Shown here piece by piece: positions 1-64,000 of a stretch of 64,000 nucleotides of DNA (the stretch's first letter is position 1; the number at the start of each line of letters is the position of its first letter). Location of the stretch: contig OZ024936.1 of NCBI GenBank assembly GCA_964017235.1, positions 15,166,496-15,230,495 of the forward strand, written 5' to 3'. The notes below the pieces were generated by a model, which saw nothing but the letters and a program-made list of their open reading frames with translations, was not told the DNA's origin and ran no database searches. Source of the stretch: Sabellastarte sp. h YS-2021 (taxonomy: Eukaryota; Annelida; Polychaeta; Sabellida; Sabellidae). Both the position numbers and the translations under genes were made by a program.

Positions 1-662
1 ATATCTTGTGATATTTATCTAAAATTGATTTGGGATCTCAAGGATACGTTAGTCGAGATCCGCTCCAAGTCATAAATGTTCATTGAAATGTATCACTCGC
101 TCAACCAAATCCAATGTGAATTATCATTTATATTCACATTACCTTTATGCACAATATTCACTAACTTTGTTTATACAGTAATGGTAACTTCATATTTATT
201 TGGAAGTAAACAACAAATGGTTAATGCAACGAACAGTTAACAACAGGGTCTGAGTTATTGTGAAATTTGAGGGATTTTTAAGAAAACAATAACCAAAAGT
301 AAACCAGCTAAGGTTTTGATTTACACAACAGTTTGCTAACTTGGGGTTAACTTCCAGATAACCATTTCTTTAGCAGAATGAAGGCTTTGATTTACAGGTC
401 CCTGATCAGATTGTGTATCATTTTTCATGGCAGTGAAACCTAACAAATTCCAGTCTCTCTTATGCTTGTTACTGTTGTAAAAATTAACCTTGAGCACAAT
501 TTTAAACAGAAAATTTTTTTGCCTTGGTGGCAGTCTGTGCTTTGTGTGTCCTCTTGTTGTGAAGTAGTGTTACCTCACAGTTGCACAGTCTGTTGTCATT
601 ATTGTATAACACCATGTTGTAAATAGAAGATGAACAAGGCCGAAAGGGGTTTCGGTCTACTA

Positions 663-940
663 GCATGAACTGCACAGTCATCAGAGATACGAGTAGTGCA
701 CTGAGGCAGTCATCCGTTCAAGTACTAACATAGCCCAATTGCTGCTTAACTTCAGTGATAAGATGGGTACTTATCATGCTATGTCAATTTTCATGATAGT
801 CTGGTGACAAAATAAAAAGGGGGTTTGGGTTTGCTTATGTGAGCTGCCAAGCCATCAAAGACAAGAGTAGTGCACTGAGGCGGTCATCCATGCAAGTACT
901 AACATAGCCCATTTCTGTTTAATTTCAGTGATGAGAAGCA
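663..940. repeat. Imperfect tandem duplication, 174-bp offset
   Basis: GAGTAGTGCACTGAGGC...CAAGTACTAACATAGCCC occurs at about 691-737 and again at 865-911, with similar flanks. Confidence 0.75.
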
Positions 941-3900
941 GGTAGTCATCTCCCTAAGCCACAATTCATGAAAGTCCTGAGAAAAAAAAATAAAAAAAGG
1001 TATCTCTAGAAGTGCAAGCCTTGCTAGAGCTCTCGCTTAAAAACTAAAACAAAACAAAAAAAAATTGCAAAATTGCTTAAAAGAGGCCTCACTGTGACCA
1101 TTATCTCTTCTTATATCTGCCCATTGATTGGTTTACATTTAAAGTTACTCTAAACACCTTCCTTGTCTTCCTTTGTCTTTCTTTTTAGCCTTCTCTCTTG
1201 TTGTATTTTCAAAGCAAATTATATATGTATGAAAAATAAGGGGAAAATCAATTCTGGATACTCTGCCTGGATCGGAATCATCCTTGAGTCATGTAGACCC
1301 CCACCTTGTGTGAAAATATAGCACGGATCTCCGCTATATGCTTTGAGTTATGTGCATGGACATACAGACATGATTACAATACCCTTCCACCTTCCTAAAA
1401 AATAAATGCTATTAACTACCTGCATCCCTCCCCTTTGAAACACAGGAGTGGGGCGGGGGGGGGGGGGTCGTGAAGGTAAATATGTACCAGTCTGTATAAC
1501 TCCTGATGGTGGACTGGAACCCAATCTAACACAGAGAAGCTTTAACTGTCTGAAGAATGCTGTTATGGCCTGGTAATTTGGCAATCTCCTCAAATTTGCA
1601 CAGAATTGAAGTAACCAATAACTTCAGTCTATAGTCAACCGGGGTCGATGACACAAAAGTAAGGCACTTTAAAGAAGTAATTGTCTGCTGAATTGTTATT
1701 TGATGAATTACTGGTACGGATATATTATTTTTCTATAAACTACCATCTGTTGGCTACAGAAGTTACTACATTGCTTATCCTGTATTTCCTATCTGGGTCC
1801 AGATCTAGATAATGTTTGATTAGGACTGAGCCACTAGTAAATACTAACCTGTTTAAAAAAATAACCCTGATCTGATGTATACTTTGTTACTTATGCCCAT
1901 ACCCCCCCCCCCTCCCCCCAGTAGACGGAGTAAGACTCATATCTCTACTTTTCAAAATGGATTTCCCTTCATACAAATATACCTGCAAGTTGATTAGAGA
2001 AACTTTGGTTCCTGTGTCAAGGAAATTGGCTGACAGCTTCAAAGCTACTCATGTATGATAACACTAAACTAAAACTCAATCCCGAAAAAAATATATTAAT
2101 TCCGATTGGGGGAGATTATACCAGAGATTTCTTAAAGTCATCTCTCCATGCAAATTTTTTTTGGAGAACCAGATGAGTGCCTTGGTGTCACAATAGATGC
2201 CAAAAATTGCATCTCAGTTACCACAATAGATACCATTAGAATCTTATCCATGAGATGGCGATCATGGTGGTAAACACCACTGTTATTGGTGGCTGGGACT
2301 ACTGTAATCTCTCACTCTACCACACAACACCAAAGGCAAACATCAGTAAAGACAAGTGAATGCTTTATGTCCCAATGTGTGTACACTGATTACCTCTCTA
2401 ATAAGCCTCATGCTCTCATATGGGCTAACCTTCTTTCTGGTGTTTTTTTTAAATACCTAATAAGTACATGGGGATGCACAGTTTTGCCGTAGCTGGTTCT
2501 GCTGCCGCAACTGGTTCAAACAATCAGAACCAAGGACGGTCTAGAAAACGGATGAGACTTCCTGTTTTAGACCAGATATTTTCCGTTCATAGTCTTGTCC
2601 CACATCAGATGCCAACATGGAGATATGTATTATTATTATCATTTCTCCCTTCAATTGACAGATCTTTACATCTTGTTCAACAGCCATGTCCATTTTGGAA
2701 TGACACTATGCATTTGTTGGAGTGACAGCTGGTTATAACACGCTAATCTTGCTAACAGTTAGGCCACCAAGGACTGTAACTATCTTATCGCAAAATGCAT
2801 AAACACAATTACAGGTAATGTCTTTCTTAAGAGCAAATTCCGTTTTAGAAGTTTTACGAGGGATATTCTAAATTAATAGGCTATCCAGTGACCGTGGATA
2901 TGGCTTTTGCAAAATTCTCAAATGGCAGCTACAGACTGATAAATAAAGAACGGTGTTGAATTCTATATACTTTGTCCTTTGGCATACAAATGTTAACTAA
3001 ATATACACAATGTGACAATATTTTGTAGAAAAAAATTCCATGAAATTACAGTATAACAAGAGTACTCAGAAAGGGTATGCCTGTGCCAAGGCACGTATGT
3101 TAAATAAATGGGAAAAACTTGGTTTTTTTTTTCTGGTATCCAGAAAGTGGTCCAGATCACTCTCAAAATTTAATGGGATCTAAGTTGGACCAAGACCCAT
3201 CTTTCCGAGTTTTTAGGAAGATCCAACCAGTAGTCTTTGCACCTGCTAACAAACAAACAGACGGGCAAACAGACTAATGGGCAAACAGTTATGGAAATAA
3301 TAGCCCCTTGGCAGAGGTAAAAATGATTTGTTTCGTAACCAAGATGTCACTACGTATGTTTGAATGATTTAAGAGACAAATGGCTTTGGATTTGCGTTGA
3401 TTTTTATGTCAAATTTATAATATAAATTGTGCCATTTTGTTACATGGTGCTTCATGGTTACATTTGTTGCAGAACTTTGTTAATTCTAAGTTGGGGGTTT
3501 ATGTCAGGTTTAACAGTCATGGTCATATGGGGACAGACTATCAGGACTCGCAACTCTTGACTTGCATAAGGCCACAAGGCCATAGGGCCCTGATTCACAA
3601 AAATCCTTTATTTTAAGATATCCTTAAAATTCAAAACACTACTTTTGTTATGTTATGTTATAATATTATATTAAGTCCATGCGAAATTAAATTGATTTGT
3701 TATGATGAGTTGAGCTATTAAATCGGATGAAAAAATATTTGATTTATTTTCCCCCTAGCTAAATAAACAGGAACTTTTGAAACAAAAAAGTCTTGTGTAA
3801 AGTATTCATTCCTTAAAGTATAACATATTACACATACTTTGTCAATGAAAGATATGCCATAATACTAGTCTTGTACTAAATAACTAATGTGCCAAATATT

Positions 3901-4107
3901 TACATGACATTCATTTTAGTGAATACAGTTGGCATAGTGTGATGGAGATTAAGCGCTATAAAAGTCCACATTAGATTAGATAGTCAGACCTTAACAATGG
4001 GATTGCCTTTATTTAAAGTTTCCTTCGGTATGTAAGTCATGAAGTGTGGTTTAGTGAATACCTTTTGAAGACCACCTTAAGAAATAACGTTTTTCACCCT
4101 CCGTTAG

Positions 4108-4224
4108 TATAGATTTATTTGTTGTTTTATGTCGCGTTCAACAGCCAGGGTCATATTGCGACGGGTAGTTTTACAGGTGGAGGAAACTAGTGCATACTGC
4201 ACTGTAAACTACCGGGCATTCGCC
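4108..4224 (-). mobile_element. SINE family 2, 5'-truncated
   Basis: The tail and body read in reverse on +: GTTGTTTTATGTCGCGTTCA, ACAGCCAGGGTCATATTGCG. The target duplication CCTCCGTTAG is perfect (4098-4107 and 4225-4234). Confidence 0.75.
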
Positions 4225-5632
4225 CCTCCGTTAGAAAGGGTGCTTAAAAATAAATGGGGTTTACTGAATACGGCCCCTCAACTATATTGAAATTATATAA
4301 GGATACTAAAACTGAGAATCATTGCGAATTAACATTAAAATATTGTTATGTGAGATACAAAAATTTGAATGGGAACAAATTCCCTCAAGGGATGTGAGTG
4401 ATGCCAGATCCACACAATAAATAGGGGAGTTAGTAATTGACAAGTGATGTACAGTTTACAATGCATAGGGACTTGAGTAACTAATATGTATTGCCTCCTT
4501 CTATCCCACCAGCTACCAGCAATGATATGATTCAAATTCTATGATAAAAGTGTCTTTTGTTTTTTAAAACCTGTATTTGCCCATTTCATTTTGATTACAT
4601 GTATTTAAACCAAGCTTTTGTGTTGGACACATCTTGGAAAATCACTGAAGTTCCTGACCACAATGCAGTGCAGTTCAAACAGATTAGGTGAAGGTCACTG
4701 TTCTAGTTTCAGGTCTTTTTTTTTGTTTTAGTGAACAGGTTTCTGGTCCAAACCATGCTAGCCCACCCTGCAGTAGTGGTTTTTAATCTCTTTTTATCAT
4801 GTTTACTGTGAAATTTTCAGAATAAAACACTGCTTTCTGAGTAACCCTGTCCCACATATGATGCATTTGCCAAGGGCTTCATAAGTCACTGTACTGCCCA
4901 TAAAGAAGTGTTTTATTCTGTTTGTTCTTTCAAAAGCTTTCTTGTTTACTCAAAAGTCAACCTGATGTCATGTGATGTCAAGGCAAAGGGTCGATTTTAT
5001 TTATGTGATTGTGAGGCGTCTTCATATTGCAATGCTTAATCTAGGTTTAAAACAATGTTTTTAATTACAAAATACACATTTTCAGTGAATGCATATTTGA
5101 TGATTTTTGGATGAGGTGAGCAATATTATATTCCAAAAAGCAATAGCACGAGATATTGCCCTCAAATAAAGTGTCCCAAATTGTCTGATGTGCACTTGAG
5201 GTATGATAAAGTATGCCACGCTTTTTGAAATCCTCAGAGTCGGATATAATCATTTGAAAGTCAGGCAAATTGAATTTTATAACATTCCTAGCAGGGTGCT
5301 TTCACTTAAAATCAGGGTCCCTATGGGCAGAAAGGGTTTAAATTTGAAGCTTCATATTTTGACTAAGGTGACACCATGTTTTGGCTTAGTTAAAGATCAC
5401 TGGTCAATCATCAAACTGAACCACTACTATTTAATATTATCTGCATAGCTATGTCCTATAGAAGACAACAAATCAAATGACATATGTAAGCTTCTGGTTA
5501 ATGTGACTTTCATGAAGGTTATTACACTCAATATAGCTGGGTGTTCTCGGTTGACCAAAAATTTGAATCTGTTAATGTGTTAGGAGGTTCTGACGCATGC
5601 ATACAGATATAACTGGTTATATTTTATTTCAT

Positions 5633-5638
5633 CCCAAA
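5633..5638 (-). terminator. Polyadenylation signal of gene A
   Basis: AATAAA lies in GGGATGAAATAAAATAT about 300 nt after the stop. Genes B and C keep almost the same block (GGGTGAAATAAAAT), which supports its use. Confidence 0.6.
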
Positions 5639-5939
5639 AACTTAAAACATACATTGCCCCAATAAATCAGTACACATTTTAATTATCGATTCTGAATTGT
5701 GCTTAATTGATATTGCTGTTTCTACATTATAACCCTATGTCCCATAAGCATATACATACATGCATAACTGTTGCACAAAAAAGATAACTCCAGGTCTGAG
5801 TGTCTTTAAACATTTATAGTTAACCACTGTATCTTCCAACAAAGAAACATATCTTACCACCCACTCCCTTGCTTCAGATATACATGAGTAAGCACATTGA
5901 ATAAGTTTGTTTAAAATGAAATCCAGATTAAGTTAAGTA

Positions 5940-8900
5940 TCATATACCCAAGGCAGCGGCAATATTTTGAAGCTGCTCGAGCAGAGCTGCTATTCGACTC
6001 CTTAATTCAGCAAGAGTAGCAATTATATCTGTTATAGTTGGAGCAAGAGTAGAAGTAGGTGCTGCAGAAGTGGTTTTTGTAGTTGTAGTAGGTGCTGCCT
6101 GGGTTGTTGTTGTGGTTGGTGTAGCAGTGGTTGTTGTGGTAGGAGCTGCAGTGGATGTTGTTGTGGTTGGTGTAGCAGTGTTTGTTGTGATAGGAGCTGC
6201 AGTGGTTGTTGTTGTGGTTGGTGTAGCAGTGGTTGTTGTGGAAGGAGCTGCAGTGGTTGTTGTAGTAGGTGCTGGGGTACTTGTTGTTGTGGTTGGTGTA
6301 GCAGTGGTTGTTGTGGTAGGAGCTGCACTAGTTGTAGTAAGTGCTGGAATGGTTGTTGTTGTGGTTGGTGTAGCAGTGGTTGTTGTGGTAGGAGCTGCAG
6401 TGGTTGTTGTAGAAGGTGATGGAGTGGTTGTTGTTGTGGTTGTTGTAGCAGTGGTTGTTGTGGTAGGAACTGCCGTGGTTGTTGTAGAAGGTGATGGAGT
6501 GGTTGTTGTTGTGGTTGGCGTAGCAGTGGTTGTTGTGGTAGGAACTGCCGTGGTTGTTGTAGTAGGATATGGGGTGGTTGCTGTTGTGGTGGGTGTAGCA
6601 GTGGTTGTTGTGGTAGGTGCTGGAGTGGTTGTTGTTGTGGTAGGAGCTGCAGTGGTTGTTGTAGTAGCTGCTAGAGTGGTTGTTGTTGTGGTTGGTATAG
6701 CAGTGGTTGTTGTGGTAGGAGATGCAGTGGTTGTTGTAGTAGCTGCTAGAGTGGTTGTTGTTGTGGTTGGTATAGCAGTGGCTGTTGTGGTAGGAGATGA
6801 AGTGGTTGTTGTAGTAGGTGCTGGAGTGGTTGTTGTAGTGGTTGGTGTGGCAGTGGTTGTTGTGGTAGGAGCTACAGTGGTTGCTGTAGTAGTTGCTGGA
6901 GTGGTTGTTGTAGTTTTTGGTGTGGCAGTGGTTGTTGTAGTAGGTGCTGGAGTGGTTGTTGTAGTTGTTGGTGTAGCAATGGTTGTTGTGGTAGGAGCTG
7001 CAGTGGTTGTTGTAGAAGGTGATGGAGTGGTTGTTGTTGTGGTTGGTGTAGCAGTGGTTGTTGTGGTAGGAACTGCCGTGGTTGTTGTAGAAGGTGATGG
7101 AGTGGTTGTTGTTGTGGTTGGCGTAGCAGTGGTTGTTGTGGTAGGAACTGCCGTGGTTGTTGTAGTAGGTGCTGGGGTGGTTGCTGTTGTGGTGGGTGTA
7201 GCAGTGGTTGTTGTGGTAGGAGCTGCAGTGGTTGTTGTAGGTGCTGGGGTGGTTGTTGTTGTGGTTGGTGTAGCAGTGGTTGTTGTAGTAGCTGCTAGAG
7301 TGGTTGTTGTTGTGGTTGGTATAGCAGTGGTTGTTGTGGTAGGAGATGCAGTGGTTGTTGTAGTAGCTGCTAGAGTGGTTGTTGTTGTGGTTGGTATAGC
7401 AGTGGCTGTTGTGGTAGGAGATGAAGTGGTTGTTGTAGTAGGTGCTGGAGTGGTTGTTGTAGTGGTTGGTGTGGCAGTGGTTGTTGTGGTAGGAGCTGCA
7501 GTGGTTGCTGTAGTAGTTGCTGGAGTGGTTGTTGTAGTTGTTGGTGTGGCAGTGGTTGTTGTAGTAGGTGCTGGAGTGGTTGTTGTAGTTGTTGGTGTTG
7601 CAGTGGTTGTGGTAGGAGCTGCAGTGGTTGCTGTAGTAGGTGCTGGAGTGGTTGTTGTTGTGGTTGGAGTGGCAGTGGTTGTTGTGGTTGGAGCTGCAGT
7701 GGTTGCTGTAGTAGTTGCTGGAGTGGTTGTTGTAGTTGTTGGTGTGGCAGTGGTTGTTGTAGTAGCTGCTGGAGTGGTTGTTGTAGTTGTTGGTGTTGCA
7801 GTGGTTGTGGTAGGAGCTGCAGTGGTTGCTGTAGTAGGTGCTGGAGTGGTTGTTGTTGTGGTTGGTGCAGCAGTGATTGTTGTGGTAGGAGCTGCAGTGC
7901 TTGTTGTAGTAGGCGCTGGAGTGGTTGTTGTTGTGGTTGGTGTGGCAGTGGTTGTTGTGGTAGGAGCTGCAGTGGTTGTTGTAGTAGGTGCTGGAGTGGT
8001 TGTTGTAGTTGTTGGTGTTGCAGTGGTTGTGGTAGGAGCTGCAGTGGTTGCTGTAGTAGGTGCTGGAGTGGTTGTTGTTGTGGTTGGTGCAGCAGTGGTT
8101 GTTGTGGTAGGAGCTGCAGTGGTTGTTGTAGTAGGCGCTGGAGTGGTTGTTGTTGTGGTTGGTGTGGCAGTGGTTGTTGTGGTAGGAGCGGCAGTGGTTG
8201 TTGTAGTAGGCATTGGAGTGGTTGTTTTTGTGGTTGGTGCAGCAGTGGTTGTTGTGGTAGGACCTGCAGTGGTTGTTGTAGTAGGTGTTGGAGTGGTTGT
8301 TGTTGTGGCTGGTGTGGCAGTGGTTGTTGTGGCAGTGGTTGTTGTGGTAGGAGCGGCAGTGGTCGTTGTAGTAGACGCTGGAGTGGTTGTTGTTGTGGTT
8401 GGTGTAGCAGTGGTTGTTGTGGTAGGAGCTGCAGTGGTTGTTGTGGTAGGTGCTGGAGTGGTTGTTATGGCAGTGGTTGTTGTGGTAGGAGCTGCAGTGG
8501 TTGTTGTAGTAGGTGCTGAAGTGGTTGTTGTAGTGGTTGGTGTGGCAGTGGTTGTTGTGGTAGGAGCTGCAATGGTTGCTGTAGTAGGTACTGGAGTGGT
8601 TGTTGTTGTGGTTGGAGTGGCAGTGGTTGTTGTGGTTGGAGCCTCAGTGGTTGCTGTAGTAGGTGCTGGAGTGGTTGTTGTAGTTGTTGGTGTGGCAGTG
8701 GTTCTTGTGGTAGGAGCTGCAGTGGTTGGTGTAGTAGGTGCTGGAGTTGTTGTTGTAGTTGTTGGTGTGGCAGTGGTTGTTGTGGTAGCAGCTGCAGTGG
8801 TTGCTGAAGTAGGTGCAGGAGTGGTTGTTGTTGTGGTTAGTGTGGCAGTGGTTGTTGTGGTAGGAGCGGCAGTGGTTGTTGTAGTAGGCGCTGGAGTGGT

Positions 8901-11900
8901 TGTTGTTGTGGTTGGTGTAGCAGTGGTTGTTGTAGTAGGAGCTGCAGTGGTTGTTGTAGTAGGTGCTGGAGTGGTTGTTGTGGTAGGGGCTGCAGTGGTT
9001 GCTGTAGTAGGTGCTGGTGTGGTTGTTGTTGTGGTTGGTGTGGCAGTGGTTGTTGTGGTAGGAGCTGCAGTGGTTGTTGTAGTAGGTGCTGGAGTGGTTG
9101 TTGTTGTGGCAGTGGTTGTTGTGGTAGGAGCGGCAGTGGTCGTTGTTGTTGGCGCTGGAGTGGTTGTTGTTGTGGTTGGTGTAGCAGTGGTTGTTGTGGT
9201 AGGAGCTGCAGTGATTGTTGTAGTAGGTGCTGGAGTGGTTGTTGCTATAGGGGCTGCAGTGGTTGTTATAGTAGGTGCTGAAGTGGTTGTTGTAGTTAAT
9301 GTTGTCGCAGTGGTTGTTGTGGTAGGAGCTGCAGTGGTTGTTGTGGTAGGAGTTGGAGTGGTTGTTGTTGTGGTTGGTGTAGCAGTGGTTGTTGTGGTAG
9401 AAGCTGCAGTGGTTGTTGTGGTAGGAGTTGGAGTGGTTGTTGTTGTGGTTGGTGTAGCAGTGGTTGTTGTGGTAGGAGCTGCAGTGGTTGTTGTGGTAGG
9501 AGTTGGAGTGGTTGTTGTTGTGGTTGGTGTAGCAGTGGTTGTTGTGGTAGGAGCTGCAGTGGTTGTTGTAGTAGGTGCTGGAGTGGTTGTTGTTGTGGTT
9601 GGTGTGACAGTGGTTGTTGTGGTAGGAGATGCAGTGGTTGTTGTGGTAGGAGTTGGAGTGGTTGTTGTTGTGGTTGGTGTAGCAGTGGTGGTTGTGGTAG
9701 GAGCTGCAGTGGTTGTTGTAGTAGGTGCTGGAGTTGTTGTTGTAGTTGTTGGTGTGGCAGTGGTTGTTGTGGTAGCAGCTGCAGTGGATGCTGAAGTAGG
9801 TGCTGGAGTGGTTGTTGTTGTGGTTGGTGCAGCAGTGATTGTTGTGGTAGGAGCTGCAGTGCTTGTTGTAGTAGGCGCTGGAGTGGTTGTTGTTGTGGTT
9901 GGTGTGGCAGTGGTTGTTGTGGTAGGAGCTGCAGTGGTTGTTGTAGTAGGTGCTGGAGTGGTTGTTGTAGTTGTTGGTGTTGCAGTGGTTGTGGTAGGAG
10001 CTGCAGTGGTTGCTGTAGTAGGTGCTGGAGTGGTTGTTGTTGTGGTTGGTGCAGCAGTGGTTGTTGTGGTAGGAGCTGCAGTGGTTGTTGTAGTAGGCGC
10101 TGGAGTGGTTGTTGTTGTGGTTGGTGTGGCAGTGGTTGTTGTGGTAGGAGCGGCAGTGGTTGTTGTAGTAGGCATTGGAGTGGTTGTTTTTGTGGTTGGT
10201 GCAGCAGTGGTTGTTGTGGTAGGACCTGCAGTGGTTGTTGTAGTAGGTGTTGGAGTGGTTGTTGTTGTGGCTGGTGTGGCAGTGGTTGTTGTGGCAGTGG
10301 TTGTTGTGGTAGGAGCGGCAGTGGTCGTTGTAGTAGACGCTGGAGTGGTTGTTGTTGTGGTTGGTGTAGCAGTGGTTGTTGTGGTAGGAGCTGCAGTGGT
10401 TGTTGTGGTAGGTGCTGGAGTGGTTGTTATGGCAGTGGTTGTTGTGGTAGGAGCTGCAGTGGTTGTTGTAGTAGGTGCTGAAGTGGTTGTTGTAGTGGTT
10501 GGTGTGGCAGTGGTTGTTGTGGTAGGAGCTGCAATGGTTGCTGTAGTAGGTACTGGAGTGGTTGTTGTTGTGGTTGGAGTGGCAGTGGTTGTTGTGGTTG
10601 GAGCCTCAGTGGTTGCTGTAGTAGGTGCTGGAGTGGTTGTTGTAGTTGTTGGTGTGGCAGTGGTTCTTGTGGTAGGAGCTGCAGTGGTTGGTGTAGTAGG
10701 TGCTGGAGTTGTTGTTGTAGTTGTTGGTGTGGCAGTGGTTGTTGTGGTAGCAGCTGCAGTGGTTGCTGAAGTAGGTGCAGGAGTGGTTGTTGTTGTGGTT
10801 AGTGTGGCAGTGGTTGTTGTGGTAGGAGCGGCAGTGGTTGTTGTAGTAGGCGCTGGAGTGGTTGTTGTTGTGGTTGGTGTAGCAGTGGTTGTTGTAGTAG
10901 GAGCTGCAGTGGTTGTTGTAGTAGGTGCTGGAGTGGTTGTTGTGGTAGGGGCTGCAGTGGTTGCTGTAGTAGGTGCTGGTGTGGTTGTTGTTGTGGTTGG
11001 TGTGGCAGTGGTTGTTGTGGTAGGAGCTGCAGTGGTTGTTGTAGTAGGTGCTGGAGTGGTTGTTGTTGTGGCAGTGGTTGTTGTGGTAGGAGCGGCAGTG
11101 GTCGTTGTTGTTGGCGCTGGAGTGGTTGTTGTTGTGGTTGGTGTAGCAGTGGTTGTTGTGGTAGGAGCTGCAGTGATTGTTGTAGTAGGTGCTGGAGTGG
11201 TTGTTGCTATAGGGGCTGCAGTGGTTGTTATAGTAGGTGCTGAAGTGGTTGTTGTAGTTAATGTTGTCGCAGTGGTTGTTGTGGTAGGAGCTGCAGTGGT
11301 TGTTGTGGTAGGAGTTGGAGTGGTTGTTGTTGTGGTTGGTGTAGCAGTGGTTGTTGTGGTAGAAGCTGCAGTGGTTGTTGTGGTAGGAGTTGGAGTGGTT
11401 GTTGTTGTGGTTGGTGTAGCAGTGGTTGTTGTGGTAGGAGCTGCAGTGGTTGTTGTGGTAGGAGTTGGAGTGGTTGTTGTTGTGGTTGGTGTAGCAGTGG
11501 TTGTTGTGGTAGGAGCTGCAGTGGTTGTTGTAGTAGGTGCTGGAGTGGTTGTTGTTGTGGTTGGTGTGACAGTGGTTGTTGTGGTAGGAGATGCAGTGGT
11601 TGTTGTGGTAGGAGTTGGAGTGGTTGTTGTTGTGGTTGGTGTAGCAGTGGTGGTTGTGGTAGGAGCTGCAGTGGTTGTTGTAGTAGGTGCTGGAGTTGTT
11701 GTTGTAGTTGTTGGTGTGGCAGTGGTTGTTGTGGTAGCAGCTGCAGTGGATGCTGAAGTAGGTGCTGGAGTGGTTGTTGTTGTGGTTAGTGTGGCAGTGG
11801 TTGTTGTGGTAGGAGCGGCAGTGGTCGTTGTAGTAGGCGCTGGAGTGGTTGTTGTTGTGGTTGGTGTAGCAGTGGTTGTTGTGGTAGGAGCTGCAGTGGT

Positions 11901-13552
11901 TGTTGTGGTAGGAGTTTGAGTGGTTGTTGTTGTGGTTGGTGTAGCAGTGGTGGTTGTGGTAGGAGCTGCGGTGGTTGTTGTGGTAGAAGTTGGAGTGGTT
12001 GTTGATGTGGTTGTCGTAGCAGTGGTTGTTGTGGTAGGAGCTGCGGTGGTTGTTGTGGTAGGAGTTGGAGTGGTTGTTGTTGTGGTTGGTGTAGCAGTGG
12101 TTGTTGTGGTAGGAGCTGCAGTGGTTGTTGTGGTAGGAGCTGCAGTGGTTGTTGTTGTGGTTGGTGTAGCAGTGGTTGTTGTGGTAGGAGCTGCAGTGGT
12201 TGTTGTAGTAGGTGCTGGAGTGGTTGTTGTTGTGGTTGGTGTGGCAGTGGTTGTTGTGGTAGGAGTTGGAGTGGTTGTTGTTGTGGTTGGTGTAGCAGTG
12301 GTGGTTGTGGTAGGAGCTGCAGTGGTTGTTGTAGTAGGTGCTGGAGTTGTTGTTGTAGTTGTTGGTGTGGCAGTGGTTGTTGTGGTAGCAGCTGCAGTGG
12401 TTGCTGAAGTAGGTGCAGGAGTGGTTGTTGTTGTGGTTAGTGTGGCAGTGGTTGTTGTGGTAGGAGCGGCAGTGGTCGTTGTAGTAGGCGCTGGAGTGGT
12501 TGTTGTTGTGGTTGGTGTAGCAGTGGTTTTTGTAGTAGCAGCTGCAGTGGTTGTTGTAGTAGGTGCTGGAGTGGTTGTTGTGGTAGGGGCTGCAGTTGTT
12601 GCTGTAGTAGGTGCTGGAGTGGTTGTTGTTGTGGTTGGTGTGGCAGTGGTTGTTGTGGTAGGAGCTGCAGTGGTTGTTGTAGTAGGTGCTGGAGTGGTTG
12701 TTGTTGTGGCAGTGGTTGTTGTGGTAGGAGCGGCAGTGGTCGTTGTAGTAGGCGCTGGAGTGGTTGTTGTTGTGGTTGGTGTAGCAGTGGTTGTTGTGGT
12801 AGGAGCTGCAGTGGTTGTTGTAGTAGGTGATGGAGTGGTTGTGGTTGGTGTGGCAGTGGTTGTTGTGGTAGGAGCGGCAGTGGTCGTTGTAGTAGGTGCT
12901 GGAGTGGTTGTTGTTGTGGTTGGTGTAGCAGTGGTGGTTGTGGTAGGAGCTGCAGTGGTTGTTGTAGTAGGTGATGGAGTGGTTGTTGTTGTGGTTGGTG
13001 TGGCAGTGGTTGTTGTGGTAGGAGCTGCAGTGGTTGTTGTGGTAGGAGTTGGAGTGGTTGTTGATGTGGTTGGTGTAGCAGTGGTTGTTGTGGTAGGAGC
13101 TGCAGTGGTTGTTGTGGTAGGAGTTGGAGTGGTTGTTGTTGTGGTTGGTGTAGCAGTGGTTGTTGTGGTAGGAGCTGAAGTGGTTGTTGTGGTAGGAGTT
13201 GGAGTGGTTGTTGATGTGGTTGGTGTAGCAGTGGTTGTTGTGGTAGGAGCTGCGGTGGTTGTTGTGGTAGGAGTTGGAGTGGTTGTTGTTGTGGTTGGTG
13301 TAGCAGTGGTTGTTGTGGTAGGAGCTGAAGTGGTTGTTGTGGTAGGAGTTGGAGTGGTTGTTGTTGTGGTTGGCGTAGCAGTGGTTGTTGTGGTAGGAGC
13401 TGCAGTGGTTGTTGTGGTAGGAGTTGGAGTGGTTGTTGTTGTGGTTGGCGTAGCAGTGGTTGTTGTGGTAGGAGCTGCAGTGGTTGTTGTTGTAGTAGGC
13501 GCTGGAGTGGTTGTTGTTGTGGTTGGTGTGGCAGTGGTTGTTGTTGTAGGAG
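5940..13552 (-). CDS. Gene A coding exon 5: giant Thr-rich mucin exon with helical tail
   Basis: The acceptor is ATCATTGCAG at 13553 and the exon is open for 7613 nt to the TGA at 5940-5942. The basic unit is 25 residues, made of modules like APTTTTTA, TPTTTTTTP and APTTTTTA (75 bp), with point variants. A 1962-bp block within the exon is present twice. After the repeats come TITDIIATLAELRSRIAALL and EQLQNIAAALGI, the amphipathic tail. The opposite strand is also open for long stretches because ACN codons read as Val/Gly/Ala on the other strand. Confidence 0.87.
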
Positions 13553-16500
13553 CTGCAATGATTAGAAAGAGATACTTTATACGTTTTTTGATGTCCAAAT
13601 ATCTCTGATGAACATGTTTACTTTGGGATTGTTTATCTTTTTTTCCCTTTGTTCAGAATTTTTTGAAAATCCAAGGTCAACAACTATTTCATTCAGAAGA
13701 TAGATTGAATTAGTAAGATATAAATCGGTTCCCATTTTGAAGAAAAGAACATGTCTGTCCAGTGTTGAGTCTGCCTTAAAATATTCTGGACAGGTTTGTT
13801 CTCCAGTAATATTCCCTTTCTAATTTTGTATCTTCTAAAACAAACTGATATGAACGTTCAGGCTGTATTTGTGGAGGAATGAAAATCTAAATATTTGACG
13901 AGTTCATTTTTTTATATTCGGAAAGTATGTTATGACTATTATTGATATACAAGATAAATATAAAATCTTTTGATGATGTCACTTGTGAGACATCAACCTA
14001 CAACAGAACAATAAACTACTTTCTTGGAGTTCACAAATATGTATATTCAGCAGCTATTATAGATGACATAGAATGTCTCACCTTTAGATTTAGACGATTT
14101 ACTTTGATGTTACATGTTTATGGAATATAAATATCAATATAAAAATATCTATATTTTCAGTGGGACTAATGGGATCTTCGAGGAAAATAACTAGAGTAGT
14201 CAAGTCAAAAATATTCTAGAACAAGGAATAACTCAGAAATATTTATTCAATTAGTAGAAAAATGGATATAGATAACCTATAACTAATTGGCAGAGAAACT
14301 GAATCGTAACAAGAGGTTGAAACCAAAACAATGCTTGGGAAAATTAAGCTGTTTACAGTGACTTTGAAACATTGTCATATGTAAACATTTTTTTCCCAAA
14401 ATATAAAGCTCATTATTGATTTAATGTTAGTCACTAATCCTTGCCACTGTGTATTAAACCATTGTATTTAGTTCTGAAATTGACATAACTACTTATATGC
14501 CAAAATATCTGAATCATGATGAATAACTGTGTGTTATCACTTCAATTAACAGAATAGAAAATTAATTGCATTTTCCATGCCTCTATTCTGTCTATAATGA
14601 TGCTAGAAAGCACTCATACAGCACAAACCTCCGCCAGGGAGACTTTCTGAAAATCTGGGATTCATTTATGTCCAGAATCAACCAGTTAATAACTTCTTCT
14701 TTTGGCAAGTCCCTACGTTTATCTGTTTGTCCTCAGTGTTTTCAGTAACTCCAACAGAAGCAAACAGATCTCTCCAGACGGAAATGAAAACATAGATTTC
14801 CAGATGATAAAATATAAGAAGCATGCCAGTACATTACACCTACCTGGTGACTCTGTTGGTATCGATGGAGTACTTTTAAGTGGGATGGCTAAAAATAGCA
14901 ACAACATTTTCAATGAGCTTGTGTATTATTTGTACTACATGTGTAAATAAAAATAATCAAACAAAGAACTGCTTACAGTCATCTATTAAATTGTTGGGGG
15001 TAATATTTTAATATAATTGAACATAGAACAAGACTGCTGTGTATCCATTTGAATAAATTTTTGACACTTCTCTTTAAGCATATTATACAGAAGCTATCTA
15101 CTTTCTTAAGAAATAGTCATTTACATAAAAACAGAGAGTCTTGTTAAGAATTCCTAGGAACATAGAGAATGTGGATTTAAACCTAAGTACAGGTAGATTC
15201 TTAGCGGCTCCGATGACAACTAAAAATGGTGGTCCTCTGTCAAAGGCTTCTGTCACCCATGGCAGGTTAAAGAACCTCAAGGACTTTGATAAATGGTGAT
15301 CCTTGGGTCTCTGTATTTCAGTTAGACGGCTATACTTGTGCGAGATATCTGGGATATTAAATTCTCCCAGTGGATAATAAAACACAATGAGTGAACCGTA
15401 ATCACTTACACTGGATGATCTGCTGGTTACAGAAGTTAGTGTCACAGCAGTATCGGTTGTATGTCGGGGTGTTTTTGGTTGCTGGACACTTGTCTGAATC
15501 CATGCACATCTTGGTGACTGACTGAAATTGACCTCGCCTGTTTCTTATCCCATAGCTGTAACAACTCTGCCAGAATGATGAAAAACATTAGTGGCAAATG
15601 TGAAGTCTCTAACATATTGTATTGTCTCTGCTGGGACACGAAACACGGTGCCAAACTATTACACACAGACATAAACACAGGTCTACCTGTTTAACTAACT
15701 GAACAAATGGAAAATTCCCAGAAGTCCAGGGGCCGATTTCACTAAAGGACTTAAACTAAGTCCCTTTATTGGCTAAGTCTCGGACTTAAATCTAAGACTT
15801 TGGTCTTAGCTAGGTCTGGGACTTAAATGGATTTCACAAAGGGGTGACTTAGCTAAGTCCAAGCTTATAATATAACCACAGTTGTTTTCTGTGTCATATG
15901 ACCTTTTATATCCTTCATTTGATGCATTTTATCTAAGGATAAGTGCTGTTTTGAAATAGAAAACTGTGTTACATCATATAAACTTTCCAAAGACTACTTC
16001 AGTAAGGTGTTATAGCTGTATATTTTTACTTTATTTACAGCCATTTCAAAGTCTGAAGTGGAGAAAAGTTTATGGCGGCCATATTTAAGTCCTCTTTACA
16101 AAATTTAAGCCCACTACCTCCCAGGCTTAAAGTTAAGTCCACTGACTTAGCAATTTCATGGACTTAGCTGCTTTGTGAAATCCACTAAGTCTAAGACCAC
16201 CGACTTAAATGTAAGCCCAAAGTCTTAAATGTAAGTCTAAATCTTGGCTTAAGTCCCTTTGTGAAATCGGCCCCAGGTAGTACACAGCTAATATAGGTGA
16301 GGATTTATACCAGTCAGTACAGAGTTGGCCAACACCATTTTGATGCTCGTATCTACTATCCGCTACGTTACACGTCATTGATTTCTGTGTCTGACATAAT
16401 TTCATAAGGTTTTAACTCCACAAGGTTACGTTTTTCATGTGGCAAATGCTTTTGCCACGTAATTCTCTTCCCTTGTGGATTTATTAATTGTTGGAGCAAT

Positions 16501-19073
16501 AAAGTGTGTTCTACATATCAGAACAGAGTTCTTGAGAGACTGTAGATTATTTTTAGCAACTTCGTAAATTTTTGAAAAACCCAAGTGTACAACGACGAGC
16601 CTTTTTTCATCCCCTGTCATAAATGTTTTTGAAGTAATGACACAATCCTTCAAAGTTTTATGTACATGTGTTTTATAAGCTATTTAACTTGTGGGTTTAT
16701 TGGTTGTTGGGCTAATAGAGTTTGTAATATATATCAGTACCCAGTTCATTCAGTACTGTAGATGATTAAAACCAGTGTATTTATCTTTAGTGACTTGTAT
16801 AATTCCCAAATAATTTAAAAGAAATACTTGTAAAGAGCCTAGTTCAAACGCTGTTCGTGTACAAAATTCCACCCTAATGGTTTTCTCCCATATTGATTAA
16901 TTATATTGTGTGTTTTTGCAAGGAACGTTTTGAGAAATGTTGTTTGCAAACTCTCTAGTAAGATGACTTAAGTACTGTATTATGAAATGCTTAACACAAA
17001 TTAATATTAATAATGGTGAGTAATACTAAGAATACTAAATAGATAATAATAATGATAAAAATAATAATAATAATATATTAAATATTTGTTCTGTGAGATT
17101 CTGAGAAGAGATAATCATAATTTCATCATATCAGTATATATCATGCAATGCTGGGTGCTTTATATGGGTTGATAACACAATTCAAATTGTATCAAGTGCA
17201 ATTTGCATAAAATTGATCAACACATAGATTTCAAAGCCTTGCTCCTTGTATCACTACCTCTGATCAGTCAAATCTTTTTTCAATTTTTTTTCTAAAAGGC
17301 TGGACATACCAGTTGAAGTTACGTATTTATTTATTTGGGGTTTTACGTCACTTTCAACACTGTACAGGTCATACCACAATTGGTAGTTGGAAGGGCAGAG
17401 GAAACCAGTACATACAGTTGGTCAAGGTTCTGTACTGTAAACTGCTGACCAGCGGCAAGCAACTACCAGTTTTCCCACTTGAGGCCATGCTGGGAACCGA
17501 ACCCGGGCCTCAGAGGTGGGAAGCAAGAGTGTTACAACTCTGCCACCATGGCCTCTTGAAGTCATGTAAAGTAGTCTGGATATCTACCTGACCTTCCCCA
17601 CACGCTTCTATTCCATCATCTGGACAATACAGCTTGCCTCTAGTCAGACTGCAGCTGTAGCAATAGAGAGTCCCTAAAACACAAAAACAGAGTGAAGTTG
17701 TTTCTCCATTAAAGCCTCTATAATGGCTCATATGTATAAGATCATCGATTAAGGTGTTTATATTTAATAACAAGATAATCATAATCTGCTCACAAATTAA
17801 CTTTTTCCACGAGCAAAGCATCTGGGCAGATGATGCATGAAAGAAGGAAATGGGTCTGGCTGAATAGATAATCCACATAAATTTAAATATGATATGTTTA
17901 TTGTGTTTATTTGGGGTTTTACGTCGCTTTCAACACTGTACAGGTCATATCACGACGGGTAGTTGGAAGGGCAGAGGAAACCAGTACATATAGTTTGCTA
18001 GGGTTCTGTACTGTAAACTGCCAACCAACGGCAAGCAACTACCAGCTTTCCCACTTACGGCCATGACGGGGATCGAACTCCGGCCGCAGAGGTGGGAGGC
18101 GAGAGTGTTACCACTCTGCCACCGTGGCCCCTTAAATATGATATGACACAATCCAATAATATAGTTATATAACTAATATGATAGGCTCTTTGTCTTTTGA
18201 TCAAAGACATCGTAAGCTAATATAAAATAATTTGGGGTTTGCAGAATTCTGTATCTATGTCCCTTGTTGCATAGTCACAACCGGAGAGGCTTATCTACAT
18301 TTGTTTGTGATTCAATTGGCTTCATGTATACAGGTAGGATGGCAAATGGTGGGATTCCATGGGATGAGCATTGTGCTAGGATGCCTTCAATGTCATTTGA
18401 TGCGATTCCATACTTGAAATGTTTGAAGAACCTCTTATGATACTTCATGAGCTGTAGTAAAATATACAAGGTGAAGGGGAGGGCAAACATTGGACATAAG
18501 CCTTTGGACACTAAATATTGAAAGCATTCATAATCCTTCTGGTTAGGTTGGCAAATATATTGTTTATGACAAAGTGTGGGATTGTTGCATGCTTCCTTTA
18601 CAGTATCCAGAAAATGCAAAATTGTTTTCCTTTCTGGTATATCAAAGAGGTCGTGTTGTTAGTTGTCTCCCAAATGAACATGCCCAGCTAGCTAGCAGTG
18701 ATGTCTGTGAAGGCAATATAATTATTTCAAATTTACAAAACAGCTTCATATGTGTACATATAATGGAGAAAATATTAGAATTGTGTCTTATTATTTGTAA
18801 GATTTTTAGTGTCTTATGTCCAATATGATGTACAGCCAATGGACACACCCGTTGCACCTTGGTATTGAAATAAAACTGTCTCATAAGCATGTGTTGACAC
18901 AACTGTCTCATCTCTGTTCAAGTTAATATCAAATTACACTGTTACAGTAGAAATTATACTCTACAGTTCTAAATTACAGTTTATGTAAAAGACATCTTAC
19001 CTTGGACCTGTACCACACATAGTAAACCAGTGACAATCAAAACGAGCATGACAATTCCGTGATGACTGTTCAT
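5940..19073 (-). CDS. Gene A: secreted Ly6/uPAR domain-mucin fusion protein (five coding exons)
   Basis: Joining exons 19001-19073, 17588-17673, 15410-15566, 14844-14888 and 5940-13552 gives one open frame of 2657 aa, with GT/AG at every junction and phases 1, 0, 1, 1. Residues 1-24 are a signal peptide (MNSHHGIVMLVLIVTGLLCV, then VQVQ). Residues 26-105 hold ten cysteines (29, 32, 41, 49, 55, 74, 80, 93, 94, 99) in Ly6/uPAR order, ending in the diagnostic CCxxxxCN (CCDTNFCN). Residues 106-120 are a Pro/Thr/Ser linker. From residue 121 about 2500 residues are almost only Thr, Pro and Ala, as in O-glycosylated mucins. The last about 32 residues form an Ile/Leu-patterned amphipathic helix. There is no GPI signal or membrane segment, so the product is probably secreted. 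Paralogues B and C share all exon sizes except the last. The role as a mucus or matrix component is inferred. Exon calls are sequence-based, not transcript-confirmed. Confidence 0.85.
7831..11754 (-). repeat. Two near-identical 1962-bp tandem blocks inside the gene A mucin exon
   Basis: Block 7831-9792 is repeated at 9793-11754. Rare variants recur 1962 bp apart in both blocks: the 'gtgcttgttgtagtaggcgc' stretch at about 7897/9859, the 'cattggagtggttgttttt' stretch at about 8210/10172 and 'gttaatgttgtcgcag'. The unit is 654 codons, so the frame is kept. Fragments recur again near 12330-12800. Confidence 0.8.
13553..14843 (-). other. Gene A intron 4
   Basis: AT-rich sequence between exons 4 and 5. 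I see no exon or recognisable element in it. Confidence 0.6.
14844..14888 (-). CDS. Gene A coding exon 4: linker mini-exon
   Basis: This 45-nt exon lies between TTTTTAG and CCAG|GTAGGTG. It encodes SIPLKSTPSIPTESP, a Pro/Ser/Thr linker. It is supported by exons of the same size and phase in gene B (SIALQSTPTIPTETP) and gene C (SIALQSTPEIPTDAS). Confidence 0.75.
15410..15566 (-). CDS. Gene A coding exon 3: second half of the Ly6 domain
   Basis: This 157-nt exon lies between TCTGGCAG and CAGT|GTAAGTG. It encodes SCYSYGIRNRRGQFQSV...CMDSDKC...YCCDTNFCNQQIIQ with six cysteines and the CCxxxxCN terminus. It is nearly the same in genes B and C. Confidence 0.87.
15730..16273. mobile_element. MITE, PIF/Harbinger-like termini, 544 bp
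   Basis: Terminal inverted repeats GGGCCGATTTCAC and GTGAAATCGGCCC flank a palindromic subterminal zone of AAGTC/GACTTA repeats. The flanking target duplication is CAG (15727-15729 and 16274-16276). Gene B has the unoccupied site (CCAGGTAAC at about 29938). The GGGCC end and 3-bp duplication fit Harbinger-type elements. There is no coding capacity. Confidence 0.75.
17324..17555 (-). mobile_element. SINE family 1, antisense to the tRNA head, in gene A intron 2
   Basis: A tRNA-like head (GGCCATGGTGGCAGAGT...) is on the minus strand, followed by a body and a CGTAAAACCCCAAATAAATA tail. The flanking duplication is TTGAAGTTACGT/TTGAAGTCATGT. Gene B lacks the insertion at the equivalent place. Confidence 0.8.
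17588..17673 (-). CDS. Gene A coding exon 2: first half of the Ly6 domain
   Basis: This 86-nt exon lies between TTTTAG and CAG|GTAGAT. It encodes GTLYCYSCSL...LYCPDDGIEAC..GQ with four cysteines (C-x2-C, then C, then C). Its phase joins exon 1 and exon 3 in frame. An antisense SINE sits about 32 nt beyond the donor. Confidence 0.85.
17897..18131 (-). mobile_element. SINE family 1 in gene A intron 1
   Basis: Full-length copy of about 235 bp with a perfect 14-bp target duplication, TTAAATATGATATG, at 17883-17896 and 18132-18145. The A-box-like TGGCAGAGTGG and a B-box-like segment are readable on the minus strand. Confidence 0.85.
18275..18650 (-). other. Unrecognised open frame in gene A intron 1
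   Basis: An open stretch of about 125 codons runs on the minus strand from DLFDIPERK through ACNNPTLCHKQYICQPNQ to CSSHGIPPFAILPVYMKPI. It has several cysteines and a hydrophobic stretch (FALPFTLYILLQL). No family was recognised. It is absent from the same intron of gene B, so it could be a fragment of an inserted element or a retrocopy. It has no obvious start codon and may be chance. Confidence 0.2.
19001..19073 (-). CDS. Gene A coding exon 1: signal peptide
   Basis: The 73-nt coding part starts at the ATG (19073-19071) and encodes a short polar head, a Val/Leu/Ile core and VVQVQ. It ends CAAG|GTAAGATG, a good donor. A 5' extension to an acceptor (TTGCAG) at about 19117 would add some 44 nt of untranslated leader. 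Gene B has the same acceptor. Confidence 0.85.
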
Positions 19074-19785
19074 GTTTTATTTTTTCTTTGTTTTTGTTCA
19101 CCTTTCAGAGTTTTTCTCTGCAATTGTATAAGATGTAGTATTATCTTATTATATTTGTACTATTTTTAGCTGAGGACAGATCAAAGTGACTAAGCTGATA
19201 TATTGTCATGAGCTGGCTTGCAGTTCATACCCAGAGGGGATGTTGATATATTTTATACATTTCAGTGTTGATATATCTTATACATTTCAATATTACAAAA
19301 GATTCACATGTATGAGAAAGATATTGTACTTGCAAAGTATTAAATTACACTAAAGTAGCCACAGGAGATTGACGAAGCGGAATTTTAGCAAACAAAACCC
19401 CAGTGAACAGAAAACCTTGCCTGGGTATACAGAAACAAAAAATATTGTTGTAAAAAATCTGCAGTCCCAACATGGCATCTGATCATCTTTGTGGAGGATG
19501 ATCTAAGGGTAGCCAACACTTTTATATGAATGTAACGCCCCAATACGATTAGCAGCTTTTGATTTATTGAGCAGATATTGTTGAAAATTATCGATTCCAA
19601 ATCCAGTTTATGACAACGTACTAATCAACTGTCCTGATAAGATCCAAGTTACGGAAAACAATTTAAAGCTCCAACTGTGGTCTAACATATTTTATATAAA
19701 CACATATGATACAAACATTTCTCTTTATTATACCTTGCAGTTTAATAGAAAATCAATACTTTTGCTTTTAAGATTCTCCACTCAC

Positions 19786-19830
19786 CTAATCACATGTTGG
19801 ACTCCAGTCTGTTACTGAACAAAGAAGAAT
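19786..19830 (-). promoter_or_regulatory. Probable gene A 5' untranslated exon and start site
   Basis: The sequence ends in a consensus donor, GATTAG|GTGAGTGG, and is conserved at 32426-32470 upstream of gene B, including the donor. There is no ATG-led coding potential, so it is read as a non-coding first exon. The upstream boundary is set only by the distance from the TATA-like box. Confidence 0.5.
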
Positions 19831-19850
19831 GTGAGCAGCCAAATCTAAGC

Positions 19851-19858
19851 ATAATATA
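19851..19858 (-). promoter_or_regulatory. TATA-like box of gene A
   Basis: CTTATATTATGC on the minus strand lies about 25-30 nt upstream of the presumed start. Gene B keeps CTTATATTAAGC at the same place. Confidence 0.45.
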
Positions 19859-20726
19859 AGACTGTCTGTCCTTTGATGATGCATTCAACAGTAAAATCAA
19901 TACTTTGTCTCCCAGTAGAAGCTGGTATTTTGTTCACTGACTTTAAAATGTGTATCCGGTGTTCTTTGAAAAATCAAACTGATTTCTTTGTATCTTAGAA
20001 CTGTTAGTTGACTTTCCAGGTAAGCTTTTGCTTTTTATTAGGCATTCTGAAGTGCCAATTCACATTGTTGACAATAAAATAACAACTTTTTTCAGGTACA
20101 AACAAAATGTATAATGTCTGTGCTTAGCAACATTAAGTTATAGGCGCTATATAAAAATCATGTGTTATGTTACATTATGTTTAACAAATGTTTTAACTGA
20201 AGTAAGGTATTGTTAGCTTAAACATTGTGCCTAGTTTAATGTTTTCCTCATATATGAGCATATTAGATAGGATTGGTGTCTTGCCTATTGGTCATAAGTA
20301 TGAAAGTGATACATTTAAATGCTTTAAGGTCTAAAGTCACAAGCCATCATAGTTACACTTAGCTCTAATACAATACAAAAATATAAATTTATGTCCCATT
20401 CAGCAGCCAAGGTCATATTGCAACAAGGTCTCAACTTTTGACAGAATTATGAATTTATGTCCCATTCAACAGTCAAGGTCATATTTGCATCAAGGGCTCA
20501 ACTTTTGACAGTCAAACCCACGCAGATGTGAAAACTTGTGTTTAAATACTGACCTTGCTAACCACGAGGCAAGAGAGTATCAATATCACATGATTCACCA
20601 TGTATCATAAGGGTACAATAGCACAATAGCAATAACATTGGTTAAAACTGCCAGAAAAAAATGAAACGTGACATATGTTAGATAAGAATTTATTCAGCTG
20701 ATTTTCTTATCTTTGAAGTGTCAGTA

Positions 20727-21270
20727 TTGGAACCCAACTTAGGAGTCAGGCTATAGCCCAACGTAGGATCCTAAGTTGGGTAGCATATCTTAAGACTGGC
20801 CAAGCCCATCTTAAGGTGGGCTAGAACCTGTTAACCCACCTTAGGATATTAAACTCAAGAATGAATTTAATATTAACCAGCCAGTTTAATATTAATTTAT
20901 GTCACACGTCTTTGTTTGTTTTAGTAATGAACTTTAATATAACCAGGCTAATTTACAGACTCACTGAAATTTCAAATCCAATTAAGAAATCATTCCAATA
21001 AAAGACAATTAAATCGACATCAAATGAATATTTTCATGCTTCTTAAGGGTCAGGAAACACAATTCATTTTAGATTCTACAATTAAAAACTGTTTGTTGAA
21101 GCAAGATAAATTAAAAATATTCTTATAAACTAAAAAGAAGTACAAAGTACTTCTGCACAAGTATCAGTTAAGTTTATCCACCCCATCTTTAGATAGGCTA
21201 TCCAACTTAGTATCCTAAGTTGGGCTATAGCCCGTTTTTAAGAAGGGCTAACTTCTAAGTTGGGCTCCAA
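20727..21270. mobile_element. Second MITE type with CCCAACTTAG inverted repeats
   Basis: It begins TTGGAACCCAACTTAGGAG and ends CTTCTAAGTTGGGCTCCAA, which are reverse complements with few mismatches. Several more copies of CCTAAGTTGGGCTATAGCCC-like sequence form subterminal palindromes. The middle is AT-rich and non-coding. Target duplication unclear. Confidence 0.65.
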
Positions 21271-22919
21271 CATCCACATTAGAACTGACAGTTTTGCCTG
21301 ATATAGTACCAATTGACTTAAACATCATCTAAGGACTCATATTAGAGGAAAGTCTGTTACATATCAGGGTCCTAAGTTCTCTTACCATATAAGTGATGAC
21401 CTAGATTGAGGAAAGTTTCTAGAATCTTCTATGCATTTCTGGTTTCCTGGACATGTTTTGATTAGCTAATATTTCCTTCTAGAACTTCCGATGATCCCCA
21501 GCTATATATATATATAAGTGATACTAAACTTGACAACAGTGTTAGTTTTAAGCTGGATTGCTATATACAGAAAGCAGTCATTAAAACTGCTGTGTTTTAG
21601 TTTGGATGTATTTATCTGTGTGTGAAGTGGAAACAAACTGCCTGTTATATACATTTTGTAGTGAACTCTAACATCTGGATCTACGACATATTGGATTACT
21701 GAATATGAGATACCGTTTACATCTTGGATTAAACATTAAACACTGGACACTGAATAGACTGTTAAGCAGGGTGCACAATCATGTTTTAACTGTTATCTAC
21801 ATGGATAAAATATGGTGGTGAGGTCAGATTGGTTTCATTGTGGTATTGTTACAGTTGCTGCATAAACCATGAAGTATCTCAGTTGACTGTTATTACTACT
21901 ATAATTGTTAAATAAAACTCTTTATGTCTTTTGCTGCCAGTCCCATTCACTGTTACAAGTCAAAGACTCAGAAGAAGGCTAACATGAAACATAGCATTCA
22001 CCAGAGGGCAGGTAGTTATGGTAGAGAGATTCACCATCTGTATGAAATCTTAAATTTGTTTCTGAGGGAAGCCAGGGTTGTGTATTGACCTGAAGTGGCA
22101 ACCGGTTCCACCTGTATAGTGTCACAATTGCAAACTCCACCTACAAACTTGTTTGTATGGAAACCAGAAACAGGCAATCTACCACTGATTTTGCTGGAAT
22201 TCAGCATTGCAGACAGGTAATGAGCCTACTAAAACATTGTTCTTTAAAAGGATCACATCTTGAATAAGTAGATTTGTTTCCCAATGGCAATGGAAGACAA
22301 TTTGACAGGCACTTCTGACCTCACTGAAATTTTGCAATCTGAGGCCTTACAAAGCCACACAAGACAATGTGACAGTAACTCAAAAGAAAAGTGACTTTGC
22401 CACCACTGTAGTAGTTTCAGTAAGGAGAAAGTTAAGTATTCTATGAAAAGGCAACATTGTGGCAATCAATACATTGAGTGTATATAAACTGGCAATAAAA
22501 TGGCAGACTCGCAGTGTATACCACACAGCCAACCAGGAACCAGTTTTCTCATTGAAGTTTTAATCAAACATTACTCTTAAGGCAGGTGATATCCACCATA
22601 AAACACTTCAGAGCATGGCTTTCAAGCTGCTTGAATAGGTTCTTCCATGTCTGTCTATGAGAAAATTGTGAACTGATAAAAACAAACATAAGGAGGTCCA
22701 GTGCTTTGTATAAGTTTGACATTTGATCAATTGTTTCATATATTTGACTGCATGTAAGACTTACAGCGTAACTTTTGCAATCAACCTTAATTCATCAACT
22801 TATTGGTGTTTAAAGTATTATGTATTACTACTCAGCAGGCTATGCCAGACCAAGTAGAGTCCAAGCTCTCTAGCAACTGAAAGACAGTGTCTCAGGGATG
22901 ATCTTTTTAACCTTTAAAG

Positions 22920-23069
22920 CTAGGTCCTCAGTGGCCTAGTGGTTAGCAAGTTTGGCATCTAATCATAGGCTGTCACCTCTGTGGGTTCGAGTCCCACAAG
23001 TGGCAATTCTGAGGACCTGTCCCAATATGACCCTGGCTGTTGAACGGGACGTAAAACCCCAACTTTGAC
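22920..23069 (+). mobile_element. SINE family 3 with intact Pol III boxes
   Basis: A-box-like TGGCCTAGTGGTTAGCAAG and a perfect B box in GGGTTCGAGTCCCAC are followed by CCCAATATGACCCTGGCTG and TTGAACGGGACGTAAAAC. The target duplication TTTAACCTTTAAAG (22906-22919 and 23070-23083) is perfect. It is inserted into an older SINE; gene B's flank has the empty site at about 35290. Confidence 0.85.
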
Positions 23070-23099
23070 TTTAACCTTTAAAGTTATTATCCTTCGACT

Positions 23100-23235
23100 A
23101 GGGATAGGGACTGATAACAGAGGGCCAATATAGTTTAGGTGGTCATCTGAACAGTTGTGGTTTTGCCTGTGCCTGAGATCAAAACCCACATCCATTGAGT
23201 TTATAGGCGAGTGTATGTTACCCACTGAACCAATT
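23100..23235 (-). mobile_element. Older tRNA-derived SINE (family 4), degenerate
   Basis: The minus strand reads TGGTTCAGTGGGTAACATAC, then a B-box-like stretch and a GGACCACC-like body. The same element is at 35255-35455 in the gene B unit, so it predates the A/B duplication. Confidence 0.5.
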
Positions 23236-24394
23236 TCAACATATCAAAGCAAGGTCAGTTAATGAGATGAAGGAAAACAATGCATGCAATTTGATCTATA
23301 CAATATTCATAATATAATATAAAAGTATGTATAAGGTACTAAATTGATGTCCTCAACATACTCCTTAAAAGTCACACTTGGTATTTTATCTCCCATTCAA
23401 CAGCCAGGGTGCTTTCTTCTAATGCCTTGGTGTCAAAAAGCTGTATGGCCCGAGCTCTATTTGGTCCTATACTGAAAATTATTAGTCACAAGCAAACAAA
23501 CAAGTACCTTACACACTATGGGTCAGGAATTAAACCTAAAACCTGAAAAGCTTGTTGAAAAAACATATTTTTCCTAAAATCTATTGAAATTTCTTAGAAA
23601 CAGACATTGTTTTCAAACAATGGAATCCAAACTCGGTGGTAGGGATCTGGCTAGACTTTTCTGAAATGTTATAATTTAAAAATTCATCTGTGGATGATTG
23701 AAATTGTCAGTAACCCCTAATTATGACAGATGTATTACTGCTTTGACAGGCAGACTAACAAAGTTTTCCATTCCATATAAATATGACTATGTATTTGTGT
23801 CAACCAATAAAAGTAAAGTCAAGCTCAGCTGATTCAAGATAAGGTTCAAGTGTTAGTTTGTCAACTGTAATATTTTCAAAAGAAAATATACATTCTTCTT
23901 AGTTTCCATTCACCAAAAGCCCAACGGATCAATTTAGCTCAAATTTAAGCTTCCATAATATTAGGAAAATAGCAAAGGTTTTTGAATTTGTCACGAAACT
24001 ATAATTAGCAAATCTTGACCTGGAATTCTGATTGATTGTTTTGGTTTAATGTATCTTTGAGTATGTGGTACACGTGATACAATGATGGATAGTTGAAGGA
24101 ATAAGGTATTCTGCATGGAAGGTCAATATCCTTCACTTGGTACCAACGGATATTGGAAAGTAAGACTCATGAAATTCAGTATGTTTTACATTTCTCTTGT
24201 TGCTACAGCAATATTACCTCATTATGTATTACACATCTACCTGTGGGAGTATAATCAACACAGAGGTGACAACCTTTTATTTGATGCCACACTAACTAAA
24301 CCCACTAGGCCACCCAAGACCTATTTGTGTGTTTTGCAATAAAGATCGGGGCTATTTGTCAGTTATGGGTGGAAATGTCAGATCTTGACAGTAA

Positions 24395-24821
24395 GTCAGA
24401 AAACAGTGTTTGTTAGCTGTTCAAGTACAGTTGTTTAAAAGAGTCAATAACTTTATGTGTAAACTAATGTCTAGCTCTAATTCCACTGTTCAACTGTGCG
24501 CTAATCTAGTTACCAAAGGCAGTTGTTCCAATGTATGCAAAACTTTAAATTATATTGTTTTTCATACCAAAATGTCCTTGAAAATTTTATGTAATTCAAA
24601 AAGTCAGTTCATGAATGCCATTCGAGATGTAATGATAAGTAGTGAAGAAGATTTTAAAAAGGTTGGGAATATTAAAGATCTGTTGACTATGAGGGTTCAA
24701 AAAAATGGGTTTTCCTTACACGAGATTAATGAAATTTTAAAATCTGTATGTACTGAATGATGGTATTGTTCCACTGCTTTTTTTTTTTTTTTTTTTTTTT
24801 TTTTTCTTATGTTCTGTGTAG

Positions 24822-24858
<37 letters not shown>

Positions 24859-24915
24859 TAACATTGTACATGACTGTATATATCTTGTATGTACGAGAAA
24901 TAAAATAATAATAAG
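24395..24915 (+). mobile_element. Possible 3' end of a LINE retrotransposon
   Basis: A frame without stops (24410-24760) ends with residues such as VQLCANLVTKGSCSNVCK and FMNAIRDVM. It is followed by two T-tracts of more than 25 nt (about 24778-24805 and 24828-24854) and a tail, GAAATAAAATAATAATAAG. A 5'-truncated non-LTR element would look like this, but no catalytic motif is present in the fragment. It is absent from the gene B flank. Confidence 0.4.
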
Positions 24916-25667
24916 TGTTTCTAGATCTCAAAGAAGTAATTACTGTTTATGACTTGACTACTGGTGATAATGTATCCCATTTTAGTCATGATAGAGATGA
25001 AAAAAAAAACAACTCCTGCTACTAACTTGCTTGTGGGTTTGAGTACTAATGTAAACTTTTCTGAAATTTATCATTGCTGACTAGCAGTGAGGCTGACTTG
25101 AGAAATTAAAGCATTTGACATTGAAAGATTACTCGTGAAAAAGGTGGACTATCAAATGAACAACCAGTGCCATTTTATAGAAAAGGTATGATGCCAGATC
25201 TGAGTTTGAGCTGGTAGACAAAGATAGATCTGAACCTAATGATGGTTGTATGTGTTAGCCTTACCGGCACCATGCAGAATCATGTGATAGTAACCATACA
25301 AAATCCTTTTTGATGATTATTTTATTAGTAATCTGTAATTGGTATCAAACAGTTTCTATTTCTGTGCATATGATCAAATAGCCAAAATGTACTATAAATA
25401 TAAAAGATATAAACAAAGTAGCATGTTTATATGCATTTATATCAGCCTTAGTGTAAAAAGGCCAGAATTATTGACAAGTATGGATAAACTGTGTAACCCT
25501 TTGACGTAAAACATTGGTTGGGCAAAATAAACATTGTGCAAGGATAGAGTTTTACCTCTGCCAATGAGGATATGTTCCTAGCAGCGTTCCTTTGTTTTTC
25601 TATATAAAATAACCCCCAAAAATATATTCAGATTTTGAAGAACCTGATAATGGAGTAAGGAAAATGG

Positions 25668-25806
25668 TTGGTGTTTTACACCCCATTTAATTGGGACATA
25701 TTGGGACAGGTCCTCAGCTTTGTCGCTTGTGGGAATAGAACCCACACAGTGAGAACTGCCTGTTATTCAATGCCAAACTTGCTTTTGCATTAGGCCCCTG
25801 AGGACT
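25668..25806 (-). mobile_element. SINE family 3, diverged copy
   Basis: The minus-strand order is head (CCTCAGGGGCCTAATGCAA), B-box-like GGGTTCTATTCCCAC, then GAGGACCTGTCCCAATATG and a decayed tail. No clear target duplication. Confidence 0.55.
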
Positions 25807-26744
25807 TGTTCATGGTGCAAGGAAAACATGCTTCTATTTTAATAGTTATTATTGCAAAATAAGAACATTTGCAGAATCTGTGTTAATGCCTCTATAATTA
25901 ATCATCAGATTGCTTCATCAATAATATAGGCTAGTGTAAATAATATACCTAAGTTTGATATGGATCCTGACAGAATTCAGAAGTTACTTGACAGAAGTCT
26001 AAGCTCTCATAGTGTTTTTTTTTTCAGTTTATATGCTGGCGCATGTGTTCTTATAAAATAAAATATAGCCGATAAAAAGGTAGAGAGGAAATCACAGATC
26101 TTACAGTTTATAAACCTTTAGTTTGTTAGCATGTTTATAAACTTCTGTTTGTTAGCACGCAAAATACATCAGGTTATATGTTTAAACCAGATGGGGTCTA
26201 ACCATGGCTCAGTTTTCTTTTCAAAGATAATCTGGGTCAGCATTGAGATTCCAGAATTGATTTAGAAAGTTTTTTACCAAGTTCAGGCTGGGGTTTATTC
26301 TCCCTTAGCCACCAGCATATATAATAGTGAGGTCTATATCTTATGGAGGGGATCTGATTGTGCTGTCTTGAAAGGTCAAATAAAACTGAGCCATGGGGTA
26401 AAGTAAATATTACACAGGGTAGAAATATTTTAACAATATATCCTGGGGTTTGATTTAGTGTTTAATGCCGAGCAAGTACCATTGTACTGGTTATACTGCG
26501 ATGGCAGGAGGAGAAGTATGTTGTTGTCTTAAGCCAAAGATGTTTCAATCAAGATCAGGGTTTTGTGTTATTTTCAGCAGCCAAGGTCTTTCAGGGCAGA
26601 CCTTCAGGGTTTATATGTGAAGCTTTTTATTTGAGTTAAGGTGACTCTGTGACTTGGCTAAGTTCAAGGTCATTATTCAATTATCAGACTGAACCACTAC
26701 CATATGTGATGTTATCCGTCATAATATGTGTTTTAGAAGACAAC

Positions 26745-26977
26745 AGGAGCCACGGTGGCAGAGTGGTAACACTCTCGCTTTCCACCTCTGAGATCGGGGT
26801 TCATTTCCCGGCTCTACCTAATGTGGGAAAGCTGGTAGTTTCTTGCCGTTGGTCAGCATTTTTTTAGTACAGAACCTTGACCAACTGTATGTATTGGTTT
26901 CCTCTACCCTTCTAACTACCCATCGTGATATGACCTGTACAGTGTTGAAAGTGACGTAAAATCCCAAATATATCAAA
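26745..26977 (+). mobile_element. SINE family 1 in the 3' flank of gene B
   Basis: The tRNA-like head GGAGCCACGGTGGCAGAGTG leads into a TGACGTAAAATCCCAAATA tail. Target duplications are TTTAGAAGACAAC and TTTAGAAGACACC. Unit A has a single copy at about 5458 (AGAAGACAACAAATC), so this insertion is later than the duplication. Confidence 0.85.
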
Positions 26978-27146
26978 TTTAGAAGACACCAAATCAAAAA
27001 CATACATACACTTCTCCTTAATGTGACCTTCTTGAAGGTTATTACACTCAATGCAGCTGGGTCTTCTTTGTTGACCCAAAAAACATTTGATTCTTTCAAA
27101 GATTTAGAAGGTTCTGAAGTATGCATACATATAAAACTGGTTGCAT

Positions 27147-27152
27147 TTTATT
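27147..27152 (-). terminator. Polyadenylation signal of gene B
   Basis: AATAAA in GGGTGAAATAAAATGC, at the same place as in genes A and C. Confidence 0.55.
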
Positions 27153-27250
27153 TCACCCAAAAAACTTTAAATGTACATTTTGCCCCAAAAAATCAGTACA
27201 CAAATCTCTTCCCTTACAAACTCTGTTAAATTGATATAGCTGCTTCTACA

Positions 27251-27351
27251 ATATAGCCCGATGCCCCATAAGCATATAATACATGCATAACTGTTATAAC
27301 TGTTATATAACCCCGATGCCCCATAAGCATATAATACATGCATAACTGTTA
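27251..27351. repeat. 54-bp tandem duplication in the 3' flank of gene B
   Basis: 27251-27297 and 27305-27351 share GATGCCCCATAAGCATATAA and TACATGCATAACTGTTA. Unit A has a single copy at about 5725-5775. Confidence 0.75.
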
Positions 27352-27520
27352 CATTAACAAAGATAATCACCAGATCTGAGTGTGTTTAAACATTTACAAT
27401 TAACAAATATATCTTCCATCAGAGAAAAATATCTTACCACTACCTCCCTTGCTTTAGGTATACATAAGTAAACACATTATATAAGTGTTTGTATTAAAAC
27501 TGAAATCCAGTGTAAGTTAA

Positions 27521-27696
27521 CTATTTTGTGTTCAGGGCTGCAGCAATATTTTGAAGTTGATCAAGTAGAGCTGATATTTGACTCCTTATATCAGCAATAG
27601 TGGCGCTTATATCTGTACTTGTTGGAGCAGCAGTAGTAGGTGCTGTAGTGGCTGTTGTAGTAGGTTCCGCAGTGGTAGTTGTTGTGGAAGGTGCAG
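27521..27696 (-). CDS. Gene B last exon: residual mucin repeats and helical tail, acceptor lost
   Basis: The frame is open to TAG at 27521-27523. A short Thr/Ala/Pro run leads into STDISATIADIRSQISALLD and QLQNIAAALNTK, clearly homologous to the tail of gene A. The ancestral acceptor dinucleotide has become TG, and no AG occurs in the 20 nt before it. Confidence 0.65.
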
Positions 27697-30600
27697 CAGA
27701 AAGTATTATATGGATAGACAAAAAACAAATGCATTAAACTTGTGCATTAAATATGTCTTTCCAAGCTTCATGGGATCGTGTTTTCTAATTTCCTTAGGGC
27801 AAGTTAGGCATTTAACTGAGGGGCTAAAGTGCACATTTTGCTTATGTTTTACAGAGGAAGAATGCGTAAATGTATTTTCTTTTATCTGTAATCGATGTTG
27901 CAGTTAAGTGTAACTTTAGAAAAAAAATTGATACAATCTTCAAAATATTTTTTTTTCAATTTGTCTGTTATTTTTATCTGTGTTCAAAATAACTTCAAAA
28001 GTAATGAAAAACTCTTGGCTAAATGAATGAAAACACAGCTTTTCAGATGATGAATGATAGTAAGAAGGATGCCAGATGCTACATATTTATATGTATGTTG
28101 CACCTACCTGGTGTCTCCGTTGGTATTGTTGGAGTACTTTGAAGTGCAATGGCTAAAAAAACAATAAAAATGTTTTATATTATTTGTACTACATGTGTAA
28201 ATACAACTAATCTAACAGAACCACTTCAGGTCATCATTTGTTCTGTTTGGGGTTATAATATTATACAGAAACTATTTTAGCTGTCAAGAAATGTTCAAGC
28301 ATTTACAGAAAACTAAGAGAATAGCCTTGTTTAGAATTATTGTACCAAATTGTCTTCTTAATATCTGTCACTGTGGCCCAGTGCATAACATACTCGCTTA
28401 GGAAAACAGACAACGTGGGTTCAAACCCAGTTACAGGTGGATAAATAGTGGCTCAGATGATCACTCAAAATGGTGGTCATCTGTCATTGGAACCTATCCC
28501 CAGTGGCTAAAGGCCCTCAATTACATTGATAAATGGCCTCTGTCTTTTATTTTGGGGAATGTCAGCAACTTGAGAACTTTATCCATACATGGCACTGAGT
28601 GTAAATATACACTACAATACAGGGAAAGGGTTTGGTATTTTACTGGAATGGATATTTGTGTATGTCATTGAAAATTGAAAAAAAAATAAGGCAAAAATGA
28701 AGCAACCCAGTGTTGTCTTATGAGCTAAATGAAAACCAAACATATTTGCAAGCCAGACTTGTTTGTGGCTAGATTTGTTTTATGTTTTGGTGGTGGTATT
28801 AATTAGATTCATAAATTTGGATTCATATTGTGGTAGAACTCCTATGACACAAAACGGAAACAACTTTTTCAATATGGTTGGAAAAGGTCTCTATTTATTT
28901 ATTTGGGGTTGAGGTGGGAGGTGCAAGCATTACCACTCTGCATCCGTGGCCCCCCAAAAAGCTCTCTTATGCTAAACTAAAATGCACACACTGGAGGGAT
29001 GGAAGGGGGGGGAATGGTTATACATTGGGCTCATTTGTAGATGTACACTACCATACAAGGTCTGTTTTCAGGGTCAAAAGGACAGGATTGTGGAGTAAAA
29101 TTAAAATGTGGGTTGTTACGATTGCACAGAGTGCTGTAAACAGGCCATCAGAGGTTCATGTGTCGTTAAACAGCCACAGACATATTTGGACAGTCCCTCA
29201 GCATTTTCCTTTGTCTGAGTGGAACCCACCTCCATGGGTAACACACTTGCTAATGACTAGGTCACGTAGGACCTCATCCATAAAACCAAGTAAGCACAAC
29301 AATTTGCAGTGTTCTTTTCTCACAATCCAAAAAGTATCAACAATTACTTGTCACAAAAATATGAATACTTTTACCTGTATTAAAATTGTAGACAATCAGG
29401 TATGGAGGAATTTGCAAGGAAAGTATGTTGTAATGGTAATTGTTACACCAAGAATAGCAACGATGAATAGTAACTTCTTTCCTGTGTGTTTTAATTTAAG
29501 TCAGGGAATGAGATAGAATGAAAGGATGTTGGTCCTGTCTTTATACATCATCTTTATTTTTTGTTATCTGGGATATGAAAATCTCCCAGTGGGTAATAAA
29601 ACACAGTAAGTGAATTATAAACACTCACACTGGGTGATCTGCTGGTTACAGAAGTTGGTGGCACAGCAGAATTGGTTGTATGTCGGGGTGTTTTGGGATT
29701 CTGGACACTTGTCTGTATCCATACACTTCTTGGAGACTGACTGAAACTGACCTCGTCTGTTTCTCATCCCATAGCTAAAACAACTCTGCCAGAAAGATAA
29801 AAACATAAACATGGGCTTGTGTCAATTATCAAGTGTCTAATAAACTGTATCGTCTCAGGTGCCAATCTATTATACACAGACATAACCACAGGTCAATCTA
29901 TTTAACTAACTGAACAAATGGGAAAGACCAGGTAACAACTAATATAGATGACGATTTATACTAGTCAGTATCATAACATAAATACTGCATTAAGAAATGC
30001 TTAAGACAAATTATTATTAAGAATGGGCATAATAATAATAATAATAAGTGTCTTTTATGTCTACTATTTCTACTAGCAGATTCTCAGAAGAAGGGAATTA
30101 TGATTTCATCATATCGTTATTTATCATAAAATGCTGCATGCTTTGTAAGGGTTGATAACACATTTCATATTTGTATGTAGTGCAATTTGCACAAAACGCA
30201 AGGCTTTCAAAACCTTACTTCTTTTATCACTTCTTGCGATTGGTCAAACCTTTTTTGAGTATTTTCTAAAGGGCCGGATGTACCAGTTGGCATCATGTAA
30301 GTAATCTGGATATCTACCTGACCTTCCTCACAAGCTGCTATCCCATCATCTGGACAGAGCAGTTTGCCTCCAGTCAGACTGCACTTGTAGCAATATAGTG
30401 TCGCTGAAACACAAAAGTCAAGGTTAAGTTGTTTGTTGATTAAAAGCTTTATTTTAGACCAAACATATGAGAACATGCCTTAAGGTATTTGTATCTTACA
30501 ATAAGATAATCATAATTGTCATAATCATAATCTCACAGCCATTACTAACAAAACTGCTACGAATGCCTAAAGCCTGTAGGGTTATATATTGGAAAATGAT

Positions 30601-31695
30601 TGAACTCTGCATAAGTTAAAAGGGACCATATTTTGACATAGTCAGAAACTCTTGAGACTCCCATAACCAAGAGAAAAATGCACGAATATTATTCATCAAG
30701 CTTCCAATGTACAGTGGAAAATAGAATTAGAAGTTACAATATAAAATCCTGAGGAGGATTTTTTGACATTAAATACATTTTTAAGTATTTGTAAAATTAA
30801 GGAAGATTCTTGTTGCTTTTTGCCAAAAAAATGAGACACCTATTCTGGCAATGTGCAGTAGCAACCAAGTATCAGCAAGATATTACTACAATGCTTGAAG
30901 CTTTTCCTAGATTTCTGGAGCCTGCCTAACTTAACCACTGTATTACAAGGATTAAAAACAAGAGAGAATGTCATAATACTGAACCACATTATTAACCTTT
31001 TAAAGCAATGCATTCAATCAAATGTTCAGGCAGGTGTGTGTCTGTAAGGGGGGATTTTTAAAAGCTTAAGGAGACTTTCAAAATTGAAAAAAAAAGGTAT
31101 GGTTTTCCAATATCCAAAAAAATAAACGCTTTGAAAATACCCTGAACAAGAAGAACAGTAGTTATGCAACATTATTCTTTTCTTTGTATTTCTTACAGTG
31201 ATACTATTCCTTTGAATAATACTTGTAATTATTTGTTATAATTACTCTTTATTATATATAATTTTTCGTTCTATTTTAGTTTTTTTCTCTGTTATTTTCT
31301 TTGTACTGTTAAAATGCAGTTTTAAAATGTATCAACGATGGGTGTCTTGTTCATTTTATGTTTTAAGCATAACTCAAATCTTTAATTTCTTGCGAGGTAT
31401 ATTTGGTAACATCTTATGTACAATACCCTCATACTGTGCTATAAGAACTATTGTGAAACCTCGATGGAGGGTTTACTACCCTCGCCCTCCCAGGAATGTT
31501 TTTTATACTTGCAAAAAATGTAAATAAGTGTGGAACTGACAAAAAAAAAATAAAATTACAATAATACAGTATAAATTCTACTCTTCAGTTCTGAATCACA
31601 ATTTATGCAAAAGGCATCTTACCTTGGACTTCTACCACAAATAGTAAACCAAGGAAAATTAAAATAAGCATGGCAATTCTCTGGTGGCTGTTCAT
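27521..31695 (-). CDS. Gene B: Ly6/uPAR paralogue with collapsed mucin exon
   Basis: Exons 31623-31695, 30318-30403, 29629-29785 and 28108-28152 have the same sizes, phases and splice sites as gene A. They encode a signal peptide (MNSHQRIAMLILIFLGLLFV) and a complete ten-cysteine Ly6 domain ending CCATNFCN. The last exon is open but carries only about 22 residues of Thr/Pro/Ala-rich sequence before the helical tail. If spliced at the ancestral position (27696) the product would be 178 aa. That acceptor now reads TTTCTG instead of TTTCAG. The first AG inside the exon (ACAACAG|CC, about 30 nt in) would keep the frame, so a slightly shorter protein is possible. The gene could be a functional short Ly6 protein or a decaying copy. 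Confidence 0.7.
28108..28152 (-). CDS. Gene B coding exon 4: linker mini-exon
   Basis: 45 nt between TTTTTTTAG and CCAG|GTAGGTG. It encodes SIALQSTPTIPTETP. Confidence 0.75.
28372..28560 (+). mobile_element. SINE family 4 in gene B intron 3
   Basis: The tRNA-like head CACTGTGGCCCAGTGCATAA, then B-box-like GTGGGTTCAAACCCA, is followed by an AAAATGGTGGTCATCTGTCA body. A decayed relative is at about 15180-15320 in gene A, so it predates the duplication. Confidence 0.6.
28891..28957 (-). mobile_element. SINE family 1 with internal deletion
   Basis: The 3' tail (TATTTATTTATTTGGGGTT on +) is joined directly to the tRNA-like head (TACCACTCTGCATCCGTGG). The body is missing. Confidence 0.6.
29150..29272 (-). 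mobile_element. Diverged SINE family 3 fragment
   Basis: The + strand reads CGTTAAACAGCCACAGACAT, then GGACAGTCCCTCAGC and a B-box-like GTGGAACCCACC, which is the reverse of the family 3 order. Confidence 0.45.
29629..29785 (-). CDS. Gene B coding exon 3: second half of the Ly6 domain
   Basis: 157 nt between TCTGGCAG and CAGT|GTGAGTG. It encodes SCFSYGMRNRRGQFQSVSKK, then CMDTDKC and CCATNFCNQQITQ. Confidence 0.85.
30318..30403 (-). CDS. Gene B coding exon 2: first half of the Ly6 domain
   Basis: 86 nt between GTTTCAG and CAG|GTAGAT. It encodes ATLYCYKCSLTGGKLLCPDD and GIAACEEGQ. Confidence 0.83.
30800..31550 (+). mobile_element. Possible decayed LINE fragment in gene B intron 1
   Basis: The translation includes RHLFWQCAVATKYQQDI, similar in style to the C-terminal HLFWxC motif of LINE reverse transcriptases. 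It is interrupted by stops and followed by TGACAAAAAAAAAATAAAAT. The match is short and judged by eye. The equivalent intron of gene A lacks it. Confidence 0.3.
31623..31695 (-). CDS. Gene B coding exon 1: signal peptide
   Basis: 73 nt from the ATG to CAAG|GTAAGATG. A conserved 5' acceptor (TTTGCAG) at 31735 would extend the exon to 31734 as leader. Confidence 0.83.
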
Positions 31696-32425
31696 ATTTT
31701 TTTGAATATTTTTTTCAGCATACAGATTGTCTCTCTGCAAATATATAAGATGCAGTTTACTAATATATTTGTAATATTTTGAACTGGGGTCATATCTAAG
31801 TCATTAAGTTGAATATATTATCATCAAATGGATTGCATTCCATGCCCTGGAGAGGTGGGAATGTTAGTATATATTTTATATATTACTGGGAATATCAGAA
31901 AAAGGTTTAATACCGTGAGTTCACATGTGTGGGAAACCTATTGTACTTACAAAAGGTAGGTTACATTAGATAAGGTGGAGATGATGGTAGTCATAGAGGA
32001 TTGGCCAACAGAAAATGTAAAGCAAGAATGCCTGAGAGAACAAAAACCCTTACCAGGGGAAATGGAGCCAAATATTGTCAAAAAAGTCTGGAGTTCCAAT
32101 TTAGATCCAGATCATTTTGTGGAGGAGCGATATAAGGGTACACCGCACTTTTGTATGAACATAACACCCCAATGTAATTTTAACCATTTTTTGAGTTTTT
32201 TGAGCAAATGTTTTTTTAAAAACCTCGAATACAAATCCAGCTTATGACACTGTTTTGGATACATTAATAAACTGTCCTCATATGACCCAAGTTATTAAAA
32301 AAAAAAAAAGTCCAACTTATTTTTTACATATATAAATACATAAAACAGATTACAGGCAAATACACTATTACATCCTGGAATTCAACGGAAAACCAATACT
32401 TTTGGCCTTAAGATTCTCCACTCAC

Positions 32426-32470
32426 CTAGTCACATGTTGGACTCCAGTCTGTTACTGAACAAACGAAGAA
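32426..32470 (-). promoter_or_regulatory. Probable gene B 5' untranslated exon
   Basis: Near-identical to the gene A leader exon, with donor GACTAG|GTGAGTGG. A TATA-like CTTATATTAAGC lies at 32491-32502. Confidence 0.5.
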
Positions 32471-33270
32471 ATGTGAGCAGCACTCACTTAGCTTAATATA
32501 AGCCTGTCTGTCATTTCATAAAGCATTCACCAGTAAGATCAATACTTTGTCTCCCAATATAAGTTGGTATTTTATTCACTGGGTTTTAAATATGTATCTG
32601 GTGTTCTTTGAAGAATAAAAACTGAATTCTTTGTATCTTTGAACTGGTTATTGATTTTTAAAGTTGAGGTTTTGTTTTTATTGGGCATTCTTAAGAGTCA
32701 AATGCCCATACACATTGACAATAACATCTAAACTTTTATAGTATGTGTAGGCATAAATAGCGTACGCAACATAATATTTCATCTAAAATAACTTATTATG
32801 GTATGAGTTTAATAATTGTTTCACCATTCCAGTTAGCCTCAACTGTCCTTCAGGTTTTGTGTTTTGACCTTGTCTGTGTCCTTCAGCTCTTGACCTACCT
32901 TTGAATTATGATTTACCCTGCTATGAGTTAACTAGGTTTATGGAGATTTCCTTTCTATTGGCTAATGGCTTATGTTGTATGGCATTCATTCAAATCAACT
33001 ATTCATGTCTTAAACTCTGTAGTTTAAAACACAATTTATATATCCCATGTTGCCTTTTTTTAATCTAATCTTTCTTAACTATCTGGGTGACTGATAATTG
33101 TTTTACCATTGTCTAGTTTAATATTTGTTTTTTTAGACTGGATCAATGTCTTGTGTATGGCTCTTAAGTAAAAAGTGATACATCTACTTCTTTAAGTTGT
33201 AAAGTTACAAGCCACCTATACTGTGAATTTATACTATGAATTTACCACACATGGAAAAGCCAGGGTGTCA

Positions 33271-33372
33271 TTGGTTTACAGTGCAGTATGCACTGGTTTC
33301 CTCCACCTGTAAACTACCCGTCGCAATATGACCCTGGCTGTTGAACCCGACGTAAAACAACAAATAAATCTA
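33271..33372 (+). mobile_element. SINE family 2, 5'-truncated, nested in an older SINE
   Basis: The 3' half only: GTTTCCTCCACCTGTAAAC, CCGTCGCAATATGACCCTGG and GACGTAAAACAACAAATAAA. It splits an older SINE whose halves flank it (AAAGCCAGGGTGTCA before, CTTGTCACAATCAAACCCAA after). Confidence 0.6.
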
Positions 33373-34278
33373 AATGGAACAAGCCCTCAATATTCCTACT
33401 TGTCACAATCAAACCCAAATAGAGGTGTCAGCCTGTACTTAAAAAGCTAACCTTGCTAGTCTGTAAACTATAATGGTGAGGGGTTCTTTTACCATGTACT
33501 GGCACTCAATTATTAAAACATTCTAGAAGATTCTATGCATTTCTTCTTAGTAGTCGTTGAAACTGCTATATTTTATTTTGTATTTATTTATCTGACAGAC
33601 AGATAAATTCTATACCATAGAATGGATTGCGGAATATTTAATACTGTTTACAGCCTAGAGCAAACAGAGTTTAGCATACTCTCTGAACAGTTGGATACAG
33701 ACATTTTATGCTTGTGAACTTTGGACACTGAACTGATTGTTGGACAGGGTAGACAAACATGTTTTAACCGTTATTTACGCGGTAAATTATGGTCATCAGG
33801 TCAGATTGGTTTTAGCACTGTATTGGTATAATTGTTGCATGAACCATCGAGTATCTCAGTTGACTCTTACTATTATTTGAATTGTTAAGTAAATTTGTTA
33901 ATCATTTTTTTATGTCTTTTGCTATTACAATTTGAAACCAACCAGTAACTACTACCATGCTAGTCCCATTCACTGTAGCAAGTCCAACATAAAGGCCAAT
34001 ATGAAAAGACAGCATCCAGCAGGGGAGAGAGAGTTATGGTGGTAAGAAATACGGAAGATATAAGGAAGCCAAGGTTGTTTGTGTACTGACTCAAAGTGAC
34101 AATTCATTCAAGGTGTATTGTGTCGCAATTGCAAAACTCTGCCTACAAGTTTATTTGTATGTATGGTCACCAGAAACAATCTAGTACTGCCTATAATAGA
34201 AGTCAACATTGCAAACAGGTGACGAGCCTTAAGGTATTTAGAGCCATAAATACTGAAACATGATACTTAAAAAGAATA

Positions 34279-34513
34279 TTTATTTATTTATTTGGGGTTT
34301 TACGTCACTTTCAACACTGTACAGGTCATATCACGACGGGTAGTTGGAAGGGCAGAGGAAACCAGTACATTCAGTTCGTTAGGGTTCTGTACTGTAAACG
34401 GCCGACCAACGGCAAGCAACTACCAGCTTTCCCACTTGATGCCATGCTGGGGATCGAACCCCGGCCTCAGAGGTGGGAGGCGAGAGTGTTACCACTCTGC
34501 CACCGTGGCCCCC
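34279..34513 (-). mobile_element. SINE family 1 upstream of gene B
   Basis: Full-length, with a perfect 13-bp target duplication CTTAAAAAGAATA (34266-34278 and 34514-34526). Unit A has no insertion at the equivalent position near 22245. Confidence 0.85.
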
Positions 34514-35254
34514 CTTAAAAAGAATAAAATCTCGACTTGTTTTCTCAGGATTGAGTATAGTTAACTTGCATGTTCAATGGCAAAAAATTCAACAGGGATT
34601 TTGACCTCACTTAAGTTATGCCAAGATGGTTTCACTGAGTCCAGGGGAGACCATGTGGCAGTAATCCACAAGGCAACTGGCCAGAAAAATTGTCACAATT
34701 ACAGTAGTGTCAGTTAGGAGAAATTTAAGTATTCTATGAAAATGTACCATCGTGGCAATCAATACACTGGGTCATAAAAACCAGTGATAAAATGGCAGAT
34801 ACAATGTATAGCACCCAGCCAACCGGGAATCAGATTTCCCATTGATGTTGTAATCAAACAACAGTCTCAGGGAAGTTGTTGTCAACCATAAAAACATCTT
34901 AGTGGTGCCAGAGGCTGGCTTTCAAGTTGGCTGAAGTTGACTCTTCTGTGTCTGACTGTGAAAATAATGTGGACTAATAAACTCAAAAACAGGCACAAGG
35001 GGGATGTTTGGTACAAGTTTGGATTTCAATCAATTTTCTTGTACCTTTGATCACAAGATCTGCAAGATTTGACTGTGAGATGTGAGGCATAACTGTAACA
35101 CACTCAAACTTAATTGACTGATTGATTTGTGTTTAAAGTATTGTGTACTTATATTCAGTGCAATATCACATTCTACAGCGTTAGTCAAAACATTTTTGCC
35201 CATCTCGTCTGTCCAACTACAGCTCAAACTCTTTTCCAACTGCCATTCTCATAT

Positions 35255-35455
35255 CTGAAGACATGAGTAGTCTCAGGGATGACCATTTATTAGTTCCCTT
35301 AGGTTCTCTAGCCTGCTGGAGGGGATAGGCTCCGATTACAGAGGACCACCAGTTTGAGTGGTCTTCCAAGCAGCTATGTTTCTGCTTATACATGACACCA
35401 AACTCTCGTCTATTATGTTCATAGGTGAGTGTGTTACCCAATAAGCCACAGTTGC
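35255..35455 (-). mobile_element. SINE family 4, degenerate, in unit B
   Basis: Counterpart of 23100-23235 in unit A but without the nested SINE. A TGTGGCTTATTGGGTAACAC head is readable on the minus strand. Confidence 0.5.
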
Positions 35456-35809
35456 AGTTGACAAGACTTTTATATTATTCAAACTGAAGCTTACATATCA
35501 TTTTTTTCAGGACCGTGACCAAGGTGTTTCTATTTTGTCATAGTGACAATAAGAAAATCTTGGTCAGGAATTCTGAATGATTATTTTGGTTTTAATGTAG
35601 CTTTGGTACATGGTACAGGTGGCATAATGATGGAAAGCTAAAGGAATGAAGGTAGTCTGAACTAGTTGGTCAATATCCAAAACCAACGGACATTGGCAAA
35701 CAAGGTTCAACAAAGATCAAGTAGGTTTTGCATTTTCTTGTTCACTGTTGAGTCGAACCTACACAGCCTGTTCTAAGATGCCAAACTTGCAAACCACTGG
35801 GCCACTGAT

Positions 35810-35854
35810 TTTCATTTCATTTATTTGGGGTTTTACGTCGCTTTCAACACTGTA
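35810..35854 (-). mobile_element. 45-bp 5'-truncated SINE family 1 insertion
   Basis: Only the 3' tail is present, but it is flanked by a perfect 13-bp duplication CTGGGCCACTGAT (35797-35809 and 35855-35867). Unit A has the empty site near 24300. Confidence 0.8.
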
Positions 35855-36209
35855 CTGGGCCACTGATGACCTAAAGATTATTTTACAAGGTGTACAATGT
35901 GTCGAATATAACGTAGACTCAAATCAACCTATTTGTATACAAAGTAACATATTTCTATGCAATTATATCAATCTCGGTGTGATAAAGCAGTATGTATGGA
36001 TAAACTTTGGAAATAAAATATTGGTTAGACAATAAATATTGTGAAGGGGTATAATAACGTTTTTACTTCCGCAAATAAAGAAATGTTCTTAACAGTGTTG
36101 GTATGTTCTTCCATTTGCAAAATAACTGAAAAAGTTATAGACAGATATTATAAACAGATTTTGAAGAACATGAAGATATGTTGATAACAATGCAATGAAG
36201 AAGGTCAAA

Positions 36210-36335
36210 GTTGGGGTATTATGTTCCATTCAGAAGCCAGGATCATATTGGGACAGGTCCTCAGCTTTGTCACTGTGGAAGTCAAACCCACACATAAGTG
36301 ACACCGGTGATTAGATACTAAACCTGCTAACCCAT
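36210..36335 (-). mobile_element. SINE family 3, diverged copy in unit B
   Basis: The + strand reads AAGCCAGGATCATATTGGGA, CAGGTCCTCAGC and a B-box-like AGTCAAACCCAC. Counterpart of 25668-25806 in unit A. Confidence 0.55.
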
Positions 36336-37159
36336 TTTGGTGATTATCATTATCTGGATCAAGAAATTATTTGAACGATCTTTTATCATTGTTAGATAGG
36401 CTCATTTTGAGTATATATATGCATGCCTCTCTAATTAATCATCAGATTTCTTTGCCAATAATACAGGCCACTGCCACAGTAGTGCATATGATACACCTAA
36501 GTTTGAGCTGGTGCATTTGTTTCTTTAAGCTCGGTTATGAAAGAAATATTGCTGATGAAAAGGTAAAGGAGGAAGCACACATCTACGAGTAAATAAACCT
36601 CTAGTTCAGAAGGCAATAGTATTGTAGTAGTGTCCATTTATTTGTCTGTTTGTTTGTCAGCATGTATAGCAATACATCAGGCTGTATGCTTATACCAGGT
36701 GGGGTCTACCTATTGCTCAGTCTTCCGCAAAGAGTATCAGGATACCCTTTGGGATTCCAGAATTGATTTAGGTAGTTTTGTCAAGTTCAGACTATGGTTT
36801 ATTCTCCCGCTGCCAACAGTGTATTTACTACAGTAGTGAGGCCTACATTTACAGAGTAACTTATTGTGCAGTTTTGATATGTCAAATAAGAGCCATGTGG
36901 TTAAGTAGATATTGCACAGAATAGAAATACCATGACAATATTGCATTGCATTTGATTTTGTGTTTAAAACTAGTACCACTGTATTGGTTATACTGTGATA
37001 GTGAGTGAAAGGATGGGAGAAACTTGTAAAGTTGGTCAAAGTTCATGACTATAAACTTTTATCCAATGACAAACAACTACGCAACTAGAACTGGACCAGG
37101 ATACAAATCCGATTTCAGAGGTGGGAGAGAAGTGCCTTGGTGTCTTGAATCAAAGTTAG

Positions 37160-38460
37160 GATTTATAAGTTAAACGTCTGTTATCACATATAACCAAGAC
37201 TAATATGACTTATATAACATGACTTTCATAGGGCTAAATCTCAATAAAGAGACTCTAAGGTGCAACAAGCAGGAAACAAGAAATTAAAAAATGAAAAGTG
37301 CAGAAATGTAAGGTGGATGAACCCTAAATTAATCTGAAGTATTACCTTGACCTCGATAAGAATTCATGAACAAAGGTGATTGATTTATATAGTGATTGAT
37401 TGATTGAAAACCATCGGGCAAGGACATGCAATCCATTGCCATTCCAACTCCACGTCAGGCGGGAAAGAAATTTTAGTCATAAAAAAGTCCTAACTTGTTG
37501 TAGTCATTTGTTTGAGGCCTTTCCACTAAATGATTATAATGTCTACAGAAGTTTAGATTTGAGAAGTTCCCCTGTTCTATTGGCAATTATTACGGTGTAT
37601 GGCTGCACAATATGTCCATACAGCCAATTGAAAAAGAATCCTGAAAAATGAGGCTGTGCAGTCATTTGGAAATTGCAGGCTTTAAAAAGTATCAACTTGT
37701 TTGATATATGTGTTAATCAGTCCAAGACCCAGGTAATCACTTTTACAATTTCTCTTTGAGCCACTTTATTTCCGGCAGCCAATTTAATTTACACCATACA
37801 CATTAATGACAGAACAGATGCTAAGGGCGACTTGACCTATTGACTTGAACAGCAAAGAGAATGGCTCATGAAAACTGTCTACAAAGGACAAGCATTCAGA
37901 CTTTTGCACATCTCTTACAAATCAGACAATCTGTTGCTGTACGGTCATCTCAAGAAGGATTACCTTAGTGTTCAAAGTTTGAAGAAGATCAACCAAATGA
38001 ATGTATGCCAAGCCTAATACGGAGGCGTCAGGACTTTTCATATTGGTGACTGGACTTTGAAATTTGCAAAATGTTCAGTGTAGCAATTGGCCACATTGTG
38101 TGGATTGTCCATTTAGTCAAACATACAAGTAGCCAATGGAACATAAGGGTTAAGTACACATATTGCTTATACCTTAAGACAAACTGAAAACCATGACAGC
38201 TGACCAAGGTCACATGTTGAATATCATTCCAACTTGGAGGCAGTGTATTCCACCCAAAACCATTCATCCATCATGAAATGGTCTTAAAACCAATCAATGT
38301 AATATAGCCAGTTAACATCAGCTAAATATGACCTTTACGAAGTTTGACAGATTCACTTTCAGAGGGTGTTCTTTGACAGACTGAAAAACACGTGTAAAAT
38401 AAAAATGGTGTTCTGCTGGGTCTGGGAAATAAAATAAATTACACTCACATATATGTTATT
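37160..38460. other. Spacer between unit B and gene C
   Basis: No convincing gene. At about 37850-38010 the + strand reads LEQQREWLMKTVYKGQ, FRLLHISYKSDNLLLYGHLK and so on without a stop for about 57 codons. This may be a coding remnant of unknown family, but an in-frame stop precedes it. Confidence 0.35.
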
Positions 38461-38469
38461 GCTTAGTAT

Positions 38470-38475
38470 TTTATT
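38470..38475 (-). terminator. Polyadenylation signal of gene C
   Basis: AATAAA in GGGTGAAATAAAATAC about 280 nt after the stop, matching the blocks of genes A and B. Confidence 0.6.
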
Positions 38476-38751
38476 TCACCCATAGGCTACATATATAATA
38501 ATCCACCCCCATTTAAACTATTCTAAAATTGGCCGAGCTATGGCCAACATAATGGTACCTTCTGTAATGTTATATAACTTCCCAATGTAATTTACACACA
38601 CTGCTGTTCAATTAAGAAAAAATTATCTCAGGAACCCTATAAATAATATAAAACATCATCCCACATAGACAAAGTCTTACATCAGCCTACTTCTATAAAG
38701 CTGCTTTATACCATGCTATTTACTTTTCATAGGGTCCATTGTTGCAGTGTC

Positions 38752-41700
38752 TTACAATAATCCCAAAGCAGCAAGAGTACTCTGAAGCTGATCAATGAGG
38801 GATTTTAATGCATTTATTTGATTTATTATGTCAGTAATAGTGGTATTTATATTAACTGTAGTCATGGCAGTAGTAGGACCTGCAGTGGCTGTAGTAGTTG
38901 CTTTTGTAGTAATGGTAGTTGCAACTGTAGTTGTTGTAGTAGGTGCTGCAGTGGTTGTCGTTGTGGTTGGCACTGGAGTGGTTGTTGTTGTGGTAGGTGT
39001 AGCAGTGGTTGTTGTTGTGGTAGGTGTGGCACTGGTTGTTGTTGTGGTAGGTGTGGCAGCAGTTGTTGATGTGGTAGGTGTGACAGTGGTTGTCGTAGTG
39101 GTAGGTGTTGCAGTGGTTGTTGTTGTGGTAGGTGTTGCAGTGGTTGTTGTAGTGGTAGGAGTTGCAGTGGTTGTTGCTGAAGTAGGTGTTGCAATGGTTG
39201 TTGTTGTGGTAGGTGTGGCAGTGGTTGTTGTAGTGGTAGGTGTGGGAGTGGTTGTTGTAGTGGTAGGTGTGGCAGTGGTTGTTGTTGTGGTAGGTGTGGC
39301 AGTGGTTGCTGTGGTAGGTGTGGGAGTGGATGTTGTTGTAGTAGGTGTAGCAGTGGTTGTTGATGTGGTAGGTGTGGCAGTGGTTGTTGTAGTGGTAGGT
39401 GAGGCAGTGGTTGTTGTTGTGGTAGGTGTGGCAGTGGTTGTTGTAGTGGTAGGTGAGGCACTGGTTGTTGTGGATGGTGTGGCATTGGTTGTTGTTGTGG
39501 TAGGTGTGGCAGTGATTGTTGTTGTGGTAGGTGTTGCAGTGGTTGTTGTTGTGGTAGGTGTGGCAGTGGATGTTGTAGTGGTAGGTGTGGCAGTGGTTGT
39601 TGTTGTGGTTGGTGTGGCAGTGGATATTGTAGAGGTAGGTGTGGCAGTGGTTGTTGTAGTGGTTGGTATGGCAGTGGTTGTTGTTGTGGTTGGTGTGGCA
39701 GTGGATGTTGTAGTGGTAGGTGTGGCAGTGGTTGTTGTTGTGGTTGGTGTGGGAGTGGTTGTTGTAGTGGTAGGTGTAGCAGTGGTTGTTGAAGTGGTAG
39801 GTGTGGCAGTGGTTGTTGTAGTGGTAGGTGTGGCAGTGGTTGTTGTTGTGGTAGGTGTGGCAGTGGTTGTTGTAGTGGTAGGTATGGTAGTGGTTGTTGT
39901 TGTGGTTGGTGTGGCAGTGGTTGTTGTAGTGGTAGGTGTGGTAGTGGTTGTTGTTGTGGTTGGTATGGCAGTGGTTGTTGTAGTGGTAGGTGTGGCAGAG
40001 GTTGTTGTTGTGGTTGGTGTGGCAGTGGTTGTTGTAGTGGTAGGTGTGGCAGTGGTTGTTGTTGTGGTTGGTGTGGCAGTGGTTGTTGTAGTGGTATGTG
40101 TGGCAGTGGTTGTTGTTGTGGTTGGTGTGGCAGTGGATGTTGTAGTGGTAGGTGTGGCAGTGGTTGTTGTAGTGGTAGGTGTGGCTGTGGATGTTGTAGT
40201 GGTAGGTGTGGCAGTGGTTGTTGTTGTGGTTGGTGTGGCAGTGGTTGTTGTAGTGGTAGGTGTAGCAGTGGTTGTTGTTGTGGTAGGTGTGGCAGTGGAT
40301 GTTGTAGTGGTAGGTGTAGCAGTGGTTGTTGTTGTGGTAGGTGTGGCAGTGGATGTTGTAGTGGTAGGTGTGGCAGTGGTTGTTGTTGTGGTAGGTGTTG
40401 CAGTGGTTGTTGTTGTGGTAGGTGTGGCAGTGGATGTTGTAGTGGTAGGTGTGGCAGTGGATGTTGTTGTGGTAGGTGTTGCAGTGGTTGTTGTAGTGGT
40501 AGGTGTGGCAGTGAATGTTGTAGTGGTAGGTGTGGCAGTGGATGTTGTTGTGGTAGGTGTGGCAGTGGATGTTGATGTGGTAGGTGTGGCAGTGGTTGTT
40601 GTAGTGGTAGGTGTAGAAGTGGTTGTTGTAGTGGTAGGTGTGGCAGTGGTTGTTGTAGTGGTAGGTGTGGCAGTGGTTGTTGTAGTGGCAGGTGTGGCAG
40701 TGGTTGTTGTAGTGGTAGGTGTGGCAGTGGTTGTTGTAGTGGTAGGTGTGGCAGTGGTTGTTGTAGTGGTAGGTGTGGCAGTGGTTGTTGTAGTGGTAGG
40801 TGTTGCAGTGGTTGTTGTAGTGGTAGGTGTGGCAGTGGTTGTTGTTGTGGTAGGTGTGGCAGTGGTTGTTGTTGTGGTAGGTGTGGCAATGGATGTTGTT
40901 GTGGTAGGTGTGGGAGTGGATGTTGTAGTGGTAGGTGTGGCAGTGGTTGTTGTAGTGGTAGGTGTGGGAGTGGTTGTTGTAGTGGTAGGTGTGGGAGTGG
41001 TTGTTGTAGTGGTAGGTGTAGCAGTGGTTGTTGTTGTGGTAGGTGTGGCAGTGGTTGTTGTAGTGGTAGGTGTGGCAGTGGTTGTTGTAGTGGTAGGTGT
41101 GGCAGTGGTTGTTGTAGTGGTAGGTGTGGCAGTGGTTGTTGTAGTGGTAGGTGTTGCAGTGGTTGTTGTAGTGGTAGGTGTAGCAGTGGTTGTTGTTGTG
41201 GTAGGTGTGGCAGTGGTTGTTGTAGTGGTAGGTGTGGCAGTGGTTGTTGTAGTGGTAGGTGTGGGAGTGGTTGTTGATGTGGTAGGTGTGGCAGTGGTTG
41301 TTGTAGTGGTAGGTGTAGCAGTGGTTGTTGTTGTGGTAGGTGTGGCAGTGGTTGTTGTAGTGGTAGGTGTGGCAGTGGTTGTTGTAGTGGTAGGTGTGGC
41401 AGTGGTTGTTGTAGTGGTAGGTGTGGCAGTGGTTGTTGTAGTGGTAGGTGTTGCAGTGGTTGTTGTAGTGGTAGGTGTGGCAGTGGTTGTTGTAGTGGTA
41501 GGTGTGGCAGTGGTTGTTGTTGTGGTAGGTGTGGCAGTGGATGTTGTTGTGGTAGGTGTGGGAGTGGATGTTGTAGTGGTAGGTGTGGCAGTGGTTGTTG
41601 ATGTGTTAGGTATTTCAGTGGTTGTGGTGGTGGGCGTGGCAGTGGTTGTCGTAGAAAGGAATGCCAAAATTTTTTGTGCTAGTAATTCCAATTCTGCCAT

Positions 41701-41969
41701 CTGTTGAAGAATTTGCGCCAGCTGATTGTTTAGTATATCTATTAGGCTCTGACTAGTTGTTGCTGGCTGATTACTGGTAGTTGTGGTTATTTCTGCAGCT
41801 GTTGTTGTAGTAGCTGCTGTTGCTGTTGTAGTGGTTGTACCTGCAGCTGTTGTTGTTGTCTCTACTCCTGGAGTTGTGCTAGCAGTTTCTGTTCTTGGAG
41901 CAGTAGTGTCTGTTCCTGCAGCTGTTGTTGTGGACACAGGTGCAGTTGTTGGACCATATGGTGAAGCAG
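38752..41969 (-). CDS. Gene C coding exon 5: helix, 9-residue mucin repeats and helical tail
   Basis: The acceptor is TTTAAACAG. The exon is 3218 nt, open to TAA at 38752-38754. The first about 220 nt are non-repetitive; 41656-41748 encode the Leu/Ile-rich helix. About 39000-41650 is a 27-bp tandem array. The tail is VNINTTITDIINQINALKSL and IDQLQSTLAALGLL. Confidence 0.87.
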
Positions 41970-44900
41970 CTGTTTAAAGTATTTACAGAATATCTTTAAA
42001 AATGAAATAAAATTGAATGCAGGATTGTTTTCTCACTCAGATAAAATATTTTCATCTTCTATCAGTTTGATACACTACCATGTTCATGTCTGGAATTAAT
42101 TTTTTTTGTCACGATAATTGTTTCAATTGTACTGTGGTTAAATATGTTACTGATCTATATATTTTAAATGGGCATCAATTTTGATCAATTATCTGTAGTA
42201 ATCAAATGCTTTTTGTCATCAACCAAGTACACTTAGTAATATGTCTCATAAAATATAATAAAATCCATTTTAAACACAAATATTACACTTTCAGAAGCAT
42301 GAATAAAGCTGCTTCATTATAACAATATCGGAACAAAATTTATAACAATACACTTATGTAACCAGTCGGTGGCCATAGAAATTTCATACTTACTGATTAT
42401 TACCTCCACTGTGGACGAAGTTTTTGAGTGTATTTATCAAAGTGATTAAATTTTCGGAGAACAGTGTCCTGATTTTACTCTGAACCCCCCCCCCCCCCCA
42501 AAAAAAAAAAAAAAAATTCCTGAATTTCAAATTTTTTTTTTCAATTTTCTCTTGTGACTTTCGTTATGGTTAAGCTATCTGAATATGTGAGTGTTAAAGT
42601 AAAATAACAGTATTCAGGTAAAATTATAATACGGGCGTTTTCAATTGCCTTGGTGGAGATCTATGCTTTACAGGTGCTTTCTATTTCTACATGTTTTTCT
42701 TGCAAGCAGTATTTTATACAAGGAACAAAGCAGACATAATCACAATTGTTTGTGATGTGAAAACAGACTCAATAACTAGAGTTAATAACTAGAATAAAAG
42801 TGTTAGCAAGCATGTCTTAGCAGAAAATTAATATTAAAAAGAAATAAAATTGATAAAGATTGAAACTAAAATAATGCATTAAAATTAACTGATTTTAACG
42901 TCAACCAACAAAAAGTAAATGCAGTAGAAGTAGTGCAGTAGCGAGTGTGTTCAACAACATAGTTAACAAATTATCCTGAAATATAACTTCTCCCTGTAAG
43001 TAGAGAAGAGGAACTTCCTTCTGAAATACTGGACATAACAAATGTTGTAAATAATGAATTATTGTTATCAAACAGAAGACATGTTATTCAGAGACCACAT
43101 TCACAAAATATCTCAATTCTGAGCTATATTCTCAAGCACTGACGAACGTGTCTCAGTTTTATCTCAAACTTGATTTTTTTGTAACCAAATTTATACTCTT
43201 TTTGTCCATGCCGGAAATATTTTTGACAGTACTAGAAGCACATTGCAATTGCAATATCAAGGTGTGTTGAACTAAATCAAAACTACTACCGGCTACATCA
43301 TTAGCAGTACTTCAAGTAAGGATTTGGAAAACAAATATAAGACAAAAATACAGAGTTGAGGTTTTAGTCAGTATTCTGTCATGGTTTTTACATCATGACT
43401 ATTATGATAAATGAAACATATACCATCCTCCTTTTTGTTCTATATTTGAGACAAAACATAGTCTAAACTTGAGACTTTCTGTGAATGCCAGGACAGGCCT
43501 GCAATTTCAAATCTCAGAAAAAATCTCAGATTTGAGGAAAGCAACAATAATTCCAGACTTGAGATTCTGAAAAAAAACTAGACTGATTCAGGTATCCTGT
43601 TAAAATGTACTCTGAACCAAATCACCTGTAAAACATGTAATGCACATGCATGTATGATCAATAAATATGTGTAATATTATGAAGCAATTATAGTTATGTT
43701 TTGGCATTGTACAATAAATACAGTGTACAACTATCACATGCAAATAATAGTTATCAGTAGAAGACATATTCAAATATACAAAGTTCATTGGAAATATCAT
43801 GCACACACAATTGGGGTACATCCCAATTTCCAATTCATTTTATTATTAAATACAAGGCAGTTGATAGGGTGGTATGTGGATTTACAACCCAGATGATATT
43901 GACCTCTTTCTTGTTAATAGTTTTAAATATATTTTTTGGTGGATTTAATGACTAAAAATACACTTTGTATGACTTTTTAAGCATTTATTTTTCTCAGCAA
44001 ATCCTAATATGTATACATGTCATTACTATCTGTAAAGAAAGTTCTACTCACTGGATGCATCAGTGGGAATCTCTGGGGTACTCTGCAATGCTATGGCTGG
44101 AAAGATGAAACAGTCGGTGAAATACTGGAACATTTGTACAGCAGATCTGTGACTATTGTTACTAAATATGGTGGTGTGACTGATATTATATGAAGTTCTA
44201 CCAACTGAATTGGGTATAATTTGAGGAGTAAAAACGCACCTAAGGGTGTTATATTCAAGTTTTAAACATTTAATTATTATTTTTGGGTTTTTTTTTCAAT
44301 TCATACAAACCTCACTAATACTAATGTAAATGTTATGTGCAATTTGTTAATATGTAAATGGCAGCTAATGAAACTACAATAAAGCAAAAACATAGAAAGG
44401 GATGTTATTCGTGATTAACACATTTGTACAGTTGCAAAACTACCCCAGTGATCTACTTTTTTAAAATTTTATTACGAGAAAAGACAAAATATTATATCTT
44501 TCCTTTGATTGGCACAAAGTATGTTTTTTTATTTATTCCTTCCATTTTATTCATATGTTAAGCACAGGGAAACCATATTTACTGAGACTTCAAAACAGTT
44601 GTTTTACATATATACAATAGGGAACAGCAGTGGATATAAAACCAGCATTTTTAGATTTCTCAGCCACTGAATTTAAATGCAACAAAAAAAAACAAAGAGA
44701 GGCTCTGTAAATATACTTTTCTAATGATGCATATAACATGCTTGTATTTTACACAATTATTTAGATATATAAGACCAAAACCGGTACTAGTTTACACATT
44801 TGTAATTCTTATTATCCAGGGTAAGGGGGACCTTGGCTTAAGTATGCCTGGCGTTTATGTCCTCTGTTTTAGGTCAACTAAAACTCATGCTAAATAAAAA

Positions 44901-46798
44901 TAAGTGAATTTAAATCACTTACACTGTATAATCTGTTGGTTACAGAAGTTGGTGTCACAGCAGTACTGGTTGTACGTCGCTGTGTTTTTGGTCACTGGAC
45001 ACTTGTCTGAATCCATACAGCTCTTGGTGACCGACTGAAATTGACCTCGTCTGTTTCTTATCCCATAGCTGTAACAACTCTGCCAGAAAGATAAAAACAT
45101 AAATATAAGCTTGTGACAATTGTCAAGCGTCTAATAAACTGCATTGGCTTGGCTTCCCGATCTATTATACACAGAGACATAATCACAGCTCTATCTATTT
45201 AACTAACTGAATAAATGGGAAATCCTCAGAAGACAAGGTGGTAACAGGTAATATAGAAGACCGACTGATACTGACCTGTCCGGCTTCTTATACCATAGCT
45301 GTAATGACTCTGCAATTCATACATTATAAATGTTATCAGATTTGTAAATGCATAAATGCTAAATTTTGTCATGTTGTATTGCCCTTGGTTCTAATATTAA
45401 TGTTTTCTGTTGATATTTGCCTTTTATAATGGTTGCCAAGATAACTCTTTGGAATGATACATGCTTATTAAAACCCGTAAATGAAAAGGTTGTGTGAAAT
45501 ACCGCTAAGCTTTCTTTTATATATATACAATAACAAATGTTTTTAAAAGAAGTTGATGAATTAAATAATTGTAACTAAAATTGTAAAACATAAGACTAAT
45601 TCTTTCTTGCAAAGCATTATATGGTTGATATTTTAAAACAGTTTATCTTGGACACATTGAAAAAGATTTTGTATTTGAACAAATGCTTTATAAACGTTTT
45701 CTGTGCACTGTTTAAAAAGTATTCTATAGATAACGTATTTGTCTCTTTTCTACATATTTATTTATGAAAAAAGCAGTATATATTTTAAAAACATTTTAAA
45801 CCATTTTATGCACTGTTTGAAAAACATCCTTATCAATGACTTGTATGACTCTTTTGTATAGTACTTATTTACTTCTGATAAATTAGAAAAAATATTTTTC
45901 GACTTTGTAATACTCACAAAATGTTTAAAAGTAAAAGGTTGCTTGGAATCAGAAAAAAATATGATAACATTATCTTCTAGTCCTGGAATTAAAGTCAAAT
46001 ACTGTGCATGATGGAAAAGAAGTTGACTTTACCTGCCCTGATGCACAAGCTTCTATGTCATCGTTTTCACAGGTAAGCTTTCCTTGGCTTAAACTACAGC
46101 TGTAGCAATAGAGAGAGCCTGAAACAGAGCCAGCCAGTCAGTACAGAATGGTAGACTGCTGGGTATATAACAGGTAATGTCCTGGATGCCACATACAAAA
46201 AGTATATCTCATGAATGAAGATGACAATATTATAAGATTTTTTAGAACAGCATTGCATCTTTTATACAGATATTATGGTTCACAAGTATTTAATTACTGG
46301 TCATCCAAGTCATTTTGAAAAGTTTTAAAGATGCTCAACTTTTTAAGAATATATCGAGTGGTTCTTTTGCAAGAGGTCCGACCGCTCCAAGTACATTTGG
46401 TCAACCCATCGGTAAAGTTGGAATCAAAGATTAAAATAGAAGCATTTATGTACCTCACAATTAATATGATTCCTCAATTGCACTTAAGTCCAAAAAGGGA
46501 GAGTCTTAAACCAAGCAGAGGTCATTTCTCTCTCAAGCGCCCACCAGCGAAATTTGACCATGGAGACGGGTATGCCAGTTTGAACAGGCAGACCTTTAGT
46601 TGGCTCCTGAACGACAATATAGTCTGCTGTGATTGGACATTGAGTGACAAGCTGTTCCATTAAACTGATGTAGCTATGGGAAAACCACACCTGTCAATTG
46701 CCTTTTTGAATGAACAATCACTTACCCTGACTGCTGACTGTTGTAATGGAATGGAACACCACTGCAAACCATGTGATTAGAAATGTCAGTTTTTCCAT
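38752..46798 (-). CDS. Gene C: secreted Ly6/uPAR domain-mucin fusion protein with extra helix
   Basis: Exons 46726-46798, 46033-46118, 44923-45079, 44052-44096 and 38752-41969 join in frame (phases 1, 0, 1, 1) to give 1192 aa. The signal peptide (MEKLTFLITWFAVVFHSITT) is unlike those of A and B. The Ly6 domain has ten cysteines: YCYSC, LTC, AC, SC, SC, KC, CC, FCN. Residues 121-194 are Thr/Ala-rich and non-repetitive. Residues 195-225 are a Leu/Ile/Gln-rich helix (SLIDILNNQLAQILQQMAEL and on). A mucin domain follows with a strict 9-residue period (TPTTTTTTA, 27 bp). The protein ends in a tail homologous to A and B (TITDIINQINALKSLIDQL...ALGLL). It is the most diverged of the three and probably secreted. 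Confidence 0.85.
38990..41650 (-). repeat. 27-bp tandem array coding TPTTTTTTA
   Basis: About 100 near-identical units. Variation is mainly Ser, Pro or Ile for Thr/Ala and synonymous changes in ACA/ACC/ACT. Confidence 0.85.
41970..44051 (-). other. Gene C intron 4
   Basis: AT-rich. A C-tract followed by an A-tract lies at about 42486-42516. A dispersed repeat of about 250 bp (about 42440-42700: AATATGTGAGTGTTAAAGT, then GGTAAAATTATAATACGGG) has a relative at 51770-52040. Confidence 0.5.
44052..44096 (-). CDS. Gene C coding exon 4: linker mini-exon
   Basis: 45 nt between TTTCCAG and TCCA|GTGAGTAG. It encodes SIALQSTPEIPTDAS. Confidence 0.77.
44923..45079 (-). CDS. Gene C coding exon 3: second half of the Ly6 domain
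   Basis: 157 nt between TCTGGCAG and CAGT|GTAAGTG. It encodes SCYSYGIRNRRGQFQSVTKS, then CMDSDKC and CCDTNFCNQQIIQ. Confidence 0.87.
45261..45314 (-). pseudogene. Relic of a duplicated Ly6 exon 3 in gene C intron 2
   Basis: On the + strand CCGACTGATACTGACCTG, then CTTCTTATACCATAGCTGTA and ATGACTCTGC, matches the 5' part of exon 3 (45031-45083) with scattered differences. The acceptor CAG is lost and the rest of the exon is missing. Confidence 0.6.
46033..46118 (-). CDS. Gene C coding exon 2: first half of the Ly6 domain
   Basis: 86 nt between GTTTCAG and GGGCAG|GTAAAG. It encodes GSLYCYSCSLSQGKLTCEND and DIEACASGQ. Confidence 0.85.
46726..46798 (-). CDS. Gene C coding exon 1: signal peptide
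   Basis: 73 nt from ATG to TCAGG|GTAAGTG. A TTTTCAG acceptor lies one base upstream of the ATG, so the untranslated leader is mostly on a separate exon (about 47687 upward). Confidence 0.82.
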
Positions 46799-47686
46799 CC
46801 TGAAAATAAAAATGACTCTCTGTCAAGTAGGCTTAATATATGTACTGCTTGGAGATGCCACTTGGTACACTCGGTTGGAAAACCAGCGCAGGTCACGTGA
46901 TATAATTCTGCTTATGGAATATAATAACACTTATTTTGATAAGACAGGAAAGCTGTATTTACAGAACCAATCACTTCATTCAAACTGTGGGCAAAACTGT
47001 GATTTAGGCAGTCCTGGGGCAAATGATTTTTGCCCGAGGGTTGACAGGGCTTTATAAATCCCAATACTGCCCCCCCCCCCCCCCGCCACACACATAGAAG
47101 TGTTCTGTTAATCATACTGACTGCATTTAATTCTCTCTTCTTTCATATATAGCATTATTTTTTTCCTTTTTACAGAAGCAAAATATATAACTGATATTCA
47201 TGCAAAAAGTTATTATCAAACATAAGCGGTAACTACTGTTTTCTGGCCCTCTAAAATAGCAATTTAATTTTAAAATTTAACCTTGATGTCACTTCCCGAT
47301 AAGGATGTCAAGGGTCAATCCACTCTGTTATTCATGCTAGCACTTAATCTTGAAATAGTTTCAAACATATAAAAAAGACTTTATTTATAACTTTGTCTTG
47401 AAATTTCCAGTTTGAAATACACAAACCGAAAAAGGTTAGTAATGGGACTTTTTCTTGAGTAAATTCTAAACACAACCCACAGTTGTGTCCATGCATATTT
47501 TAGTTGGTAAAAGAATCCATTTCATTTATAAAAAGTAGGTGCCATGAAATATTTAATACTGCAATTGTAGAAACAAATAACTCTAACAAGCAAACCAAAG
47601 TAAAAATAACATATTGATATTCAGTGCATAGAAATTATAATTAATATTAAGCATGTATCCTGAAAACATATGAGATTTGTACCTAC

Positions 47687-47740
47687 CTTGCTTAACTGTT
47701 AAGTGAACGTTTTCTTTGCAGCTGAATAAGTTTTGGCTTC
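47687..47740 (-). promoter_or_regulatory. Probable gene C 5' untranslated exon and TATA box
   Basis: A donor GCAAG|GTAGGTAC ends the candidate leader exon. A TATA-like CTATATGC lies at about 47767-47774, some 30 nt upstream of the presumed start. The sequence is not conserved with genes A or B. Confidence 0.4.
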
Positions 47741-50700
47741 AGAATGTGTGCAAGACAGAAAAAAGAGCATATAGTAGACACAAGGTAACTTTGATGTTTC
47801 CTTAATCCCCTTTCACAGTGGTCCAATGAAACACATTAAGCTACTTGAAAAAAAACAAAACTTCTTCAAAGCTTTAAACATTGTCACATCAAAGTCTTTG
47901 ATAAGCTTGCTTTCAAGATCCATCAAAGAGGGTAGAGAGGATGTTTTAAACTGTTCAGTGCAAAGCCGAAAAATGGTGGTGATTTTTTTGGTCTTGTAAA
48001 TGTCACAATTTTATATGCTTAATGTTACTACAGAGACTCACTACTGCATACTCTGCCCCACCCTTGCTGGGCATACGCCTCATTTTGGTACAAAACACAA
48101 CATAAAAAGGGGATAAACATTTGGTTTTCCTCAGTAAATCTTGTGCATTTGTAATAATGAACGGTATCAAAAAGTAAAAATGATAGCGGCTACAACACTG
48201 ACCTAAATCTACTGTTACATACCAAGTTAGGGCACTGATCAGCAAGTAGAGATTATATTCTCACCCATTAGAAAACTTTTAGGATTGAAGTAAACAATTA
48301 ACTTATGCTTTGTTATTGCTTTTTAAGCCACTTGATAAGAGGCAGGACGAGGACAAATAAAGATTCTGTATTGGAGGTGTGCCCAGTTGCGATGCCAAAC
48401 ACCTTGCTTCTGTAGATTTGTTCTTCACCAAAAACAAACTCGTACAGACACCACAAGGAATTCAAGGAACTTGATAATACCTACATTATGCAGTTTTCAT
48501 ATTAATATATATTTATCATATGTTTTGTGTAAACAATAAAAAATAAAGGAATATTTAAGAAAATATGGGAACATTTGAGTATATTTGTCATATAATACAT
48601 GCAAGTAAAAGTATAAAGTTAGTGTGTAGCAATGAAACAATATATCGGAAAAAATAGTCAAATAGTAACTAAACACTATCCCCTTTCCCTGATCAAAGAC
48701 GTCCATTCACCATAAATTGTAACAGAAATTGAATTGTATATATATCACCGGATAAGTGTGAAGGTAGCATTTATTTCAATGCTGAAATTCATTGGAATCA
48801 AAGGACTGTGATCTCACACAAACAACGGAAGTGTCTACGACATGAAGTCTGACAGATGTCTTTAGAGAAAAAAAAGTGAAAATGTATTCACAAACAAAAT
48901 TATGTGTTTGAACAAGGTAGTGGGAATATAAGCCGATCCACAGTACTGAATACTTCATCATGTTGATATGCTTTAATACCTACCTGGACTGGCAACTTGG
49001 TATATGTCCTTAATTGGACCAAACATGGACCACAACCTCACTGAAGCAGTAAACTATCTTGTCACTTCAAATATTGGGTCTGCAGGCTTGGGTTCTATTT
49101 CCAAGGTATCTTTGTTGTGCTTCTCTCACTTCACTTACTTTTTCTTCTCTTATTCCTCCACAGTTCTGATTCAGGTTTTGCGTGTTTACACATTTTTATC
49201 CCCATGTTTTAAACTCATGTTCTATATTTTCCCTCATTGGTCAGAATGTGTGTTCAATGATCTTTGAACAGTGATCTTATGATCTCGGGGTCACCGACCC
49301 TTTCATGGGTGCCTAGCAATAGTAGTTTTGATGACATTAATTGGTTGCTATTATTTTGTTTACTATATTGAGATGTAACATGAAAAATTAACAAACTAGA
49401 TAGACAAAGTTGCAGTATGTCAATAAGATTGGCTCCCAGATGTATGGCGTGTTTTGTGTCTGTATGTGTATAGTCAGTAAGTCTAGTAACTGGTAACTAT
49501 TGATACAGTGACCTTACCTATTCGATGTTTCAGATTTTGTCTTCTAATATTTGTGTACATATTGGCCCAAAATCTTCAAAAACAACTATTTTTTTAAAAC
49601 AAAAACAAAATTAGACAAAAGACTGGTTAACACAAATGAACATTTACTCCTTTTGTCATGTTATTTACAATAAACATCAATTGAGTAAACTTTGAGTTTT
49701 TATTGAAAATGAAATAAAAGGGGGCCAGAAATGTGCACAGAAAGCAAAAACAAAATAGTCATCTCTTATGTGAGTCAACTTAGTGAAAGAAGACAAAAAA
49801 AAATAGTTTAAAGGGAGTAAATTTGTAAGTTGGAAAAATACAGGAGCATTTGTTTCAAATTGTACTCCTTTTATAATAGGAATAAAATTATTGAATTATC
49901 ATTTCACCAATTCAAGATGGTCATTCACCATAACCAGTACGACAAAAAATAACTACTCTTTTGAACTGATCAACTCAATGTAATTTTGAAAAAAAAAGTT
50001 CTGTAGAATGTTTTAAAGTAGGATAGTAAATAGGAGATCATCTTCAATGGCAGGTCAAGAATTTAAACAGTCTGTACCTAAAATTATGTGTTGTTTTCAC
50101 TTTTAAACCCAATTGACTATATTGCAGCATCACTTTAGTGGGTTTCAGATGAAACAGGGTATGGATCTTTGATCATCCTTAGTCTTTTCTATTTTCTAAT
50201 GAAACATTTAAAACTACAATGACAACGATTATGAAACAGTGTATAGATCTTTGATCGTCCTTAGTCTTTTCCATTTTCTAATGAAAGATTTAAAACTACA
50301 ATGACATGATATATTAGTATAAGAATAGTGTGCTGTGTTTCGATCCCACAGACTTCGGATTACACACAGAAATAAACCCATGTCTAGCTCTTTAACCAGG
50401 GCAATCCCCAGAAACCGAGGTATTGATAGAGCTGATATATGTGAGAATATTACATACCACCCAACCAAGGAGAGATCTTTCCTCAGGTCTAACATGACTA
50501 CTACTACGACGGTGACTGATAAATGTGAGGATGTTACAATAGCCTTACCCTTGTGTGACATTTAAGTTCAACATAATAGGTTTTAGTCATATTGCCATTT
50601 CAGTGTGTTTGGTTTCAAATGCTGTTCATATTGGACACAGTTCAGATTCAGTTTTCCAGTTCCCAGTGTCTGTGATGGAGATGGCTGGAATGCTCATTGG

Positions 50701-52350
50701 CCTTATGTTATACTTCTTGCACTTTCGGAAACATGAAATGTGGTACAAGCAATGTAACAACAGCAACGGCCATCTTTTATTCTTACATTCTAAAAAACTA
50801 TCATAGGATACATTCCAATCAGTGTCCACATCTTAGATTAAGCTGAACCTGATTTTCTCTCAGTTTCCCTGTTGAAACTCTTCTGTGAATAAAGTGGCAG
50901 ACCAATCTCCATACAGTAGAAATCAACTAGGACCTTCCTACAGCTAGATGGCTGCAAACAAGGTCAAGTATTTATGTCCTCTCCATTACATTCAAACAGT
51001 ATACAATATGCTGGAACTGTCTGATACTATACTGCTATAATCATAAATTCTGTTTAAAACTCAATATAAAGTTCTCGCTTTCCACATCTGAGATTCAAGT
51101 TTGAATCCCACCCCAACCTCGAATGGGAAGGGTTTAGTTGGTTGGCAGAAAAGTACAGAACCTTGACCAACTGTATGTACTGATTTTCTAAGCCATGATA
51201 ACTACCCATCAAAACATATATAAATAAAGAAATGTGAAGTCCTCCATCCTAGAGTGGTGAACAAACTGTGCATTAAATGACTTTAATTTAAACTTTATAT
51301 TTTATATTTATACTCATAGCAATATCACCTTGTACTACAGGATTCAAAGTGCTATTTCACCCATTCTGACTGTAAACGTACAGCCCAAGCTGACATTCCC
51401 CTAACTAAACGACACAGGCTCATTTATCAATGTGCCTCTGGTTCTTTAGCCTTCTGCAAGAGGAGATATGACCCAATGACAAAGGACTGCCATTTTAAGT
51501 AGTCATCTGAGCAACTATGTATCTGCCTTTTCCTGGCTTTGGACCCATATCCTCTGTGTTTCTAGGTGAGTGTGTTCCCCACTAGGCCACAGTGGCACCT
51601 TTGTGTCAGGGATTGCAGAACCAGTTTGCAACAATGTCAGATTCCCTAAAGGTTTGTCCTGAAATATATTACTTAGATTCACTATGGAATTATGTTTAAT
51701 CACCTCAACCAGAGAGGTTGAAGATGTTTTTGTGTGCATCCATGTGTTTTTCTGTCTCTTTGTGTTTACGATTACTCAACAACTGATGAATGCATCTTTA
51801 TGAAATTTGTGTGTTTAGTGCCTGACCTCAGGAATAAGTGATTCAGTTCCAGGAACGATCCAGCTCATATTTATGATACCAAGAAAATCCTGAATTTTCA
51901 ACAATCCCATTTTCAATGATTTTTATAGTAATGCTATCCTGTTATGATAGTTAAATGAAAAAGCAGTACACGGATAAAATTACAACATGGGGGTACTCAG
52001 CAGCCTTTGCTAAGGTCTGTGGTTTAGAAGTGCTGTCTAATTTGATTTATAAATTTGCTTTGTGTGTTTGACTTTGCTTCTGGTAAGCCAGATAAATATT
52101 AGTAACTAGTAATTCAATTAGTTAATCCTTTTAATGATTAAGATTACTCAACCTATGATATACCGGTTAGTATCAGTTCCAACAAGCAATCTTTCAGGTA
52201 TGTGTTTTGGTTAGTATTACAAAATATTTAAGCCCCTTGTTCTGATCGATAAGGTGTATGGTTGGTGCAATATATAATAATGAAGATAAAGGTGTCCATC
52301 CATCAGTTGATATTGCTTTCCTGTTTATAGTTTAAACACCCTTATGCAGG
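47741..52350. other. Intergenic region right of gene C
   Basis: No exon I could support. It holds an 82-bp tandem duplication (50151-50307), SINE remnants (51068-51232 family 1; 51460-51600 family 4) and a dispersed repeat at about 51770-52040. Confidence 0.5.
50151..50307. repeat. 82-bp imperfect tandem duplication
   Basis: GATCTTTGATC.TCCTTAGTC and TTTTCTAATGAAA.ATTTAAA recur at an 82-bp offset. Confidence 0.8.
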
Positions 52351-52359
52351 TGTTCCACT

Positions 52360-52900
52360 GGAGCCAACAGGCCGGTAACTATGCATTTTTGGAAAGTTGG
52401 GACCAATGTTTACATTGTCGGATAGGATCGGTTGCAAGTTCCCGGCCTGTTGGGGAGAGTCGGTGAAATATTGACTGTTACCAACTGTTGTATCCGACCC
52501 TAATTTCAGCCCCGTAGCAACAGGCCTGTCAGTTAACTTAACGGCCTGTCGGTTACACTTCCCGGCTTGTCGGTTAATCAAACAGGCCTGACTGTAACAA
52601 GTATCCGACTTGTCCCAAATATGGACTTCCAAACTGTACATGATGACCGTGCGGGAAGTGCTACAGTACAGTCGGTAACATTAGCCGGCCTGTCTGTAAG
52701 TATTCCCGATAGGCCTGTAAAGTTTCAAGGCCGGTCGGTAGCTTTAAACGACTGGGTCCTAGAGTCTGGAAAATTTGTAACCGACAGGCCTTAAACTGAA
52801 ACAGACAAGCTGTAACTCCGACAGGCCTGTAACACTAACAGACAAGCTGGGAACTGTAACCGACAGGCTGACAATAATTTTGCGTCTTACGGCCTGTCGC
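52360..52900. repeat. Array of CCGACAGGCC-like motifs upstream of the MADF gene
   Basis: About 15 copies of GGCCTGTCGG/CCGACAGGCC and close variants (GGCTTGTCGG, CAGACAAGCTG) occur in both orientations with irregular spacing, often followed by GTAAC/GTTAC. It looks like a transposon subterminal repeat region with protein binding sites. GC content is higher than around it. Confidence 0.7.
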
Positions 52901-52916
52901 CTTCAAAATCTGTGTG

Positions 52917-52924
52917 TATAAAAG
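52917..52924 (+). promoter_or_regulatory. TATA box of the MADF gene
   Basis: TATAAAAG lies just after the motif array and about 170 nt before the first ATG. Confidence 0.55.
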
Positions 52925-53095
52925 AGAGACAACTGGTGTGCAGCTTTTCTTTTAGGTTTTTATTTTTTTGTAAAATTAGCTTAAGTTTTGAGCTAGGCTG
53001 GACTGGTTGGGAGTGAAATCTGTTCTGTGAGGTTTCACTTTTATTTTTAAGTTTTTGTTTTTAAAACAAGCTGTACAATTGATTGATTGATCAGT

Positions 53096-54015
53096 ATGCC
53101 AATGGGCAGAGGGAGAAAGATTGAAGTACCAACTGATATTCAACCACAGTTTGAGTTAGGAGATACAGCTGGGGATATAGAGAGGAGGAGGAGGGAGAGA
53201 GATGAGAGGGAGGAGAGAGAGAGGATAGAAGAGGAAGAGAGGGACAGAGAGAGGATGGAGAGAGAGAGAGGAGGGAAGAGAGTCAAGAAAGGGGAGAGAA
53301 GAGAGCGCGAACTGACACAGATACTGATGTAGAATCAACTCAATCCAGACAGAAGAAGGGCCAGATAAAGTCCATTTTCCTAAGTGATTCAGACAAAGAA
53401 GCCATCGTGGAGTTCGTTAAACAGCACAAGGAACTTTACAACAAGACCAACGACAGTTTCAAAGACAAGCAGAAGAAAGAACGACTTTGGGAGTAGCTAG
53501 CAGCTACCAGAAACTTGCCTATCAAGACTGTGAAGAAATGGTTCAAGACTCAACGTACCAGTTATGGCAAGCTCACTCAGATAAAGTCAGGACAAGCAGC
53601 TGAGAAGAACACAGAACGACAGACCTGGCTGAAGGACAGTTTCAGTTTTCTATGAGGTCACATCAGAAGGAAGGGAGTTTCCAAGTCTTCTGCATTCAAG
53701 TCACCCCAGAGGCCTTCTGCAGCCACAGCCTCAGGTTCAGTTCCAGATACATCCAGAGACACAGAATCTGAGATGGAAATCAGCATTGCACCAGATGTTA
53801 CTCATCAACCTTCAAGCACCAGTCCCAAGTGACGACAGCCTCCAGTCGCGACTGCCACCACTTCTGCAGATCCAGTCTTAGATCAGTTTCATCAGATGAG
53901 GTCTATGATTTCCACATTTCTGGGTGCATGTCAGGACCCCACTCCAAGTGGCTTTAGTGATGCTGCCTGGGCAGGTGCTGGGTTCTGCTGTCTTCTGCTA
54001 AAGGTTTTTTTTTTG
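53096..54015 (+). pseudogene. Broken MADF (Myb/SANT-like) DNA-binding protein gene, probably transposon-encoded
   Basis: An ATG at 53096 (MPMGRGRKIEVP) opens a frame with a long Arg/Glu-rich stretch, ending at TAG 53330. A +1/-1 shift near 53300 moves into the frame that continues the protein: DKEAIVEFVKQHKELYN, KERLWE, then TVKKWFKTQRTSYGKL, a clear MADF pattern (acidic/hydrophobic helix, LY, W.., KKWxxLRxxY). That frame has stops at 53494 (TAG), 53653 (TGA) and 53830 (TGA). After it come a basic Ser/Pro-rich segment and DQFHQMRSMISTFLG, which may be a BESS-like C-terminal piece. One frameshift and three stops make it non-functional. MADF proteins occur as chromosomal regulators and as accessory proteins of DNA transposons; the motif array upstream favours the latter. 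Confidence 0.7.
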
Positions 54016-56104
54016 TAATAGGGACTTTTTCCATTTAATGGGCAATTGGTATGACAGTATTTAGATTCACTTTATATTCCACTGGCCTTAACTCAGTAAA
54101 CATTCCATTAGACAAAACTCTAACAACATGATGCATGGCACAGTTAATTGATTGGTTGAAAGTACACAGTTAGATGAGTTTTCAACAACTTGCAAGCATT
54201 TTATAGCACTGAAGAACATGTTTTAAAAACCATAAGCACAGGTCAGGTATTGTATACCCTTAAAAATTTCTAAATATCTCCCCCTCTCTGTGGCTTATTG
54301 CTGCCATTCTCTATATGTGCCTATTTTCTAACAAATAACTAAGACATTAGCCCACATGGACCAAATCCTCACTTTACCATCTTTGGGCTCAGGGCCCATT
54401 GCTAAGACATTTGGGGGTGATGTGATTGCTGATGGGCAGTATGGGGTTGGAATTAAACTTCTGTTTTCTCTCTCAAAATATTATTTTCCCCTTGTGTAAT
54501 ACCATAGCATTTTATATGTATAACATAGTTTAAGTTTAATAAAGATAAAATATTTTTCCCATATTATGCTATAACTGCTGTGCCAATGATGTCTAGAGAG
54601 GTTCACACTTTTACAGAATTTGCACTTCCACCGGGAAATCTGCTCTTCCAGTTTGCACTACTAGTGTTTATGATTGCGGTGAGCCAAAAATTACCCCACA
54701 TGCAATCCCTAAAGGTAAGAATTGAATAGGGGCACAATTTTTAAACCACTATCTTACAATTTTAGACATACAAAAAATATTTTCATCATTGAGCAACCTT
54801 AAAAAGATATTAAATTTGACCTCTGACCCCATAATTATTCAGACATTAATATGTTCATTTGTAACATTTATCATTAAACGTTTAATAAATGGTATACATT
54901 AAACGTTTTAAAAACATTCTATTATAAATGATTTTCGTACCCATCATTTTTTAACCTTTGCCAAACGCTTCCTATCCAACATTTGAAAAACAAAAAAAAA
55001 TGTTCACTGGAAAGGTCACAGACAAACTTTGGATAGTAGTTGAAGGACATGGTCATTTCGCCCAATGCCTAATGCTTTAGGTTACCTTGAGGTATCTGGA
55101 AGTTGACTTCATCTTGCTGGGCCTTTCATCAATTTAGGTCTAAATACAAGTACTCTTGTAACAAGTGACTTGGATTGTATCTAGTGTATTTATCGTATGA
55201 TAATATGATCATATAATCATATAATGTGATCATATGTATTTATTATCAACCACGCATCGTATTTGACCCGTATAGAGGGATATACAGAGCAGGATATATT
55301 TTATTTGTATACAATGGTGTCTGAGTGCCATGGAAAACTTGTGTCAATAACTTCCGGTTTTCACTAAAATCTCGGAAACTAGGTTACCTACAAATATGCA
55401 TTATATACCATTAGAGAGGTTGTTGTACAGCGCTTCTGCTCGTGTTTGTTGCATAAAAATCTATGTAGAAATGAAGGAGCAAATGCAAGTCAAAGTATTT
55501 AATTTAACTGTTGTCTGTGCTTTTTTGGCAGCCTTTTCATATTCTCTCTTAAAATATTCATGTTATTTAACCCATAAATCGTAGAAAATGGTGGATCATA
55601 AAAGTAAAACAACCCTCATTAGACAAATACAGAAAAAGTATATCAACAATGAAGATTAACAATATTATACAAGTGCGCAGCACGAGGTTTATATTGTTAT
55701 CTTCGTTCATGATATATTTTTTCTGTATATGTCATTCGGGAAGTTTTCCTATTTTATAATTAGCTTTGCTCCCAGTGTTGCTTGTTGCCCACTTCCAGCA
55801 TGTTATTTGATATTTCAGAGTTTTGTGTCCATTGTGTATTTTTTATTAATCAAGGAATTTGATGTCTTCCTAAACATAGTTGTGTGCATTATGTTATAAA
55901 TCAAGGGTCCAGTTCAATAGATGTCAAGGAGTTGTGACACAGTGATTTGTTCACTTTGTTTTGGCAACCAAGAGTTCTGTTTTATGTGCATCAGAGTGTG
56001 TGAAGTCACTGAGGACTTTGGCCCAGTAAAACCAGTGGTCATTTATATTGGTTTCTAATATGGAAATATTGCTTGTTTTATTTTGGTGGGCTTAGTCTGT
56101 TGTT
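54016..56104. other. Intergenic, no gene recognised
   Basis: AT-rich with scattered repeats. It may contain the right part of the MADF element, but I could not find a terminal inverted repeat matching the left side. Confidence 0.4.
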
Positions 56105-56712
56105 CTGGGCCCGCATTCACGAAAGGTCTTAGCCAGGGCTTAGGCTTAAAGTTGAGACTTTTGTCTCAAGTTTCTGCCCAAAAAATTCTTAGACTTTTGT
56201 CTTAGGCTTAGCGGTATTCACAAATAAGTTAAGACAAGACTTAGGCTTAGCCAAGGGCTCAACTTTAAAACTGGTTCGTAGTGGGCTTCAATTTTGTAAA
56301 GAGGACTTAAATATGGCCGCCATAAACTTTTCTCCACTTCAAAGTTTAAAATGGCTGTAAATAAAGTATATTTATACAGAACACCTCACTAAAGCAGTCT
56401 TTGGAAAATTTATATGTGGTAACAAGGTTTTCCATTTCAAAACACTTTTAAAAACCAGCACAAAGCACTTTTCCTTAGATAAAATGCATTATATAAAGGA
56501 TATATGTCACCAGTAGTATAGTTTGAATAGAAAAGAAAGGTCACATGACACAGAAAACCACAGTGGTTATTTGACAATCTTGGACTTAGCTAAGTCACCC
56601 TTTGTGAATATGCTTTTAAGACAAAACTTAGCTGAGACAAAAGTCTAAACTTTAAGACCACATTTAAGCCTAAGACCTGGCTAAGTCTAAGACCCTTCAT
56701 GAATACCATCCC
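56105..56712. mobile_element. Second MITE of the 15730-16273 family
   Basis: Ends GGGCCCGCATTCACGAAAGG and CCTTCATGAATACCATCCC are imperfect inverted repeats, with subterminal GACTTAG/CTAAGTC copies. The core (ATGGCCGCCATAAACTTTTC, then the TTTAAAATGGCTGTAAATAA stretch) is the reverse of the core at about 15890-16090. Flanks CTG/CAG overlap the ends. Confidence 0.7.
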
Positions 56713-58130
56713 AGTTTGTACACAAGTTGTGTTTTGGGTTATTTTTGTGGGGTGTTATATAATGTAAGTATTTCATTTGCTAATCTTATTTGTTGTATAT
56801 TACCATACAGTACTTGTGTGTTTGTATATACAGTCCTATGTATTTGATTAACTTTTGCCCATGTTTCATTATGCTTTGTTGCAACTTCCCTGTAGTTAAT
56901 TTGGAAGTTGCAATGTAGATAACCAGTGATATATTATGAACTTTATGAATCAAGTTATATTACTACTAGCACCTGTTGGGTTAATGGTTCTCTTGTCCTT
57001 CTCTTTAGCTGTAAATACTTACCTTACTATTATGAGCATTGCTTATGCTTAGCTATTGTAGCTTATTTATATCTTATTTCTTATGAGGTGTTGCTCAGTA
57101 TCTAGTTGCTAAAGATTACCTTTCATTGTAGACTGTTGTGAGCATCACCCTGTAGACTTGTACTACCTGATTTAGAACATATTTGTGATGGAAAATCCTA
57201 CCGTCTCATTTACTGCTTGTATATGTGCTAGTTCCTCAGAGATCCTTTTTATGACTATGGATATTGATAAATGTGCTATGCTGTCTATCTCACCTACTTG
57301 CAAAGTGTCTGGAGTAAAATGCATCGCTATTTACTAGGCAGACGAATCTTGATATCTTTACCAGTCCGACTTTCCGGTACTTACATGTGATCTAGGACAA
57401 TATTGAACTCGTATATGAACCCTGTAATTGACTGAAGTATTCTAGAGAACTTTGATAGACTGTATGTTATTTTCTACTTTACCTGTCTTCTTGTTGAAAC
57501 TGTTGTTTTGTTGTAAATTGTTGTATGCTGGTACTAGTTTGTATATTGGTAGTTGCTGAGGTTAAATATTTACAATAAACTTGAATGCCATTATATGATT
57601 CCATGCCTACGTTTAACTCTTAAAAGTAACAGCTGGGTGACTATTTATCTCAGGATAACAGGGGTGCTGGGGCATATTTTGAGCAATAGGCATGCACATC
57701 ACCTTGCACCAAACAAGTGTACTCAAAGAATTTGTGTTCGTGGTGTTGGCCAGAAGTGGGTAACAAAAAGTGTCTCAGTTTAAATGGATTTGTGTTTCCT
57801 TGGTAAGGCTTTGGACAAAAAAGCAAGAACTCTCTTTTGCACATTTGTTATCGCCAAAAGCTCATTTAGTCCAAACCTAATGAAATATATGATTGACATT
57901 GGTCAGTGCAATAATCTCAGTCTTTGATATATTCAGGCATATTACCGTGATAAACATTATTGCACTCATCTGCCATCTGGATCGGGTGTTTGAATCCTTG
58001 ACTGATTTTATAAGATAGTTCAAGCTTATAGAGAGCTAGAAACCACTGCTCGTCTGTGTTGCTGGCATTTGCTGAATTGATATGAGGTGTACAGTGTCAA
58101 AAGGCTTTTTAACATCCCGAAAATCAAATC
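56713..58130. other. Intergenic, no gene recognised
   Basis: No exon with splice sites or a convincing frame was seen. Confidence 0.4.
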
Positions 58131-58149
58131 AGAAGAAACCACAAATACA

Positions 58150-58372
58150 TTGGGTTTATTTTTTTGTTTTAAGTCACATTAAACAGCCAGGGTCATATTG
58201 CGATGGGTGGAGGAACCGGTGCATACTAGTTGGTCAAGATTCTGCACTGTAAACTGCCAGGCATCAGCGAGTAACTACCAACTTTCCAACATGAAGCGCC
58301 TGGCCCGAGATTTGAACTGGCGACCTCAGAGGTTGAAGGCGAGCACTCTATCTGATAAACCACTTAGCCCCC
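58150..58372 (-). mobile_element. SINE family 2, full-length
   Basis: The minus strand has GGGGGCTAAGTGGTTTATCA, AGATAGAGTGCTCGCC and a B-box-like CCAGTTCAAATCTC, then a body with CCATCGCAATATGACCCTGG. The target duplication is GAAACCACAAATACA / GAAACCACAAGTACA. Confidence 0.8.
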
Positions 58373-59682
58373 GAAACCACAAGTACAGTGCCCACTTCTT
58401 AAAGGATGCCACATTTGCACAAACTGCTCCAAGGGTGGGATTTATTGAAGGTTTTAAGTCCAGTTTCAGGCTAAGGTCCAAGGCTTTTTTCTCAACTTCA
58501 AACTTTTGCCTCACACTTAAGCCTAAATTTTACCTCAGATAATTTTAAAAGTTAGGTAATAAAATTTATACTTTATGGATATAGGACACCCAGGTCACCT
58601 CAACTTAACTCATGCACATGTGGATTTTCTAAATGTTTCATTGGCCAAATGATAGCAAACGTAATTTTTTTTCAAATTCTATCATGTTGGGCAGAAGTAA
58701 AAAAGATCAGGTGGACAAAAGCTCTGTGTTGAGCTAAACGTCTGACTAAACTCAAATTCTCAAATCCCTTTTAATAGTTCTTAGAATTAGAATATCTTAA
58801 AGAGATATTTTGGACCTTCCCATCTGAGCTCTATGGCACAGCAGTAGGAGCCATATGTTGTTCTAACACTTTGGAAAGCCTATCATAGAATGCATTCCAG
58901 TCGATATTCAGTAAATAAAGTATATTTAATGTCACTTCAGTTCTCCAAATTAAACAAATTTTAAACATATTGGGATCAAAACCAAATATTAGCTAACACA
59001 TATGTTTAAAATCAGTTACCTATTACCGGTGGTGATAATGAATATTTAAAATATAGACAAAAGGTAATTTTCAAAGGACGAAAACAAAAATAAATTGGCG
59101 AGATTGTAAATGTACTATTAGTGAAACTAATATAAACTGTTAACATAATGAAAAGATTGTTATAAAGCTTATTATGAAACAACCCCTAAAATGAAAAATA
59201 TTGCTGCGAACACAGAAAAACGTGTCCCTTGAGTATTGGTGTTTCCCTGCATATGTTGAGGGATCAAAATTAGCCAAGAACAGGGCATGATGATAATAGT
59301 CTCAATCATAAGCTACAGCTAAGGATACCTTTTGGTACCTTTACTTTATCACAAGGTGATACAAAGCACCTGGACAACTATGAACTGTAGAAGCGGATTT
59401 ATAATAAAAGGTAATCTCACAACAACTATACCTTACACCCAATCCCTGACCTTTCAATTCAGTTTAAAACACATAAAGCAAGCAAAAAGAAGGATTTACA
59501 TTCCAGTTGTGGCAAGTTACATCTGAGAGCAATGACAGGAAACGATTTAAAATATTCTGCATTGTGCCAAGTTGAGGTGTGTACTGAGTTACCATGTCAA
59601 GAAGTCTTACTGATGAAGTACTTTTTTACATATAACCCTGAACCAGTCTCCAGCAAGTAGTATATACGTATCACTTCACAAT

Positions 59683-60031
59683 TTAACATATTAACACCTG
59701 CAATATTATCATTACTACAGTAATAAAACTTTCATGATGCATGATATAATTTCCTGAAGTAGGGGCTGGTACCACCATCATACATGATCCATCATCGATC
59801 TGGGCATCTGGGTCATAGTTCAGGGAGAACCTGTAGGTACATCCTGTGGCAGCATAAGGCTTGGCACACAATGATTTATCTTTCATGCAAGCTGCAACAT
59901 TTCTTCCTACATCTTCACCAGATAATAAAGCTCCTTGAACATAGCCAAATTGATGGAGTGAAAAACCCTCACCGGCGAAGTGAATTGAACCAATGGGTGC
60001 CTGAAGAGCTTTGTGTTGTGATCTGGTATAG
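59683..60031 (-). CDS. Amine oxidase last exon: FAD-binding end, NYDP/DDGSC module, hydrophobic tail
   Basis: Acceptor TTACTTTCAG, 349 nt, stop TAA at 59683-59685. It enters in phase 2, completing the Gly codon of WPVG. Confidence 0.85.
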
Positions 60032-63000
60032 CTGAAAGTAAATTGCATGTGTTATATTAGTGGTCTTCTCCTTTCTTAAAACTCTATCCAAAATGATTTA
60101 AAGGGGCTTGAAACAGATAAAATGTGATGTTTTCTTTACTTAGATCACCAGTGTGGTAAAACCTTAGACACACATATATGTGCTATAAATTGTCATGAGA
60201 AATAAGTTATATGGATAGATATTGTAAATTAAGAAAGCCATCTTAATCCATGTTTTGTCACAAGGGTCAAAGTTGTGCTTTTCTGTCCCATTCAACAGCC
60301 AGGGCCATATTGGGACAGGTTCTCAGCATTGTCACTTGTGTTGTTGTTTAAAATAGTTCTATTGCATGCTAAAACCTGCAGAGTAGTGTAATAACTTTCT
60401 GTCTGCATTTCAGTTCAGTTCCAGTAGCCTAAACTTTATAAAATTCTGCAATTATTACATGACTTTCACATTTGGGGTTGTGGATTTTATTTTAGTTCGC
60501 AGCAATATACGAGAAATTTTATCTGGCATTACAAATATGACAATAACAGCTGAAACTGCATCTAGAAACATTATGTAAATTTAACAAGATGACGAGAGTA
60601 ATAATATTTCAACTACATGTTTAATGATCGAAAATGTCCCTGTAAAGCTACAGGCAGTATTTCTACAAAAATCATGTAAACTGTCAGGGAAAATGTGTGT
60701 AAATACTCCAAGCACAAATTTTGACCAGTTGAAAACAGTTGAAAATACAAAATAGCTCAGTAGTTTACTTGCAGAAGACTGGAATGAGGCATTACATGTG
60801 AAATACTGCTTGTAATGTAATAGGGACATGAACAAAGAATATTTTACAGTGATTGCGCCTTAGCCAACAGGTGTTAAGTGGTCTGGGATATTGGTACAAG
60901 AAAAGTCAATTCCACATTGATTCTTTAAAGACTTAGTTGTAGCAATGAAGTACTGAATAGCATAATACCCAGCCTAAATCCCTGTTTGGTAGCTACTGTT
61001 ATTTTTTATTACAGAGCATCAATAATCATGCAAAATTTACACAAGATGTTAGGAACAGGGGATAGGTATAAAGCTTTACAGGAAATATACACAATAGCAC
61101 ATAAACAACATTTTAAATGGTGACACTAAGAAATTATACTAAATTACAGAGCAGTGTAAAGGATAAAAACCCCTTTTCTATTAATTGTTGACTAAATTAA
61201 TTTATATACTGTACAAATAAGATATTACCCAACTGGCCAGTCAGAAAAACTGCCTTGAAAGAAGGGGTCTGAGTGAAGTCTAGGAATGAGAATCTCTTCT
61301 ACTTTAGGAACATCATGACCAAACATGTTCTTCAGGACAGCCACCGCCTCTGCCTTTACTTCTTCATCTAAAGTAACAAAAAGTAACTAAGAAGTACATA
61401 TTGTTATTTTAACTCATAAGGCAATAAATTGGACATCACAGCTTAAATAAATGTTCAGGTGTTAAGAATTTTTATTGTTTGGAATATTTTTTGATAAATG
61501 TAAGACATAAGAATCATTATGATCATACATATGTCTTATGGGGGCCACGGTGGCAGAGTGGTAACACTCTCGCCTCCCACCTCTGAGGCTGGGGTTTGGT
61601 TCCTGTCATGGCCTCAAGTGGGAAAGCTGGTAGTTGCTTGCCGTTGGTCGGCAGTTTACAGTACAGAACCCTAGCGAACTCTATGTACTGGCTTCCTCTG
61701 CCCTTCCAACTACCCGTCATGATATGACCTGTACAGTGTTCAAAGCAACGTAAAACACCAAATAAATAAATGCATATGTCTTATGATCTTTTTTGACATT
61801 CAGCATTCTATACTTTCAGGGAATTTAGAAATTCTTATTGGATATTGTAAGAATATGAGTAATGCATAATATAAAAAGCATATTAATGATATTAATATTA
61901 TGATTAATTTTTGAACCAACTAATTTATCAATCAATCAGTGTGAGTCATTTAAAAATATATCACCTGACTGACCTGTAAAATCAGTTAATCAGTCAATCA
62001 ATCCAAATTTATCGGTCATTCAAATAGCTTACATAGAGCATTTAATCAATCAATCAATCAATTGATTAATCGAATCAATGAATCATTTGAAATTTTAATG
62101 GCATAATCAATAAATAATTTGAACAGTTAATCACCTACTACTGCTATTGCAATTTGAAGTTATTCAATCAGTCAATCACCCAACTTACCTGTAGAAGCCT
62201 GCACTCTCCTGGCTTCTGCTCCGGTCACTTCCACCTGTAGTATGTGACTGCCTGGCATGGCTTTATTGATGTTATGCCAGACAGTGAAATATCCCTTCCG
62301 CTTGGAGGCATAAATGATCCATTCAGTATCATATGGAATGAACCAGATGATATTGGGGTGAAACCTCACATAAATGTGGATAAAGTCATTCATGGCAAAC
62401 TGCAAGTTGAAAAAGGGTATTACTTATCCTGTGAAGGACAGTTGGTGAAATAGTTTGTAAACATAAGTTAAAGGGTGTAATTGTAATAATCAACTAACTG
62501 AAGTAAAATAGTATAAATGGAAATATAGGGAAACAAAATAAACATTCTCGTTAATGTAATAATAATAAATCAATAATCTAAATTCCAAGTTTAAAAAGTC
62601 ATGTATCAAAGTTCAAAGTTTTTATGTCCTTCTCAATGGTAATATCACATGGAAAATGGTCATTAATGTATTCCAGATGCTATCATAAGCTGGGTTTAAA
62701 CCCACAACCAAAAGATCAAAAGCCGAGTGATCAAATGCCAAACTTGTTAACCACTTGCCCATTTTTGCTTTATTATAACACTCTAACACCTCAAAGTTTA
62801 TTTTTCATATTCTAGATGTGTCGTGTGTCAGCATTATTTGGTTTCAACAGCATCGAAAGAGCAATCATACATTGAAGTAAAATATCTTATGTTTCTTGGT
62901 TATAAAACTGTGATGGGTAATCTATTTGATATACTTAAATATGCCCAATATTTTTGTAATTTTAAAATGTTGAATATTTCATTGTTTTGCTTAGAGTATG

Positions 63001-63943
63001 TATGCTGTATGACTTGAATTTGTCTCTATTTTACACATTTTCCTTCTTTAGATTCTTGTCAAATGATATGGCAAAATTATTTCCCAAAGAAATAGTCTCC
63101 CATAGATTATCAATCTTTTGATGGGAAAAGCTCTACTGGTTTTACACTACTCATTCTTTTGTCGTAATTTGCTAAGTTTAGTGTGTGAAACCACATCAGT
63201 TTTATTCAAATGGCTAATTATGGTTGTTTTACTTATTCTTTGTCAAAAATTCATGGCACCTATGAGTGCAACATATTTAAAGAACAAATGTCAAATATCA
63301 GGAAAGATATTCACAAAAGAGATCAACAAGATAATACATCAAGTATAGAGATTTTTACTAAAATTTTGTCTCATCCTTTACTGATCCCCTTGTAAATACA
63401 GCCCTAGTTCAGAGTTAAGCTATTGTCCCACTTATTATCTGCTTGGTCACTGAATTACAGGGCTGTTCCAGTTTGCAGCATAGTTGTTTAACCTCTTTGC
63501 AATGGCCATTCTAGAGTATACTGTTACCAAAAGCATGTACTCTTAAATGTTACCTGGATTGGTCAACCCCCTTGCTAAATGTCTTTTAGAACTATTCAAA
63601 TACAAAAGGTTGTCCTCAATCTAGAACAGAATTCTGCTTAAACACCTCACCTGCCATTTGGTACACTCAAGTTATTGTCCAAATTACACTCAGTATCTAA
63701 AGTATCTTACTGCATGCAGTGATTCCAGCTTCCATTCAGGTAGGGCAGGATAGAACTGTACCAAGGAATTCTGCAAAACTCCAATACTGAAAGTTACGAT
63801 CACTTACGATCACCTTACGATCTTTTATATCAAGTATCTTACTGCATGCAGTGATTCCAGCTTCCATTCAGGTAGGGCAGGATAGAACTGTACCAAGGAA
63901 TTCTGCAAAACTCCAATACTGAAAGTTACGATCACTTTCTTCC
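59683..63943 (-). CDS. Flavin-containing amine oxidase, 3' part of gene (polyamine-oxidase-like), partial
   Basis: Four exons join in frame: 63843-63943, 62189-62399, 61229-61367, 59683-60031. The order reads KKVIVTFSIGVLQNSL, LPEWKLESLHA, FAMNDFIHIYVRF, IIYASKRKGYFTVWHN, VEVTGAEARRVQAST, VLKNMFGHDVPKVEEI, then SDWPVGYTRSQ, APIGSIHFAGEGFSLHQFGY and VQGALLSGEDVGRNVA. These are the substrate-domain and C-terminal FAD-binding motifs (WPVG, F.GE, GYVxGALLSG) of the amine oxidase family. The pattern is closest, from memory, to plant-type polyamine oxidases. Upstream exons with the N-terminal FAD (GxGxxG) fold lie beyond 64000. The C-terminus is unusual: Cys-rich GCTYRFSLNYDPDAQIDDGS-C, then a hydrophobic end (ITVVMIILQVLIC) that could be a GPI-attachment or membrane signal. 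A polyamine or L-amino-acid substrate is undecided. Confidence 0.82.
60270..60342 (-). mobile_element. SINE family 3, 3' fragment
   Basis: The + strand reads CTGTCCCATTCAACAGCCAG, GGCCATATTGGGACAGG, TTCTCAGC, the reverse of the family 3 tail. It lies in an amine oxidase intron. Confidence 0.55.
61229..61367 (-). CDS. Amine oxidase exon
   Basis: 139 nt between GTTACTTTAG and CCAGTTGG|GTAATA. It encodes DEEVKAEAVAVLKNMFGHDV to SDWPVG. Confidence 0.82.
61541..61772 (+). mobile_element. SINE family 1 in an amine oxidase intron
   Basis: Head GGGGCCACGGTGGCAGAGTG, body, tail CACCAAATAAATAAATG. The target duplication CATATGTCTTATG is perfect (61528-61540 and 61773-61785). Confidence 0.87.
61930..62120. 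repeat. AATC-rich low-complexity tract
   Basis: Interrupted AATCAATC-type repeats (for example 62044-62070) lie in an amine oxidase intron. Confidence 0.6.
62189..62399 (-). CDS. Amine oxidase exon
   Basis: 211 nt between CAACTTGCAG and TCTACAG|GTAAGTT. It encodes FAMNDFIHIYVRFHPNIIWF to ARRVQAST. Confidence 0.83.
62620..62765 (-). mobile_element. Degenerate tRNA-derived SINE
   Basis: A B-box-like GTGGGTTTAAACCCAGC and an A-box-like TGGTTAACAAGTTTGGCATT are on the minus strand. Confidence 0.4.
63711..63807 (-). pseudogene. Duplicated amine oxidase exon lacking its own acceptor
   Basis: Identical to 63843 upward as far as GTGATCG, offset 132 bp, with the same donor. The upstream TTTATGTAG acceptor and first codons are replaced by repeats of GATCGTAAG. 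It would need the internal TTTCAG as a cryptic acceptor. Confidence 0.65.
63843..63943 (-). CDS. Amine oxidase exon, complete copy
   Basis: 101 nt between TTTATGTAG and CATGCA|GTAAGAT. It encodes KKVIVTFSIGVLQNSLVQFY to ESLHA. Confidence 0.72.
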
Positions 63944-64000
63944 CTACATAAAGACAGTATTGTCACATTATTATTATTAAATTGTTATTTTTCTGTATTT

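Follow-up and report, generated by a model that had tools for sequence, protein, structure and literature searches.

A tandem cluster of four Sabellastarte genes predicted to encode mucin-like proteins with a Ly6/uPAR head

Introduction

Ly6/uPAR (LU) proteins are described as mainly secreted or GPI-anchored and as single-domain proteins (PMC7053344). In C4.4A (LYPD3), as reported there, two LU domains are combined with a mucin-type region rich in Ser, Thr, and Pro that carries 15 putative O-glycosylation sites, and with a GPI anchor (PMC7053344). Gel-forming mucins contain VWD, VWC, and cystine-knot domains, which are rich in cysteine (PMC9080433), and the mucins of Drosophila have been delimited by a Ser-plus-Thr content above 25%, many repeats, and a PTS region covering over a third of the length (PMC2515642). 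Among the matches listed in the open-access literature we found no giant mucin headed by an LU domain, although such proteins may have been described.

Here, we describe four genes of the polychaete Sabellastarte sp. that lie close together on one contig (C14). The window, that is, the whole stretch of 64,000 nt that was analyzed (C14:15166496-15230495), contains three of them, g1, g2, and g3, all on the minus strand, and the fourth, g4, lies just to its left. As in C4.4A/LYPD3, an LU fold is followed by a mucin-type region rich in Ser, Thr, and Pro (PMC7053344), but the cluster proteins differ in having one LU domain, a rod of up to ~4,600 residues, and a helical tail, with no GPI signal recognizable by eye. 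The first-pass annotation of this DNA had considered the architecture one not known by name. This is right in so far as C4.4A differs by its second LU domain and its GPI anchor, but an LU domain with an S/T/P mucin-type region is known from that same protein. Mucin-like LU proteins as such are known, and what appears to be new are the predicted giant, secreted, helix-tailed forms with a rodless sibling.

The likeness to single-domain secreted LU proteins lies in a signal peptide (by eye), ten cysteines, a CC-x4-CN motif, and a match to the Pfam family PF00021 above the cut-off in g1 and g4. Such proteins are usually small, whereas here the LU domain heads a giant protein in three of the four genes. 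With MUC2-type mucins the cluster proteins share predicted secretion and a giant tandem PTS rod, but the MUC2 type has cysteine-rich VWD, VWC, or cystine-knot domains, and the rods and tails of the cluster are free of cysteine. The composition, repeats, and PTS share that define the Drosophila set are present in g1, g3, and g4 and absent from g2, which has no repeat rod; the term "Ly6", on the other hand, does not occur in the main text of the paper describing that set (PMC2515642).

Results

Four genes with matching exons

In all three window genes, the first four exons measure 73, 86, 157, and 45 nt and start in phases 0, 1, 0, and 1; the last exon starts in phase 1. Every internal donor begins with GT and every acceptor ends with AG. 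The first-pass annotation had reported these lengths and matching phases for three genes, and both were borne out; g4 has the same exon lengths and phases. An agreement of exon size and phase in four of four genes is more than chance. We infer splicing of exons 1 to 5 as follows. In g1, exon 1 (19001-19073) encodes a signal peptide judged by eye, exon 2 (17588-17673) LU cysteines 1 to 4, exon 3 (15410-15566) LU cysteines 5 to 10, exon 4 (14844-14888) a linker, and exon 5 (5940-13552; 7,613 nt) the Thr/Pro/Ala rod, the C-terminal helix, and the stop. The first four exons of g2 lie at 31623-31695, 30318-30403, 29629-29785, and 28108-28152, and its exon 5 (27521-27651; 131 nt), which begins at a putative acceptor, encodes a short PT linker, the helix, and the stop, without a rod. 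Those of g3 lie at 46726-46798, 46033-46118, 44923-45079, and 44052-44096, and are followed by an exon 5 (38752-41969; 3,218 nt) with a linker, a first helix, a rod of 9-residue units, a second helix, and the stop. The whole of g4 (C14:15142693-15162392, minus strand), 4 to 24 kb left of the window, ends in an exon of 14,066 nt. The predicted proteins comprise 2,657 (g1), 163 (g2), 1,192 (g3), and 4,808 (g4) amino acids. One large mucin exon after exon 4, as initially proposed for every gene, is thus found in g1 and g3 of the window but not in g2, and the family, announced as one of three genes, is real but has at least four, with the rodless g2 among them.

We searched the whole genome (1.79 Gb, 647 contigs) with the exon 3 protein at E values up to 1 and obtained four matches, all on C14 and within 54 kb, which correspond to g1 to g4 (that of g4 is outside the window, 8.5 kb to its left). 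With the exon 2 protein and E values up to 10, the search listed the same four loci only. We read this count as a lower bound, at least four loci. A search of the genome with the PF00021 profile returned one weak match (E 0.6, on contig C5) and none of the four known genes, in which the domain is split between exons; having failed to recover them, this search cannot count further Ly6 genes. A polyadenylation-like site, GAAATAAAAT, is located 276 to 368 nt past the stop in each of the three window genes.

The LU head

A signal peptide, judged by eye, is encoded in all three window genes, as had been claimed. The ten head cysteines and the CC-x4-CN end, likewise noted at the outset for the window heads, are invariant in all four heads, and we take this cysteine pattern and the pairing that goes with it to be those of the LU fold. 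Against the curated PF00021 (UPAR_LY6) cut-off of 24.8 bits, g1 (26.0) and g4 (25.2) scored above and g3 (23.0) below, and the g2 head was not listed at E 1. For the related PF00087 (cut-off 21.2), g1 and g3 passed (21.5), and g2 (20.6) and g4 (20.7) just missed. The heads are 78 to 86% identical to that of g1; for g2 (78%) and g3 (84%), LU membership follows by homology. The g1 head alone, searched against the PDB, found chains of activin receptor type-2B (E 0.011 to 0.03), while a profile built from all four heads gave no hit among solved structures at E 0.1. A motif, RNRR, is kept in all four heads; by the order of LU cysteines, it would presumably sit in finger II.

The heads are under purifying selection, with synonymous changes above the neutral share. 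Over exons 2 to 4, dN/dS was 0.13 to 0.39 in all six gene pairs. We compared synonymous with all head changes by a binomial test in four of the six pairs; the synonymous share was 31 of 57 changes for g1-g3 (p 1e-8), 23 of 39 for g1-g4 (p 2e-7), and 14 of 37 for g1-g2 (p 0.014), and p was 2e-7 for g3-g4.

The threonine rod

The rod is absent from g2 and comprises ~1,000 residues in g3, ~2,500 in g1, and ~4,600 in g4. After the head, Thr and Ser make up 66 to 70% and Pro 11 to 14% of the g1, g3, and g4 proteins, with tandem units of 24 to 27 nt. The Pro/Thr/Ala rod described earlier is accordingly present in g1 and g3, but g2 is rodless. Such rods are presumably O-glycosylated, judging by their composition. 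Beyond the head, all four proteins are devoid of cysteine, in rods and tails alike, so the cysteine-rich VWD, VWC, and cystine-knot domains are absent from all four; a reading of the proteins as MUC2-type mucins was dropped on this ground.

The rod frame is free of stops in g1, g3, and g4. The other five frames contain 1 to 340 stops in g1, 4 to 168 in g3, and 4 to 748 in g4, and one antisense frame is nearly open (1, 4, and 4 stops, respectively). Because frames other than the coding one are also partly open in tandem repeats, the openness of the rod is weak evidence. When repeats one best lag apart were compared, codon position 2 varied least, with 105 changes in g1 against 452 at position 1 and 593 at position 3, 85 against 150 and 195 in g3, and 653 against 871 and 1,064 in g4, which indicates that the Thr/Pro/Ala/Ser class is kept. 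Single changes between neighboring repeats of g4 were nonsynonymous (875) more often than synonymous (637), as raw counts. The g1 rod contains an internal duplication of 1,962 nt (~7800-11910; 99.4% identical over ~2.1 kb), possibly a recent change of length that may be polymorphic as a VNTR, or else an artefact of the assembly.

C-terminal helices

The short C-terminal helix that had been proposed was confirmed in prediction. A terminal helix is common to g1 (5943-6038), g2, and g3 (38755-38844), with 68% (g2) and 41% (g3) identity to g1, and its heptad core of Ile and Leu is clearest in g1 and g3. AlphaFold2, run on the g1 tail with an alignment of g1 to g3, placed a helix at residues 13 to 41 of 43 (mean pLDDT 88; 29 of the 43 residues at 90 or above). 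The g4 tail, modeled alone, gave two helices, of which the first has a less clean heptad core; mean pLDDT ranged from 75.7 to 93.6 over five models, and 46 of 54 residues reached at least 90 (best model 93.6). In a search of the genome this tail matched itself only, as did, at E up to 10, the first helix of g3 (41650-41763), which lies between head and rod, was recognized by heptad analysis, and is absent from the first-pass annotation. Heptads and single-chain models together suggest that the tails would most likely oligomerize as coiled coils.

By eye, none of the four C-termini carries a GPI or membrane tail; all end instead in helices that include charged residues and glutamines. Translation continued past exon 3 or exon 4 likewise yielded nothing GPI-like by eye, with 41 partly hydrophobic residues added in g1 after exon 4. 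A GPI-anchored receptor, which we had entertained, was dropped for want of such a signal, by eye, in C-termini and read-through ends.

A rodless gene

The g2 head joins the helix almost directly, without a rod. At the position of the g1 acceptor AG, g2 has TG instead. The following AG, reached after an AG-free stretch of 87 nt, lies in frame and leads into a short PT linker and the helix; we infer this AG to be the acceptor of exon 5. On the g2 branch, neutrality was not rejected (p 0.15), and relaxed constraint is possible there. When the g2 helix was compared with that of g1, 8 of 15 changes were synonymous (p 0.018), in a pairwise comparison to which the g1 branch contributes as well.

Alternative readings

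One alternative takes the head exons for an ordinary gene of a small secreted Ly6 protein and the rod exons for an unrelated threonine-repeat gene, the fusion being an error of the gene model. Reading through past exon 3 would indeed end after 2, 4, 2, and 21 residues (g1, g2, g3, and g4) and yield small soluble Ly6 proteins, and threonine-repeat DNA occurs elsewhere in the genome, with at least 126 matching pieces (pieces, not genes; ~27 within the window's own genes) in a list that is incomplete in that the g4 rod is absent from it. We nevertheless give this reading a very small chance of being right. Head, exon 4, and then rod and/or helix follow one another in all four copies with unchanged order, strand, and phase, and the helix exon still comes after exon 4 in g2, where there is no rod. 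Moreover, in each of the four genes the frame of the last exon lacks an ATG from the preceding stop codon up to the acceptor, so that the last exons most likely rely on a start further upstream; after the head, methionine first occurs at residue 1,247 in g1, 211 in g3, and 146 in g4, and the last exon of g2 has no in-frame ATG at all. An LU head and a mucin rod in one secreted predicted protein are thus well supported by sequence, and the fusion postulated in the first-pass annotation gains good support from the recurrent exon order, the PF00021 matches, the composition of the rod, and the ATG-free frame. A separate doubt concerns g2, which may be a decaying copy and not a working rodless subunit. 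The loss of the AG at the g1 acceptor position would fit decay, as would a branch not significantly different from neutral, but all ten cysteines are retained without a stop codon, the next AG downstream keeps the frame, and the synonymous share of the helix changes given above speaks for constraint, albeit pairwise and with the g1 branch included. On balance, decay of g2 is a possibility that we take seriously and yet lean against.

Two further alternatives accept the fusion and differ in what the proteins would do. They might sit at the cell surface as a giant version of C4.4A, with a Ly6 head, a GPI anchor or membrane helix, and the rod as a stalk, as could be expected from LU proteins being mainly secreted or GPI-anchored and single-domain and from the LU domains, S/T/P mucin-type region, and GPI anchor of C4.4A (PMC7053344). 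The C-termini, however, are helices with charged and glutamine residues and by eye do not resemble a hydrophobic GPI tail, nor do the read-through ends after exons 3 and 4, even with the partly hydrophobic residues that g1 adds, and we give a surface stalk almost no credence. The proteins could also be lineage-specific matrix or adhesive components, as in a byssus, ligament, egg coat, or glue, with rods that carry load and heads that crosslink, and form no mucus gel. Tandem duplication and a changing rod length, as in the 1,962-nt duplication of g1, fit structural proteins too; the g3 rod has a helix on either side; and some PTS-repeat proteins of Drosophila have been proposed to serve yet uncharacterized assemblies during organ development (PMC2515642). 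A Thr-plus-Ser content of 66 to 70% with 11 to 14% Pro is, by contrast, the usual signature of a mucin, and while sequence does not separate a matrix from a mucus role, we consider the structural role unlikely.

Proposed function

We regard it as reasonably probable that the four genes form a tandem cluster for secreted mucin-like proteins that multimerize through coiled-coil tails and display LU heads. Each protein would be secreted with its signal peptide and consist of one LU three-finger head, a threonine-rich rod of variable length, and a C-terminal amphipathic helix. The helices would gather chains into coiled-coil bundles, a task assigned to the tails because no cysteine outside the head could link the chains; the sequence excludes disulfides outside the head, and interchain disulfides of the heads themselves may occur. 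Stiff O-glycosylated rods would hydrate and space the assembly, and the LU heads at the free ends may bind a partner, perhaps by way of the conserved RNRR in finger II. Such proteins would form part of mucus, of an egg coat, or of some other gel outside the cell, and a gel role, as proposed in the first-pass annotation, is plausible. Should these proteins exist, a giant mucin can have a three-finger domain as its head, and a mucin family may multimerize by helical tails and not by the cysteine-rich ends of vertebrate gel-forming mucins. The series of rods, from none to ~4,600 residues with the head almost unchanged, would then be a ready-made system for relating rod length to gel properties.

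A more specific version is distinctly improbable in our view and is offered as speculation. Here, the cluster would represent a disulfide-free class of gel-forming mucins, in which coiled-coil tails build stars of graded rods, the basic finger II of the heads binds acidic glycans of neighboring rods to form reversible crosslinks, and rodless g2 acts as a short subunit that sets the crosslink density.

History of the cluster

By dS, g1 and g2 are the closest pair (0.28), g1 and g4 follow (0.54), and g3 is the most distant (0.95 to 1.10). In exon 3, dS between g3 and g1 was 0.54, against 2.1 and 3.1 in exons 2 and 4, values that are saturated and rest on few sites. Nucleotide alignments between the genes, with matches inside the rods left out, gave, among the first 40 matches listed per pair, a block of 372 nt common to g2 and g3 (82%) that covers exon 3 and part of the preceding intron, and an alignable C-terminus and 3' flank of g1 and g2 (72.7% over 695 nt). 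A search with simple sequence masked revealed, within g3 and just upstream of the working exon 3, a partial exon 3 copy that has decayed (45259-45309, minus strand). The low dS to g1 in exon 3 only, the 82% block shared with g2, and the adjoining decayed exon make it look as though the g3 exon 3 block (44901-45309) was copied from a g1/g2-like gene, by gene conversion or exon replacement.

A repeated element occurs in introns and between genes (17217-18131, 28911-28953, and 34271-34561, and 9640-9850 of L019); by eye it is likely a tRNA-derived SINE.

Other loci

Other DNA resembling the threonine repeats was found at C14:83649145-83736872, C1:189761105-189765186, C3:166389760-166392614, C21:14243688-14267146, and C1:11586154-11646969. 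The rod at C14:83.69 Mb is long and open and is joined to a different segment, which has no Pfam match at E 1. In 4.6 kb beside each of two threonine-rod loci outside the cluster, tblastn gave no match at E 1 to the heads or tails of g1 to g3. Within the window, a frame at 53206-53493, after a purine-rich repeat, has a partial match to the MADF DNA-binding domain (PF10545), and a frame at 59686-60051 on the minus strand, part of a neighboring gene, matches the end of flavin-containing amine oxidases (PF01593).
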